Of a stretch of DNA of 64,000 nt, positions 1 through 64,000 are shown piece after piece. Each line of letters begins with the position of its first letter. Position 1 is the stretch's first letter. A program made the position numbers and the translations under genes. Under the pieces are notes generated by a model that saw only the letters and a program-made list of their open reading frames with translations, was not told the DNA's origin and ran no database searches. Source of the DNA: Sinohyriopsis cumingii (lineage: Eukaryota > Mollusca > Bivalvia > Unionida > Unionidae); the NCBI GenBank assembly GCA_028554795.2, contig CM068831.1, positions 59,333,180-59,397,179 on the forward strand, in the 5' to 3' direction.

Positions 1-1835
1 CCTGTCTTGATGTTTAATAGTATCTTGCCAAATTGGTAGTCCATAATTTGGGAACTAGACTAACTGTTGATACACCACCAAACAAGATTCCTTTTTTTTC
101 AGAAACACGCGTCGAAACTCGATTTTTTTATTGTTCAGTTAGTACAATGTTAATGTCGTGATTTCAGTGGAAGTAATAATGAAATTTCTTATCATCCCTG
201 AGGATATCTCTAAATGCCAGTTCAAGAATTCTCTGAAACTCGCTTGCCCACAATGGTCCGTATCTGAAATCAAGCTCTATATTTTACGATATATTCATTT
301 CGCTTGGCTGCCTTGTTATCTTTGATCACAGTTATGAAAGAGTTGGTTAATTTAAGGTAGTTTCTGTTACATACACAATAACGTGTATTACAGTGTTCGA
401 TTGATGAAATGAAGTGAGTTTACCCGACATACGACCGAGGCCACTAGATTTTAAGTTAGTCCGATTTTTGTGCCTTTTAACTTTTCTTTTATTCCATCTC
501 TTTTTTTATTATTCAAAAGACATAATTACCATGATAATACAAAGGAGGCCAGCTTTTAATTCAGTGCAACAATGCAACAAATACTTCCGCAAGTCAGTTA
601 TCAAAACACAGTCAGCACTTAATTAGGTTCTCAGAGAAACGCTAGCAGAGATAGCTGTTACGGTAGATTGACGCATTTTATGTTTAATTACATGAAGACA
701 CGTTGCATTTATGATGATTACACTTAAAAGGAACTAAAAGATAAAACTAGAACACAAATTTCAATTGATAATTTTATTTTTAAATTTGTATTTATTTATT
801 AACGTACTGCCTCCACTCGACATAAGTGACATTTTCATTGATCAAAATTTCCTTACATATCGTTAATTGCGGTGCACTAGGAATGTCGTTTGAAAGAAAA
901 TGTAAAAGATTGTATGAGCTATTTTCAAATTTGATACTTCATAGTATTGATTAAAATTTCCAGGTCCTATCCACCGTTTTCATCGATAAAACAAGAGATA
1001 CATCAAAGTTTTCGTTGCCATTTTTGATCGCGATTTTCTTCAAGTTCAACAAATAGGGATAAATTTTGGGATATTTTCAGGTTTAAAAAATGGGATCCAT
1101 GCCTGACACCACGTTATAAGCGGGTTCGTGAGTTATCAGGACATGAGTTATTGAGGGAGTGGTGTATACAGTTTTAATATGCTCATGTTAAGTTATATAT
1201 ATGATGTCGAGACCATGAAGGACCATCATAAAACTCTAACATTTAATTGCCATATTCATTGATGATAACCTGAAGCATTAAAGACAATATACCTAGTATT
1301 AAGGAACTATAGCTTTCTTTCCAGCAGAATCAGCACACTGTCAAAAACAAATATGGTGCCACACATTGCATGGGTCCATGTATCTTTAGAAACTAAGATT
1401 TTCCTAATATGATCACTCACTTTCTAGCATTGTTACAACAATCCATCAATAGGATTGCAGAAATATGGTTTTAATATTTATCAGAATAGTTGTAACATTG
1501 TGTATTGGTTAAATATTATATGTTTCACTGCCTTCTTTGTATTTTAACAAGATAAGTGATGTAAGAAAGCAACCTTAACCTCTCCAATTCCATGATGTAG
1601 CATTGCCCAATATGTTTCTGACCTACAGATTTGTATTTTTAGGCTAAATCTTCTATTAGATAATATTTAGACTTCCTATGAATTGCATATTTTCCTTAAT
1701 TTATTTGACCAACAAAATCTCAAAATGGATAATCTAAGAAAGAAGTTCTCCCTAGACCTAGCGTTGTCTGCCATTATTACCTTTGATAGGTTCACTTATG
1801 GTTCAAGCTGATTTTATGAGGAAAATAATGCAAAT

Positions 1836-1903
<68 letters not shown>

Positions 1904-4500
1904 TATATATTTCGCTTGGAAAAGCAGTGGTTTCTTCCAGTCAGTTCACATGAATGGACATCGTGTTGTTATTGACATTAATTTTACATCACTTGATTTC
2001 TGGACAGTATGGGCTCATCCTTGCATACGAATTTACTGAATAACTAATACCCGTAACTAATGCATGATCAGCCCATCTTAATCATTTTTCCAAAATAAAG
2101 CACCTGATCTAAATGCAGATGAGCTTGCACACTGCAACATTATTGTTTCAGCCATCTTGCTCCCCCTCATTCACTAATAGCAGCTAAAGTCATTTTGAGT
2201 ACTTTTATTTTTGTTGTAATCAGTTTCTTGAGTTGAAAACAGAATGAGACAAAGTTTATACATTTTTTTTGTACAATAGTACAGTTAGGTTGTTGAATAT
2301 TTTGTGTTCTGTAGGTCTTGTTTGGGTACAATCCATTTATTTCTCATACATGATCAGTACTACGAAATAATATTTATTTATTTTAGATATAATTTTTCGT
2401 ACTCTGGAATTAATAATTATTTTTTGCACATGCATAAATTTTGCAGTTGCAATTCTAATTGAGGAAAAGATAGATTATGTAAAATAACCAAATTCACCAG
2501 CTGGGAGGTTGGTCAGACCCCCCACCTTTAGGTTTGTACCCCCCCATTGTTCCCATTGGGCCGACCACCCCCATTGTTCCCATGGTTGGTGCGACCAAAC
2601 CCCCTCTCCCCACCGTGGCGACCACACACCCTGTTGCAATCCCCAGTGATATGATGCCGACCACCTCGTCTCCTGGTCATGATTTTCATGAGGTTTCTCA
2701 TCACTGGAGCATTTGCATGTAGTAAAAATTTATATCAGAGTGACAAAACATGCGGATCAAGTGTGCTAAGCTTATGACACGTCATCCTAACATACATTAG
2801 TCAGTCTGGCAAGTACAGTTCTGTTGTTAAGTATCGGTTTCGTTTGTTGTAATCTCACAAGGAATTGATGCTGAAAAACAAGACTGACCTCGACCAGACT
2901 TGAGGGAGTTGCTCGCTATATGATATAAAGAGAAGTCAAGCCCATGGAAAAAAATATTTTTAACTGGGGAGACCGTAGAGCTGGGATATATGGAACTGAA
3001 AGCCAGCTTTGATGACATATGGATGGATGCTAATTATACTAATAGACATATAATTTCCTTGAGAAGTAGTGATGTTTGAACTGGGCTCTGATTCTTCTAG
3101 GCTGTCGTTTGACACCCTAGGAACTCATTTGGGGGTGATTTCAATCAGCGTAACTAACACTGATTGGTTACACATCGGTTGGCCATAAAAACAATATATA
3201 TACAACTTATATTATGGCTTGTATGCCTGTAATCTCAAGGTATACCATTAATTAGGCATCTGAGCACTACTTCTGTAAAATCATAAAAAATTAAACATGG
3301 ACTTTGAGCTGTAAAAATTAATTATTTTTTAATTAAAGACAAATGCCATCAAAAAGTGGATGCCGATGATCTAGGTCAGCAGTTTAATGAGATAGCTAAA
3401 CTCGATAAGTAAATGTTGAGTCATGCATGGCTAACTATATCAGAAATTGATGAGATCTTTGACGAGATATCCCAGGTAGATAATAACAGATGTTGTACAT
3501 TGTCTAAAGAACGTAGACTTGTCAAGGAAATTGAGCAGGGAGTGATGGAGACTACTATCCCCATGGTAGAGTTAGTCCTGCTTGCTTGTATCGTAGGTGA
3601 TATACGAGCTAAGGTTGATTGACAATAGGAACGGTGAGTTATAAATCGACGACCTCAAGAAACTTATCATTGAGACTAAAATGGGCACTCTAGTGTATGT
3701 TAGGAAGCAGAGTTTGCCAAACAAAAATAACTACTGATTGCTAAATAGTTACTTTTTGACCCGCTGACTGGGATGTTTTATATTTTTGTATGATAAAATT
3801 TGCAAGTTAGTCCAGATAGTCATTAAATTCTTCTGTGTGTATCACAATGTCATCAAATACAATTTTTTAATCATGAACAGACTCCCTTCCTCAGCTCTCT
3901 TTATCACATGTCTTTGAATTTTCGTGTTGAATCTTGTTGACAGTAGTTTCCCTCCAGCGTTCACTGCTCCAGCTATTAATGATATAGCACTATTAGCTGC
4001 TCCTGCTGGTTCACAACCTACTCTCTACGTGGTTGTTATTCCAGTCACACCAAGTCCCGCCATGGCTGGTGGTTCCGTGCCTGACACCGTGTCAATGATT
4101 CCCCTTACATGTTTGTATCTGGCAAGTATTCGTTAGTGCTTCTCAATTTTTGCATTGCCTGGACCTTGATATTTTATTACATTGGTACAGTTGTGGATCG
4201 TTCATTAAAACATGTGTACGAGTTCAATAATGTAGGAGTAGCTTGCTTCCACTGCACTTGTTTAAGTTGGTGTTAATCTAAGAATAATTATATTTATACA
4301 CCAGTCTCGTCCTCCTTAGTGTTTGGTTTTATCAACCCATTAATGAGATTAATTTTAAAATAAGTGTATCTAGACACAAAGAGAATATTTTGATGGTAAA
4401 TTCCCCATTATTGTACAATGAAAGTCGATAAATACCATTTTCAACCATAATGAAATATCCACTGATCCACCACCAGTTTATCCCTTCTCAACCCACCCAC
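1..4500. other. AT-rich DNA without a supported gene
   Basis: No open frame here shows a recognisable domain, and no clear exon was seen. It holds an (AT)n tract at about 1838-1900 and a C-rich stretch at 2515-2640 in which a CCCCCATTGTTCCCAT motif occurs twice, giving a Pro/Thr-rich frame (2534-2722). A 70-residue hydrophobic Pro/Ala-rich frame lies at 3924-4136. None has family support. The last two could be worn pieces of the virus-like remnant that follows, but that is a guess. Confidence 0.5.
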
Positions 4501-4548
4501 CCCCATCCGACATCATCTTACCCTGTGCTAATCTACTCCACGCTATTT

Positions 4549-7300
4549 TCAGAAGCAACCATGCAAGTTAATTTTGCGTCGAAGTTGACTAATGGCAAAT
4601 GGTATCTCTAAAGTAACATGATTTGTTTTCAACACGTTTAGTTTTATGCTAATGTTGGCAAGTTTTATCGAAAGAGCATTTGAAGATCCCCCAAAATCAT
4701 AGAGGACTCTATAGTTTCTTTGTGCATTTCTGCACAGCCAAATAAATAATCTTACATGTTCATCAAAGTCAGTTTTACTAGTAACTGCCATAGTTTTGTT
4801 GCTGCAGCCTGGTCTTGTTCTGGGTCCTTCAGAGAAAACTATCTTATTGCTGTTAAGTTTGAGATCTTCATGTCCTGGCCCAGCTGGTGTACACCCACCC
4901 CCAGACAGAGACTCTTTCAATACCCCATAACCTCTGATCATACGATCATCACAGGTTTTATCATGATTGCCCATAATTGCACTTGCTGCTAGCCTCCTGA
5001 TTAAATCAATCATTTTAACATTTCTACTTGTATCCTTCCAAATTGATTTTGAAGTAAGACGATTCCATCCATGTTCACCTTCATGGTGTTTATTAATGCC
5101 GATAAATCATCTCTTGTTGCAAATTTGGACATGTCCACAAATATAGCTGCCCCACTACCATCTCTTCTACCCCTTAATCATCCATAAATATATATGGCCA
5201 TTGTTTCAATTGCATGCGTGGGCAAGCAAAACTAGCACTATATGTTTATTCAGCGCGGTCACAGGACTGGTTGAGTTGGTCATAGCGATGAGTGCTGCTA
5301 TAGATTCAACCTCACATATGGAAGGATCTGTCATTGTTTAGGTTGGCAATGTTGATGACCATAGTGGTTCGTTTAATTGCCGCACATACCAGATAACCTG
5401 TGTGAATCAAACTACACGATGGTGCGCGCACTTATAAAGTAAGATACCCAATGAGTGCTGGGGCCGTCTGCAGAATCCAGGTTGATTACTCCAGTTTCCT
5501 TTCCTGCATTGTATCAGGCTGCTGTTTGTGCATCAAATCCCCTCTCCAGCATTTAATATTGTCTTCACGCCTTTGGCCATTATGTCAAAATTTGATGTTG
5601 GGTTTATCTGGGTCGTCTTAGACCAGTACCCCGAACCATTCATGTGTTAGTTGAAACCTGGATCATTTTTTCTGACCTTGCAAACACAATTTCCCACCTG
5701 TTACTTTTTCTGCTACTTTTTTGGTGACATCTCCCATGGCAACGCTTAGCGTAGTGGCCTTTGCAAGGGCTGGTGCGGCAGCTATCATGGAAACTTTTCA
5801 GTGGCTTGCAGTGCTGGTATCGCTGCGAAAAACGAGAATATCCTGCCGGTTTTGGACATATCGGTGACCTCAGCCGTAGACCGTGTTATATTCATTTCAC
5901 AGGCAGTCACGATCACGTCATTAATGTGGACATGTTGTCTCTCAGTCACTGCTAGTCTATTTGGCATGATGCATAACTGCGTGTCTTAATCATAGTAATA
6001 CCCCACAGTTGTGTTTGGCTGCCGATTGTAGTTTTTTTTATATCACTGACAATAACATGGAAATATGGCTTAAAGATGTGATATATAAATTGCCCATGAT
6101 CAGTTATTTTCCATGGGGCATCAGCTACCTTCATTTGTCCACCATCCCCTTTGAGCACTGGTGTTTGTCAAACAATATCACTGCAATACATCTGTAGTTT
6201 ACTAATGCCAGTACCCACCTTATCAACTGGGGCTCGGAAGTGCATGTCTGTGACGGATTGTCTGAGTAAATCCAGATGTTTCAGCAAGAAGTAATAAATT
6301 GGATACAGCATTGTGAAATCCTTCTGAGAGATTTGGAGTCCCATGTCTGGTCTCATCCCATAAAAGACATTAGGCAATGATAAGCTTGGGCGGCATGATC
6401 CGGATCAAAATCCAGTTTGAGTTTATCAGGTGGTTCCTGATGACCATTTAACTGCAGGCAAACTTCGCTGACACCAAGTTTGCCAAACACCACTGGGTTT
6501 CTTTCTTGCTCATTTAACTGTTCCACATCTTGAAATGCTATGAATATATGTTGTGGTGCAGAAACATCCTGTTTTGAAATTTGCAATGTAAAATGTACAG
6601 CTACTGAACTTTGAATTGCATCCATTGTCATTTTTATACGCGACAGTGTAGAGTGACCGCCGGTCATCATAAAACTTAACAGCTGCTGTTCTTCAATGAG
6701 TCAGCATCGGCATCCACAGCGGCAATTTGTTGAGTGTAACTTGTCAAGCACTTGCTGCAGCGGCTCGCCAGAAAGCATTGTTTTTATTGGAGCTCTGTAT
6801 CAGCACAACTGTATGCTGATTTCCAAAGCCACGTTTCGCAAGTGAGATTCCATGCTCCTTGAACAACGTAGCAACTCTACTAAATAACCCTCAAGCAAAG
6901 TTGCTGAGTACATTTCTATAGTACATGCTGAAATTGTGAATTGATGCAATGAACTCAACTACTGGTTAGCCTCCAGTCACTGCTGCTGTGGCCTTATTGA
7001 AATCTTGCAACACACTGCAACACGGCTGGTTATCTGTGGTCAGCACTGACAAGTATAACTTGTCCCATTGGAGCATTCTCATGAGATTCAACAGTAGTTG
7101 CATCTTACCCAAACCAGATTATATGATTATAGCATGAACACTGTTTGGTAATGCTGGGTTGTGTTTGACTATGGTGGGTCCCTTGTCGTGCTGAAGTCAA
7201 CTATGTAGAACTCACTGTGGCAAGCTTTGCTTGTGGCAAGCTTGTTGCCCACGCTTGACGTATTGGCAACTATAGTTATAAAATGTCTGCAACCTATATT
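4549..7300 (-). pseudogene. Decayed virus-like capsid/structural gene region (tentative)
   Basis: The minus strand holds a chain of broken frames: 7300-6680 in pieces, 6670-6353, 6377-6168, 6158-5952, 5967-5785 and 5013-4549. The 6670-6353 piece reads like the central part of a double-jelly-roll capsid protein, with an aromatic/hydrophobic strand pattern around FTLQISKQ, HIFIAFQD and FGKLGVSEVCLQLNG. The 5013-4549 piece has a Gly-rich segment (LSGGGCTPAGPG). Frameshifts and stops separate the pieces, so nothing here is likely to be expressed. The call leans on the neighbouring plus-strand integrase remnant, which belongs to a family found in other large virus-like elements. The sequence is not obviously the same lineage as the Polinton at 32885-50150. 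Confidence 0.35.
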
Positions 7301-7659
7301 GTTTGTGATGCAAGGCACATACAGACATGCTAGACATTTACTAAGTTAGCACCAAAAAAACTGATGCCATGCAATCACCAATATGTGTGCATGATGCAGA
7401 ACAAAAAAATATAAAATAAGCATGTGTCAGCCTCCTTGATCGAAGGCAGTAAAACTAAAGATTGTCAGTAACCGAGCGAAGCTGTGCAAAGATAATAAAT
7501 TGTCCAGAGGCAATTAAAGTATAATGGAGTCAATCTATTACAGTTCCAGTGGTTACTGGAAAGGCACTGCAGTGATTAGCAAATAAGCGAGTGTCATAAA
7601 AAAGTTTCCTCAGATTAGTTGAATTGATAGGCATTATGGGAGATTTATTTACCAGAACC

Positions 7660-8350
7660 CAAAAAAATTCACATGGATGGTTTCACGTCTGAACAACCAA
7701 TGAAGTCCTCCAGGCCAATATTTTGTTTCTTCCACACAATGGCAAATACAAATACACACTGCTGTTATCCAAAGTAGATGCATTCACGTGTGGTCCAATA
7801 ACGTGACCAAGTCTGTTCAGGTTGATCTGGGTCGAAAAGTTCTTGGAGAAGTAACCATACTGAATTAAAATTCACGGTAAACATGGTGTTCATCGCAATC
7901 AAGCCATCATTGAGAGATTTAACCGTACACTCGCCAGACGATTATTTGGACATTAGTATGTACAGGATATGTTGATGAGAGAGTGCAAACAATCACAAAA
8001 ATGGGTTGCAAGACTTCCTGCTGTTATTGCTGCATTGAACAATGAAGTTTCGCATGCTATCTCGATGAAACCCGCTGTGGCAATAAAAAAAAATAGTAAC
8101 ACCAACCAGTACAGACATCACTAGCGCTAGTTTTGAACCATTATTGGATGGTGCCAGTGTCACTGTACCTGTGAGATATCTGTACGTGCCTTGAGAACAA
8201 GAAAATAGAGTAGCAAAGGCTACTGGTCCCATCTGGAGTCTGACCACGCATAAAATTTCACAAGGTGACCCATTGGTGGCTAGATATACCCTGTCGTAAT
8301 AATAAACTTTGTTGATGCCAATAAGTAATTCTGGCCTTGACTTAGACATT
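7660..8350 (+). pseudogene. Decayed retroviral-type integrase of a virus-like element
   Basis: The plus strand reads in broken frames as the core and C-terminal part of an rve-type integrase. Around 7890-8090 one frame gives HRNQAIIERFNRTLARRLFG, holding the third catalytic acid (Glu of IIERFNRT), followed by KWVARLPAVIAALNNEV and a KPAVAIKK tail. Around 8155-8290 a further segment (VPVRYLYVP, then KATGPIWSLTTHKI) fits the C-terminal domain. Stop codons interrupt it repeatedly (for example just after LFGH), so it is a pseudogene. This integrase type differs from the one in the large Polinton and is probably the plus-strand partner of the capsid-like remnant at 4549-7300. Confidence 0.55.
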
Positions 8351-9162
8351 ATTGTAACAATCGATGAACCTCACATACCGAATCCCTATTATCCTGGACA
8401 ACCCCCATTTACCATGTTTTACGACCATAAGAAACTTTATGTAAGTTAATAGCTTATATGTGGCTGAAGAAGCATTAAGATAGCTGTTGCATGAGTATCG
8501 TTCATTCTGCCATTATAATATATTACATAGGTAGATAGATTAATTTCTCTAATAGAAATTACTGTTTTTAAGAAAGAAAAATGGTACTGGATAGTTATTC
8601 CAGTGACTGTTATACATAATAAAGCCTTTTAGTGAAAAATTCATTTGTTTTCTCTGTGGTAACCGCACCCTCAGCTGCTTGATAACCTAAAATGTATTGT
8701 AGTTTATGACCGAACTGTGACTTTACCTTGTTTCGCATGTCATCAAGATGTGGTGCTGGTGAGTTTCCATATCCATAAATTACGTTGTTAGAAATTGCTG
8801 GTGAAAATGACCAGTATGAGATTTTCACTCTTTGTTATCAACACAAGTATCTATGGGTAACGTGCAATTAAGTATTAGGACCTGACTTAATAGAGAAGGC
8901 AAAACAATCAGCCAGATACTACCTTAGCATGTTTTTAAAATAGATGTCGATATCCACGATGCTGTTTTGTAACTTTTTCCAGTTTTTAACTCCTGCGGCT
9001 GATATAGCCAAGTACTGCGACAATGCAGTTATGCTGTTGTTCATTGATCACTGATAGTGGCATTATATAAATACAGTTTGATACCTAGCAGGAAATTTCA
9101 GAATTTTTCTTTTTCGTCCTTAATTTAGAATGTTCATACCATTGCGCGTATCTTACTTTTCG
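8351..9162. other. Unassigned DNA with one small open frame
   Basis: A 72-codon minus-strand frame at 8828-8610 (KISYWSFSPAISNNVIYGYG at its start) is open and not of low complexity. I recognise no family. It may be a further fragment of the 4.5-8.4 kb virus-like remnant. Confidence 0.3.
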
Positions 9163-9430
9163 AGACTGAACCATTGGCCTAAGTGGTTACAGCATCCGCC
9201 TCTGATGTGAGAGGTCATTGGTTTGAACCTGGCAGCATCATTCCAGAGACTTATGAAAATGGTACTTTCCAGCTGCCTCACTTGGCGCTTGGCATTAGGA
9301 GGTTAGTGTTAGGGCTGGTCAGCCTGGTATCAGGATAATGTGTCTGGGTGGGACATGATGTTACGTGTCTGTGGAATGATGCCCCATTGCTAGACGTCAC
9401 TATAAAACTGTCACACTGCAGAGATCTTAG
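9163..9430 (+). mobile_element. tRNA-derived SINE, family 1, copy 1
   Basis: The head is tRNA-like: an A-box-like GGCCTAAGTGGTTA at about 9177 and a B-box-like GGTTTGAACC at about 9220. The body (ACTTTCCAGCTGCCTCACTTGG, TCAGGATAATGTGTCTGGGTGGGA, GGAATGATGCCCCATTGCTA in parts) matches the body of the element at 31737-31990. The similarity over head and body shows these are copies of one SINE rather than tRNA genes. Confidence 0.7.
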
Positions 9431-10945
9431 CAGTATGACTGAAAAATTGTTCAAGCTACTTCAAAAATGCAAATCACACACATCTTTCTTTTCGACCACC
9501 ATGTGCGGCACATATGGTCATTTTCCCATGAACACCATTGTCACATACTTCATACGGAACGGGGCCACCTCCATTTCTAATTCTGTCAGCATGTATCCAA
9601 CACTAATCATTGACACATTGCTGTCTACAAAATTCCATCTTCCCCATAAGGAGCCATTTACACTTATTTTTCCGATCATCATTATTAGAATTATAACCTA
9701 TCTAATTAATATTTTACTACACGTGGATGTTCTAGTGACAAGCCGCCCCATGGAAACAATAGGCAAGGGGGCAGTCAACCTGTCCTCCCTGCTGCTAAAT
9801 TCAGATGAGCATTACTGGTACAATTGAGCCATAAGAAGATATAAGCTTGGTAATTCAAAATGTGTTCGGTAGAAAATGAAACTGCACTCAGAAGTGGACA
9901 AATGGATTGAGTACAAATAAGAACTATTGTGTTGTATAAACTTGATGTTTAGTATTGATGCTAGAAATGGATTATGTTGCGGTGGTTATGACATGCTGAA
10001 CACGGGTTTGGGTAAGGTCAAGGTAATGCCTAAACAGTTGATCAGGATGTATGTGAATTTTCTCAGTCAGTCTCGCATGGGGGACGCATTGTCTACACTC
10101 AGACATATGTACACACATAAACAACATAGACATGTGTAATTAAATATCTATATACATGCATGCATATTTCTTTTGTTCGTAAGAAGGACATTCACTTTTT
10201 ATATGGCTACCCCCTTGAGTACACTAACCATAAGGTAAAAATATTAAGGATATCAACGTAGATGTTACTTAAACAACAGGCATTAGTTTCCAATCATTTC
10301 AGATGTACAACTGTTATACAAATAAAGACGTAAAACACTGACATTTAGTAAAGCAAGGTATTTGCCAATTGGTGAACAGTACACATCAAAAACATCATGA
10401 TATACAAACTTTTGCAGAGAATAGTTTTGCTTTACTAGTTAACGATAAATTAGTGAAGCCTTAAACCATAAGGGAACAGTGGTCAGAAGAGGATTGCATT
10501 CTAACACTACAAAATATTTAAAGAAAAGTTTAACAAAGTTTTTTTTTTTTTTAAATGGACCTTTAGGTATGGGGAACAAATTAAATTTAGATTGAACTAC
10601 GACCAGAATACAAATATTAATAACTCACCAGTGATTTCAAGAACTTCAGAATCATGAAAATGCTGCATTTAGTTTGCAAGTTCAGTGTTTAATCAGGCAA
10701 ATTAGATCAACAGATTTCAACCTTTTTTCTTCTTCATTTTACAGACTTATTTTACTATATTCTTTCAGTTTGTGCAGATTTTAATTAATAATTCATTCAG
10801 ATTCATTGTCTTGGTGGCATTGCTGAAACTAATGATTTTCTTTTCTTTTTTCAATATTTTTAGGAGATGAAAGAGAAAAAACTGTCACTGAGGAGACACC
10901 TACACAGGGAGCTGTAAGTACTCTATGTCTCATTTATCATCCCAG

Positions 10946-10986
<41 letters not shown>

Positions 10987-11719
10987 ACACAACTTGTTTT
11001 ATGTGAATTAGATGAGAAATTATCATTTCAGATTTTTCACTTTGGAGCCTAATTTTATTATTTTTACCCCCCCCCCCATTAACTTAAAGGTTTAACTGAA
11101 AACATTTCTTATTTACCACAGCCTTTGTAACTGAGAGCAGAACTGAGGTAAAAAAAACCAAAATATTTTAATGCCGAGATTTTAAATGTGTCCATAACCT
11201 TTTTCAGAAATTGGGACTGACATTTCTTTACCCCACCCTCCGCTCCAGCCAGTCAGGTGCACCTGATGAGGCACTTGCCAACATGTTTGAGTGTTGGCTA
11301 CTCTCTCCCTATGCCAACCTCAATTTATTCCATTCCTGGGGTCAAAATATTGCTTTCCCCACAGTTTAACCATATAATTAATGATCATTGTATGTTTTGA
11401 AAATCGCAAAGATCTTTTGCAAAGTTTTCTCCAGGGCAGGTTTGAAAAGTCTGAGGATTTGTGCCAGGGCAGGTCATGCAATTAGAGTGTTATATGCGTG
11501 CAGAAAATAGTGGAGATCTTTTACAAGATTTCTGACAGGACAGGTTGTGCAATTAAATGTTTTTGCCGTATAAAAATTGTGCAGAATTAGATATGGTCAT
11601 AGAGCAAACATTGTTTGCATAGATACTTGAACAGCAACTCTTGTTTTCATTGATTTTAAAATTTCCAGTTTACTGAGTACAGTGAGCGATATAAAATATT
11701 GCTTGTAAATGAGCAGGGA
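9431..11719. other. Non-coding stretch with simple repeats
   Basis: No supported gene apart from a weak exon candidate at 10864-10913, listed separately. There is a (TC)n run at about 10950-10982, a C-run at about 11068 and a T-run at about 10541. The long frame 9348-9827 starts inside the SINE and has no family signature, so it is not called. Confidence 0.5.
10864..10913 (+). other. Candidate 50-nt micro-exon
   Basis: A long pyrimidine tract ending TATTTTTAG precedes this segment and a perfect GTAAGT donor follows it. All of it is open in at least one frame, reading DEREKTVTEETPTQGA in that phase. The only evidence is splice-site quality and length. No partner exons were identified. Confidence 0.25.
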
Positions 11720-12190
11720 TTGTCGTTATAAGGGTGATATCATCAGCTAACACAGGGTTTCCAGAAGAAATTGATCCTATGGCTATTCCTAATTTGGAAT
11801 CTTCTTACAACTTTAACAAATCATTAATACATATCAGATATAGAAGAGTGGAAAGCACTCCGCCTTGTTGGACACCTTGTCAGATTGGTATAGGTTCAGA
11901 TTTAGTGCCATTTATAGTAACAATGCTGTAGATATTAGAGTATGATTTTGTAATTACAGTGAGGAGTTTGCCAGAAATTCCCAATAGGGAAAGCTTTATG
12001 AAAAAACCCTCATGCCATACAATGTCAAATGCCTTCCTTATATCCAAAAATGTGGCATAGACTTTTGATTCTAATTCCAGGTTAATGAAAATAGCTTTGT
12101 GTAAGTCACACAATGCTGTTATGCAACTAAATCCCTTTTTGAATCCCTGCTGATGAGTATTAGGAAAATTTAATGCTTCTGACCATGACT
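11720..12190 (-). pseudogene. LINE reverse transcriptase fragment
   Basis: Minus-strand frames contain RT landmarks: FLDIRKAFDIVWHEG (RT motif A region, catalytic Asp in LDIRKAFD) in 12113-11880, then across a stop QGVQQGGVLSTLLY (the QG-x-RQGG-type block of non-LTR RTs), and LKAIF/NLELES upstream. The catalytic YADD block is not present, so it is a truncated, mutated non-LTR element. It differs from the LINEs at 13470 and 53080. Confidence 0.65.
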
Positions 12191-12995
12191 GAGTTGTAAT
12201 TCTAGAATTTCCTAAGATTTATATGGTAATTACCACTATTAGAAATTCCTGCTAAAACCATATAGCTTTTTGAACTAAAGCCAGTCAGATGCTTAAAAAT
12301 ATTAAGTTTTCCAGAGAGTTAAGTTGGATCCTTTTGGTATATTCATGAAAGAATATAAAGGAATAGAAACATACATACATTTTAGTAGCAGTGAAAAGTG
12401 ATTTCCTACGTTTTACAGTGTGCAAGATTTATCAGTCAATTGCACGCCTGTTCCCTCGCCTCCTTACACAAGTTTTCGAAATAGCCACCTTTTTTTCATA
12501 AAATATTTTAATTGTTACCATCATGTAAATCCCACATAAAAATATATTTAGCGTTTTGAATAAGTCTTCGAATTTTTTTTCATGATGGAAACTGATTTCA
12601 ATGAAGCTAGCATATGTACACTTTTCAGTCTTTCAAGCCATCTGGATGGTAATATACAAGATATAAATTCTTTTCTTCATCTCTACTATTATTTACTAAG
12701 TAGTGCTACTACTACAGTGTCGTATATATAAGCTGAAAATATGACAACAATTTCTTAAAGTAAAAAATGACCTGAAAATATCATGCCCTATTTTTTGGCA
12801 TGTATTCCTCATATACGTGGCTGCATTTATTTTGCATGCATGTTTTAAATTGCATGCATTTTCAAGATGTCATAAAAAGAACTTATTGCATCATTAAGCA
12901 CTGTAGCCAAAAGTAGTACTTGAGCTTCTTATTAGCAGCTCTATTTCTCTTCATCAGCATACGAATCCCGGTCCCAGAAATATAAAATACCCATG

Positions 12996-15423
12996 TATTA
13001 TGACTCTATGGTCTTAAACTCAGTAACAGAAAAGAGCGAAAACCAACTTTGAAAAGTTCAACAACTAATGTTTTTTTCCCTAGAATACAAAGTGAAAATT
13101 TAAAAAGAACTTATATTATTGCAAATTAAATCCCAAATAGTCCAAAATGTTCTATCACCAGCCCTAATGAATAAAGTTCTAATTAAGTTCCAGCGATGTT
13201 GGCAATAAGATCCAGTGCTGAAAGTGTTGATGTGCCTGTAGCCTTAAATGTACTAATGTTCCAGTGGTCTGAAGTGTAATGATGTGCTAAAAGTCTTCCA
13301 GTTGATCACAATAATACAATCTTAGACGTCCTTGTCTGAATTCAGTACAATTCCAAATGAATGTTTCTGTCCAAGAATATTATTGAGCTCTTTGTAATTC
13401 CAGAGAACAATAATTTGAATAAATAATCCCACCCTAATCAAACACTGAAAACAACAATACAAATGATTCTGCTCCTCTCAAGAATGAATAATTTTAAAGT
13501 TTCTAATCTCCCATTCATATAAAAAATCTTAGAAAAGGTTGTTGTATCCCAGCTTGTATCTCATCTAAATTCAAACAGTCTTTTCAGCAATGTACAATCT
13601 GCATATCGCCCATGCCACAGTACTGAAACTACTCTTCTAAAAGTAGTTAATGACATTCTCTCTGTGTTGGATAGTGGAAAGATTACAGTTATCACCCTCC
13701 TTGATTTGTCTGCAGCATTTGACACAATAGACTATGATATATTACTTCACCGTCTCCAGCATGTATTTGGCATTCATGATACAGCCTTACTAAGGTTCAA
13801 GTCCTACTTGGTCAACAGGACACAAATTGTATCTGCAAATGGAATACATTCCAGCCCAGTTGATCTATGTTGTGGTATTCCACAGGGGTCTTTTCTTGGA
13901 CCTGTTCTCTTCATTCTGTACACTCATTCGCTCTCAAGTGTCATATATCATCATCCAGTGTCTCACCAATTGTACACTGATGACACCCAAATATACAAAT
14001 TTAGCCACCCAGCTGAAGTTGATGCTACCATCCAAGGTGTAGAGAGGTGCGTTTCTGATGTGAAATCATGGATGACATGTAACAAGCTGCAGATGAATGA
14101 TGATAAAACTGAGGCCATTCTGATCACAACACAAAGACTTTCTCATTCATATCCTTTACCTCAAACAATAAATATCAGCAACACCAACATTAAATTCACT
14201 CAATTAGTACGAAACCTAGGTGTTACTCTGGACAGTACTCTCACATTGCACCAACATGTCATGAATATATGCAAGGCTGCATATCTTGAGTTGAGATGCA
14301 TCAGCTCAATTCGCAAATATCTTTCAGTTGATGCCACTAAAACACTTGTGTGTTCATTAGTACTTTCAAGACTGGATTTTTGTAACTCAATTCTGTCTGG
14401 TTCATCTCAATATCTGCTCCAAAAAACTTCAAAAAGTTCAACACACAGCTGCTTGGATCATACTTAGAGTACCACGATCAGAGCACATGTCCCCGCTGCT
14501 CTGTACCCTACACTGGCTATCCATTTGTTCCAGAATCAAACACAAAATTTGTTCTCTGTGCTACATTTCACTGTCGGACTCCAGTCCAACATACCTATCC
14601 GACCTCACCCATGTGTATACACCAGCAAGATACTTACACTCCTCTTCTAAGAATCGTATATTCATTATTCTAAGTATGAAAACAAAATCATATGGACAGC
14701 GTTCTTTTGCATACCAGGGCCCAGCAATGTGGAATGGATTGCCCACTGAACGTAGACACAAAGACACAGTGATCACATTCAAGAGGGCTCTCAAAACTCA
14801 CTTATTTCAACTGCAAGAACAAACTTAAAGACCTAATAATGTCTCCTACCTTAAATATTCTCAGCATGTTTTTTACAAATGTTTTCTAATTTCATGGTGT
14901 TTGTTTTTGTAATCATATCATTATATGTTTTTTATCTTATAGGTGTTGTCTAATGTTGTAAAGCGCTTAGAGCTTCTAAAGATTAGGCGCTATACAAAGT
15001 CCTCATTATTATTATTATTATTATATAGAAAAAACTTAAACACAAAAGTGGAGACAGGATGTAGGTCCAAAGATCATTTATAGAAAATTCTAAGTTATAA
15101 ACATATAAAATCTGGTATTAAGGTTATAATACAGAATGTGGTAAATGTAAGGTACAACAGGTTTATCCATGGGGAATACCAATATTCTAGACCCAGACCC
15201 AAAATAAACATGTTTAACTCTGTTGATAATGATCCTAATATTTAACTCACATTTACAGAAAAAATGTTTGCTATTTATTATTTTCTTACAAAATTAAAAG
15301 TTTCTGATCAGGTACTTGATGAACTTGATTTTGGACAAAGTCTAGTCAAGTCCAAAATACAATTACATATACTATATAATTATGGACAAAAACTAACAAC
15401 AATACAATTAAATATACAAAACA
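12996..15423 (-). repeat. 3' LTR of the Gypsy element, interrupted by a LINE
   Basis: The segments 12996-13470 and 15050-15423 align in order with the right LTR (20240-21170); shared stretches include GGTCTTAAACT, TCTATCACCAG and AATTTGAATAAATAAT. Between them sits the LINE 13470-15030. A purine tract on the minus strand (ATGAGAGGAGG, 15434-15424) directly adjoins the LTR edge and fits the polypurine tract. Confidence 0.75.
13470..15030 (+). mobile_element. 5'-truncated L2/CR1-type LINE nested in the Gypsy LTR
   Basis: The reverse transcriptase is largely open: 13664-14467 covers the motif-A region (LLDLSAAFDTID), GIPQGSFLGPVLF and the catalytic block, here LYTDDTQIY. The C-terminal part continues in another frame at 14487-14828 (ending ALKTHLFQLQEQT). 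Upstream, 13500-13660 gives KILEKVVVSQLVSHL and QSAYRPCHSTETTLLKVVND with one stop. The 3' end has an AAAGCGCTTAGAGC...AGGCGCTATACAAA tail and an (ATT)n run at 15006-15025, typical of L2-like LINEs. Frameshift near 14440 and 5' truncation make it inactive. Confidence 0.85.
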
Positions 15424-15559
15424 CCTCCTCTCATAAAAAGATAGATTTGTACACTAAAGTATTCTTTTAACTATTAGTCAGATATTCATGTGATTAAAAT
15501 TACATCAGATGAAGTCTTGCAAATGACACAAAATATGCTTGAAGCAGTATAATATGTCT

Positions 15560-16820
15560 ATGCACATGAAAGTACATACGCAGTTAGGTTATCTTTTCCC
15601 TTAATATGCCTTATGTCAATATTGTATTCCTGTAACGTCAAACTCGACCTCAGTAATCTCTAAGTATTCTCATTTATCTTCCCAATGAAAATAAGGGGGT
15701 TGTGATCACTGAATACAACAATCAGAGGAGCTAAACTAATATACACTTCAAAGTGTTGCAAAGCCAATATCAAAGCCACAACGTTCCTTCTCGATTGTGG
15801 AATAATTTCTCTTGTACTATATTTGTGTCTTCTTGAATCAGTACTCCACAAAACCCAACATCACTTACATCAACTGACATTTTAAATGATTGACTGAAAT
15901 TTGGATCTGAAATAACTGGTGCAGTCAGAAGTATGGCTTTTAACTTGTCAAAAGCCTCCTGTAATTTTTTAGACCAATGCAACTTGGTCTTCTTACTCAA
16001 CAAATTGGTCAGGGGTTTAGCAGTTATGGAAAAATTGGAGCAAAATTTCCAAAAATATCTAGCCATGCCCAAAAGTCGCATGAGCTGCTTTTTGCTGACA
16101 GGCACAGGGAAATTAAAGAGCCTTGATCTTAACTTCTATAAGTTAACTTGTCCTTATCCCACGATATGTCACAGAAATGTCAGACAAGTATGCTAAAACT
16201 CACTTTTACTTAAAGTAATTGTCAAATTAGCATTACTGAGTCTATCAAAGAAATTCCAAATCTTCTTCAAGTGATCTTTCCAGAAGTCATTGTATCATCA
16301 ATGCAAGCATCACAATTATCTAGATCGGATGTAACCATGTTCATCGATCATTGAAAAGCACAAGGCAAACCTTTCATCCCAAAAGGTATTACTGTATGTT
16401 GATAAAGTCCATCTGGAGCTACAGATGCCGAAATTTCCTTGTCTTTTCTGTTAGTGGAATTTGCCATAATTCTATCAAAAAGTCAAATTTTGTGACTTAT
16501 TTTGTATCTCCAATTTTGTCAATGCAGTCAATGAATCTTTCCAATGGAAATGAATGTTTTGGTCACATTGTTCACTTTTATGTAGTCATTGTACATGTGG
16601 AAAGTATTATCTGGTTTCGGCACAAAAATACTTGGCAAAGTCCAGTTACTTTTGCTTGGTTCTCCAGAAAATACTGAATTTCGTTTTTCAAACATTCCAG
16701 TTTGAGAGGGTTTATCCTGGATGGATGCAGTTTTACAGGTGTGGAATCTACAATTGCAACATCATGGTTGAGTTTATTTGTTCGTGTTGGAACACTTGGA
16801 AACAAGTGCTCATATTCAGA
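15560..16820 (-). pseudogene. Gypsy reverse transcriptase and RNase H remnant
   Basis: Reading the minus strand from 16805, a frame with PVKLHPSRINPLKLECLKNE matches the start of a Gypsy RT. The thumb/connection follows at 16105-15770 (KKQLMRLLGMARYFWKFCSNF, then LTNLLSKKTKLHWS), and RNase H at 15851-15560 (LALQHFEVYI, VVFSDHNPLIFI). The RT palm (about 16150-16600) survives in broken frames. RT and RNase H lie downstream of the integrase in the direction of transcription. Confidence 0.75.
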
Positions 16821-17993
16821 TAATATGTTTTAGTTCAGACTTTTCTTGTGGTTGTAGATGTGAACATTTCTGGTCCAGATTATTGAATATTTCTGAATTC
16901 CGAAGATTGGTTACACCAAAATCGTTGTTGTTCGATTGCATTCCGTCCCTTAAATCCTCACTGTGTGAGACAGTTACGACTAAACCGACAGCATGATTAG
17001 CGAGGCTATCTCTACCAACATACTCCTTTAACATATTTATATGGCAAAGTTGTTTCTACTTCCCAGGAGTATTGATGATATAATTTATTTCACTTACTTT
17101 CTTTTCAACTGTATAAGGACCGTAGCACTTACCCTGAAGAGGATTTTGAGGTATGGGCAAGAGAGCCAGAACTCTTATCACTAGAATGAAAACTCCTTTC
17201 AAACCTTGATTTAACTTTTGACTGAGTAGATTGTGAAGCATTTAATTACTGACACTTGAAATCAGAAATAGAGTGGAGAAGATTAATTTCTTATCTTCAA
17301 TTCAAAGAAAGTTTCTCTTTTATTAGCTTCAGTGGTCCACGGACAGCATGTCCAAAGATAAGTTTAAAGGAACTAAATCCTAAAGATTCTTGAACTGATT
17401 CCCTGACAACAAACAACAGTAAATGAGCACCTTCGTCCAAGTCTTTCCCGTTATCAAAACAACATAACCAAATCATATTTTTTAAAGTTTGATGAAATCG
17501 TTCTAAAAACCCCTTAGCTTTCAGGGTGATAGGCAGAAAACATTCTGGATACCTAATTCATAGATAACTTGCTGGAAAATTCCACACATACAATGTGACC
17601 CCAGGTCATGTTGGACAGATTTGGGAAGGCCAAATCGTGCAAAACAAATCTTTATCAAAGCTTTTGCAGTGGTTTTTGTTTCAATATTCCTCAAAGGAAT
17701 TACCTCTGGGAATCTTGTGGACACACACATTATGGTCAACAAGTATTTGTTGCCTGAGTTGGTCTTGGATAAGGGAACAATGCAGTCGGCTGTATTTCTG
17801 CTAAATGGTTCGTCAAATGCAGGAATCGGTTGCACATGAGCCTTTGTATCTTGTGATTGGATTTTCCTACCATTTGATAAGTGTGACAGGATCTACAGTA
17901 TTTACAAACATCACTTTTAATTTTCGGCCAATAAAAATGTTTCAAGATCTTGTGATAAGTTCTGTTAACCCCTAATTGACCAGTCAATGGCAT
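16816..17993 (-). pseudogene. Gypsy integrase remnant, upstream of RT
   Basis: 17993-17736 holds the zinc-binding N-terminus (GVNRTYHKILKHFYWPKIKS then CRSCHTYQ). 17835-17521 holds the catalytic core with TADCIVPLSKTNSGNKYLLT and a degraded second Asp block (VQHDLGSHC). 17241-17056 and 17034-16816 hold the C-terminal region (LALLPIPQNPLQGKCYGPYT, then NMLKEYVGRDS), which runs into the RT start. Several frame breaks separate these parts. Confidence 0.75.
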
Positions 17994-17999
17994 CTCATG

Positions 18000-18955
18000 G
18001 GCTAGATAAGAATTTCCCGTCTATACGACTTTGAAACTACAATTTGAAAGATTACCGACCACTCGTCACCAGCAGGTACCTCAGGTGGTCTCGTTTTCTC
18101 ATAAGGACCCTGTTTTTAACAAAATAACAAACAGGTAATTCACTGGCTTCAGTTTCGCCAATAGCTTTCTGGAACAAACAAAGAGATCTTAGGACCATTT
18201 TCTTGTTCGACAATGAGTGATTTTGCTATGTTGCCCTGTTTAGGAGAAAGAGAATGAATAGTAAAATGAGGATCACTGTAATCAGTACAGTTTGATTGGT
18301 CTACACCAGGAGCAAAAGTGACCTCATTAAAAGTCTGCCAATAATCAGCAAAAGAAGTGATTTCATGATCAACATCATTTTCTAAAGATATCTTTGCTAT
18401 AGTAGTTCTAGTAGCTACACAAGCTGGGTATATATGAGAGATTTAATTTTCAATTGGATCGACTTTCTGATCCAAACAAGGCTTGTCAGTTACAAGTGGG
18501 ATTAACCACAACCTTAACTCCGGCTAGGTCATTGTCTAGTAATAAATGAATGCCCTCAATGGGTAAACAAGATACTATTCTGACTGTCACGGGTCCTGAT
18601 AACAAATTTACACAATAGAGAGGAACATTAATAAAGCCTCAATCTACTCCTTGAGTAAGGACATTTTATTAGCAGAAGACTTCTCAAAACAAGGTAAAAC
18701 ACCAGATAATAAGAGACTCTGAGAAGCTTTTGTCACTTAAAATTTTAATAGGGTTAGGATTGGCATAATCACTAATAAGTGATTTAGAATATTCGACATG
18801 AATGGTTCATAATTCCTCATTATAAACTCCGACTGGTGTTTTATTTGACCAATCAAATGTTTTGCTTTCAGTACATGACTGTAACTTGGCCTCTTAGAAA
18901 TAAGAGCATATTTAATAGTTCTGTCTTTATTCTGTTTTGCTTATTTTTCAAGCTG
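18000..18955 (-). other. Decayed pol N-terminal/protease part of the Gypsy element
   Basis: Between the gag-like frame and the integrase the minus strand is full of stops. Position suggests the protease and linker of the polyprotein, but no intact DSG/DTG protease motif was confirmed. Confidence 0.4.
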
Positions 18956-18961
18956 TAGCAG

Positions 18962-19640
18962 TCAGAAATTACGTGCTATTTCTTCATCCAATAGTGAACG
19001 CAGGGAGAGATAAGGATTTCTGATCAGTCTTGTCAGAAATTTGATTCCTAAAAGTTGTGCCAAACTGAGATTTGGAAGTGCTGTTATGAGAATGAAATGA
19101 CATTTTACCAATAAACAGTTAAGTAGAAGACGTGCTAACAAAACACCTTTATGAGTCATAGAATAATCATCAGCTGTACGGCAGCAGTTTCTAAAGTTTC
19201 GACGTTTTGCTTATGATATCAATATGGACACAATTCATAAACTCTTCAGTTAATGCGAGACGTGTAATATCATCACAATCTTTATCAATCTTTTTAGAAG
19301 AGCACCACCTATCATGATTCTCCCTTGCAAATTTGGCATAGGTTAGGTCAGTGGATTTTCTACAGTTCCTAAACCGTTGTCGATATGTTTTAGGTACTAA
19401 CTCATAACCCTTCAAAATATATTCTTTAACCACTTCATAAACATCATAATCATCACTCTGTTGTACTGACAGTGAAATGTAAATATCACGAGCTCTGCCA
19501 TTAAGTACACTTTGTAATAATAAAGTCCTGTGCTCTCTTGGCCATCTCAAATCTTCAGCAATTTTCTCAAAATAAAGACAACATTGATCTACTTCTTTTT
19601 CCTGATATGTGGGTACTAACTTGAATATTTCTGATAACAT
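18962..19640 (-). pseudogene. Gypsy gag-like remnant
   Basis: The 149-residue frame 19640-19191 is a helical capsid-like gag segment (FEKIAEDLRWPREHRTLLLQ, VVKEYILKGYELVPKTYRQR, FARENHDRWC), the type seen in Gmr1-like elements. It runs into a second frame at 19159-18962. No intact zinc knuckle was seen after it. Confidence 0.6.
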
Positions 19641-20239
19641 GGAAACCAGGATTTGTGTAGGGGGAAGGGGTGTTTCCGCTTGCCAGTTCTAATTTTTTGT
19701 TCTAAACTGAAATTCCCTTCTTTTTCTCTTTGTGTCTGTATTTCCCTTCTGTTTCTCTCATCATCTGTGTTTGCATTAGCATATCTTCTCTCTGTGTCTC
19801 TGTCTCTGTCTGTCTGTCTCCTTCTCTCTGTAACTGCACTTGCCTTTCTCTTTCTGCAATCACATTTGTCTGTCTTTATGCAAATCCAACTTCATTTGTC
19901 ACTCTTTCCTCTTTTTGTAATTGCATTTCTCTAACTTTCCCCTCTCTTTGCATTTGTATTATTTCTATCTGAAACTGATGTTTTCTTAACTCTGATTCCA
20001 TTTTTGAACTGTAATTCTCTTTTCAAAGATTCCAATCCTCCAGAGTATGATATGAACTAAATTCCTTCATTTTAGATAACATTGTGAAAGCTTTTAGGTT
20101 TCGCAGTTATTTCTCAAATATGTAAAATAATAACTGGAACTTAGAAAATTCCGAAACAAAGTGGGTGTATATGACCAACGGAACGTTTTCTGAAATATTT
20201 TAAAGAAATTCGTATCCTCAATACAAGCCCCCAATTTTC
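19641..20239 (-). other. Gypsy leader region with pyrimidine-rich tract and primer site
   Basis: 19700-19990 is a TCTCTGTG-type pyrimidine-rich repeat on the plus strand. A primer-binding-like sequence starts TGGGGGCTTGT on the minus strand at 20233, a few bases inside the 5' LTR, and resembles sites for a proline tRNA. Long plus-strand frames here are low-complexity artefacts. Confidence 0.45.
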
Positions 20240-21170
20240 TATTGTGAATCCATGGTCTTAAACTAAATAACAGAATAGAATGAACAAACAAGTTTTGTAA
20301 AATTCAACAAATAATTTATTTTCATAGAATACAAAGTGAAAATGTAAAAAGAACTTACAGTAATGCAAATTAAATTTCAAAATAGTCCAAAACGTTCTAT
20401 CACCAGTTCTAATGAATAACGTTGTAATTAAGTTATAGTAGTACTTTAAATGAGATCCAGCAATGAAGTTGTTGATATACTTTTAGTCTTGAATGTACTA
20501 ATGTAGCAGTTGCCTGAAGTTTGATGATGTGCTAAGTCTTCCAATTAATCACAGTAATATGATCTAAGATTTCCTTGTCTGAATTCACTATAATTCCAAA
20601 TTAATGTTTCTCTCCAAGAATTTATGGATTACATTGTAATTCCAGAGAATAATAATTTGAATAAATAATTCCACCCATATCAAAAACTGAACAAAACAAT
20701 ACAAATGATTTTCCTTCTGATGTTATTGCAACAATGAGTAATTGCTCAAGTAAATAAGATTACAAGCCCCTCTACTTGATCTAAGTTGCAGTCAGCATTT
20801 TCTAGAAATGCTCTGTCACTGATTGGAGTTTTCAATTCTAGAACAATCTTGGTTGTCAACAAGAGAAAATACGTTACATAAACTATAATATCGATTGTGA
20901 TAAACATCAGGTACGGCAGGTTTATTCATGGAGAATACTATTATCCTAGACTTGGACCCAAATAAACCTATTTACTTCAATTGATAATGATCATAATATT
21001 TAACCCACATTCGTAGAGAAAATATTAGCTATGCATTATCTGCTTACAAAATTAAAAGTTCCTGATCAATGAACTTGATTGAGAACAAGGTGAAGTCGAA
21101 AATAAAATTATACACAACATATAATCATGGAGAAAAAACTAAGAGCAATACAAATTAAATATACATAACA
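20240..21170 (-). repeat. 5' LTR of the Gypsy element
   Basis: The 931-bp right LTR copy is uninterrupted and starts on its coding strand with TGTTATG. Comparison with the left copy defines its edges and the LINE insertion. The two copies differ at many sites and by indels, so the insertion is old. Confidence 0.75.
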
Positions 21171-21175
21171 CCATG

Positions 21176-22499
21176 TGAAACTTGTGGAACATCTGTCTTA
21201 CACACGCACATGGCATATAACGTGATGCATGTCGTGATGATGATACAAACCCAAGCCCCGGAAATATCAAATATCCTTGTGAAACTTGTAGAAAATCTGT
21301 CAAATACATGAACAGCGTACATAGCATGATACGATGAGCATAGAAAATATGTCATATACACGCACATGGCATTGATCATACGTCACGGTACATGTACATT
21401 TTTTAAAATTTTTATATAGTTTCATTAGGAGACCTGTGTTTGGACATATGCGTGTAAAACATTGTCTGGGCTTATATTGTCTTTATTTGAATTAAAAATT
21501 TCTGAAATAAAGAAAGAATATATAAATATGTGTTGCATGTAATTATTTATATTTGTACCCTGGATTTAGTTAAGTCTATAGTTGTACGGTACAGCGTTCA
21601 AAATGTTTGACCATTGAGAACAATCACTTTCAAGGTTATGCATCCGTCTGATGAGCACGGTATTATGTTGCCAAGTAACTGTATCACTGATAACCAACGA
21701 TTATGTAATCAATTACCTTTAAATAGTTAAGTGTAGTTATACTATATTGTGTGCCTGAAGGACTCACGGTACTAATTCAGTTCCCATAGTAAACCTATGT
21801 AAAAACCGTATTAAAAATTCAATAACTTAAAATTTCTGAGTGCTCATGATCAAACCTATATTTATCAGTATAGATGAAACCTGGATGCCAGCTTCTGTGT
21901 AGAGGAAAGGATATGAGCGACGGCATTTTTTGGACCTGCATGTGTTTGAAACATTGTGCTTTCAATTCCGCACCAAAGAGTCAGGTGCTCATTTTAGTAA
22001 TGAGTGTTCCAAGTTCAAGATTGCTAACGTCTGAAATTCCATCAATAAAACAATGTCTCCATTTTTTTTCATTTACAACTAGGATAAGCTCTCAAAAGGT
22101 TCTTTTTCCTAAAACATAACGTACATTATTAACCAATCCTGGCCAGCCAAAGCCATATTTACTCTATTTTATGTATTTCCAGGCTGGTTCCCATTTTTCC
22201 ATACCATTAGTACCGTGTGTCCTGAAAGCAAAAACTTGATCTTTGCACAGAGAGAGAGAGAATACTGACATTCGGGAAATTTAAAAGGTTTATGTTTAAT
22301 ACCTGAAATACTGGTGTTTAAAGGATGGAATTTAATTTTCAATTTGTTTTGCATATTAGGTTTCCCTAAAAACATGAGAAGATCTAGACTTCAGCCTTGA
22401 AGTCCTTGAATTTCACTTGAGTGAAAGCATATGAACTCTAGCGTAGTCTCTGAATTTCACTTGGACGGGTTAGGGGCAACAGTAAAAAATGAAAATGAA
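21176..22499. other. Non-coding DNA with dispersed and duplicated repeats
   Basis: 21176-21380 contains imperfect repeats of a TGTGAAACTTGT / ACACGCACATGGCAT unit. 22035-22180 is a dispersed repeat with a second copy at 52570-52738. 22180-22490 aligns with about 60190-60760, the left part of a segmental duplication. No gene is supported. Confidence 0.5.
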
Positions 22500-23030
22500 A
22501 TTAATAATAGAGGCTGATATGATGACAGATGGATCAACACGGTGGCAATGGAAATTAACATTAGGTCATCATTTTGAAATTGGTCGATATGGCGATAATA
22601 GGAATTTAACATTAGTCCATAGGTTTAACATTATAGGTAGACATTGCGACAATGGGCATTGACATTGATCCACACGATTGACATTAGTACGGCACTATGA
22701 CGACTTAGTGAAGACGTAATGTTAAAATGAACATATTTCCTCTTGTAGCTATAAATGGTTTTTTGTTGGGGATACAGATGGGTGTGTATGGCAGCAAGGG
22801 GAAAGTTATCGTTAAAAATGACCATATGTCTAGCATGCATTTTGGCTGGCCAACGCTAATACCTACTGACTATTACCCACTCATCATCTAACCAACACTC
22901 ACACTTTATAACCATTGCGCAGCTGGAATGATGAAAACCCACATTTGCTTACGAGCAAAAGTGTAGGAATACATACGCACTATAGACACATACAATCACA
23001 CACAAAGGTAGGAGTGATCATATATAAACA
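22500..23030. repeat. Left inverted repeat of the decayed Polinton
   Basis: It holds degenerate copies of the GCGACAATGGGAATTAACAT-like subrepeat seen in the large Polinton's termini (22545-22680), then a segment whose reverse complement recurs at 27040-27260. Confidence 0.6.
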
Positions 23031-23053
23031 CTTATCACACTAGGGTATGAGTG

Positions 23054-23108
<55 letters not shown>

Positions 23109-23985
23109 TCTACCACACAAGGGTAGGAGTGTTCGTACATACACAAACATAATATCACACAAGGTTATTCTGGCACACACAGACACACACACACACGGGG
23201 TTTACCTTTCCACCCCAAAGGTTAATGCTGACAGACATGAAAATGCGAGGCTGATTAGCTTCACTTTCTCAGTCCTAATTTCCTTGGGATGAGGGGTTAT
23301 GGCTCTTGTTGCTGTTGATGATGTTTTCCTGCCATTGTTGACTGTGGGTCTCCATTTTCTTCCTCAATTCCTTACTCTATTCCTCCTCCAGCATTTTATA
23401 TTTTATTGCTTCTATTTCATCTTCATCACTGTTTAGCCAATTTAAAATGAATCATCACCCTCTTCATTACTCTTCTGTTCGGGTGCAGGTCCGTTTCTTT
23501 CACTTGGTCCAGGAGGTGCTGCAAATTTTTCAAGTGAACTAAGGTCTGAGAGTCTCACAATCTTCCGCTCATATTCTGGCTCATGTTTCGTCTTTGTCCA
23601 GTCGAGAATGGAATGGCGAACGCACCTCTTTAATTGTCAGAGTCGCTGCGAAGCAAAACATGCCTCAGAGTGGAGACGCGAATGACATCCGCTTAGACTG
23701 AGAGTGTGAGAGACAATGTCAAGAGAATTTTTTTTCAGAACTAGAACACAGTACCATTGTTTAAAATAAATCTGTATTTTCTAACAATCCACGCTAATTC
23801 AAACATCAACAAAGAATGAAGAGAGACAATTAGGACTAGTCTCTCTTTCTTCCTATACACATGCCAATATCAAAGTAAACAAGGTTGACAATTCTGTGAA
23901 AGTAGAGTTGGAGTCTGTGAAGGATGTTCTGAATACAAAACCTCATTGTCTTTGCATATTTACACGGCTTCGTGTTCCATGTTTT
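23031..23985. other. Simple repeats and unassigned part of the decayed Polinton
   Basis: A (TC)n(AC)n run lies at 23053-23104 and a second (AC)n at 23176-23197. The rest (23290-23985) corresponds in position to the small-gene region of the large Polinton, but no coiled-coil frame or histone-type hairpin could be recognised in it. Confidence 0.4.
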
Positions 23986-23989
23986 GTTT

Positions 23990-25150
23990 TAACAGTCTAG
24001 GATCACTTCTCTCAGTCTGTTGATTTCCAGTGTATTATCAAAATCTACATACACGATGACGTTGGCTGAGTTCTCAAGGGCCACTGCAAACTGAAGTTCC
24101 ATACTGAGTTAGAATGCTTTTATAGGGTACAGATGTCTCCACAAGGCACAATCTCCTGCATTATCGTCCTATGCTGTACAGTTGATTCCTAATTGTCACG
24201 TGGCTTTAATAAGACTCAAGTAAGATCTCGAGTTACTTTTCTGGGCAAAGTTGGGTTCAAATACACAACATCTGGCCGTCTCGGTTGATTTCTGTCATGG
24301 GAACATGTAAGTATTGAAACTGGAAAGGTTTTTTATTGATCGAGGTAAATGAACACGATTAGGCAGTTGATCTTGGAAGACATAATCTTCGATCCTGGAT
24401 ATAACTCTAGACGCATTGGTTAAGGTATTAAATTGCACTCTTCTTAGAAGATACTTGACTGTAGTTCTGGTCATAGCTTAACTGTTGTCATTTCCCACTT
24501 TAGGTAAGACTTCCACACGATGCACGTTGAGTCTGATTTCTTCAGTGATAGTTTTATATTCATTAGTATTTGCAATCAAATGTAACACGGTTCTTCTTCT
24601 TCAATTCGGTCTCATAAGCAGACCCACATCATTCAACAAATACTTGTCTTGCAGTTCCATGTCCAAGTGCAAACGATGCATTAATTGTAAACTACGTCCT
24701 TGTTAGATTTTCTTGTGATTTTACTAAATCTTACATTATGATCTGTATCATCATCTACAAAACCAAGCTGTATTGTTGATCTTGCTCAACGTGTCAGGTT
24801 TCCTCACACCACAAAAGCATCGAGGTATGTGTTCTTTGCTCCTTTTCCATATGTCAGGAGATTCTCAAATTAAGCTCAGTAAAGGTTAAGTGTCAATGCT
24901 GCAGCTAGCCAGTTTGACGGGAACCACTCTGGCATCAGCGACTGGATTGTTATCCATTTTGTGAACTTTGACCTTCAGGTACATGTAACTTTTTCAGATC
25001 GATGGAATCATTGGTTTTTCCTTTGATTTCAAACTCGATTGGAGTTGAGCTGGTTAAAGATGACGCGGAATAAAATTCTACCCATTGGAATTCTTGCATT
25101 GTCAACATAGTTGGTGGCATGTCAAACATAGAGTTCTGTCATGGAATATT
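23990..25150 (-). pseudogene. Major capsid protein pseudogene (decayed Polinton)
   Basis: It matches the large copy's MCP gene from the stop end (CTAGGATCACTTCTCTCAGT near 23998, against CTAGGATGACTTCTCTCAAA at 36212) through to the start end (ACATAGTTGGTGGCATGTCAAA near 25107, against 37445). Many indels and stops remove the reading frame. Confidence 0.75.
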
Positions 25151-25239
25151 GTCAAGAATCTCAGTGTATCATTTTGGTATTAATCAATAGCATCAAAATC
25201 TCTGACCATTCTTCTTTTGTTATTCTTTTTCTGATCATG

Positions 25240-25545
25240 TATATTAGGTCTGAATGTTTTTTGACGTCCATTTCTGCCTTGTCCTTGCTGTGTCGTAGAA
25301 GAGGAATTAAAACATTCGAAAGGAGTGTGAAGTGAATTTATACGTGTGTGTGTCGGAGATCAAAGAGTCCTTTTCCTGTCTAAATCAAATATGTTTTCTG
25401 ATTTCTTGAAGAATTGTTTGGTCTTTTCCTTGAATCACGGGTATCAAGAAGTGTGCTACCTCACAAAAAGCCGTTTTTAACATATCTGCCAAACCATGTC
25501 CTCGTTGTCGAGCTATTGTTCTGCACACAGGATACGTCATTTACA
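25240..25545 (-). pseudogene. Core-like basic protein pseudogene (decayed Polinton)
   Basis: TTCTGCCTTGTCCTTGCTG (25272) and the TTTTTAACATATCTGCCAAAC / TGTCCTCGTTGTCGAGC segment (25470-25515) match the gene at 37534-37950. The frame is broken. Confidence 0.65.
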
Positions 25546-25689
25546 ATTCACAGGAAGATCGTTTTCAGAACTGTAGTTTCTCGCTTGCTTTTCCATCTTG
25601 CCACTATCTCCTTTGATACTAATATCCACCAATCAGAATGCAATTTACTAACAGGAAGATATTACGGATGCACACATTCTCATTCAATG

Positions 25690-26330
25690 TGACACATGTT
25701 TCCACCTTCATCCTAAGAATGACTCTCAGCAATAGATTTCAGTAGGGTATTTAAAACACTTGCGCACTCGGTTGTTGTTTCTGATATCTTTGACAGGAAT
25801 GAGAGCTGTTTTTCAACCTATAATAGCAAAGAAACTGAGAGAAAAAGTGATGGACGGCATTTTGTTGTCGGAAAAATCCAATCAGAAACGACGAGAAGGT
25901 GAATTGTAATCGATCAGTAGTTTTTTCCAGTGCTTTGCCAAACTAATCGTTGAAAGTATTTGAAATCGTTTCGACGATACCTCGAGCACTAAAAAATATA
26001 ATGAAGGAGTTCTAATGTTACAGATATTTAATTGAGCTGGCGCTGTGTTTGTTTTGAGGTTTTGTTTGGCTTAGTAAAAGCGTGGAACATTTTGGTCCAA
26101 GTGTTCACGCACTTGTTCGCTAATGATTTCTACGTCAGAAGTGGTTTGATCCTCGACAACATTCCAGACATGAGAGAGATGAATGATTTTTGCCAAAGCC
26201 ACTTCCCAATGAGCTTCCTGATCTAATTATATGGACTACGGTACTTTTGCCGTGAAAGAACTTACATTATTGTTGGGAAACACATCCATGGAATTCTCAC
26301 TAATGTTAATAAAATTAATTATTCATAGTT
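25690..26330 (-). pseudogene. Penton pseudogene (decayed Polinton)
   Basis: 26180-26330 matches the N-terminal coding part of the large copy's penton gene (CCACTTCCCAATGAGCTTCCTGATC against CCACTTCCCAATGGGCTTCGTGATC, shown here in part). A weak match around 25690 fits the C-terminal part. The middle is largely deleted or replaced. Confidence 0.65.
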
Positions 26331-26444
26331 CGATTGTTCATGTCTTAGAGTATTCACTCGATATCAAAGGATAATGATTTTCCAACGGTTCAGGATGATT
26401 GCTGTTGTGACTGGAAGAGTTGTGACTGGTGTTGTAATCGCTAC

Positions 26445-26740
26445 CCGTGTTACTCTATATTTTTTCGATGAAGTAAGGATGAGATAGCCAATAGCCGACG
26501 AGTAAAATAGTCCACAGTTGTGTATATCCTTGCTGAAAACTCAAATTTCCAATCGCTTCGCCAATGACACATTCCACCACAAAAAACCTCACAGAAAAGA
26601 CTTTGATTTCTAGGAACACGTTCTCCACACCACATGCACTGTGGTGTATGTTTTTGTAGTTCTTCAGGGATAAACTCGGAAAAGAGTATGCATCGTTTAA
26701 CGGCACGGTTGTGACTTCTCTGTATTGTCGATGACGTGTG
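26445..26740 (-). pseudogene. Two-pass membrane protein gene, partly conserved (decayed Polinton)
   Basis: The frame 26706-26455 contains FFVVECVIGEAIGNLSFQQG followed by TQLWTILL, aligning well with the membrane protein at 38878-39297 of the large copy. Preservation of the hydrophobic stretch in both copies supports the large copy's gene as a real coding sequence. The N-terminal part is frameshifted. Confidence 0.6.
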
Positions 26741-26744
26741 AAGC

Positions 26745-26815
26745 TGCAATCTAAGAATCAAAACTGGGTGGATATCCTTTCCAACCTGCAGTGCGGAGAA
26801 GCTTGAAAAAGAACA
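26745..26815 (-). pseudogene. 3' end of integrase gene (decayed Polinton)
   Basis: AAACTGGGTGGATATCCTTT (26759) is identical to the chromodomain end of the large copy's integrase (39353). The rest of the integrase is absent. Confidence 0.6.
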
Positions 26816-27039
26816 AGGAAGATGTGTGGTATATGTTAACCCTCTTTGGTTAGCAACTACATCAGCCCTTTTTAAGATCACACAATTCTCTTAGAAAAGA
26901 GATACTATTTAACCATTGCCAAAATATGCTTTTACGTTTGTGTATGTCTTCCACAATAACTTCAACCCCAACTCCACCGCAATTTCTTCGGTATTATGGT
27001 ATATAACTTAAACTTGAACCCCAACTAAAACTGAGTATG

Positions 27040-27735
27040 TTGTTATATGTTTTTACCAACCCTCCTACCTTTGTTTGTGATAGTATGTCTATGTGTATAG
27101 CATGTATCAATTCCTAATCTTTTTGTTCGTAAGCAAATGTGGATCTTGGTCACTCCAATGTCATTTTGGTTTGTAAGTGTTGATGAGTGAGTAGTGATCG
27201 ATATATATGGATGGTGGCCAGTCAACGTGTATGTTAAACATATGGACATTTTGAACATTTACTTTCCCCTTTTCACCTTACAGACCCGTTTTTGTACCCA
27301 ACACAAAAACATGTAGAGCGACAAGGGGAAATGTCATTAATATTACATTTTCAATGTCAATTCCGATTGTTGCCATATCAAAATGGTGGTCGAATGTCAA
27401 TACGAATTTCGCCATATCATCCCGTTACTACAAACAAAACATTAAAAGGTTGCTCTTCTTTTCAACCTGATGTACCAGATCTATTGATCATTTGGTTCTT
27501 TACGTTTTGTTAAAGAGCACTGGGAAAAATCCTAAAGCTTAAAGGAAAACAGGATTTGGTGATCAACAGCAAGGGGAAAAGTCGTGTTCATTTTAATATT
27601 TCGTTTTCATTACGTCGCCATTGTGCTATACTAATGTTAAACGTATGGGCCAATGCCAGTCGCAATTGTTGCCATATCAAAATGGTGGCCAAATGGTAAT
27701 TCCCATCGACCTTTCTTTTGTCATATCGTCCCTGT
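27040..27735. repeat. Right inverted repeat of the decayed Polinton, with internal duplication
   Basis: 27040-27280 is the reverse-complement counterpart of 22790-23030. Beyond it, 27300-27545 and 27595-27850 form a tandem pair of about 290 bp (both hold GTTGCCATATCAAAATGGTGG and CCTAAAGCTTAAAGGAAAACA). Confidence 0.55.
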
Positions 27736-27739
27736 TACT

Positions 27740-29300
27740 ACAAACAAAACATTAAACGGTTACTGTTTTCAACCTGACGTGCCATATTTATCACCATTAT
27801 GTTCTTTACATATTGTTAAAAAGCACTGGGAAAATCCTAAAGCTTAAAGGAAAACATGCTTTGGTGATCAATAGCAGTTAATAATGACAGCGATACTTTC
27901 TTTTCTCGGTCTCTTACGTTGGTTGTTCATATTTAACATTCAGAAGATTGGAGACGAAGAGCTTTCGATTTAAATGGGTATGATATATTCTCCGAGCCAC
28001 GGTGGCCACCGTGTTTTTACATCGTAGAACTGGGAGTAATGCTAGCTTCATATCTGCGGGAGTGTTCCAATTATTCCATTATTGAATTAAGTTAACGTGC
28101 CCATTATAGACCGACCATTTAAATTTCTTTAGGTAACGGGGGCTGGAATTTAAAGCAAAATTCTTCCCTAACTTACAGAAAGAATGATCGTTCAACACAG
28201 ATATTAATGTCAACAAAGTCGTCCCATATTACAACCGTTTGATTTACATATATTAATTGCTGGGAGCGAATAAAGTTAATTTGATATAGTCGTATGTCAC
28301 TATCTCAGACCGTATATGACAACTGATCATTCACTCCCCGTTGTTTCATTTCAGAAACCGAGGTTGAGAGGAGGGGTGGGGTATGAGGTGATTATGGAAT
28401 AGGTGGGGTGGGGGTTGACAGATTAAAGTCCTGGTGGAAAACGGCCTCCAACGTTTCCACATTGCTGATATTCTAAAAAATGGGTTCATATATCAGGAAT
28501 AGGAAATAACGTCTAAACATTGCACAAATATGAAACTCATTTTCATTCAGATTGCGGTGATGCAAATAATAATAACATCGTCATCATCATAACTGACGTC
28601 GATCACTATAATTAGTAAAATTTTTAAATTTATGCTTGACACCTATATGAAATAAAACTAACCACACAGGGTACCAATCTTTCAATTCAAAGTGGCTCTA
28701 TCTGACAACAAATGATCATTTGAAATAAATCATATCTGTACCACTACATTTGAATTGAAGTTAAGAGTAGTTTTGATATTCTGAACGTACTTTTTAGTGG
28801 AAATTTAGTTCCATTTATGAAGCAAACATTATTATTATTATTATTATTATTATAATTTTACAGGATAAAATCGTGCGTTGGATGAAATTTAATGAAATGG
28901 CAGAGGGTGGTAGCTATGAAAAATTTGGCACGTGTTAGTAAATATATTTAAATAGCATTTCACAATTAACAACTGTTGAGTCTGGACTCGAGATTCTACA
29001 TGCTTTGTTTAATTTTCTATTACAAGTATCCACTGTTTATTAAAAAGTTAAAATAGTTAAAACTCGGCCCTGAGTTTTCTATGTTGTTATAATATTCTTA
29101 CGTCCAGTGAATGGTTCAGAGAGGCAACGATGAATGGGTACTTTATAATAGTCATGTCAAAATCTGCAGATATAAGTTGCAGGAACGATCTTTGCAATAC
29201 ATATGCACCCGCCGATTTCAGTTAACTAATTCCTTGTTCCATTGTTCACTCCAACGATTCACCAGGAGTCAACTTCAACATTTCTAGGTGCAGTAAGTTA
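27740..29300 (+). repeat. Segmental duplicate of the GIMAP locus (copy A)
   Basis: It aligns in order with 60765-63520: AACAGCGATA/GACAGCGATA near 27890, the GGGTGGGGT stretch near 28375, ACTGACGTCGAT near 28590, the 70-nt exon and the AATGGGTACTTTA block near 29131. Divergence is substantial. Confidence 0.65.
28864..28933 (+). CDS. 70-nt exon, copy of the GIMAP-locus exon
   Basis: Same length and phase as 63174-63243. It is preceded by TTTACAG, reads DKIVRWMKFNEMAEGGSYEKF, and is followed by GTTAGT, a weaker donor. The next exon (P-loop) expected some 650 bp downstream is absent, replaced by Penelope-like repeats from 29590, so this copy is probably a broken gene. Confidence 0.5.
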
Positions 29301-29589
29301 CTCAGTACCTTGTAAATGGTTTTGAAGAAAGTAACTATTGTACACCTGAATACTATATGGCACGTTAAGTTTGTAGGAATTACATTGTGATAGTCATAGA
29401 ATAATTCCAATCAATGTCATTTTGTGATTTGTCCGTGTGTTAGAGATTGGTTTACTTTTAACTATTTATATGTTCTAAGTCTTCTGGTGATTCTTCTTCT
29501 TCATCACCACATCTGATTAAATCCTCAAGAACCAACGGAGGCGTAAATTGGTTATTTTTCCCATATGCCCCCATGTAGGCGGTCTGCAC
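29301..29589. other. Unassigned DNA
   Basis: No feature seen. It is the end of the duplicated segment, before the Penelope-like repeats. Confidence 0.4.
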
Positions 29590-30186
29590 TTCAACCTGTT
29601 AGAATCACTAGGGGCAATTTACAACAAGAGATATAACAATACAAAATTGTGCAGGAATAAAAGACCAGCAGGTTCTTGTATCTATCGCATAACATGCAGT
29701 ATTTTCTTTTGTGCCGTAATTCTAAGTTAAGAACAAAGGACGAGACGAAGCGTCGTGAGCAGTTGAAGCCAGAAAATATATAGCGATAGAGTGACGCAAG
29801 AACATTTTGAGGGAAAGGTGTTAAAATAATTGTCTGTCGGGATAATTGACCAGAACTAAAATAATAATAATAATAATAATAAAGACAATAAAATCATAAA
29901 AATGTAATTACATGGGTAGATATCTGCAGAAACTTTGTGCCGGGTGCAAAATTGACTGGCTGTAATTTTGACAGGGCTGCAACGGGAAGGTTAGATTTTT
30001 TTTTCTCAATTAGGTCACATTCCTCATGTGTTTTTAATTGCAGTATCCAGTATCGTTACGTGTGCCTTCTGTGTTTGTCCACCCTAGGTTAGATTCAATC
30101 ATTAACATCTCGAGTGACTCGACTGAATGTCCATTCGGGTTGTAGTGGTTGGTGACTTTCGCGTTGATTTTGTTGCAAATGTTACT

Positions 30187-30228
<42 letters not shown>

Positions 30229-30270
30229 GATTCCCAAAGTTTCGGGCTCAACATGCTCTTCGGCAGGGGA

Positions 30271-30352
<82 letters not shown>

Positions 30353-30390
30353 GAAACACTTAACACAAAATCGATGAAACATTCTTGAAT
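29590..30390 (-). mobile_element. Penelope-like element fragment, tandem copy 1
   Basis: Starts with GAATCACTAGGGGCAATTTA and is repeated by the next unit. On the minus strand, 30180-30034 reads KVTNHYNPNGHSVESLEMLM then LGWTNTEGTRN, the C-terminal half of a GIY-YIG nuclease as found in Penelope-like elements. (TC)n(TA)n runs at 30188-30228 and 30273-30348 interrupt it. Confidence 0.6.
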
Positions 30391-30396
30391 CCTAAA

Positions 30397-31350
30397 TGTT
30401 AGAATCACTAGGGGCAATTTACAACAAGAGATATAACAATGCAAAATTGTGCAGGAATAACAGACCAACAGGTTCTTGTATATATCGCATAACGAACCAG
30501 GCAGTATGTTTTGTCCTAAGTTAAGGACAGAGGACTAGACAAAGCGTTGTAAGCGATTGAAACATGAAATTATATCCCTGTAGAGTTATGCAAGGACTTT
30601 TTGAAGGAAAGATGCTATCATAAGTGTTTCTCGGGATAATTGACAAGAACTATACTACTACTACTACTACTACTAATAATAATAATAATAATAAATTCAT
30701 ACAAATTTAAGAACATGTGTAGATATTTGCACCAACTTTGCGGGGGCCCCGAGTGGCCGAGTGGTCTAAAGCGCTCTTCGTTACGGATCACTGCCATCTC
30801 ACCTCTGTCTGCGGCGGTTCGAGTCTAAGATTCAGCCAATGTGGGCAAGCTTGCCAGTAGCTTCTCGTGGGTCGGTGGTTCTTTCCGGGGTTTTCCGGGT
30901 TCTTCCTCCACCATTAATACTGGCCGCCATGTATAGCCTATCGTGCTGAAAATGGCGTTAAACCCCACAACAACAACAACAACAGCACCAACTTTGCGCC
31001 TTGTGGAAACTTAATGACCGGCTGTAATTTTGACACGGCTGCAAGGTGAAGGTTAAATTTTTCCATTTAGGCCAAATTCCAATGATTCCTTAATTGTAGG
31101 ATCCAGTGTTCCTTACGTGTGAGTTCTGTGTCTGTCCAGCCTGGGTTAGATTCAATGAGCAACATCTCGAGCGACTCGACTGAATGTCCATTCAAGTTGT
31201 AGTGGTTGGCGACCATCGTGTTGATTTTGTTGTGAATGTGGCTTTTGTGATTATTCGTTCGCTTTCTGAAATCAATGGTTTTGCCAAGATATCGAATAGC
31301 ACAGATCTTGCATGTCAAAAGACAGATTGTATTATTGGTTCGACATCCTA
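30397..31350 (-). mobile_element. Penelope-like element fragment, tandem copy 2
   Basis: Repeats copy 1 (same GAATCACTAGGGGCAATTTA start at about 30402). The frame 31318-31067 gives CKICAIRYLGKTIDFRKRTN, then VANHYNLNGHSVESLEMLLI and ESNPGWTDTELTRKEHWILQ: the GIY-YIG-type YLGKT block and the H-x3-GHS block. No RT was found nearby. A family 2 SINE is inserted at 30743-30984. Confidence 0.65.
30743..30984 (+). mobile_element. tRNA-derived SINE, family 2, copy 1
   Basis: Head resembles tRNA: GAGTGGCCGAGTGGTCTAAA (A box) and GGTTCGAGTCT (B box); tail is (CAA)n. Flanked by a perfect 14-bp duplication GCACCAACTTTGCG at 30729-30742 and 30985-30998. Copy 1 of the Penelope-like repeat (near 29928) has the unoccupied site. 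Confidence 0.85.
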
Positions 31351-31736
31351 ACTTCGGACTGATCGTATAGTTAACTCCCGTTGCTGTTCTTCTGAAATTT
31401 CGCCTCGGGCATATGTTTGCAAATTAGGCAACACTTTTCTTTGCAGTGCTATATGCCCGAATCTGTAGTCTTATTTGAAGTTACACTGGCATGAACTAGA
31501 TTGTCTTGGGATTGTTTAGTCTACTGTACACAACAATATGACCTTCTAGAAATATACCCTTGCCAATGTTTCCGTATGATATGTAGTATGTTTGAGAAAT
31601 CAAGGAGATAAGTTAGCACGAAGATGACACGCTTGTTGGTTTTCTTATTTTCTGTTTGTTTCAGGAGAGTTTCTCTGTCGAGGAATCAAGTTTTATTAAT
31701 AGCTTCCTCAATGAATATATTGTCACGCCCCGGCTA

Positions 31737-31990
31737 GAGTATGATGGCCGCTGCGGTGGCCTAACTGGTTAGAACGCCTGCCTCGGATGAGGAGGTCGCG
31801 GAATGGAACCCCGGCCGAGTTATACGAAAGACTTAAAAAACTGGTACTAGCAGCTGCCTTGTTTTGCGCTCAGTATTAAGAAATTAGTGTTAAGACTTGT
31901 ATGCCTGGTGTCAGGATAATGTGACTAGGTGGGATATCATTCTATATGTCTGCTGCATGATGCCCCAGTGTTAGACATCACATAAATTGA
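31737..31990 (+). mobile_element. tRNA-derived SINE, family 1, copy 2
   Basis: Head GCGGTGGCCTAACTGGTTAG with a GTCGCGGAATGGAACCCC B-box region. The body matches the copy at 9163-9430 (TCAGGATAATGTGACTAGGT, TGATGCCCCAGTGTTAGACA). Confidence 0.7.
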
Positions 31991-32054
31991 CACACTGTAG
32001 ACATTGTAGCTATATGGAAAATTGTTAAAGCTATGTTAAAAATCCAAATGTCAA

Positions 32055-32114
<60 letters not shown>

Positions 32115-32878
32115 GCACACACACTCACAGTATTATGAATAATACGGCAGATAGGTGTACATTAGGATTTTCGAGCACCCAGTTAGCTTAAGCCAACTAC
32201 CTAAACACATAGATAGCTCAAGACTCAATAGATTTAAAAATAAATAAAATGTAAAGAATCTATGTTGTAACAATTATAGTAAAACATGTTCTCAATCTCC
32301 TCTCAGTAATATTATCATAGCAATTGACCTAGCTGTCGAACTCCATTTAAATATTAACACATAATACGAAAGTCTATGATTTATTTGTGAGAGTGTCGAC
32401 CGTTCTAGGGTCGTTCCTGTTGCAATTGGCTATTTAGTCCAACATAACACGGACTTGTATCTTATCCATGAAAGAAAAACCTAAAAGAAAGACTTGATTT
32501 GAATTTATTAGAAACCAATGGAAATACCAAATGCGATAGGTCAAAAACTGTTCTGTGTAATATTAGCATACTTTTTTCATCAATATTTTTTCTTCAGTGT
32601 ACTAAATATTATACGTGAAAGAGATGAATCATTTATCATAGGTATCTACAATTTGAACGAAAACAGGTGACGAAAACAAATTATAAATTGTTATGGACTA
32701 ATAATGCGTGGTGTATGATATAATAGCGGTTTCTGAAAATTACATTCGTTTGAGTTGAACCGTTATCATGTGTCCAGCAGACACCCCCGACAGTCCTCCT
32801 TACATAACAAGCATTTTTCCTCTGCTGTCGGTTAACTAATTGCATCGCTTGTGCAATTCGGCATACTTATGCCTTATG
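31991..32878. other. Unassigned DNA with simple repeats
   Basis: (TC)n(AC)n at about 32055-32115. Nothing else recognisable up to the target duplication of the Polinton. Confidence 0.5.
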
Positions 32879-32884
32879 CACAGG
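32879..32884. repeat. Left target-site duplication (CACAGG)
   Basis: Identical to 50151-50156, directly abutting the inverted repeat. Confidence 0.9.
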
Positions 32885-33254
32885 AGTAGTTAAGTGGGGT
32901 ACATTAGCGACAATGGGAATTAGCATTACAGAGACCCCTGGGTCAGATTAGCGACAAGGGAAATTTAACATGGTGAAAAATCGTGGGTCAGATTAGCGAC
33001 AAGGGAAATTAACATGGAGAAAAATCGTGGGTCACTCTAGCGACAAAGGGAATTTAACATGGAACTATAGTGTGGGTCTGTCTAGCGACAAGGGGAAATT
33101 AACATGGGGAATAGAGTTTGGGCTTTTGGGATTTTTTAAAAAAATTTTTAAATTTAAATTTAAATTTAAATTTAAATTTTAAAAAAGGGTAGGCAATGGA
33201 AAGGCTATCTCTTTTCGAGAAATATGGCTGGCCCTGAAAAGGGCCTTTGGGTTT
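32885..33254. repeat. Left terminal inverted repeat of the Polinton
   Basis: Inverse of 49787-50150 with only small differences in an A/T run. From the tip inward it holds five 44-46-bp subrepeats each with a (T)AGCGACAA-GG-AA-TTAACAT core (32907-33115), an AT-only TTTAAA tract (33133-33187), and then the histone-type 3' signal of the gene at 33271. The subrepeats may be terminal recognition or replication sites. That role is inferred. Confidence 0.9.
33208..33245 (-). terminator. Histone-type 3' stem-loop and downstream element, gene 33271
   Basis: The minus strand reads GGCCCT-TTTC-AGGGCC at 33245-33230, a 6-bp stem with a TTTC loop identical to the histone mRNA consensus. It starts 25 nt after the stop codon and is preceded by CCAAA as in histone genes. 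A GAAAAGAGA purine element follows (33216-33208), about 13 nt beyond the stem, where U7 snRNP binds histone pre-mRNA. Confidence 0.85.
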
Positions 33255-33270
33255 TCTTCTTCTTCTGCTT

Positions 33271-33657
33271 CTAATTTCTTCTTTTTCTCCACCAAGTTCT
33301 TATTTTATCTCCAACACTCTTTCTCTTCTTCTCTTTCTTTTTCTCCTGCTCTTCTTTCTTCTTCTTCTCTTCCTCCTCTTCTTTCTTCCTCTTCTCATTT
33401 TCTTCTTTTTCAATCTTTTCGTTCCATTTGCTTATTCTTATTCTTTCCTCTTCATCCTCCTTCTCCTCCTTTATCTCTTTCATGACACCACTAATCTTGT
33501 CCTTTACCTTTTTTAAGTTAATAATTTCCATCTTTACACGATGGAGACTATAGGAATAATGGTCTTCAACCAGTCTTATTAACATCTGCTCCATCATTCC
33601 TAAGTTGTCTAAAACGTCTTGTAATGTTTGTATTTTCTCCATTTGGTTAGAAGCCAT
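33271..33657 (-). CDS. Small coiled-coil protein (terminal gene 1)
   Basis: 128 residues, ATG at 33657. The N-terminal 50 residues are an amphipathic helix (IQTLQDVLDNLGMMEQMLIR). The rest is a very charged Lys/Glu coiled coil (residues ~65-120), ending basic (TWWRKRRN). No known domain. Its arrangement (upstream GCGCGTACGTGAAGG promoter motif, helical N-terminus, Glu/Lys-rich tail, histone-type 3' hairpin) is shared with 34537-34917 and 35411-35770, so the three look like diverged paralogues. Function unknown; an early regulatory or host-interaction role is only a guess from the terminal location. Confidence 0.7.
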   Translation of the reverse strand: MASNQMEKIQTLQDVLDNLGMMEQMLIRLVEDHYSYSLHRVKMEIINLKKVKDKISGVMKEIKEEKEDEEERIRISKWNEKIEKEENEKRKKEEEEEKKKKEEQEKKKEKKRKSVGDKIRTWWRKRRN

Positions 33658-33710
33658 CTTCTTTTTTTATTCTTTGCAGAATGGTTTGAACGACGAATAC
33701 TGTGGGTTCT

Positions 33711-33820
33711 TATACTTAAAGCGCGTACGTGAAGGAAAACATCCCCCTAAAACGTAAAATTGATCTTACCTAGATCATGACCAGACAACGCGCGAACGTG
33801 AAGGAAAACATCCCCCTACT
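33711..33820 (-). promoter_or_regulatory. Promoter module of gene 33271
   Basis: On the minus strand a GTATAAG TATA-like box (33717-33710) lies about 55 bp upstream of the ATG. Beyond it is a GGGGGATGTTTTCCTTCACGT motif continuing into ACGCGC. A second copy of the CGCG-ACGTGAAGG motif lies at 33790-33820, and a 15-bp inverted repeat GATCTTACCTAGATC at 33762-33776 sits between the two. The same layout recurs upstream of gene 34537. Confidence 0.6.
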
Positions 33821-33893
33821 TTTTCATTTCATATAATAAAACCCAAACTATACTTTCTCATTTCATATAATAAAAACCCAAACTATACTCTCC

Positions 33894-34400
33894 ACATACG
33901 CTAAGAAACAATAAACAAAATCCATAATCTACTATCCACACAATCTTACGTGAGCGCTTACAAAACCCAAACTATACTCTTCACATACGCTAAGAACAAT
34001 AAACAAATCCATAATCTACTATTCACACAATCGTACGTGAGCGGGTACAAACACAAACACACAAACACAAACACACAAACACAAACACACAAACACATAC
34101 GCTAAGAAACAATAAACAAATCCATAATCTACTATTCACACAATCGTACGTGAGCGGGTACAAACACAAACACACAAACACAAACACACAAACACAAACA
34201 CACAAACACATACGCTAAGAAACAATAAACAAATCCATAATCTACTATCCACACAATCGTACGTGAGCGGGTACAAACACAAACACACAAACACAAACAC
34301 ATACGCTAAGAAACAATAAACAAATCCATAATCTACTATTCACACAATCGTACGTGAGCGGGTACAAACACAAACACACAAACACAAACACATACCCTCA
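33894..34400. repeat. Minisatellite with CACAAA microsatellite core
   Basis: Five copies of a ~90-113-bp unit starting TACGCTAAGAAACAATAAAC (at 33897, 33986, 34098, 34211, 34302), each with AATCGTACGTGAGCGGGTAC (variant in the first copy) and a variable (AAACACAC)n run. The ACGTGAGCG part resembles the promoter motif's ACGTGAAGG. Non-coding. Confidence 0.8.
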
Positions 34401-34515
34401 CACTATCTTAAAAAAGAGTTAGTGTTTATATTCACACTACTCTACCTACACATTGGCAAATTGATGGTTATTTCTTTTCTAGAGTATTGGGTAGCCCTGA
34501 AAAGGGCTGTTTTTT
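34391..34515 (-). terminator. Histone-type 3' signal, gene 34537
   Basis: The minus strand reads AGCCCTTTTCAGGGCT at 34508-34493, 28 nt after the stop, then ACCCA and a GAAAAGAAA element at 34481-34473. The A-U closing pair replaces G-C while the stem remains perfect. The whole 125-bp block is repeated at 35265-35393. Confidence 0.85.
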
Positions 34516-34536
34516 TGGAACTTCATGGACACCTGG

Positions 34537-34917
34537 TTAATGGTGGCACCTTCCAGGCCTGGCGCCACATACACATCTTATCCCCCAGTTACTTTTTACT
34601 TTTTGGGGGGAGAGAGCAGAGGCAGGATATGTCGCTTCAGAATCCCAATTTTCGCTCTCTGGGATTCTGAAATTTATTCTTCTTCTCTTCTTTTCCTTCT
34701 CCTCCTCCTCTTCTTTGTTTCTTCTCTCCTCCTCTTTGTATCTTCTTTCCTCTTCTTCTTTATATCTTCTCTCCTCCTCTTCTTTTTTTCTTCTTTCCTC
34801 CTCCTCTCTTATCCTTCCCTCCTCCACAATGGCTTCCGCGGCCAGTTCATTCAACTGGCGCCTGGCATATTCCAGATGCACATGAAGTTCCAACAGTTTA
34901 GACAGTCTCGTGTTCAT
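34537..34917 (-). CDS. Small coiled-coil protein (terminal gene 2)
   Basis: 126 residues, ATG at 34917. The N-terminus (RLSKLLELHVHLEYARRQLN) is helical and similar in pattern to the gene at 35411. Residues ~35-78 are an arginine/glutamate coiled coil with repeats of EERRYKEEE type. The last ~45 residues are not low-complexity (FRIPESENWDSEATYP). No known domain. A TATAAATT box lies about 55 bp upstream (34975-34968), with the shared CACGTCCGCGC motif beyond it. Confidence 0.7.
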   Translation of the reverse strand: MNTRLSKLLELHVHLEYARRQLNELAAEAIVEEGRIREEEERRKKEEEERRYKEEEERRYKEEERRNKEEEEEKEKKRRRINFRIPESENWDSEATYPASALSPQKVKSNWGIRCVCGARPGRCHH

Positions 34918-34967
34918 TTTTGGTGTTGATCAATCAACAAGGGTAGCTAGACTGCCCAGCGAGTTTC

Positions 34968-35075
34968 AATTTATAGTGAAAGCGCGGACGTGAAGTAAAA
35001 CATCCCCCTAAAAAAACATAAAATTGATGTTACCTACATCATGACCAAAAACAACAACGCGCGGACCTAAAAGAA
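34968..35075 (-). promoter_or_regulatory. Promoter module of gene 34537
   Basis: Reading minus: GGGGGATGTTTTACTTCACG, then TCCGCGCTTTCAC and TATAAATT. A 15-bp inverted repeat GATGTTACCTACATC (35026-35040) and a second CGCGCGGACC motif (35058-35067) lie further upstream, in the same order as in the gene 33271 module. Confidence 0.6.
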
Positions 35076-35264
35076 ACACTCACTCACTTTTTTATGCTAC
35101 CCATCACTATTTTAAAATTTTTTATAAATCACTTCATTAGACTATCCACATACGCAAAGCAATCCAATCTAACTCCAAATATACACCTCAAACACCAAAA
35201 AAACATGATTTTAATCTACTATTCATACCAACTTACTTAAGCACTTACTAACACACAAACACAT

Positions 35265-35393
35265 ACCCTCACATTTTTTAAAAAAGAGTTAGTGTTTATT
35301 TTCACACTACTCTACCTACACACATTGGCAAATCGATCGTTATTTCTTTTCTAGAGTATTGGGGTAGCCCTGAAAAGGGCTGTTTTTTTGTTT
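35265..35393 (-). terminator. Histone-type 3' signal, gene 35411
   Basis: The minus strand reads AGCCCTTTTCAGGGCT at 35381-35366, 29 nt after the stop, followed by ACCCC and GAAAAGAAA about 13 nt later. Nearly identical to the 34391-34515 block. Confidence 0.85.
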
Positions 35394-35410
35394 GCTATGG
35401 CATTCTTTTT

Positions 35411-35770
35411 TTAGTTTCTAAGAATGCGATGTCCTCTGAGGATAGACTTTCTGGCGATAGGTCTGCTTCTTCGGAAAGAAAAGAAGAACTCTTTGGTGTC
35501 GATACGGCAATCGACAAAGCCTCTGTCAGGTTCAGGTTGCTGCTGCTGCTGCTCTTGTTGTTGTTGTTGCTGCTGTCTCTGAAGTCTGTAATTCTCTGTC
35601 CATTCTTCTTTTTCCCTGTTCATTTCTTCTCTGAAGAGCTCTTCTATCAGGTCTTCAGTGATTTTTAACATTCTCACATTCTCTATTTCTTCTGGCTTCG
35701 GTATCAGACTGTGTCTGACCCTATGCAAATTCACGTAGGCTTCGTTGAGTTTAGCTAGTTTGGAGCACAT
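35411..35770 (-). CDS. Small helical protein with poly-Gln tract (terminal gene 3)
   Basis: 119 residues from the first ATG at 35770. The N-terminus (KLAKLNEAYVNLHRVRHSLI) parallels that of gene 34537. An acidic helix follows (EELFREEMNREKEEWTENY), then a glutamine run (residues ~67-80) and a basic C-terminus (FRRSRPIARKSILRGHRILR). No known domain. Upstream at 35821-35871 is a third copy of the GCGCGGACGTGAAGG / CATCCCCC promoter motif. Confidence 0.7.
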   Translation of the reverse strand: MCSKLAKLNEAYVNLHRVRHSLIPKPEEIENVRMLKITEDLIEELFREEMNREKEEWTENYRLQRQQQQQQQEQQQQQPEPDRGFVDCRIDTKEFFFSFRRSRPIARKSILRGHRILRN

Positions 35771-35820
35771 CTTCTTAGGAGGATGAGTCGACAATGGATG
35801 GTTAGACTGGAAACAACCCG

Positions 35821-36200
35821 GTTCTTAAAGTTAAAGCGCGGACGTGAAGGAAAACATCCCCCACACGGTTTTTGAGTCGCAACGTTTAGTGAGTGTCATG
35901 AGAGGGATAGTAAGAAATGAAAGAGCATCAATCCAACATTCTTATAGCTAACAAAAGACAAAGGCATTTTTTTCAAAACACAACATTTTTTATTCAAAAA
36001 TCACTTAACACTAAACAACAACTCTAACATTTTTAACAATAATCCAACAATATAACATCAAACAATTTTTTTCAAAACACAACATTTTTTAATTCAAAAA
36101 TCACTTAACACTAAACAACAAGAACTCTAACATTTTTTAACAATAATCCAACACTAAAAGTTTCTCCACTAGGTAAAGAGGGATAACAGTCTTCCATGGT
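35821..36200 (-). promoter_or_regulatory. Promoter motif of gene 35411 and 3' region of the capsid gene
   Basis: 35821-35871 carries the shared GGACGTGAAGGAAAACATCC motif. 35967-36060 and 36066-36155 are a direct repeat of about 95 bp (TCAAAAATCACTTAACACTA in both). A minus-strand AATAAA at 35994-35989 could serve the capsid transcript. No histone-type hairpin follows the capsid gene. Confidence 0.5.
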
Positions 36201-36202
36201 TT

Positions 36203-37516
36203 CTAGTAATCTAGGATGACTTCTCTCAAACTGTTGATTTCTATGGTATTATCGAATTCTGCATACAGGATGACGTTCACCGTTTCATCAGGGTCTCGGT
36301 CTTTAAACTGAATTTCCACACGAATCTGGCCGGATTTTATAGGTTGGAAATGTCCCTCGTCGCTGCCTTGGTCTGGAGTGAAATCGAAAGCCCACAAAGC
36401 GTAGCCTCCTGCATAATCCTCGTACGTAATACCGTGACTGGTATTGGTTCCTAACTGTCCGGTGGCTTCGTACAGGGACAAGTACGATCTCAAGTAATTC
36501 TTCTTGGTAAAGTCAGGTTCGAAAGGTCGGGTACACAAGGTCTTGCCATCGCGACTGACTTCGATTTTGGACACGCCAAAGTGTTGAAAGTAGAAAGGAT
36601 TTTTTTCGGCAGCTCCGTTGAAGGCTGTATTCTCGACGATACCAACGATCAAACGTTTGGGTAACTGTCCTTGGAACAGATGATCTTCGATCATGGATCG
36701 CTGTCCCTTGGGAATGGTGAAGGTTTTCACTTCCACGCGTCGTATAGGATACTTGGCGGTCGTTCTACTCAACGTCTGACTGATGTCGTTTCCCACTTTA
36801 GGTAACACTTCCACACGGCGTACGTAGAGTCTGGCTTCTAGGATTTTGGTTTTGTAACCGTCACTATCAGCCATCAAATGGAAAGCGGCACTGCTACGAT
36901 TCAGTCTCAGGCGGACATCCACCCCGTTCAGCAAATACTTTTCTTGCAACCACATGTCCAAATGCAAACGATCCATCAGTTCTAAACTTGTGTCGGCTCC
37001 CGTGATTCTCTTTCTTCGTTCTAGAAATCCATCATTGTTGTCTTTCTTTTCATCAGTTTCCAATATTTCAAACTTGGTAGGTTCGTTAGCTTCCCATACC
37101 ACACAGGCATTGAGATGAGTGTTCTTGGCATCTATTCCGTACGTCAAGAGATTTTCCAGGTAGGCACGATAAGGGTAAGTATCCATGCTGCTACTGACCA
37201 GTTTGTTATTCAAGTACAAGTCCACTCCACTGAACAAGGAATGCATGAAATTGTTGACGGGAGCTACTGCTTCATCGTCTATAGCACCTCCAGTCTTATC
37301 TAGAATTTTGACTTTCAGGTACAAGTAACTGCTATTCAGATCGATGTAATCTTCGGGCTGTCCTTTGATTTCAAACTCGATGGGAGCGGAATCGGTCAGT
37401 GAGGAGACGGGGTGAAATTCCACCCACTGGGATTCTTGCATGGTCATCATGGTAGGGGGCATGGCAAACAGATCCAGTTCCGTCTTGGAACAAGCGCAAG
37501 ATTCTCGGTGCATCAT
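36203..37516 (-). CDS. Double-jelly-roll major capsid protein (hexon)
   Basis: 437 residues. The first ATG is at 37516 (ATG ATG); an upstream in-frame TTG is not used. Length and pattern match Polinton/adintovirus major capsid proteins: MQESQWVEFHPVSSLTDSAP at the start, then the strongly conserved VNNFMHSLFSGVDLYLNNKL and TYPYRAYLENLLTYG segments (residues ~80-125), and later FDFTPDQGSDEGHF and IQFKDRDPDETVNVILYAEF at the C-terminus. Two stacked jelly rolls would form pseudo-hexameric capsomers. The frame is intact. It sits next to the core-like protein and penton as in other Polintons. A decayed homologue is at 23990-25150. Confidence 0.92.
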   Translation of the reverse strand: MMHRESCACSKTELDLFAMPPTMMTMQESQWVEFHPVSSLTDSAPIEFEIKGQPEDYIDLNSSYLYLKVKILDKTGGAIDDEAVAPVNNFMHSLFSGVDLYLNNKLVSSSMDTYPYRAYLENLLTYGIDAKNTHLNACVVWEANEPTKFEILETDEKKDNNDGFLERRKRITGADTSLELMDRLHLDMWLQEKYLLNGVDVRLRLNRSSAAFHLMADSDGYKTKILEARLYVRRVEVLPKVGNDISQTLSRTTAKYPIRRVEVKTFTIPKGQRSMIEDHLFQGQLPKRLIVGIVENTAFNGAAEKNPFYFQHFGVSKIEVSRDGKTLCTRPFEPDFTKKNYLRSYLSLYEATGQLGTNTSHGITYEDYAGGYALWAFDFTPDQGSDEGHFQPIKSGQIRVEIQFKDRDPDETVNVILYAEFDNTIEINSLREVILDY

Positions 37517-37533
37517 TTTTTTTGTCTCTTTTC

Positions 37534-37950
37534 TCAATAATCGAAAACGTCTAAGTCTCGAACGGTTCTTCTTTTCTTGGCCTTTCTCGCTTGAAGTCTG
37601 GTGAAAGGGTGTTTTCTTCGTCGTCTCTTTCTGCCTTGTCCTTGCTGAATGCCTGACTCGTTAGCATGCAGGGCATTTATAGGTGTTTCTCGTTGGCCTA
37701 AAATGTCTTTGCCCGTTTGCAGCAAGACATTTTTGCCTGCCCTCATGAAGGCTTCTTTAGGGTTTTGTTTGTCGATGATGACATTTTGGAGAAATTCTTT
37801 GCCTTGCGTCAGTGCCGCATCTTTCAAGGCGTGCAATCCGCGTGTCACCATCGGTTTCAACACCGGGGCCATCGAACGAAAGGCCGATTTTAACATGTCT
37901 CCTAAACCGTGTCCTCGCTGTCGAGCAACCCCTCGGTACACTGGATACAT
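37534..37950 (-). CDS. Basic core-like / membrane-active minor virion protein
   Basis: 138 residues, ATG at 37950. The N-terminal half has an amphipathic region (GHGLGDMLKSAFRSMAPVLK, then TRGLHALKDAALTQGKEFLQ). The C-terminal half is arginine/lysine rich (GRKRRRRKHPF, RLQARKAKKRRTVRDLD). Position between MCP and penton and this composition resemble the small core (pX-like) proteins described for adintoviruses. DNA condensation or membrane disruption during entry is inferred, not shown. It ends 18 bp before the MCP ATG. Confidence 0.65.
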   Translation of the reverse strand: MYPVYRGVARQRGHGLGDMLKSAFRSMAPVLKPMVTRGLHALKDAALTQGKEFLQNVIIDKQNPKEAFMRAGKNVLLQTGKDILGQRETPINALHANESGIQQGQGRKRRRRKHPFTRLQARKAKKRRTVRDLDVFDY

Positions 37951-37957
37951 GACTTAC

Positions 37958-38881
37958 TTACGAGTCGTGAGAGAACCGTTTTCGAAAATGGAGTTTCACC
38001 GTGACTTTTCCTTTGGTGAATGTAATATTTTGTCCCAGATCTCCTTTTATAGCAATGTTGACCGTGTCCAAATACGACTTACTGACAGGCAAATAGTGAG
38101 GATGGACAAATTCGCGGTGGACGTGGTAAGTGTTTCCACCTTCCTCGTCAGCGTTCGTGGCAGAATCCACTTTGAAAGGAATGACACGCAGTAACGGTAC
38201 GGAGGTGTGTCCCACCACGTTGTACTCCACCACATCGGAATACACGAACATCAAATTCAGTCCTTGGTTCAGTTCTACCGGGGCACGAAATAACTTGCTA
38301 AAAGACTCGTTGTCGTAAACGATGGGTAATTCGTTTTTCTTGAGCATGGCCTTTCTCATGTCCATGTCTCCGCCCAACATGTCAAACAATTCAGGACAAA
38401 ATAAAATGGACACGATTTTACTTCGTTCAAATTTCATCAAGAAGCGACGAGCTGCTTTGTGGTACTCCATGGTGACATTTTTGTTGACATGCTCCAAAGC
38501 TTTCAGAAACACGACATTAAACCTGGAGGTTATGGTGCTGTCCAAATGTTGACCACTAAAATAATAGCCTGGGGGAATGAACAAGTGATAGGTGGTGTAC
38601 TTTTGTGTACGGGTTTTCTTGTCATATTTGACATTGCTATCCATCCACTGTTGCATTTGCTCGTCATGAACTTCCACATCAAAAAAATTTTGATTGGGAA
38701 GGACATTGAGGACTTGGGTCGGGTGAATCATTTCTACTAAAGCCACTTCCCAATGGGCTTCGTGATCTAACTGGATGGCCTGAGGTAATTTGGCCGTGTA
38801 ACAGCACAACGTGTTCTTGGGAAACACCTCCATGGAACTGTCACTGGGTAAAGTTAAGTAAAATTGGTTTTGGTGACTCAT
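37958..38881 (-). CDS. Penton (minor capsid, single jelly-roll) protein
   Basis: 307 residues, ATG at 38881; the ATG overlaps the stop of the upstream membrane protein (ATGA). It begins FYLTLPSDSSMEVFPKNTLC with TAKLPQAIQLDHEAHWEVAL, the signature N-terminus of Polinton pentons. IPPGYYFSG and FERSKIVSILFCPELFDMLG follow mid-protein, then NLMFVYSDVVEYNVVGHTSV. It should form the pentameric vertices. The frame is intact. Confidence 0.9.
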   Translation of the reverse strand: MSHQNQFYLTLPSDSSMEVFPKNTLCCYTAKLPQAIQLDHEAHWEVALVEMIHPTQVLNVLPNQNFFDVEVHDEQMQQWMDSNVKYDKKTRTQKYTTYHLFIPPGYYFSGQHLDSTITSRFNVVFLKALEHVNKNVTMEYHKAARRFLMKFERSKIVSILFCPELFDMLGGDMDMRKAMLKKNELPIVYDNESFSKLFRAPVELNQGLNLMFVYSDVVEYNVVGHTSVPLLRVIPFKVDSATNADEEGGNTYHVHREFVHPHYLPVSKSYLDTVNIAIKGDLGQNITFTKGKVTVKLHFRKRFSHDS

Positions 38882-39297
38882 AATTCCAGAGTTCTGTGGC
38901 TGTCCGAGGGGATATTACTGGACGTCAGAGGCGTGTCTCCGTCTAAAATGGGGTTCTGGTTGTGATTGAAGTGGTGACTGGCACTGGCACTGGACACAAG
39001 GTTCCCGGGGTTCCCGTTCGAGGTGAATTTCAGGGAGGGATTAGGAAGCAGGTAACCGATGCAACTGCTCAATAAAATGGTCCACAATTGTTTGTCTCCT
39101 TGTTGCAAACTCAAATTGGCGATGGCTGCCCCGATGACACAATACACCACGAAGATTTGGCAGAAAAAGACGATTTGCGTTTTAGGCACACGTTCTCCAC
39201 ACCACACCCACAACGGTTGTTTTTGTAAATCTTGCACAGAAGAACTAGGGGAAGGAGGAGTGGTCGACGTAGCTGCGTCTGCTGTGTGAAAAGGCAT
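38878..39297 (-). CDS. Two-pass membrane protein of the Polinton
   Basis: 139 residues from the ATG at 39297 (an upstream in-frame GTG at 39306 is unlikely). A Pro/Ser-rich N-terminus precedes two hydrophobic segments, IVFFCQIFVVYCVIGAAIAN and LWTILLSSCIGYLL (residues ~43-90). A polar Ser/Asn-rich tail follows. No known family. The same segment (CVIG-AI-NLS-QQG-QLWTILL) is kept in the decayed Polinton at 26445-26740, so it is a conserved viral gene. It starts where the integrase gene ends. Confidence 0.7.
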   Translation of the reverse strand: MPFHTADAATSTTPPSPSSSVQDLQKQPLWVWCGERVPKTQIVFFCQIFVVYCVIGAAIANLSLQQGDKQLWTILLSSCIGYLLPNPSLKFTSNGNPGNLVSSASASHHFNHNQNPILDGDTPLTSSNIPSDSHRTLEL

Positions 39298-39302
39298 GAT
39301 GG

Positions 39303-40412
39303 TCACTTCTTTTTATAGTCGATGACTTGCGAAGCGTCGATCCAAGAATGAAAACTGGGTGGATATCCTTTCCAACGTACTTTGACTTCTTTTGACACGT
39401 CGTTTGCCCACTTTACGGGTTCTGCGTTCGAGAATGCTTTCGATGTCGTACACGTCGTCTTCTTTTTTGGTGACACGTTGTAACTCGGGCAAATAAAACG
39501 TTCCTTTGAGCACTTCTCCGTTCATGTCTTCCAATTTATAGACGGCAGGATGACGGCCATGCACTCGTCCAGTGACGCGAAACAATTCGGTCGTCCAGTT
39601 AGGTAAGTAACCTTTGTCGAAAGTGCGTTTGGTTTTGCCAATGCGCACCCAATCTCCTACGGCCAACTCTCCACTTTTCTTGGGGACAGCCCTCGTCGGG
39701 GACGTACCAAACAGGCGCTCAAACACCAACACTTCATTCTCGGGAGTCACGTCTTGCGGGGCACGTCCGATGCTTCGATGGTAAGATTGGTTGTACGCTT
39801 GCACCAGGTGCGGTAAGATGTCGATGTACTTCAGAGTGTGGTGATGCGTAAAATATTTCCACATGCGTTCTTTCAAAGTGCGTTGAAAACGTTCCACGAT
39901 GCTGGCCTTGGTTTCGGGATTCTCGGTGGTAAAAAAATGAATGTCACGTTTCTTTAATTCTTTTTGGAAAGCTTGGTTCAGAAATTCGGTGCCTTTGTCC
40001 GTTTGCCATCGAAGAGGGTGACGACCGCTTTGTTTCAACAGTCGTTGCAGGGCTCGCACTAACTCGCTGCTCGATTTGGAAGTCAAGGCACGACCCAGGC
40101 AAATTTGGAAAAGACGTCGATGACACAAAACAAATATTTGTAGCCACGATTGTAGCTGGCCAAATGAGAGACATCGGCTAAATCGGCTTGCCATTGATGA
40201 TCGATGCCTTCCACTCGGGTGCGACTTCTGGCAAACTTGCGTCGAATGGGTTTGTGTAAAGTGTAGGTAGCTTGTTCTTGTAACCATCGTTGCACTTGAG
40301 GTAAACGGAGACTTTTCAGTCGAGTTTTGGCAGCACGATACAATTTTTGAACTCCTGCGTAACCTGCAGGATGCGAGGCATCGTAGTAAATGCTGGCTAA
40401 GACTTTTTCCAT
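39303..40412 (-). pseudogene. Polinton integrase with chromodomain, two frameshifts
   Basis: ATG at 40412. The first frame runs to a TGA at 40085-40083 and holds the N-terminal domain (KVLASIYYDASHPAGYAGVQ) and the first catalytic Asp (HQWQADLADVSHL). The core continues in another frame from about 40100: second Asp in WQTDKGTEFLNQAF, Glu in ETKASIVERFQRTLKERMW, then the C-terminal domain (AVGDWVRIGKTKRTF). At about 39395 the frame shifts again, at an A4 run on the minus strand. The end of a chromodomain (VRWKGYPPSFHSWIDASQVI) lies in the shifted frame and stops at 39303, next to the membrane-protein gene. It would catalyse integration with 6-bp duplications. As read, it is broken at two places. 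Confidence 0.85.
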
Positions 40413-40436
40413 TTTTTTTTTGTGTTGGTTGGTGTG

Positions 40437-41075
40437 TTAATAAGACACCCACTCTTGGAGGATGCTACTCTTTTTCTCTTGGGGTATTTTCTTGGATTGC
40501 AATGCTTTGCGTGTGCGGCCAGCAATAGGCGTCGAAGAGGAGAAGGATGTCTGAGCGGGGGATATCGGTTCTTGTTTCACTTCTGTCTTCACTTCTGTCT
40601 TCACTTTCTTTTTCTCTTGTGAGGAAGAAGGGGTGGCCATCATCTTTTTAATCCATCCAATTCTGGAGGTAGGTGGTGTTGTTAACTTGCATACTTTTTC
40701 TGGTGGAGTTTGAAACCCTTCCTCTTCTTTTCCTTTTTCTGTCTTGGTCACGGGTACTGGTGGTACTGGTACTGGTACTGGTGATGGTGCTGGACTTTTC
40801 ATCAAGGTCTTAAAATCTTTCAGAGTGGGTAGAGCTGTTTCGTCTAAAGCTTTCTGGTGAAAGAGTTACAGTCGTTGCAAGAGTTGACCGTACTTTTGCG
40901 ATTTTTCTGTTTCGGACAAATCTTGGCGATCCATCAAGGACTGCAATTCGTGTTGTAACTGGGACATCTCGCTCAAATGGGGATTGGGAGGTAAATGCGG
41001 GGTGCGTTGTTCTTGCCACCGATGGTATTCCATCCATCGTTTGTAAGGCACTAAAGCTAGTTTTCGTCCTTCCAT
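40437..41075 (-). pseudogene. Conserved Polinton minor protein interrupted by one stop codon
   Basis: ATG at 41075. Residues 1-69 (EGRKLALVPYKRWMEYHRWQ, LQHELQSLMDRQDLSETEKS, QKYGQLLQRL) match a recurrent small Polinton protein with an LVP-x3-Y/W start and a helical repeat. A single in-frame TAA lies at 40868-40866. The same frame then stays open through LFHQKALDETALPTLKDFKT and a Pro/Val repeat (PVPVPVPPVPV) to 40437, ending SSILQEWVSY. The tail has KTEVKTEVKQEP, which resembles SUMO-site-like motifs. Function unknown; probably a minor virion or assembly protein. Confidence 0.65.
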
Positions 41076-41124
41076 GGGGTTGTCAGGGGTCGATTCTGAG
41101 ATCTTGGTACTTCCGAAGGCCTTT

Positions 41125-41511
41125 TTATCTTGCTCCCACCAGTCCTCCCAACATGGTTACCAAGACTCCTTTCAGTATGGGGCCTAACAAGAGAGGTAAA
41201 ATACCTCCACGTTGCACTAACATCTTCTTTTTTTGACGAATGGGAATTTTCTTTCGAGCCATTTGGCGAAGAACGTGACGATGTTTGACTAAGCATTGTT
41301 TCTGGTGTTTGGACAAAGGGATCGTGCCTTTCAAAACGTTCAAACAACATTCGCACACGGTATCGATGACCTCTTTGGAGGCTGTTTGAATGAGTTTTTT
41401 TCGTAGGGGTGGAGAAGCTTTGGACAGGACAGATAACATGTCCCCATGTTTGGCTAAACGTGGTGGCAGTCCTTTCCTTTTCTTTCCTTGGGGTTTTCTG
41501 GAGGGTGACAT
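41125..41511 (-). CDS. Conserved Polinton protein with ECCLNVL...LVQRGG core
   Basis: 128 residues from the first ATG at 41511. A basic N-terminus (SPSRKPQGKKRKGL) leads into the family core: IDTVCECCLNVLKGTIPLSK, LRQMARKKIPIRQKKKMLVQ, RGGILPLLLGPILKGVLVTM. The C-terminal 30 residues are glycine-rich and hydrophobic, as in a membrane-inserting peptide. Homologues are a regular part of Polinton/adintovirus late regions, with no established name that I can give safely. The upstream neighbour (41918-42478) has a similar core, so the two look like paralogues. Confidence 0.75.
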   Translation of the reverse strand: MSPSRKPQGKKRKGLPPRLAKHGDMLSVLSKASPPLRKKLIQTASKEVIDTVCECCLNVLKGTIPLSKHQKQCLVKHRHVLRQMARKKIPIRQKKKMLVQRGGILPLLLGPILKGVLVTMLGGLVGAR

Positions 41512-41570
41512 CTTTGAGTCTTCAGGAGCACCAAAAAAACACTGATACCCGACTTGGTCACAGGCCTTTT

Positions 41571-42143
41571 TTATACTGGAACGCGTCGCCACTGATTGTC
41601 TTTACGTCGTATCAGTTTGAGGACAGGCATGACACGTCGTGCAGGGGTACGTAACGGACTAAATCGAGCCAGTTCTTGCTTGGACAAATCCAGTAAACTT
41701 TGTAACATGCCCGATCTTTCTTGAACTTTGATTTTGGGAGAAGGTACTTTGTGAGCAGCAGCCACTGCCACTAAATTGGAAGGTCCTGCCACTGGGGAAG
41801 TTCTTTTGGGGGTCATCAACGGAGAAGTTCTTGGTGTGATCAACGTCTCCAAGTACTCTTCAGTTCTGGGTGTCATTAACGGAGAAGTGGACAAACGTGA
41901 AGCTGCCGGAGACGCAGTCACCGCCGTGGCAGGTCGTGGTTTGCGAGTGTAAGGTTGCGTCCTGGCCGAAGTGCCTCTCTTGCGACTAGTTTTCTGTGGA
42001 CTTTTCTTTTTCTGGGGGCTTCTTTTCTTTTTCCGGGGTGGTGTCTGGTCAGAGGAGGGTCCTGCCAAGTTCTCCTTGGGGACCTGGTCTTTTTCTTCTT
42101 GGGGCTTCGTTGGACTTTTGTCTTGGGTATAACTTTGGGGGCA
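41571..42143 (-). other. Second open frame overlapping the 3' part of gene 41918
   Basis: It is open from a TAA at 42146-42144 down to 41571, with no ATG near its start, so it can only be reached by a frame change from gene 41918-42478 or by splicing. It is rich in Lys/Pro/Ser/Thr, with TSPLMTP repeats (residues of the form SPLMTPRT, TSPLMTPKR) and an amphipathic end (SGMLQSLLDLSKQELARFSP). The repeat content and a non-random C-terminus suggest it is coding. It may be the true C-terminal part of the preceding protein. Confidence 0.5.
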
Positions 42144-42478
42144 TTAGGATCCCATCTTAAGAGTGAGCGAATGATAACCCCTCCTAGAGTACCGCTCCCT
42201 CCAGGTTTCAAAATGATTTGTTTTTTGGTTTGAGTGTCGATGCGGGGATCGGCCAGTTGGACCAAAGCGACTTTGTTTCGATCGAAAAAGCGTTTGGTTT
42301 GATGAGGAATCTGAATGATTCCTTGGAGTAATTGACGTGCCGTCACCGTGAACCATCGTAAGACTTCTTTGAGACTAGCTTCTAAGACACGAGCTCGTGT
42401 TTGTGGATCTTTTTCTCGACTGATGCCATACAAGGCACGAATCAATTTGACGGGAAGATGCGACTGAAGGGACGTCAT
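41918..42478 (-). CDS. Paralogue of the 41125 protein, C-terminus uncertain
   Basis: 186 residues, ATG at 42478. The first ~115 residues are well structured (LPVKLIRALYGISREKDPQT, LEASLKEVLRWFTVTARQLL, VALVQLADPRIDTQTKKQII, LKPGGSGTLGGVIIRSLL). This matches the 41125 protein position by position: a helix, K/R-rich turn, a Q-LA/MA block, KK, GG and a hydrophobic end. After residue ~120 the frame becomes a basic low-complexity tail, while a different frame (41571-42143) stays open much longer. So the natural C-terminus may lie in the other frame. Confidence 0.65.
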   Translation of the reverse strand: MTSLQSHLPVKLIRALYGISREKDPQTRARVLEASLKEVLRWFTVTARQLLQGIIQIPHQTKRFFDRNKVALVQLADPRIDTQTKKQIILKPGGSGTLGGVIIRSLLRWDPNAPKVIPKTKVQRSPKKKKTRSPRRTWQDPPLTRHHPGKRKEAPRKRKVHRKLVAREALRPGRNLTLANHDLPRR

Positions 42479-42532
42479 GTTCGCACTGAGAGTGAGACAG
42501 ACGAAAAAGGGTCTGAGGTTTTTATAGATTTT

Positions 42533-43276
42533 TTATGGGGAGTGAAATGAAGTCGAGGACGGAGACGTGTACAGGACAGGTCCTCCGTCTTGGCACCAGT
42601 GGTGAAACAAGTGGGTACGAAATCGCAAATCCTCGGGATTCGTAGGTTTCAAATCGACGAGTAAATAGGCGTGTGGAGTTTGAGTGGCATCGTCGTACGC
42701 CTGAGTCAGCCAAGGCGTTCCTAACTGTTTGGCTAAGACTTGCACTTGCGATTTATCTCGAGGGCTTTTAAACAAGACCACGTAATGCGCATTGAGACTG
42801 ATGGTGCGATGGGCTTTACTTTGTTGAAACAAATTTTGGGTGATGTAAACGACACTGGCATTACGGTGATGCCCTTTGCGCGTGAACCACAGTTTAATTT
42901 CTTCTTCGTCTTCTCCTAACATGTCGTCGAAAATGACCAAATGGGTTAGACGGGAGTCAGAGACGATGCCGTCGTCTTCTTTAGGAATGCCTTCCACAAA
43001 CACGATGGAATCGCCTTGACTTTCTCGCAAGAGGCTGTACGCCGATTGCCACTCTTTGTAACACCACACGATTTGTTGAGGGGGTCGATCGATCAAATGA
43101 TGTTTATGTTCGATCAAACGTTTGACGAATTCGGTTTTGCCCGAACCGCTAGGTCCAGCAATGAGCATGTTAAAGGGATGGCGAAGATACAAAGCCTCCC
43201 AACTGGCACGATCTAAGTGTTCGTCGATGACTTTGACAGTAGAGGAAGAGGGAGCAGAGACAGCAGAGGTAGCCAT
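42533..43276 (-). CDS. Genome-packaging ATPase (FtsK/HerA-like, A32 type)
   Basis: 247 residues from the ATG at 43276. An upstream TTG start is rejected. Walker A is GPSGSGKT at residues 41-48, Walker B HLVIFDDM at ~112-119, and a YITQN sensor-type motif at ~145-149. Size and motif spacing match the packaging ATPases of Polintons and other DJR viruses, which drive DNA into the capsid. Frame intact. Confidence 0.92.
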   Translation of the reverse strand: MATSAVSAPSSSTVKVIDEHLDRASWEALYLRHPFNMLIAGPSGSGKTEFVKRLIEHKHHLIDRPPQQIVWCYKEWQSAYSLLRESQGDSIVFVEGIPKEDDGIVSDSRLTHLVIFDDMLGEDEEEIKLWFTRKGHHRNASVVYITQNLFQQSKAHRTISLNAHYVVLFKSPRDKSQVQVLAKQLGTPWLTQAYDDATQTPHAYLLVDLKPTNPEDLRFRTHLFHHWCQDGGPVLYTSPSSTSFHSP

Positions 43277-43359
43277 GGTGTGAGAAATGTCACTTGTGAC
43301 ACGAAAAACAAACAAGACAAGAGTTTATATACTTTTTCAGAACACGTTTATTGAATGTT

Positions 43360-43704
43360 TCAAACATGAACACGAAAGACAAAAATACATAAAAGCCAAA
43401 GGCTTAAGTACAAGAATAAAAGGCACATGATAACCATGAACGTGGAATAAACACAAGTGTCTGTACAACATGTTTTGGGTAAAGTTCTGACCAGTTCTAT
43501 AGTAGGGGGTAAGGTGACACAAGTGTCCTCCCGAAAGGGTCTTTCAGGCCTGTCCACGACAGTCCTGTCCTGGGTGACGGGTTCTTCTGGCACCGTCACT
43601 AACACAGGTTGAAAAGTAACTTTTTTCCTTGAATAACTCTCGTGCATACTGGGCCACCTCTTGTGTCCAAGCCTCAAAACCCTGGTCTCGGTGATGTCCA
43701 ACAT
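43360..43704 (-). CDS. Single-pass membrane protein, C-terminal anchor
   Basis: 114 residues from the first ATG at 43704; the frame is open a further 21 codons upstream without an ATG. The hydrophilic N-terminal part includes RPERPFREDTCVTLPPTIEL. One transmembrane helix, FMVIMCLLFLYLSLWLLCIF, lies close to the C-terminus, preceded by a small Cys cluster (CCTDTC). No known family. It lies between the ATPase and the polymerase stop. A minor envelope or internal-membrane role is possible but unsupported. Confidence 0.5.
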   Translation of the reverse strand: MLDITETRVLRLGHKRWPSMHESYSRKKVTFQPVLVTVPEEPVTQDRTVVDRPERPFREDTCVTLPPTIELVRTLPKTCCTDTCVYSTFMVIMCLLFLYLSLWLLCIFVFRVHV

Positions 43705-43771
43705 TTGACTCCTAACCAATCTGGTTTCTTTTTCGTCAACGACATGGTAAGTTACTTCAATGAACAATGAA

Positions 43772-46700
43772 CTATCGATCTTGCATAGGGTTCCTTTTCA
43801 TATACAGACCAATACCGACGTGACCGTACTTTAAGGTGAAGTGATTGGGAATTCGCACTCGCTTCTGGTATACAATTTGATAGACTTTTTCCAAGGGTCG
43901 ACTGACGATGTGGTGAGTGGGTAAACGTACAATCTTGTTCGGTTGATAGGTGGTCACTTTAAAGTTTCCATCCTCTCCCGATTGCAAGGCTTCTTTCAAT
44001 ACCCCAAAGTTGACCACTCGACTGGTACGATGATTCAGAGTCAGTCCTTTCACTTTGCACGTCGTGTGCACTTCTCCTTGTTTGTTCCGGTATTCGTAGC
44101 CGTAATTTTTGGGACCACCACTGACGAAACTTAGAATCTTGTCGTCGGGATGCTCGTCTGTCCAGGCTCCTAAACGGTCTCCTTCGATGTCAGGGTGCTG
44201 TTGAATCGGGTGATGGATGTAAATGCAACTGTCCGTGTCAAAGTACAGGACGCGTTCTTCTAACAGTTCTAAAGCTTCGTACAATTTTAAGCGAGCATGA
44301 GCTGTCACGTAAGCCGCAATGATGACATTTCCAAAAGGGTCGTCTTGTACAAAGTCCAGATCTTCTTCGTAATTGACCAAGATCAAATCCTCTCGAACGA
44401 CGTCCACGTGTTTCATGTATTTGGTTTTGTCGTGAATCATCTGGAAGTAGCGGGAAGGTTCTGTCAAATATTCCGTCTTGGGTAAACACGGTCGTTGTGC
44501 CATTTTACCCCACAAGCAATTTAACATCACTTTGGCAAACGATCGCCTGCCTTCGTTTTTTTTCGATGTGGTCTAAAGAGATGCCTTCTTGTGCATAGTA
44601 TTTCTCTTTGAATTGTATTTGGTCTTCGGGAGTGTGACACCAGGAAGGATAGCCGCTGGCTTCTTGTTTCAGTTTCAAAAAGGCATCCACGTAGTCGGCG
44701 AAAATGCCTTTCTGAGTAGGGTCACCCTTGTGGTACTGTTGTGTCTTGGGAAAGTGGCAAATTTCGTACACTTCTAACAGTTGGTATCCCATGTCCAGAG
44801 CTTTGAACAATTCTACGCTGACCCAGGTTCCCGTCAAGGCACGTTCTTCCTGGCTGTGATGGCAAGGTTGGTCCTGGTTGCACGTTTCGGCACAAGTACG
44901 GCACAAAGGAAACATCAGTTTGCCTTGACAATGGTGAGGTAAGACGGGATGGTATAGGTTCGTGGGAGGCAAAACTTTACACTTGATCAAGCCTTCGTAT
45001 TGTCGAATGTTTTTCAGGTCGATGTGTTCCGTCAACAATTGCGGGTGCCCTACAGGAAAGCGACAATATTTGCACACGTAGGGATACAGCGAACACACGT
45101 CCAAGTATTTGATTTCTTCTCCTTTCTCTTCGTCGGCTTGGTACAGCAAACAGGTGGCATTGGTCCTTCCTCCGTACAAACTATCCCTCGGGTTCAGCGG
45201 GTCCATGAACTGGTAACTTTCCACGAGGCGTTTAAACTCGGGATCGGTTTTCAAACGGTGATCGTACTCGTGTTCCCACATTTCCACCACTTGGTATCCT
45301 TGCTGTTCTAACTTTAGGCGTCGCTGACAAGTGTCCTGGTACAAGTCTTCCATGGTTCGTTGCAAAAACTGATTTTTAGTGTCACGGTCAGGGTAGCAGA
45401 CGGGACATCCGTGAAATAAGCAACCGTTAAACTCGTACACGATCTTGGGGTTTTCTAAGTCCCAGCCATCGACCGAATACGTTCCGATGGTCTTTTCGCC
45501 TCCTCCGTTGCGGGCATGCTGAATCCATTTGTCTTCCTTGTCACACAAGTAATGTAACCAACGTAGGGCTTTGACCGAGTATTGACGCTTGACATAGTGG
45601 GTCGTTTGAGGACTGATGACAGCCACGGTGTTTTCAGGCATGAATCGTTGGCGGTACACTAAGGAACACGCTTTGGCAATGGTGCAAGATTCTTTCAAAG
45701 GATCGACCCCTCCGTGTTCCATGAACAGTTCTCGAAATTTTCCACAGCAACGTCGTAAAATGTCCACGTCGGAACGACAATACTTTAACATTTCTTCCTG
45801 AAAGTCGAAGGGGTCAGAGGCATGAGCCTGGTACCAAGCGTAGAAATCTTCTCGTTGTTCGGTACGCATGTTGTCGGGGTCGTAATAGTGAGCCTCAGGC
45901 AAATGGGGTAGAACGGCATGTTGATTGGCTTCCGTATTGAAAAAGTGTGGAAAGTACCCTTTAGCCATTTCTGTCATTCCAAACGTTTTAGGCATTCGAC
46001 TCAAAGGCATGGCTAAGTAACTCATCGAATCTTTAAACTGTACTTGTCCCACTTGCATGAAAATGATTTTGGCTCCGTTCAAAATCACTTTAGGACGTTC
46101 GGTGCCATGTTCCGTATAGTACCTCAAAAGAAACTGTCCATCGTATCCGGAGAAATTGTGAGCCATCACCGTGGCATGACGATGACAATCTCCGTAACGT
46201 TCGATGTCCTCTTGGCTCCACGTCTTGTCGATGGGGTTTAAGACCCATCGGGCAAAATCGGCTAACGTGTTTGGTCCTCGAAAGATTTTTTCACGTCCTC
46301 CAGGAATCTTGCTGCAGTGAGGGCAATGACTGAAGATAGGTTCTTGAATGCACTTCTCGCACGCTCGATGAGCCACGCAGAAATTAGGAATGTGAATGCC
46401 GGTCTCTTGCATGCATTCGAAATCGAAAAAGATGAAATTGCCTTTCTTCTTGTGACCGTCCTCTTCCTCTGGTGGGGGTTGGTATTTTTGCACGTAGCAT
46501 TGGTGTTCCAAGTCCACGATGTGGTGACAAATGTGACATTTTTTCTTTCCTCGACATACGTGTGCCTTGGCATTATTGGTAAGTATGCCTTGTCCACAGG
46601 TAGGGCACAATCTCAGGAGTTGACAAGCACATTTCTTCTGTGAACCTTGTGTTTTCAAATGTTGTTGGTAACAGGTAGGACTGACAAACGTGCGCAAACA

Positions 46701-47837
46701 AGTCGAACAAGGCACTGGTCCTTCGCTCAGACAGGGTGGAGAGGCCAAACATCCTGGGCATTTCATTCCACAATGCTTGTGTTGCTCTCGATTGTTATAA
46801 CCATAGTCACATTTCTCACAATAATAACTGTATCCCAGGAATCCAGTGATACTGGTAATGGTATCGAAATGTTCATCGTGATGATAGACATGAATGTATT
46901 TTCCGTCCTTAAAATCTTGGCCTCGAAACAACAGAGTTCCACGCATTTCTTGAGGGTGCACTTTCAAGGTGTAGCGTGGAGCTAGGGCATCTTGCAATTT
47001 TTGCATCTCAGGAATGCCACAGGGTGTGTCTTTGGACAGTCCGGCTTGTTGCAACAGGAGTTCTGCTTCATTTCGTTGTTTGGCTCGATCGCATCGTTGA
47101 ATAGTTTTCCAGGTTCTTTTCCATTCTACCGTGTCGTTCTTGTTGGCATAGGTTCGTCCCACCACGATGGCACGGGCTAAACACATCTGGTCTTGAGGGT
47201 TGTTAATTCGGACGAGACTCTTTTTGGTGTTGCGAAGGTCGTCCACCAATAACATCTTTTTGCATCCAGTTCCTTGAGGAGGAGAGACGTGAGCCATTTT
47301 CAGTGTGGCTTTACCATTGGTGATGTCAAACTGGTCATTAGATTGTTGCACCTGTTGTATCTTGTCCATGACTTTGGAAGGGGTCAGTTCTGCGGGTTTG
47401 CTAAACTCGATCCAAACAGGGGATTTCAAACCGTCGTGATCTATGGATAGTGTCAAGCGATCGTCTTCTTTGGCTTGACATTGTCGCTTGAGTGCGGTGA
47501 GCAAAGAATCCCACATCTCGGTGATAAACCCTTCTGCTTTCTCCAAGGGTACGTCGGCCTTGAAATCTTTAAACTTCACCGTGTAGGTGTAAGCCGTGGT
47601 TCTAAATTTTCTAGAGGAGCGCTTTTCCGTCTCTCGAATGGAATAGTACTTTTCAGGGTTGACTAAGGGTGGTGAACTTGGTTTAGAGGGTTCGGAATCT
47701 GGTTCACTCATGTCCTCTTCAAAATCACTGGCATGAATTTGTGCCAAGATTTCAGCCCTGGTACGAGGCGATAGATCACGTTTCTGCCTCTTACTTTCTT
47801 CTTCTTCTTTCTTCTCGAATGAATGGGATCGTTTCAT
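43772..47837 (-). pseudogene. Protein-primed DNA polymerase B, broken by one frameshift
   Basis: ATG at 47837; the first frame is 1110 residues. After a charged N-terminus (~1-90) there is a long N-terminal region with Cys/His clusters (~340-450). Exonuclease motifs: FFDFE (~471-474), NFSGYD (~561-566), YCRSDVD (~686-692). Residues ~780-860 (YSVDGW, VYEFNGCLFHGCPVCY, VEMWEHEYD) look like the PDDEXK/Vsr-like insert common in these polymerases. Motif A is DVCSLYPY (~913-920). The frame changes at an A8 run (44563-44556 on minus). Motif B (KVMLNCLWG) and motif C (YFDTDSCIYI) are in the second frame, ending 43772. As read, the protein would lose its polymerase active site. Confidence 0.9.
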
Positions 47838-47972
47838 CTTGAGTGCAAAACGTCAAATGACTCAAGTTTAAACACCATAGACTAATTTATAGTCTGGGCA
47901 AACCAGCGTATATAAAAAGGGTGTGTGTCTTGTCCTTTCACTATTCATTTCACTCTCAAGCTGAGCACAACA
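47838..47972. promoter_or_regulatory. Bidirectional promoter between PolB and the zinc-knuckle gene
   Basis: 135 bp between divergent start codons. Plus strand: TATATAAAAAGG at 47909-47920, 53 bp before the ATG at 47973. Minus strand: TATAAATT at about 47892-47885, ~50 bp before the ATG at 47837, inside an inverted repeat AGACTA...TAGTCT. Confidence 0.65.
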
Positions 47973-48465
47973 ATGGAAGAGACTACCCAGATGGAACGTT
48001 TCGTCAGAGCTTTGCGAGGGGTCATTAGAAAATTCTCTTCAGACCAGCCGACGGACTACTCTCCTTCCTTTCGAGATAAAAGTCAAGATACTTGCTATAT
48101 CTGTCAGAAGAAAGGGCATTGGTCTTCAGAGTGTCCAGACCGTCAAAAAAAGAAAAAAAACAGGGGCTAAAAAAGACAAAAGTCAAGATACCTGTTATTA
48201 TTGTCAAGAAAAAGGACATTGGTCTCCAGATTGCCCAAAAATGAAACAAGAGGAGTCAGAAGAAAAGAAGGATTCTTCAGAAGAAGAGAGGGATTCTTCG
48301 GAAGAAGAGAGGGATTCTTCGAAAGAAGAGAGGGATTCTTCAGAGGAAGAAGAGGAAGAAAGAAGACAATTCTATTTACAAGAAGCAAAGAAACAGGAGA
48401 AGAAAAGAAGAAGGGAAGAAAATGAGGAAAAAACGGTGAAGAAATTAAAAAAACAGAGAGACTAA
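47973..48465 (+). pseudogene. Double zinc-knuckle (CCHC) protein, frame changes at an A8 run
   Basis: ATG at 47973. The first frame carries one CCHC knuckle, CYICQKKGHWSSEC, and stops at 48168-48170. A second, very similar knuckle, CYYCQEKGHWSPDC, lies in another frame just beyond, which stays open to 48465 through an acidic repeat (RDSSEEE/DSSKEE units) and a Lys/Arg/Glu-rich tail. The frames meet at G-A8-C (48152-48161). CCHC knuckles bind single-stranded nucleic acid and are usual in retroviral Gag; the divergent position next to PolB suggests an early or replication role, which is inference. No histone-type hairpin follows. Confidence 0.65.
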
Positions 48466-48690
48466 ACAAGGAGAAAGAAGAAGTCAATGAACTTTTAATT
48501 AAAGTGTTCTGTGGTGAATTGTGAATTGGATTGTAAAAAAATGGATAAAAGAATACATGAATGATATAAGGTAAGTGTCTTTGAGTTCTGATTTTAAAAT
48601 AAGAAGCTACACTCACGCACTCATACACAGACACGTACTATAAGGTAAAATGGGTGGGGTTTATTCTTGAGTTATTGGCAAATTGAAATT
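48466..48690. other. Intergenic region
   Basis: No gene seen. It separates the plus-strand zinc-knuckle gene from the 3' end of the minus-strand gene 48757-49318. Confidence 0.5.
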
Positions 48691-48731
48691 GTATTTCTTT
48701 TCGAGAAATGTGGGTGGCCCTGAAAAGGGCC
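48691..48731 (-). terminator. Histone-type 3' signal, gene 48757
   Basis: The minus strand reads GGCCCTTTTCAGGGCC at 48731-48716, 25 nt after the stop, then ACCCACA exactly as in many histone genes, and a GAAAAGAAA element about 13 nt further on. A TTGGCAAATTG segment next to it is shared with the blocks at 34451 and 35326. Confidence 0.88.
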
Positions 48732-48756
48732 TTTTTATTTTGGTGTAGGGGTGAGA

Positions 48757-49318
48757 TTAACCAATCAACTTTAACTGCCTTAAGCCTTTGCCACGGCCAA
48801 GGCCTACTTCTGATGATTGGGTTGAAATCACTAAGGGTGGTACGACAGGCTTAGTCACAGGGTTGGCGTGTTTAGCTCGGGAAGGTCGTATTCTCTTCGG
48901 TCGTGATAAAGAAGTCTGATACATTTGTTTCAGACTTCTTAACTCCGCTAAAATGTCCAACAGTACCGTAGCCGTTTGATTTTCACCCTCTTGTTTCTTT
49001 GCTGCTACTTCTTCTTGCTGTTGTTGCTGTTGTTTTTTTTCTTACCTCTTCTTGTTGCTGTTGCTGTTGCTGTAGGAGAAAAGCTTGTTCCGCTTCCTTT
49101 TGTCGTTGCATAAATTTCTCCAATTCTTCTTTCTGTCTCTGTCTAAAATTCTCCACTTGCGGTAATGAAGAAGGTAACGAAGGTTCCGGAACAAATTCTT
49201 GCGAGGTAAGAAAATCCACAAAATCCCAATGTACCTCTTCTGAAAGTAAGTCCGGGTTCCCTTGGGCAGTCTCCCCTGCTGGTGCACCCCAATGGATCGT
49301 TTTCTGAGTTTCCGTCAT
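48757..49318 (-). pseudogene. Gln-rich terminal-region protein, frame changes at an A8 run
   Basis: ATG at 49318. The first frame has an acidic/hydrophobic N-terminus (EEVHWDFVDFLTSQEFVPEP) and a coiled coil (FRQRQKEELEKFMQRQKEAE) leading into poly-Gln, and would end at 48983. From G-A8-C (49041-49032) another frame continues the glutamine run and then a non-repetitive end (LLDILAELRSLKQMYQ, RPKRIRPSRAKHANPVTKP) to 48757. The continuation of poly-Gln and the hairpin placed 25 nt after the second frame's stop indicate that the second frame is the natural end. A GAG|GTAAGA splice-donor match lies just before the run, which leaves splicing as an alternative. Confidence 0.6.
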
Positions 49319-49537
49319 GTTGAATCACTGTCGCATAGATTGACTGCACACAAGCGCTAACGAATCTATATAGACCACGTGACGTCACAGACTGCTCTCT
49401 TCGGATTGGATGCGAGCTGACTGAATTTTGTAACGCGTGTTCGGATTGGTAAATGAATTCAATCCGTTTCAATCCTTCCTGTACCTATAAATAAGCATAG
49501 TTCACTGCATTGATTCACTTGTTCTCGTCGCTTCAAG
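49319..49537. promoter_or_regulatory. Bidirectional promoter with CRE, E-box and CCAAT-type sites
   Basis: 219 bp between divergent ATGs. Minus side: CTATATAG (49366-49373) with an overlapping CACGTG (49376-49381) and TGACGTCA (49380-49387). Plus side: TATAAATAAG (49487-49496). Between them TCGGATTGG occurs twice (49401, 49442) and its inverse CAATCCG/CAATCC twice (49461, 49471). These match CREB/ATF, bHLH and CCAAT-factor sites by sequence only. Confidence 0.65.
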
Positions 49538-49771
49538 ATGTGGACCGATGTGCAATCTTCTACGCTTGTGTCTTCCATGATGTTCCGGACGGACATGCTC
49601 ATGTATGTCCAAGCCAAGTGGACCGTTGTCCACAGGACAAACACCAGCCTGTGGATACGTAGGATCTACGTTGAAAGACAAGGATGCCTGAAAAGAGTGC
49701 TGATTTACGGACCAACAGTGAGACGTAGCCTAAGGACAAGAAGAAGACCAATGCGGTACCATTTATGTTAA
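49538..49771 (+). CDS. Small basic protein at the right terminus
   Basis: 77 residues, ATG at 49538. No known domain. It has a mixed N-terminal half (DVQSSTLVSSMMFRTDMLMY) and a basic C-terminus (VRRSLRTRRRPMRYHLC). Coding status rests on context: a TATA box 44 bp upstream, and a stop codon 24 nt before a histone-type hairpin, the same spacing as for the four other small genes. Confidence 0.6.
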   Translation: MWTDVQSSTLVSSMMFRTDMLMYVQAKWTVVHRTNTSLWIRRIYVERQGCLKRVLIYGPTVRRSLRTRRRPMRYHLC

Positions 49772-49786
49772 TGAATACATTAACAT

Positions 49787-50150
49787 AAACCCAAAGGCCC
49801 TTTTCAGGGCCAGCCATATTTCTCGAAAAGAGATAGCCTTTCCATTGCCTACCCTTTTTTAAAATTTAAATTTAAATTTAAATTTAAAAAATTTTTTAAA
49901 AAATCCCAAAAGCCCAAACTCTATTCCCCATGTTAATTTCCCCTTGTCGCTAGACAGACCCACACTATAGTTCCATGTTAAATTCCCTTTGTCGCTAGAG
50001 TGACCCACGATTTTTCTCCATGTTAATTTCCCTTGTCGCTAATCTGACCCACGATTTTTCACCATGTTAAATTTCCCTTGTCGCTAATCTGACCCAGGGG
50101 TCTCTGTAATGCTAATTCCCATTGTCGCTAATGTACCCCACTTAACTACT
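49787..50150. repeat. Right terminal inverted repeat of the Polinton
   Basis: Reverse complement of 32885-33254, including the AT tract (49860-49905), the five GTCGCTA-containing subrepeats and the tip CTTAACTACT. Confidence 0.9.
49796..49833 (+). terminator. Histone-type 3' signal, gene 49538
   Basis: GGCCCTTTTCAGGGCC at 49796-49811, preceded by CCCAAA and followed by AGCCA. GAAAAGAGA lies at 49825-49833. It lies in the right inverted repeat and is the mirror copy of the left-end signal. Confidence 0.88.
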
Positions 50151-50156
50151 CACAGG
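50151..50156. repeat. Right target-site duplication (CACAGG)
   Basis: Identical to 32879-32884. Confidence 0.9.
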
Positions 50157-52569
50157 CATCAGATTTCTCGCCGTCTTAGGAATTTAATCTTGGTCAATAT
50201 AAACCTGACGTTTTTACACACAATAGAAAATGTGTTTCTTAAAATTTCATCTATTTATTCCTTCAACAAACGAAGTCACAAGACGAAAACGTTATTAGGA
50301 CTCTGCTCCACGAAGTCACCATAGTTATCACCTGGTCGGTCCATCAGTTCATCCGTTAACATTTTCTTTTCCGTAGATAATTGTACTGAGTAATATTGGA
50401 TGTCAACCAAATATAGCATTCAGGTATTTATTGACAAGACATGGAAGAGTTCGATATTCAGCTTTCAGCCCGTCGTCCTGATTCAGCTTTCCTGTTGCCC
50501 GTCGTCCTGACGTGGGTTCAACCAAGGTTGGCATGCAGCTATATGTTGGAAAGACCTTGAAAGATTTCCAAACGTTCCACATGATCATTTGCAAGGGTTG
50601 TACCAACTGATCTCCTGTCCTCCGGCTTTATGGTTTCTACGGCCTTTTCTTTCCAATAATGATTGATTTCCAAATCAGTCTGGCATGAAGGAATCCGCTC
50701 TTCTTTAAATGTTTGTTTTCTCCATGCACATGTTATATAACATGCATTTACAGCATATTAACACAAACGCCATGCATAATTATGCTATGGTTCCAAAACG
50801 TTTAAGTTCATGTGCAGATGCTAGAAAAACAATGCTGGGGCATATACTGTCTTTATTCGATAAACAATTTCCAAATAGAGAAAGGCAATTTACATTTGTG
50901 GTGTTTGCAATATTTCATATATACATAAATGCTGATTATTTCAAAGGTATTGAGAGACACTAGACGCGGTTTCTAATTTTAGAATTTTCTAGCAGAGGTT
51001 TAAAATTTTTACTCAGTGTTATGACTTCGGGACCATAGTCAGACAGACAGACAGACAAGGCGAAATTCCTAACCACCAAAATTCAGTCGAAAATAGTTCG
51101 CTCTTCAAAACTTTTCATTGATTTTTTTCTTCAGTTGAGAACCTTTAAACGTTATATAAATTTTAACCTTTACGATGATCAGATGAAAACTGACCTATCT
51201 GTTTCCATAATGTTCTGATACAACATGCGCCATTCCCGTGGCGAATCGACAAATATCATGGAGCTGTTGGTGTGCACGTAACACGAGGTCTCGTATGGGG
51301 CTCAAAGGTGGAACGCCTTGATACTCCTGCATTTTCAGTGTTTCCAAGATTTAATTAACCATCTAACTGTAAAGAAAACATACTCTGGGAAACATTATGC
51401 TTGTTTCACTCTCATTTTTCACCAGGAATAGCCTGAGGAGGCAGCTGGTTTCACCCACCCATACCCCCAGGATCGGCATCTGTTTTCAGTTTTTTGTATC
51501 TAGTATGAATCATCTTCTTTGTGGTTTTTAAAAATGTATGAATATCCAAAGCTGTCATTTTTATTTCACAGTACTGCAAATGGAAACATAATATCAAAGT
51601 TACTTATCATCTTTTTTTATGTCTGCGTTTGTTTCACATTGCTGAACGTGACACACCTTCAATATCGACCCCCCCACCCTCTCTCTCTCTCTCTCTCTCT
51701 CTCAGAAAAAAGAACATTTGTTGTACATTTTATCCCAAATTTGCCTTGTTCCATTCTTTTTCAACTTTATCAGAAGTAAATATATTTGCTGGAACAAACA
51801 TACACCTTGATTTTGGTAGTCCCTTGCATTTGGATGTTCTTCTTTTTTTCTTTTTTTCTTTGCTTATTCAGTCCTCGGTACAATATTAAGAGCATTGTAC
51901 GTGTAAAGCTTATTAGCCAATCCATTTGTGGAACATAGTTGTTAGTGTTCGTATACCTTAATTATGTTTCCATATAATTCTGTTTTTTGCCCATAACACA
52001 TTTTGTATGCTACTATTACCACTGGTACTGAGACGATGGCGTAAGGTGGCAACATCAAGAAATGAGGTTTTTGTCATAAATGGGCAAGTGCAAATTTAAT
52101 TTTATTAGTAGTTGTAGTATGGATGGATGGATGGATGGAAGAATGGATGGATGGATGGACGGACTGACTGATGGATAGAGCATTAACGTAAAAGGATGTA
52201 GGCATATAAGTAAGTATATATAGATTTGGTTTTAAACAAATTATATTGCCAAAATTACAGCACATTGGGCCGGGCTATAAGTTCTCATACTTAGCAACAT
52301 CCTCCCCCAAATACACAAGTAGGTACATGAAAAGTGCCAAGAACTAACAGTACATGTATATACTTATGCGTAGATAAGAAACACAGTGCATTGCTACAAA
52401 TTAATATCGAAAATTTCATGGTAATTGAAACCGTAATACAAAATAAGCGTATAACAACTAATTTAAAAAAAGATAAAGTGTACAGGACATTTCGCTAGCC
52501 AAGGTTCCTATAACCCTATCTACACCTTGGCATATCGAGCATATATTTCTGAGCTTCGGGTCTGTTAAA
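50157..52569. other. Unassigned flanking DNA
   Basis: No supported gene. (TC)n at 51681-51702, a (GATG)n run at 52118-52157 and a pair of CGTCGTCCTGA motifs near 50472 and 50501. Open frames here are short and without family signatures. A segment at 52494-52535 is an inverse copy of 58575-58620. Confidence 0.5.
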
Positions 52570-52738
52570 GGACTGAAATTCCATCAATAAAACAATGTCT
52601 CTATTTTTTTCCACTTACAACTAGGATAAGCTCTCAAAAGGTTCTTTTTCCTACAACATAACTTACATTATTAAGCAATCCTGGTCAGCCAAACCCATAT
52701 ATACTCTATTTTATGTTCACCCATTTCCAGGCCCGGGG
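52570..52738. repeat. Dispersed repeat (second copy at 22035-22180)
   Basis: CTGAAATTCCATCAATAAAA and AGGATAAGCTCTCAAAAGGT occur in the same order in both places over about 165 bp. Family unknown. Confidence 0.7.
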
Positions 52739-52801
52739 TTCGAACCCGCGACCTCCTGTATCCGTTACGGACGCTCTAACCACTTAGCCACCGCAGCGGT
52801 G
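52738..52801 (-). mobile_element. tRNA-like SINE head (family 1-like), truncated
   Basis: On the minus strand GCGGTGGCTAAGTGGTTAGA (A box) and GGTTCGAACCC (B box) form a tRNA-like head resembling that at 31745. It carries neither the SINE body nor a tRNA gene context, so I treat it as a SINE piece. Confidence 0.55.
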
Positions 52802-53079
52802 CAATCATTTGTACTAACAGCGATGCATAATTGGTTTAAGCAATGCATTAGCCTCATTCTTGGTTCTGTATGTTTCTTGCAAATAAAGATATAATGGTAG
52901 AGAGTCTCAACGTCCTCTTTTCATGTGCACAAGGGGCTATCAGCGTGAAAATTTTAAAATAAATCATCATTTGAATCACCGCAATTGTTTCATATCCAAA
53001 TACGAAGAATTGATAATTTCCTGTTACCAATATAAAAAAATATAATGGAGCGTGATTTTGTGTTGGTAAAATTTTACGT

Positions 53080-53888
53080 TTAAATATTAAATAATCTATT
53101 TAATGTTTTTACTGGATGCAGCGAAGTGTTCCAATTTTTAATGTGGAAGATGTAAAGGAATTCTGGAGATTTTGAGTCTTGTTGAAAATTGTTTTTATTT
53201 CTCAAATTATATTGTGTTGCTGTCCAACTAACGCAGGTACAAGATCTTGGAGGTAAGAGGGAGAAGATCCATATACAATTTTCTGAAATATACAGAGATT
53301 TTTTTTTTTCTTCCGATAATGGGAGCCAACCGATTTCTCTGTAAACTTTCTTAGTTGAAGTGCTATGGGTGAGTCCAGTTTCAATTCTTCCCACTGCAAG
53401 TTGAAGTCTGTCGAGCCTTAATAGGTCAGCGGCAGAGCAATTATTCCATATTGTGTCAGCATACCCAAGGAGAAGGGCATTTATAAGTGAGATAAAAATT
53501 ATTTCTATTGTTTTCCGACCTAGATTGTATTTAACAGACCTCAAAACACTTAGCATTTTAGATGCATGTAAACAGATATTATCAATATGTTCCGAAAAGC
53601 TACTAGAGTTGGTGAATATCAGACGAAGGTGATTATGATGTTAAATAAAATATAGCTCATTTTGAAAATCAAGCTCGAGAAAAACTGGGTCTAATTTGTT
53701 GGAGAAAAACATAACTTCAGTGTTTGATGGGTTAAACCCTACTAGCACTTATTTGGACCATTGGTCTATAGTTCTGAGTTCAGAGTTTATCACATATTCG
53801 ATGACATTGGTATTCGATGAGGAGTAAGCTAATGAGGAATCATCAGCAAAAAGTATGTTGGCTCTTATCAGATTATCGGCAATGTCAT

Positions 53889-53977
<89 letters not shown>

Positions 53978-56560
53978 AAAGAATAGTGGACCTAGAACAG
54001 ATCGGGGGGGGGGGGGCTCCAGCAAACACATTTGTTTTATTCAGAGGTATTAACGCCAACTAAATCTATTCCATATGTTTTAAATTTAAAGAGGAATCCT
54101 TTATGCCAGACACGATCAAAAGACTTTGAAACATAACAAAATAATATACACACATCCTCGCGTTTTCTAAGGCAATGCATATGGTAGATATACATTAAAT
54201 GAAATATTGTGGAAATTCGGGGGAAGGAAACCACACTGATAGTAATAAGGAGATTATCTGAATTCAAAGGGTTGTAAATACATTTAAATATAACTATTTC
54301 CATTATTTTCCCGACACAGGATTACCGGGATTGCCTTTTTAAAAACTGGTATCGAAATAATTTCTTTCCAAATATTGGAAACAGTTGTCCTCTTAATGAT
54401 TCACTGAATAAAATGCACAAAGGTTTGTCAATGGCTGGGGAGGTACATTTTAACATTATATATATTGGCAATGGCTGGGGAGGTACATTTTAACATTTTA
54501 TGTATTGACAATGGCTGGGGAGGCACATTTTAACATTATATGTATTGGCAATGGCTGGGGAGGTACATTTTAACATTATATGTATTGACAATGGCTGGGG
54601 AGGTACATTTTAACATTTTATGTATTGACAATGGCTGGGGAGGCACATTTTAACATTATATGTATTGGCAATGGCTGGGGAGGCACATTTTAACATTTTA
54701 TGTATTGACAATGGCTGGGGAGGTACATTTTAACATTATATGTATTGGCAATGGCTGGGGAGGCACATTTTAATATTTCATGCATTGGCAATGGCTGGGG
54801 AGGCACATTTTAACTTTAAATGCATTGGCAATGGCTGTGGAGGCACATTTTAATATTATATGTATTGGCAATGGCTAGGGAGGCACATTGTAACATTATA
54901 TGTATTGGCAATGACTGTGGAGGCACATTTTAACATTCGATGACTGATTTTATCAAGTCCCCTAACCTTTTGACTGGGTATAGTTTTGACTGGGTATATC
55001 TTTCATTGGGTATAATTTTGACTGGTTATAGTTTTGACTGGGTATAGTTTTTATTATATCTAAAAATATCTTGCTCTATTTTGGTTATTTCTGACAATCT
55101 TTCATTCATATTTTAATAGATTTCAGATAGTTCAGCGTTCGTATCATTCACATTGCATATTAATGTTACAAATGTGTTTAAACATTTTGCTCTCTCCATG
55201 TCAGTAAATGCTTTTACTTTAGGTCCATCGTATGTTGTATACTCGAGTGGTGGTATTATATTTATTTTATTCTGTTTAATTAAATATCTAGTGAGATGGA
55301 ATATTCATTAGGGTTTTGTCCCATGTTTTTAATGTTAACATTTTTAAATACAATTTTCGTTTTGCAATTTTCTGGGGTTGCTTACATTATTTCAAAGCTT
55401 TTTTAAATTGTGACCATAGGCCTGTATATTATTCTTTGTTGCTTTCCTCTTTATAAGATCTCGCTTTCTTTAGGTTCTGCACAGTTTACTACGATACAAA
55501 AATGTATCGTTTGGATATATAGCTACAAGTTTTGAGGGAAAATATATTTTTTTTAAAAATCGGTAAACATAGAGGTAAATCTAACTGCGGTTTCGTTAAT
55601 GTTTGAACAACTTTCACATACACTTTCCAAGTTTTGTTGTAATATAATCTCATTTAATTTCTTACAATCAGCTTTATTATAGAACGAAACTTCTCTCTTT
55701 TACCTTGAGCAAAGATTAAAATCATTTTTAATCTTCAGAAATGTAGCTCGGTGGTCAGTTATAAATGGTTCATCAGGAAACATACACGTTAGCTGTGCTA
55801 GTTACTATAATAGGGTAAAGTGAAGTAGATGAGATGTCAGTGATCCTGGTTGGGTCAATTCTTATATATTCTAAAGTGTTCACTGTCATTATATCCATGG
55901 CATTTCTCAAATTAGCGTTTAGTAACTCCTCATTTAGATCCCCGAATAAAAAAAAGTGTTTTTAGAAAATTGAGAGCACACTCAATTGCATTTTTTAAGG
56001 AATCCCAGAATCTCACTGGATGAAAGTCTATAACTACGCATATGAAATTATTACAATGCTGTGCAAGAAGTTCTATCCATAAACCCGCCATATTTTTATC
56101 TAAGAACTCCAGTAGTGTTCTTAAAATTAACTTCGTTACATAAGCCATAATACCACCACCACGATTGGACCTAGCGCATCTGACAGGATAGTAAAACCCT
56201 TCAGTGATGAATTCACCCTCTTGTATACTATCATCAAGATGGGTTGCAGTTATTGCAGTAATATCGAAGTCATCAATATGGGTTGATATGCAATCTAATT
56301 TATGACGAACTTATGACGTATGTTTAGATGTAAGAACGATATTGTTTTGTCTGCTAGAGAGGAGTTACTGCATGATGATGATGATGATGAGGAGGAGGAG
56401 GAGGAGGATGCAGCTACCTGTGTCAAAGGAACTGGATTAGGTTCTGCATCCCATGAAAGCATAATTAAGAGTGAAATCCACAGTACAAACATGACTGCTG
56501 ATAATACCAATGAACTATAAAAAAAATGCATGTAATCACAATTTGGAAGTTGCATATTTG
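53080..56560 (-). pseudogene. Decayed LINE (endonuclease plus reverse transcriptase)
   Basis: From 56555 the minus strand gives a leader and SFLHLNIRHK, the start of an APE-type endonuclease. The domain continues at 56290-55930 (FDITAITATHLDDSI, GGIMAYVTKLI, NMAGLWIELLAQH, FHPVRFWDSL). RT appears at 54303-54037 (FCYVSKSFDRVWHKGF, motif A) and 53890-53560 (FADDSSLAYSSS, the catalytic block). The C-terminus is at 53556-53080 (LGYADTIWNNCSAADLLRLD, REIGWLPLSEEKKKSLYI). Several stops, an (AT)n tract (53888-53974), a G-run (54004) and a minisatellite disrupt it. Confidence 0.75.
54430..54945. repeat. 40-bp minisatellite inside the LINE
   Basis: About 13 head-to-tail copies of a 40-bp unit with the core GGCAATGGCTGGGGAGG(T/C)A, grading into variants at the right (GCTGTGG, GCTAGGG). 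Confidence 0.9.
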
Positions 56561-58029
56561 GTGATCTGAGGGCTTAAGTTTGTCTACTTAATATGAATAC
56601 TTATAATGAAAATGTGTACAAATTAGTCTAATAGTCGTTATTAGACCTATAAGAAGTAGAAGATTCAAAAATAAAACATCGATAAAGCTCAGCATTTTCT
56701 TCCTATACAGAAGTCTATCTCGGTTGAGGAATAGCCCAAAGCTTATCCTATGGAAAATAATTATACTGACCATTAGAAAATAGGTTCAGGGAATGACGGA
56801 GATGGAATAAGCAAGAATGACTCCTGGATCCTAGCATCGGAAAACTAGTGTGTCTAAGCCATGATATCCGTCTTATTGAACTTGGGTTTTCCTATGATGA
56901 TGACAAGACTAGAGAAATTTGAACTGAAAACATTACTAATAACGAAAACAAAGTGATAAACAGGAAGCAAATAAAAATAATATTCTAAAAATATTGATTT
57001 GAACGTTTTATGTACAAAGGGTTACGGTTGGGAAATTTAGGTAGAAGCAGTGAATCTATGTGTATAGGCTAAAAGAATTTGAAAATTATACCAGAGTTAG
57101 TAATATGTAAGCTAGAATGCATATGTTATGCATATGGGTCTTTTATACTGTGAAACATACATAATATGAGAAAACTTCCATAGGAAACTATCTTAGTGTA
57201 GTCACTAGGTTTGGTTAGATCCAGTATTTACGGTCAAGGTCAACATTTGCATTGTATACTGTTTTATTTTCCAGCTCCTCTCTGTGCAGTTTCTTCACCG
57301 TCTGTACCATCTATTTTTGCAATCATTAATCTAAGTTTTGAAGGTTTGTGGCCTCTGAGATTTTCTTCATAGTAATGATTCGCTTTTTAGGACTATCTTT
57401 TGTATTCTACAAGTAGATTTTTCCATCAAAAGTCCAGTAAAACTAAGCGCCTTCTTTAGTTTCGTAAGTATTTTCACCAGATTGAAAATGTTTGGGTCAG
57501 ATCCTCGACCAGAATTAGCTTGTCAGGGGCGCCTTACAGAGCTTTCCTCGCACGAATAACCTTTGTTTTCGCCTTGTGTGACCGGAAGCGAAAGCTCAGA
57601 TGGGCCTTCCTTTCATTCTAACACTGTAAACACGATCAATGCCTTACGGCCCGATGTTCACGTGCAGCTTATCTTGAAAACACGCTGTTCCTCTTAGGGT
57701 CAGACTGTACATTTATCAAACGTAAAGAATACTGTTTCGAATAATGTTAAAATTCATCACACCGAAGTGTTAGACTATCAGTTTGTTCCTGCCTTTTGTT
57801 GCAATTTTAATAATTTTTTCATCAAGTTCTTTCTTTAGGGGCTGGATATTATTACAGTGATGCACACTGATCAGTGAATTAATGCACTTTCCCATAGCTT
57901 CATGAATAGTTCGTTCGAGCATCGGTGACAACGCTTGTGCTATAGTGGGAATAATCTGTGAAATGAAATCTTGATTGCTAAGGTAAGTATGACTAATGTT
58001 AATAACATCAACAGATACACTCTGAGGAA
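56561..58029. other. Unassigned DNA with one open frame
   Basis: An 87-codon minus-strand frame at 58033-57770 (IIPTIAQALSPMLERTIHEA, ELDEKIIKIATKGR) has a helical, amphipathic character reminiscent of LINE ORF1 or transposon-associated proteins. No firm family. Nothing else seen. Confidence 0.35.
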
Positions 58030-59930
58030 CCAATTGGTGTTCTGATATTGAAATAGTTTAGCCATCGTAGACTGGTTCATCAACTTAGGATTGACCTCCA
58101 GACCTCCATACTTGCACTGAATTCAGAATAAAATCAGGGAAGTTTACAGAGTTTTTGTGAGTTAGGCGAGTCCTCGCACTTTCTTCACTCATATTAACTT
58201 GCAGTGTTTCCCATTACGCACATTTGTGCGTCAGGGACGCACGCTGGAGAAAATTGACGCACACATTTGACCCTCTAAAACACAGCCGTTTTACCTTCCC
58301 GGTATCTTGTTTGTATGTAAATCAATTAATGTATCTACATTTTCAATATTACAGTTAATTAAAGTGGCTAAAATGAAACACGAAGCCTGAAAATAAGACC
58401 TATTCGTGAGTTTGCAATGAACATCTGATTGGCTATAAAAACATACTTCTTGTTTAGCTTACAAAAATATAAGTTGCATCGCGTCGCTTTGTATTTAACA
58501 ATAATGAAAAATATAGGTTAGTCAAAATATTTTCACTAATTGACCAATCCACAGTTGTGAATCAATTTCTGCTGCAAGGTGTAGATAGGGTTGACATATC
58601 GGAACCTTGGCTAGCGAATATACTTGGCGGATCGATCGATATTTACATTTTCGGGTCTGTGAATTTCATTGGATGCGGCGGCAAGCCACTGCACCCAATC
58701 AAAAACAAGTTCAAATCTGAACACTATTCCAACATGATCAAGACAAGAGGAGCACACAACTGAAATGGACATATACATAAGTAATTTTCCACTGCAGGTC
58801 CGTGTTTGTAAAAACACATCCTTTCACTCAAATACACCTGTAATAATACGTAGACCTATTTTCGATGTTAAACTTACAAAGTATCATTTTGAGGTTAATC
58901 GTCTCCACTGTTTTCGGCCGAAGTACAATGTACCGCTTACACACGCTTTTGGTTAGTTGGTGTTACATACTAAGGGAGGCAACCCATGGTATTCAATAGT
59001 CTAAGGACAAAACACTTTAATATCTGATCGATCCGCCAAGGTGTAGATAGGGTTAACGTTAGTAACATCAACTGTTACACTCTGAGGAACCAGTTGGTGT
59101 TCTGATGTTCAAATAGCTGTTCCATCGTAGTCTGTTTCATCAACTTCAGGATTAACCTACACACTTGCACTGAATTTAGAATAAACACAGGGACATTTAC
59201 TGAGCTGTTGTGAGTTACTTACTTCACTCAGATTAAGTTTCATATCACTGATATCACTGTTTTGTTTGTGTATCACACATAATTTCCCAAAACCAAGAAA
59301 AGCTAATTTATACGTGGATAAAATAAATGCCAAGATCAGCGTACTGAACCGTGTAAATAACGTTCGAATTACTCTTACCAGTAATACATATCTGGAAACT
59401 ACCTCACCTCAATTTTTCGCCTCGCTCTAACACAGCCGTTTTACCTTCCTGCCTTCTTGTTTGTGTGTATTCAACGAATGTAACTACATTTTCAATATTA
59501 CAGTTAACTAAAGTGGTGGAGGGGCCCCGAGTGGCCGAGTGGTCTAAAGCGCTCTCCGTTATGGATCACCGCCATCTCACCTCTACCTGTGTTGGTTCGA
59601 GTCTCGGATTCGGCCAAGGTGGGTATGTGAGAAAGCTTGCCAGTAGCTTCTCGTGGGTCGGTGGTTCTTTCCGGGGATTTCCCGGGTTCTTCCTCCACCA
59701 TTAATACTCGCCGCCATGTATAAGCCTATCGTGTGCTGGAAAATGGCGTTAAACCCTACAACAACAACAACTAAAGTGGTGAAAATGAAACACAAGGCCT
59801 TCAAATAAGACCTGTTTGTGAGTTTGCTATGAACATCTGATTGGTTATAAAAACATATTTCTTGTTAAGCTTAAGCGTCGCTTCATATTTAACAATAATG
59901 AAAAATACAGGTTAGTCAATAAGGGAGGCA
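58030..59930. repeat. Tandem duplication of about 1 kb
   Basis: 58030-58540 and 59060-59930 align in order: TTTCATCAACTT-AGGATT, ACAGCCGTTTTACCTTCC, ACATTTTCAATATTACAGTT, GAACATCTGATTGG and TTTAACAATAATGAAAAATA. The second unit carries a SINE insertion. Function unknown. Confidence 0.75.
59519..59768 (+). mobile_element. tRNA-derived SINE, family 2, copy 2
   Basis: Same head (GAGTGGCCGAGTGGTCTAAA), GGTTCGAGTCT B box, body (CAGTAGCTTCTCGTGGGTCG) and (CAA)n tail as 30743-30984. A 13-bp target duplication AACTAAAGTGGTG flanks it (59506-59518, 59769-59781). The first tandem unit near 58355 shows the unoccupied site. Confidence 0.88.
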
Positions 59931-60189
59931 ACTCATGAAGCCCAATAGACGGCACTAGGACAAAGCAATTAATATTGGCTAGCGAAGATGGATATCCCAG
60001 TGGACTTTCTATAATGTTACAGTCATATCAAACTACTTCATGTTTGTCCCTGACGTCACCGACTGAACTCTGACATCTGGACATATTTGCCTTTAAAACA
60101 TTGGCACAGTCATCTTAATGTATATTTTTTTTCTTCTGGCCTAAGTCCAGCGAAAATTTTCAACAGCGCTATTGCAATATGTAAATCCC

Positions 60190-63173
60190 GCCGAACCACG
60201 GTGTGTGTGTATGCATGTGTGTGTATGTGTGTGTGAGAGAGAGAGAGAGAGAGATATTGACATCTGGGGGAAAAGATTGCTCTTGTCTACTACCAGTAAT
60301 ATTATTGTTTAAAAAATGGAGTTATCATTTATTATTTTTGTTCCCATATTCAGGGTTTGTACGTTTCCATATAACATTCATAGTACTATATGTTGGTTTT
60401 TTTAAATCCAAGGCCTTGCAATTCTTGAAATCTGAAGTTTTTGTTCTAAACTGTATGAAAAGTCCTTGAATAATTTTCTTTTAAATTTGTTAGACCATAT
60501 TTTTGTCATCAGGTTCTTAGAATATCAGCATGATCGGTTCTTCAACGATCTTCATCTGCTGTGTGTCTAGTCTCCAGTGTTTCAGCTTTCTTGGTTTGTA
60601 TCACTCGTTTTCTGCATATGATTTTACTATCTATATTTAATATCCTGGATATATATTTCCGAAGCCCTGTAAAGGATTGGAAATGTCCTTGAATGTTTCA
60701 CTTGAGCGGAAGCCTTGGCCTAGTCTATGATTTTTACTATCACAGGTAGGGGAATAAAATGAAAAGGAAGTATACAAATGGCACTGTTGTTTACAACCTT
60801 ACGTATTGGATCTACTCACAATTGTTTTCTTCTTCACTTTTTATTAAAACCTGTTTTGGAAAACCCCAAAATTTAAACGAAAATAGACTTTTGCGATAAC
60901 TGAATCTATTAATAACATCACGGACAGCAGCTATTAATAACAGCGATAATTTTGGGGGCTGACTGAATGGTTGTTTGCGTCAGACTATTTGTATAATAGC
61001 CATAGCCAACTGGTATCACAGTTTTCTGCTTGTCTTGCTTCCAGCATCAAATTTACTTTACCCTGGACGATTCAGCGCTTTAAAGGCGAAGGGATTTTGA
61101 TTTGCGTGAGTAAGATTTATTCTCCATACCACATGGAATAAATTTGTTTTATGGCATTGATCTGTGATTATCGTGCTAACTTTCTACTTGAGGATGTGTA
61201 ATCATTATTTAATTAAGTTAACATGCACATAAGGGACCAACCGATTTATTTTTTGGAGTGGGATGATGATTTTAAAATATATTCTTGGCATTACTTGAAG
61301 AAGAACCATTGTTGTTGTTAACTAAATAAAAATTGTGTCACATTACACGAATTTGATTTACATACATTCGCCATAGAAAGGTAGTTAAGGTAGTTTTGTA
61401 TACATGTATGTCACATATCCCAGACCATATATGATAACTGATCATTTACTTTCTGCTATATCATTTGATATCGCTGGGTGGGGTGTGGTATGGTGGGGAT
61501 AATAGGGGAATAGCGAATGGATGGGGTAGGTGCTGACAGATTGTAGTCATGGAGAAAGACGGCGGCGAAAAAGCAACCTTTCAACAGATTCGACGTCCTA
61601 AAGACTGGTTCTTGCGTCTGAGTTTGAAATTACTTCTTAGCTTTGCAAAAATTTGAAAGTCCTTTTCACTGAGTTTGGTTGTGAAACAACAACAACAGCA
61701 ACGTCAACGACAAAAACAAAAGCAACAACAATAATAATTATAATAATAATCACTGACGTCGATTCAAATGATAGTAGTTTGAACTTCGTGTTGCTAACTG
61801 CGGACACTCATATAAAGGGACAACAACCGTACAGGATACCTTGCACATCAAATGGGACTCGATATCACACTAAAATTAATCATTTTAAATATATCTTATT
61901 TGTAGCACTATGTTTGGACAGGCGCTAAGAATAATTTTAACACTCAGAAAGTACTTGCCCTAATTTGAAGATAGAACCAGTGTTGTACAAAGTTGCAGTT
62001 TAAACCTCCTTGCAAAGAAAATATTGTTCTTGATTTTGAGAGAGGAGATACGAGTACCGTGAAGCCTCCCGCCATCTTAGATCTAGGAAGTTGCTGTAAA
62101 ACTTAAATTATTATGAGTAAGCCCATGTTTCTTTCTTCAGTCGATGTGACCTTGACATTTGACCTATTGAGTTCAAAATCAATAGGTGGCTTTCTTCATT
62201 CAGTTGCATGCAATGTACCAAGTTTTGTTTAGTATCAGGTATATAACTCAATTTAATCTGGAGAATCTACTTTTCTGTTCGTCCGTTTCCATGCTTTTGA
62301 CTTATTGATGTAAATTATACGTGTTCCTTGCCACAAGTGTAAGTATCGCAGAAAGTTTGATTTTATATATGTGGTGTAGAACTTGAGCTATTGCGCAGAA
62401 ACACCTTTTCAATTCTCAATCATTGTGACACTGACCTTTGACTTATTTAACCCCAAACATTAAAAAGTGTCTTTCTTGACTCTTATGCAAGGCATCTACA
62501 AAATTTGAGAAAGTTATTGCTATAATACTAATGTAAAAAGAGTAACAGATAGATGACGTATTTAGTCTCCATCATAACGTTATAGTCCCGGCCTTTTGGT
62601 TTGGGAATAAAAATCTAACATTCATTTTTCATTACATTGGATTTGAAGAAAATCAGTAACATCTCATTATGTACAAATTAGGAAGTAAAAACACACTGAA
62701 AACAATTATATCAATCAATCTTTAAATTCACCACTCTTTCCCAATAGAACTTCGACTTCATCTTCATGCGTACTTTCCGTGCAACATAAAATTACATAAA
62801 TGGCTGCAGATAATACAGAAGGATTATTCAGTGTTCCTCCTCTTGTCAGGCTGCTCTATTACTCTAAATAAAAGTTAATTCATCCCGTATCTTCACCATT
62901 TAGTTCTCTCCCACCCTCCATCTCAGGAGAGGCCATTTCTTTTTGGTCATTAATTCATCGCCAAGGGAGTGGTTTCTTTATCCATCCACCTACCCAAAGT
63001 GAAGGAAGGGGATGCTGTATCGATCCCATTAAACACCATGCCCCCAACCCCAAACTCTTATCGGAAGTACGGACGACATATGATAGATATATAATGAAAT
63101 TTAGATCACGTTGGTAGGCAAACGTAATGGTGGCTATTATTATTATTATTATATTATTATTATTATCTCACAG
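60190..63173 (+). repeat. GIMAP locus upstream region (segmental duplicate copy B)
   Basis: It aligns with 22180-22490 plus 27740-28863, but without the decayed Polinton that separates those two blocks. It contains simple repeats (GT/GA at 60201-60253, ATT at 63136-63163). No further coding exon was recognised, so this is probably intron or 5' flank. Confidence 0.6.
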
Positions 63174-63243
63174 GATAAAATCCTACTTCGGAGACTATGT
63201 CCTGAAATGGCAGAGTTTAGGAGCCACGAAGAATTTGGGAAAT
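63174..63243 (+). CDS. 70-nt exon of an AIG1/GIMAP-type gene
   Basis: Acceptor ATCTCACAG, donor GTAAGT. It reads DKILLRRLCPEMAEFRSHEE then FGK with one extra base, phase-compatible with the P-loop exon at 63892. The same exon exists at 28864. It encodes a short N-terminal part, no known domain. Confidence 0.6.
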
Positions 63244-63891
63244 GTAAGTAAAACTCTTTGATGAAACATTTTGCAACTTTAACCATTCTTTCTGGACAAG
63301 ACCCTACGGGTTGTTTTAATTTCCCTTAAAAGGTTTCGCTATTTACAAATAAATTAAACTTGCTAGATCTTGACCTGGAGCTTTCTGCGTTACTTTCTTG
63401 TTCTTAAGTGCAGTGAATAGTGCAGAGAGGTATTGACGAATGGGTACTTTACAACAGACATAAAAACAACAGGCAGATATTAAGTGTAGTAAATCCTTTA
63501 CAAACACGTCGCTGTTTATTATTTTTTTATGATTCATCAGCGATATTACTAACTGCTCCTATAAGATGGTACTTTTTTGAGACGTTATGACCTAAACAAA
63601 TTTTGTCATGCAACATTTTTTGTCAGATCAGTGTCTAGAAACGTATTAGGACGGTTGACATGTGATCAAGATACGGTCACATGCAACAAATGTCACAGTA
63701 TGTACACAGTATAAACATTGACTCAGTGAATCTATAGACTTAAAGATGAAACTGTCCTCGTATATTTTCAGGTTTACGCAATTGATTTATCTTGAAATAA
63801 AAATTTGCGATAGACGTAATTTAAATGATCAGCATAATTATGATGCCAATTTTCACGTAGAATAGATGACTGCTCATATTCTCATCCTTAG
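63244..63891 (+). other. Intron of the GIMAP-type gene
   Basis: It lies between a GTAAGT donor and a CATCCTTAG acceptor in compatible phase. The first 200 bp match 28934-29200 of the duplicate. Confidence 0.5.
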
Positions 63892-64000
63892 GTGATGAAG
63901 AGATCAGAGTCGTTGCTTTGGGAAAGAACGGAAGTGGGAAAAGTGCAACAGGAAATAGTTTCCTTGGAATTTGGACATTTCTTTCGCTTTGTTCTGCTAA
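63892..64000 (+). CDS. AIG1/GIMAP-family GTPase, P-loop exon (runs off the window)
   Basis: After the acceptor AG at 63890-63891 the frame reads DEEIRVVALGKNGSGKSATG then NSFLG. GKNGSGKSATGNS is the G1/Walker A motif in the form typical of AIG1/IAN/GIMAP GTPases. These are septin-like membrane-associated GTPases involved in immune-cell regulation in vertebrates and expanded in molluscs. The rest of the G domain lies beyond the window. The trailing IWTFLSLCSA looks less family-like, so the copy may be divergent. Confidence 0.78.
   Translation, partial: MMKRSESLLWERTEVGKVQQEIVSLEFGHFFRFVLL

Follow-up and report, generated by a model that had tools for sequence, protein, structure and literature searches.

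The five small genes at the outer ends of a Polinton element in the genome of Sinohyriopsis cumingii are probably built as replication-dependent histone-type genes, and three of them (A, B and C) also have histone-like promoters that would couple their expression to S phase. We put the probability of this reading, which draws on sequence comparison, at about 0.87. Coordinates are positions within the window, the whole 64,000-nt stretch of DNA that was analysed. The element and its core genes are as follows.

32879..32884, no strand, left target-site duplication CACAGG
32885..50150, no strand, Polinton element of 17,266 bp (inverted repeats, flanking CACAGG direct repeats, PolB, integrase, ATPase, capsid fold)
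32885..33254, no strand, left terminal inverted repeat, its inner end holding hairpin A
36203..37516, minus, major capsid protein, double jelly roll by fold match
44505..47837, minus, DNA polymerase B, main ORF (PF03175, E 9.3e-38)
49787..50150, no strand, right terminal inverted repeat, its inner end holding hairpin E
50151..50156, no strand, right target-site duplication CACAGG

The architecture is that of the Polinton/Maverick group. The inverted repeats are bounded by a 6-bp target duplication, and aligning their arms over 370 columns shows 1 mismatch and 6 gap columns. Along with PolB, the element encodes a retroviral-type integrase (PF00665, E values of 4.2e-6 and 0.0058 in two ORFs, both under the curated cut-off), and the capsid protein is accompanied by an A32-type packaging ATPase (PF04665, above cut-off). 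The predicted model of the capsid protein (mean pLDDT 71.6) matches the capsid proteins of iridovirus, Sputnik and mavirus with E values of 5e-15 to 1e-12. Outside this core lie five edge genes.

33271..33657, minus, edge gene A, 128 aa, charged, no Pfam family above its cut-off
34537..34917, minus, edge gene B, 126 aa, charged, no Pfam family above its cut-off
35411..35770, minus, edge gene C, 119 aa, no Pfam family
48757..49318, minus, edge gene D, frame-split (ATG ORF 48983-49318; second open frame ends at 48757)
49538..49771, plus, edge gene E, 77 aa, basic (summed dN/summed dS 0.11)

The dN/dS ratio of gene E indicates purifying selection across copies. Pfam scans of genes A to C and of D and E returned no histone family, so the edge genes may work like histone genes but are not histone genes. 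Each is followed by a hairpin and a histone downstream element.

33208..33216, minus, histone downstream element A, GAAAAGAGA
33230..33245, minus, stem-loop A (RF00032 35.6 bits, match 33205-33250(-))
34471..34479, minus, histone downstream element B, GAAAAGAAA
34493..34508, minus, stem-loop B, A-U outer pair (31.0 bits, E 1.8e-5, below cut-off; match 34468-34513(-))
35343..35351, minus, histone downstream element C, GAAAAGAAA
35366..35381, minus, stem-loop C, A-U outer pair (29.3 bits, E 7.6e-5, below cut-off; match 35342-35386(-))
48694..48702, minus, histone downstream element D, GAAAAGAAA
48716..48731, minus, stem-loop D (RF00032 41.2 bits, match 48692-48736(-))
49796..49811, plus, stem-loop E (RF00032 35.6 bits, match 49791-49836(+))
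49825..49833, plus, histone downstream element E, GAAAAGAGA

We searched the whole 64 kb with the Rfam Histone3 model (RF00032) at its gathering threshold (curated cut-off, 34 bits) and scanned positions 32500-50500 with relaxed settings. The first search gave exactly three matches, hairpins A, D and E, and the second added B and C, just below the cut-off with E values under 1e-4; the 6-bp stem and conserved 4-nt loop of the family are present. A first-pass annotation of this DNA, made from the sequence alone, had described five histone-type hairpins and proposed such a covariance search of the element, and the scores of 41.2, 35.6, 35.6, 31.0 and 29.3 bits bear it out. Its positions were right, and the strand of the first three hairpins, which it left unsaid, is minus. 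The other features that it described are also found: the hairpins begin 24 to 29 nt past a stop codon (A 25, B 28, C 29, D 25 and E 24 nt) in the sense orientation of a gene in 5/5 cases, the stem is compensated at its outer pair (G-C in A, D and E; A-T in B and C), and the purine-rich element, which it put about 13 nt downstream, has its AAAAGA starting 14 nt past the hairpin (15 nt in C). Two of its points need qualification. Each hairpin does follow a different gene, but A and E are not independent, because they are one sequence in two inverted repeats (the 102-nt arms holding them are 100% complementary). For gene D, an open frame ends 25 nt before the hairpin, but the ATG ORF stops at 48983 through a frame change.

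The core genes end differently. The hairpin was absent at all 12 core ORF ends checked, and none lies within 400 nt downstream of the capsid gene. This gene, which closes the capsid/polymerase/integrase block on its downstream side, is followed by ordinary poly(A) signals, ATTAAA at +110 and AATAAA at +209. Among the edge genes, AATAAA and ATTAAA are absent within 400 nt for A, B and E. Gene C has AATAAA at +111, and gene D has, in this copy, one AATAAA 2 nt before the hairpin and another about 50 nt after it, so transcripts of C and D may still be polyadenylated.

The 3' signals are those of the host's own histone genes. In a host histone repeat at C14:13.1 Mb, the hairpins of H3, H4, H2B, H2A and H1 lie 27 to 38 nt past the stop codon (5/5), and AAAAGA follows at +14 or +15 in 4/5, with AAAAGG at +15 in H2A. 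The Polinton hairpin recurs unchanged after H2B (16/16), and the same CTAGAAAAGA core follows at equal spacing. On the U7 side, the best RF00066 match in the host scored 29.3 bits, under cut-off, and a pattern search gave 199 matches versus 183 in the control. One U7 candidate, L108, pairs with the element, but the pairing is circular, because the candidate was picked for the pairing sequence.

The resemblance extends upstream of genes A, B and C.

33721..33747, minus, gene A promoter module, proximal copy, 90 nt before the ATG
33790..33816, minus, gene A promoter module, distal copy
34982..35008, minus, gene B promoter module, 91 nt before the ATG
35056..35076, minus, gene B second module, 21/21 identical to the host H4 promoter
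35836..35862, minus, gene C promoter module, 92 nt before the ATG
49319..49537, no strand, region between the divergent genes D and E and upstream of both, with TATA, CRE-like and inverted CCAAT motifs and without the module

The module closely resembles the promoters of host H1, H2B, H4 and, in reverse, H2A. For these 4/5 host histone genes the match beat all 100 shuffles; the host H3 promoter is without the module. The five core Polinton genes (5/5) and the D/E region matched at 14 to 16 of 27 positions, no better than 100 shuffles. A histone-type promoter element is found at genes A, B and C and not at D and E, and the capsid/polymerase/integrase block is without both histone-type signals. 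Genome-wide, the 23-nt core of the module has 30,300 exact copies and its reversed sequence has 0, and within 1.5 kb of sampled modules an exact hairpin with its element lies in sense in 42/50 and in antisense in 0/50. The module of genes A to C had gone unnoticed before, in the first-pass annotation too.

The promoters bear on the alternative that the histone-type 3' end is only a compact terminator suited to the crowded edges of the element, with no tie to S phase. That all five hairpins belong to small edge genes, two of them inside the inverted repeats, would fit such a terminator, and so would the lack of the module at D and E. However, a mere terminator has no need of the histone-like promoter module that A, B and C carry, and we regard this explanation as unlikely, if one to be taken seriously. 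It is improbable that the hairpins are generic terminators at which transcripts are polyadenylated, as in mimivirus and virophages. There, as it would here, a transcript ends at a hairpin past the stop codon, and the element has its capsid fold in common with virophages; but the hairpin-ended RNAs of those viruses are polyadenylated and their hairpins have, to our knowledge, no fixed sequence in common, whereas the Polinton hairpin and downstream element have the sequences found in host histone genes and are not just any palindrome.

We also looked at how the signals are kept across copies. The genome has 52,341 exact sites of hairpin plus element and 0 of the reversed pattern, which excludes chance, and the scored RF00032 places all fall inside Polinton copies (75/75). 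Among neighbouring edge-gene ends, counting only those not used for ascertainment of the locus, the hairpin is present in 82/84, across four genes. AAAAGA lies at +14 or +15 in 142/149 hairpin sites, the remaining 7/149 being without the element; in the module-ascertained set, it is missing at 1/10 hairpins. At gene E ends, the hairpin has a p-distance of 0.013 (1.3%) across copies, versus 0.279 at fourfold codon sites and 0.354 in the upstream flank, and among 114 hairpins the outer stem pair is G-C in 87, A-T in 20 and something else in 7. These results make it very improbable that a histone 3' end was captured once and then spread with the element as a functionless passenger, although the copies are related by descent and the sites are very numerous. 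The first-pass annotation had inferred histone-type 3' processing and named drift of the hairpin in related Polintons as evidence against it; no such drift is seen within this genome, and the inference fits the identical H2B hairpin, the shared element core and spacing and the retention of the hairpin across diverged copies. We give hardly any credence to a DNA-level role of the hairpins, such as in replication, in packaging or in recombination at the inverted repeats. Of the five, 2/5 do sit at the inner ends of those repeats, but 3/5 lie outside them, all five stand in sense past a stop codon, the purine element is on one side only and keeps its spacing, none was found in antisense downstream of the sampled modules, and host histone genes have the same sequence.

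Under the histone-type reading, host SLBP would bind the hairpin at the pre-mRNA end of the edge genes, and U7 snRNP on the GAAAAGA element would help cleavage a few bases past it. The edge-gene mRNAs would then lack a poly(A) tail, because of the proposed SLBP/U7-type cleavage at the hairpin. Genes A, B and C would be transcribed from the module promoters and, because these closely match the host module, are probably switched on with the histone genes at S phase. It thus appears that the element expresses its genes in two ways, the accessory genes coupled to S phase and the core genes with poly(A) tails. We lean, with little more than even confidence, toward a wider proposal, in which a whole Polinton lineage passes its accessory genes off as histone genes at their starts as well as their ends. 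The mRNAs of these genes would then be transcribed, processed at the 3' end, translated and degraded in step with host S phase, and the element would place a standing load on the histone supply. The 52,341 exact sites probably outnumber the host histone genes, and Polinton sites may compete for SLBP and U7.

The element shares with Polinton/Maverick elements and adintoviruses its inverted repeats, 6-bp duplication, PolB, retroviral-type integrase, A32-type ATPase and double-jelly-roll capsid, and differs in the histone-type 3' ends and promoters of its edge genes. The covariance search in Polintons from other genomes was borne out in one of seven loci, all of them partial; in the other 6/7, RF00032 matched nothing up to E 1. 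The exception, the distant Polinton fragment L005 (Bacteroidia MAG, CALIZB010000033.1), has the hairpin GGCCCTTATCAGGGCC (RF00032 35.8 bits) 28 nt past the stop of a small edge ORF, with AAAAGA at +14. It has the same 3' arrangement of stop, hairpin and AAAAGA, but its capsid is 33% identical, its edge gene is another one (zinc-finger-like by eye), its loop differs and it has no match to the promoter module. Three patterns searched in IMG/VR gave no match to hairpin plus element. The first-pass annotation took the property to be undescribed in Polintons, which needs qualifying: a Rfam-type scan of 8,300 polinton-like and virophage genomes counts histone 3'UTR stem-loops (n = 6) and reports none in cryptophyte elements, and its non-coding RNA section gives the count without further discussion, naming no elements, genes, downstream element, promoter or mechanism (PMC12220804). 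The same Rfam family has been named in SARS-CoV-2, but that match scores 14.7 bits, far under the 34-bit cut-off, and lies within coding sequence, whereas the Polinton hairpins score 29 to 41 bits past stop codons with a downstream element (PMC7786107).

Among animal protein-coding mRNAs, that of the replication-dependent core histones is described as the only one known in which a 3' stem-loop replaces poly(A) (PMC6303110). If our reading is true, the Polinton is a second client of the histone mRNA pathway, and a virus has a direct route for coupling the expression of its genes to DNA replication in the host. The edge-gene transcripts could have escaped notice in poly(A)-selected RNA data, and the Polinton copies offer natural variants of the hairpin and downstream element in very large number. 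Compared with metazoan replication-dependent histone genes, the edge genes encode proteins that are not histones and belong to a mobile virus-like element, but they have the same hairpin, purine element, spacing and distance from the stop codon and, in genes A, B and C, the promoter module as well.

The Polinton lies within a stretch of C8 (59,333,180-59,397,179) in a 2.9-Gb genome and occupies the following interval of the window.

32885-50150, no strand: Polinton, with inverted repeats and a 6-bp target duplication

Alignment of the two arms of the inverted repeats gave one mismatch and six gap columns across 370, and the duplication, CACAGG, borders the Polinton on both sides. A Pfam scan identified PolB (PF03175, 9.3e-38), an A32-type ATPase, and a retroviral-type integrase spread over two ORFs (PF00665, below the curated cut-off). 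The predicted fold of the capsid protein (mean pLDDT 71.6) matched the double-jelly-roll capsid proteins of iridovirus, Sputnik, and mavirus in a structure search, and the predicted viral structures resembling it included a bracovirus protein (37% identity) and adomavirus, MELD-virus, and adintovirus proteins. The top match of the capsid (36203-37516) among these structures came from Cotesia sesamiae Mombasa bracovirus: an uncharacterized protein with 37% sequence identity, which is perhaps a Polinton piece inside a wasp virus. Among the best 120 of 1,022 capsid matches, the relatives with names came from bivalves or a bivalve-symbiont MAG, with identities of about 52% for Mercenaria and about 46% for oysters; these relatives make a mollusc the probable host. 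A search of IMG/VR for capsid and integrase relatives returned none. By eye, the ORFs at 14072-14828, 15770-16081, 19191-19640, and 53080-53556 look like retrotransposon pieces.

Five small genes lie toward the edges of the Polinton, A to D on the minus strand and E on the plus strand, each ended by a histone-type hairpin. As the first-pass annotation had claimed, all five hairpins are in the sense orientation with a stop codon 24-29 nt earlier. AAAAGA, the core of the purine-rich histone downstream element, follows 14-15 nt beyond the hairpin in 5/5 cases. Scanning the 64 kb with the Rfam histone stem-loop model (RF00032) placed three hairpins, and no further match, above the curated cut-off; a relaxed scan recovered the remaining two (E values of 1.8e-5 and 7.6e-5). 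In the Polinton, the downstream element found at +14 or +15 is CTCGAAAAGAGA, CTCGAAAAGAAA, or CTAGAAAAGAAA. Hairpins A and E are one sequence, present once per inverted repeat, and terminate two different outward-reading genes. The outer stem pair is A-U in genes B and C versus G-C in A, D, and E. Gene D is broken by a frame change in the window copy; in several other copies it is a single frame of about 185-197 codons ending about 25 nt before the hairpin. A protein database query with edge gene E gave two matches without names. Two further features lie among these genes: a small gene convergent to gene D (47973-48480, plus strand) encodes a zinc knuckle (PF00098), is stop-interrupted in the window copy, and has no Histone3 match after it; between genes A and B (33960-34403), a 127-nt stretch occurs four times, spaced 91-113 nt, with TACGTGAGCG motifs, and this array is possibly enhancer-like.

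We used 12 core ORF ends as controls, and the 400 nt after each of them contained no hairpin (0/12). Poly(A) signals follow the capsid gene at +110 (ATTAAA) and +209 (AATAAA), the core ORF at 43360 has AATAAA at +8, and the other ten ends have neither signal. Edge genes A, B, and E lack AATAAA and ATTAAA in the 400 nt past their ends; two signals follow gene C, AATAAA at +111 and ATTAAA at +196, and gene D has one AATAAA 2 nt ahead of the hairpin and another about 50 nt behind it.

The host's own histone genes are arranged in tandem, with a repeat unit of about 8.3 kb (at least 150 matches scored), and their hairpins are described here from one repeat, L097. All five of its genes (H3, H4, H2B, H2A, and H1) are followed by a hairpin 27-38 nt from the stop. 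The H2B hairpin, GGCCCTTTTCAGGGCC, is identical to the Polinton hairpin; those of H3, H4, and H2A differ by one loop base and that of H1 by one stem pair. H3, H4, H2B, and H1 share the downstream element CTAGAAAAGA, for which H2A has CCCGAAAAGG; AAAAG begins 14 or 15 nt past the hairpin. Because the host and Polinton elements are alike at matching spacing, a host U7 that matches CTAGAAAAGA should also fit Polinton RNA. The U7 model (RF00066) found three places in the host genome, all subthreshold, and a U7 sequence pattern found 199 sites versus 183 in the control. One of three small stretches (L108, C4:8413060-8413296 of the host genome) is a U7 look-alike with two TTCTTTTC stretches, AATTTGTCTA, and a hairpin; it has no Rfam support. 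No SLBP family was found in the Polinton ORFs scanned with Pfam. From these signals, the best reading is that host SLBP and U7 snRNP would process the transcripts of the edge genes and that host histone transcription factors would also switch on genes A-C. By analogy with the known histone pathway, we infer that the processed transcripts would lack poly(A) and be timed to S phase.

A role for histone transcription factors is suggested by the promoters. Repeat finding (family D10) detected a shared stretch upstream of genes A, B, and C, a 27-nt module that matched the L097 promoters of H2B at 23/27, H1 at 23/27, and H2A (reverse strand) at 19/27; a second stretch upstream of gene B matched the H4 promoter at 21/21. 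None of 100 shuffles was as good for H4, H2B, H2A, or H1, and for the H3 promoter 34/100 shuffles were equally good, giving no distinction. The module lies 90-92 nt upstream of the ATG in genes A, B, and C; the corresponding distances are 111 (H2B), 109 (H1), and 80 nt (H4). The upstream regions of five core Polinton genes and the D/E region reached 14-16 of 27, no better than shuffles (maxima of 16-18). A possible but weaker reading, above all for D and E, is that the 3' end of the edge genes is a compact terminator only, with no tie to S phase. The exact 23-nt module core occurs 30,300 times versus 0 for the reversed sequence; in the first 50 places listed (C1), an exact hairpin plus element lies within 1.5 kb downstream in 42/50 on the sense strand and 0/50 on the antisense strand. 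Ten modules examined with their flanks had a hairpin (at most three substitutions) in 10/10 and the element in 9/10.

We scored 75 of 589,472 first-look RF00032 candidates in the genome, took all 75 with about 1.5 kb per side, and found Polinton sequence at every one (75/75). Because these loci had been chosen by hairpin, we counted only nonascertained edge-gene ends. A hairpin (at most two substitutions) was present at 7/7 ends of gene A, 20/20 of B, 38/40 of D, and 17/17 of E, a sum of 82/84; such neighboring gene ends, like the promoter modules, are stand-ins for ascertainment independent of hairpin or promoter, and neither is fully independent. This count excludes 27 ascertained ends and a further 24 that lay close to the border of a locus, and gene C gave no sufficiently strong match. 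AAAAGA was present for 142/149 hairpins (+14 in 140, +15 in 2) and absent in 7. The exact hairpin core followed after 15-16 nt by AAAAGA occurs at 52,341 genome sites versus 0 for the reversed pattern; some of them must belong to histone H2B genes, and at five per element the sites suggest, as an estimate, Polinton copies on the order of ten thousand. In the first 100 places listed (C1), the window order often recurs, for example, at 34139, 35031, 35846, and 52508 (minus) and 53604 (plus), and 18 divergent pairs are spaced like D/E. Together, the numbers of exact module cores and of hairpin-plus-element sites indicate that Polintons have expanded to an extreme degree in this genome.

The cis elements are conserved among these copies. 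Comparing 37 intact gene-E ends from 36 loci, none used for ascertainment, pair by pair gave a mean difference of 0.013 for the hairpin. The corresponding values were 0.127 and 0.165 for the element stretch and the spacer, 0.303 and 0.354 for the sequence downstream and upstream, and 0.279 for fourfold codon sites. For 114 nonascertained ends together, the mean difference was 0.063 in the hairpin (two stem types mixed), 0.128 in the element, and 0.635 in the flank (different genes mixed). Hairpins in these sets were allowed at most two substitutions, which limits measurable divergence; few were missed by this rule, because 82/84 ends have one. The outer stem pair among the 114 ends was G-C in 87, A-T in 20, A-C in 4, G-T in 2, and C-C in 1; two-sided change is therefore common and broken pairs are few, in line with the earlier claim that compensating changes keep the stem; the hairpin as a whole is not drifting in this genome's copies. 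Gene E is itself constrained (summed dN/summed dS of 0.11, median ratio of 0.135; 196 pairs from 21 sequences of the commonest length among 41 intact).

The first-pass annotation took the histone-type 3' ends to be an undescribed Polinton property, which holds in part. In the portion of PMC12220804 that reports it, an Rfam cut-off scan of 8,300 polinton-like and virophage genomes yielded six histone 3'UTR stem-loops (0 in cryptophyte elements), with nothing there beyond the count; the bare presence of such stem-loops in this broad group is thus already in print. Among the open-access matches listed, no work tied such hairpins to genes, the downstream element, histone-like promoters, or a mechanism.

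Relatives in nonhost DNA comprised only seven contigs in bacterial MAGs (L002-L008). Their sources in GTDB are symbionts of Escarpia and Bathymodiolus, Breoghania, and Bacteroidia, Rickettsiaceae, and cyanobacterial bins; with their Polinton-type capsid genes, these contigs are probably eukaryotic contamination. In one of them, L005, which encodes a capsid protein 33% identical to ours, a small ORF that by eye resembles a zinc-finger gene is followed 28 nt past its stop by a hairpin (35.8 bits), and AAAAGA lies at +14. No RF00032 match up to an E value of 1 appeared on the remaining six contigs (0/6), which says little because the contigs are short or their genes broken. A single positive is too little to date the histone-type 3' end. 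In IMG/VR, the hairpin pattern had one match (L001), whose hairpin has no Rfam call at the cut-off, and three hairpin-plus-element patterns had none.

The promoters can also be set beside known histone promoters. The module of genes A-C may resemble site II of vertebrate H4 promoters, to which HINFP binds and whose core is ACGTCCGC. The divergent D/E region (49319-49537), where the module is missing, contains a TATA box, a CRE-like TGACGTCA, CACGTG, and two inverted CCAAT boxes and recalls a divergent histone promoter.
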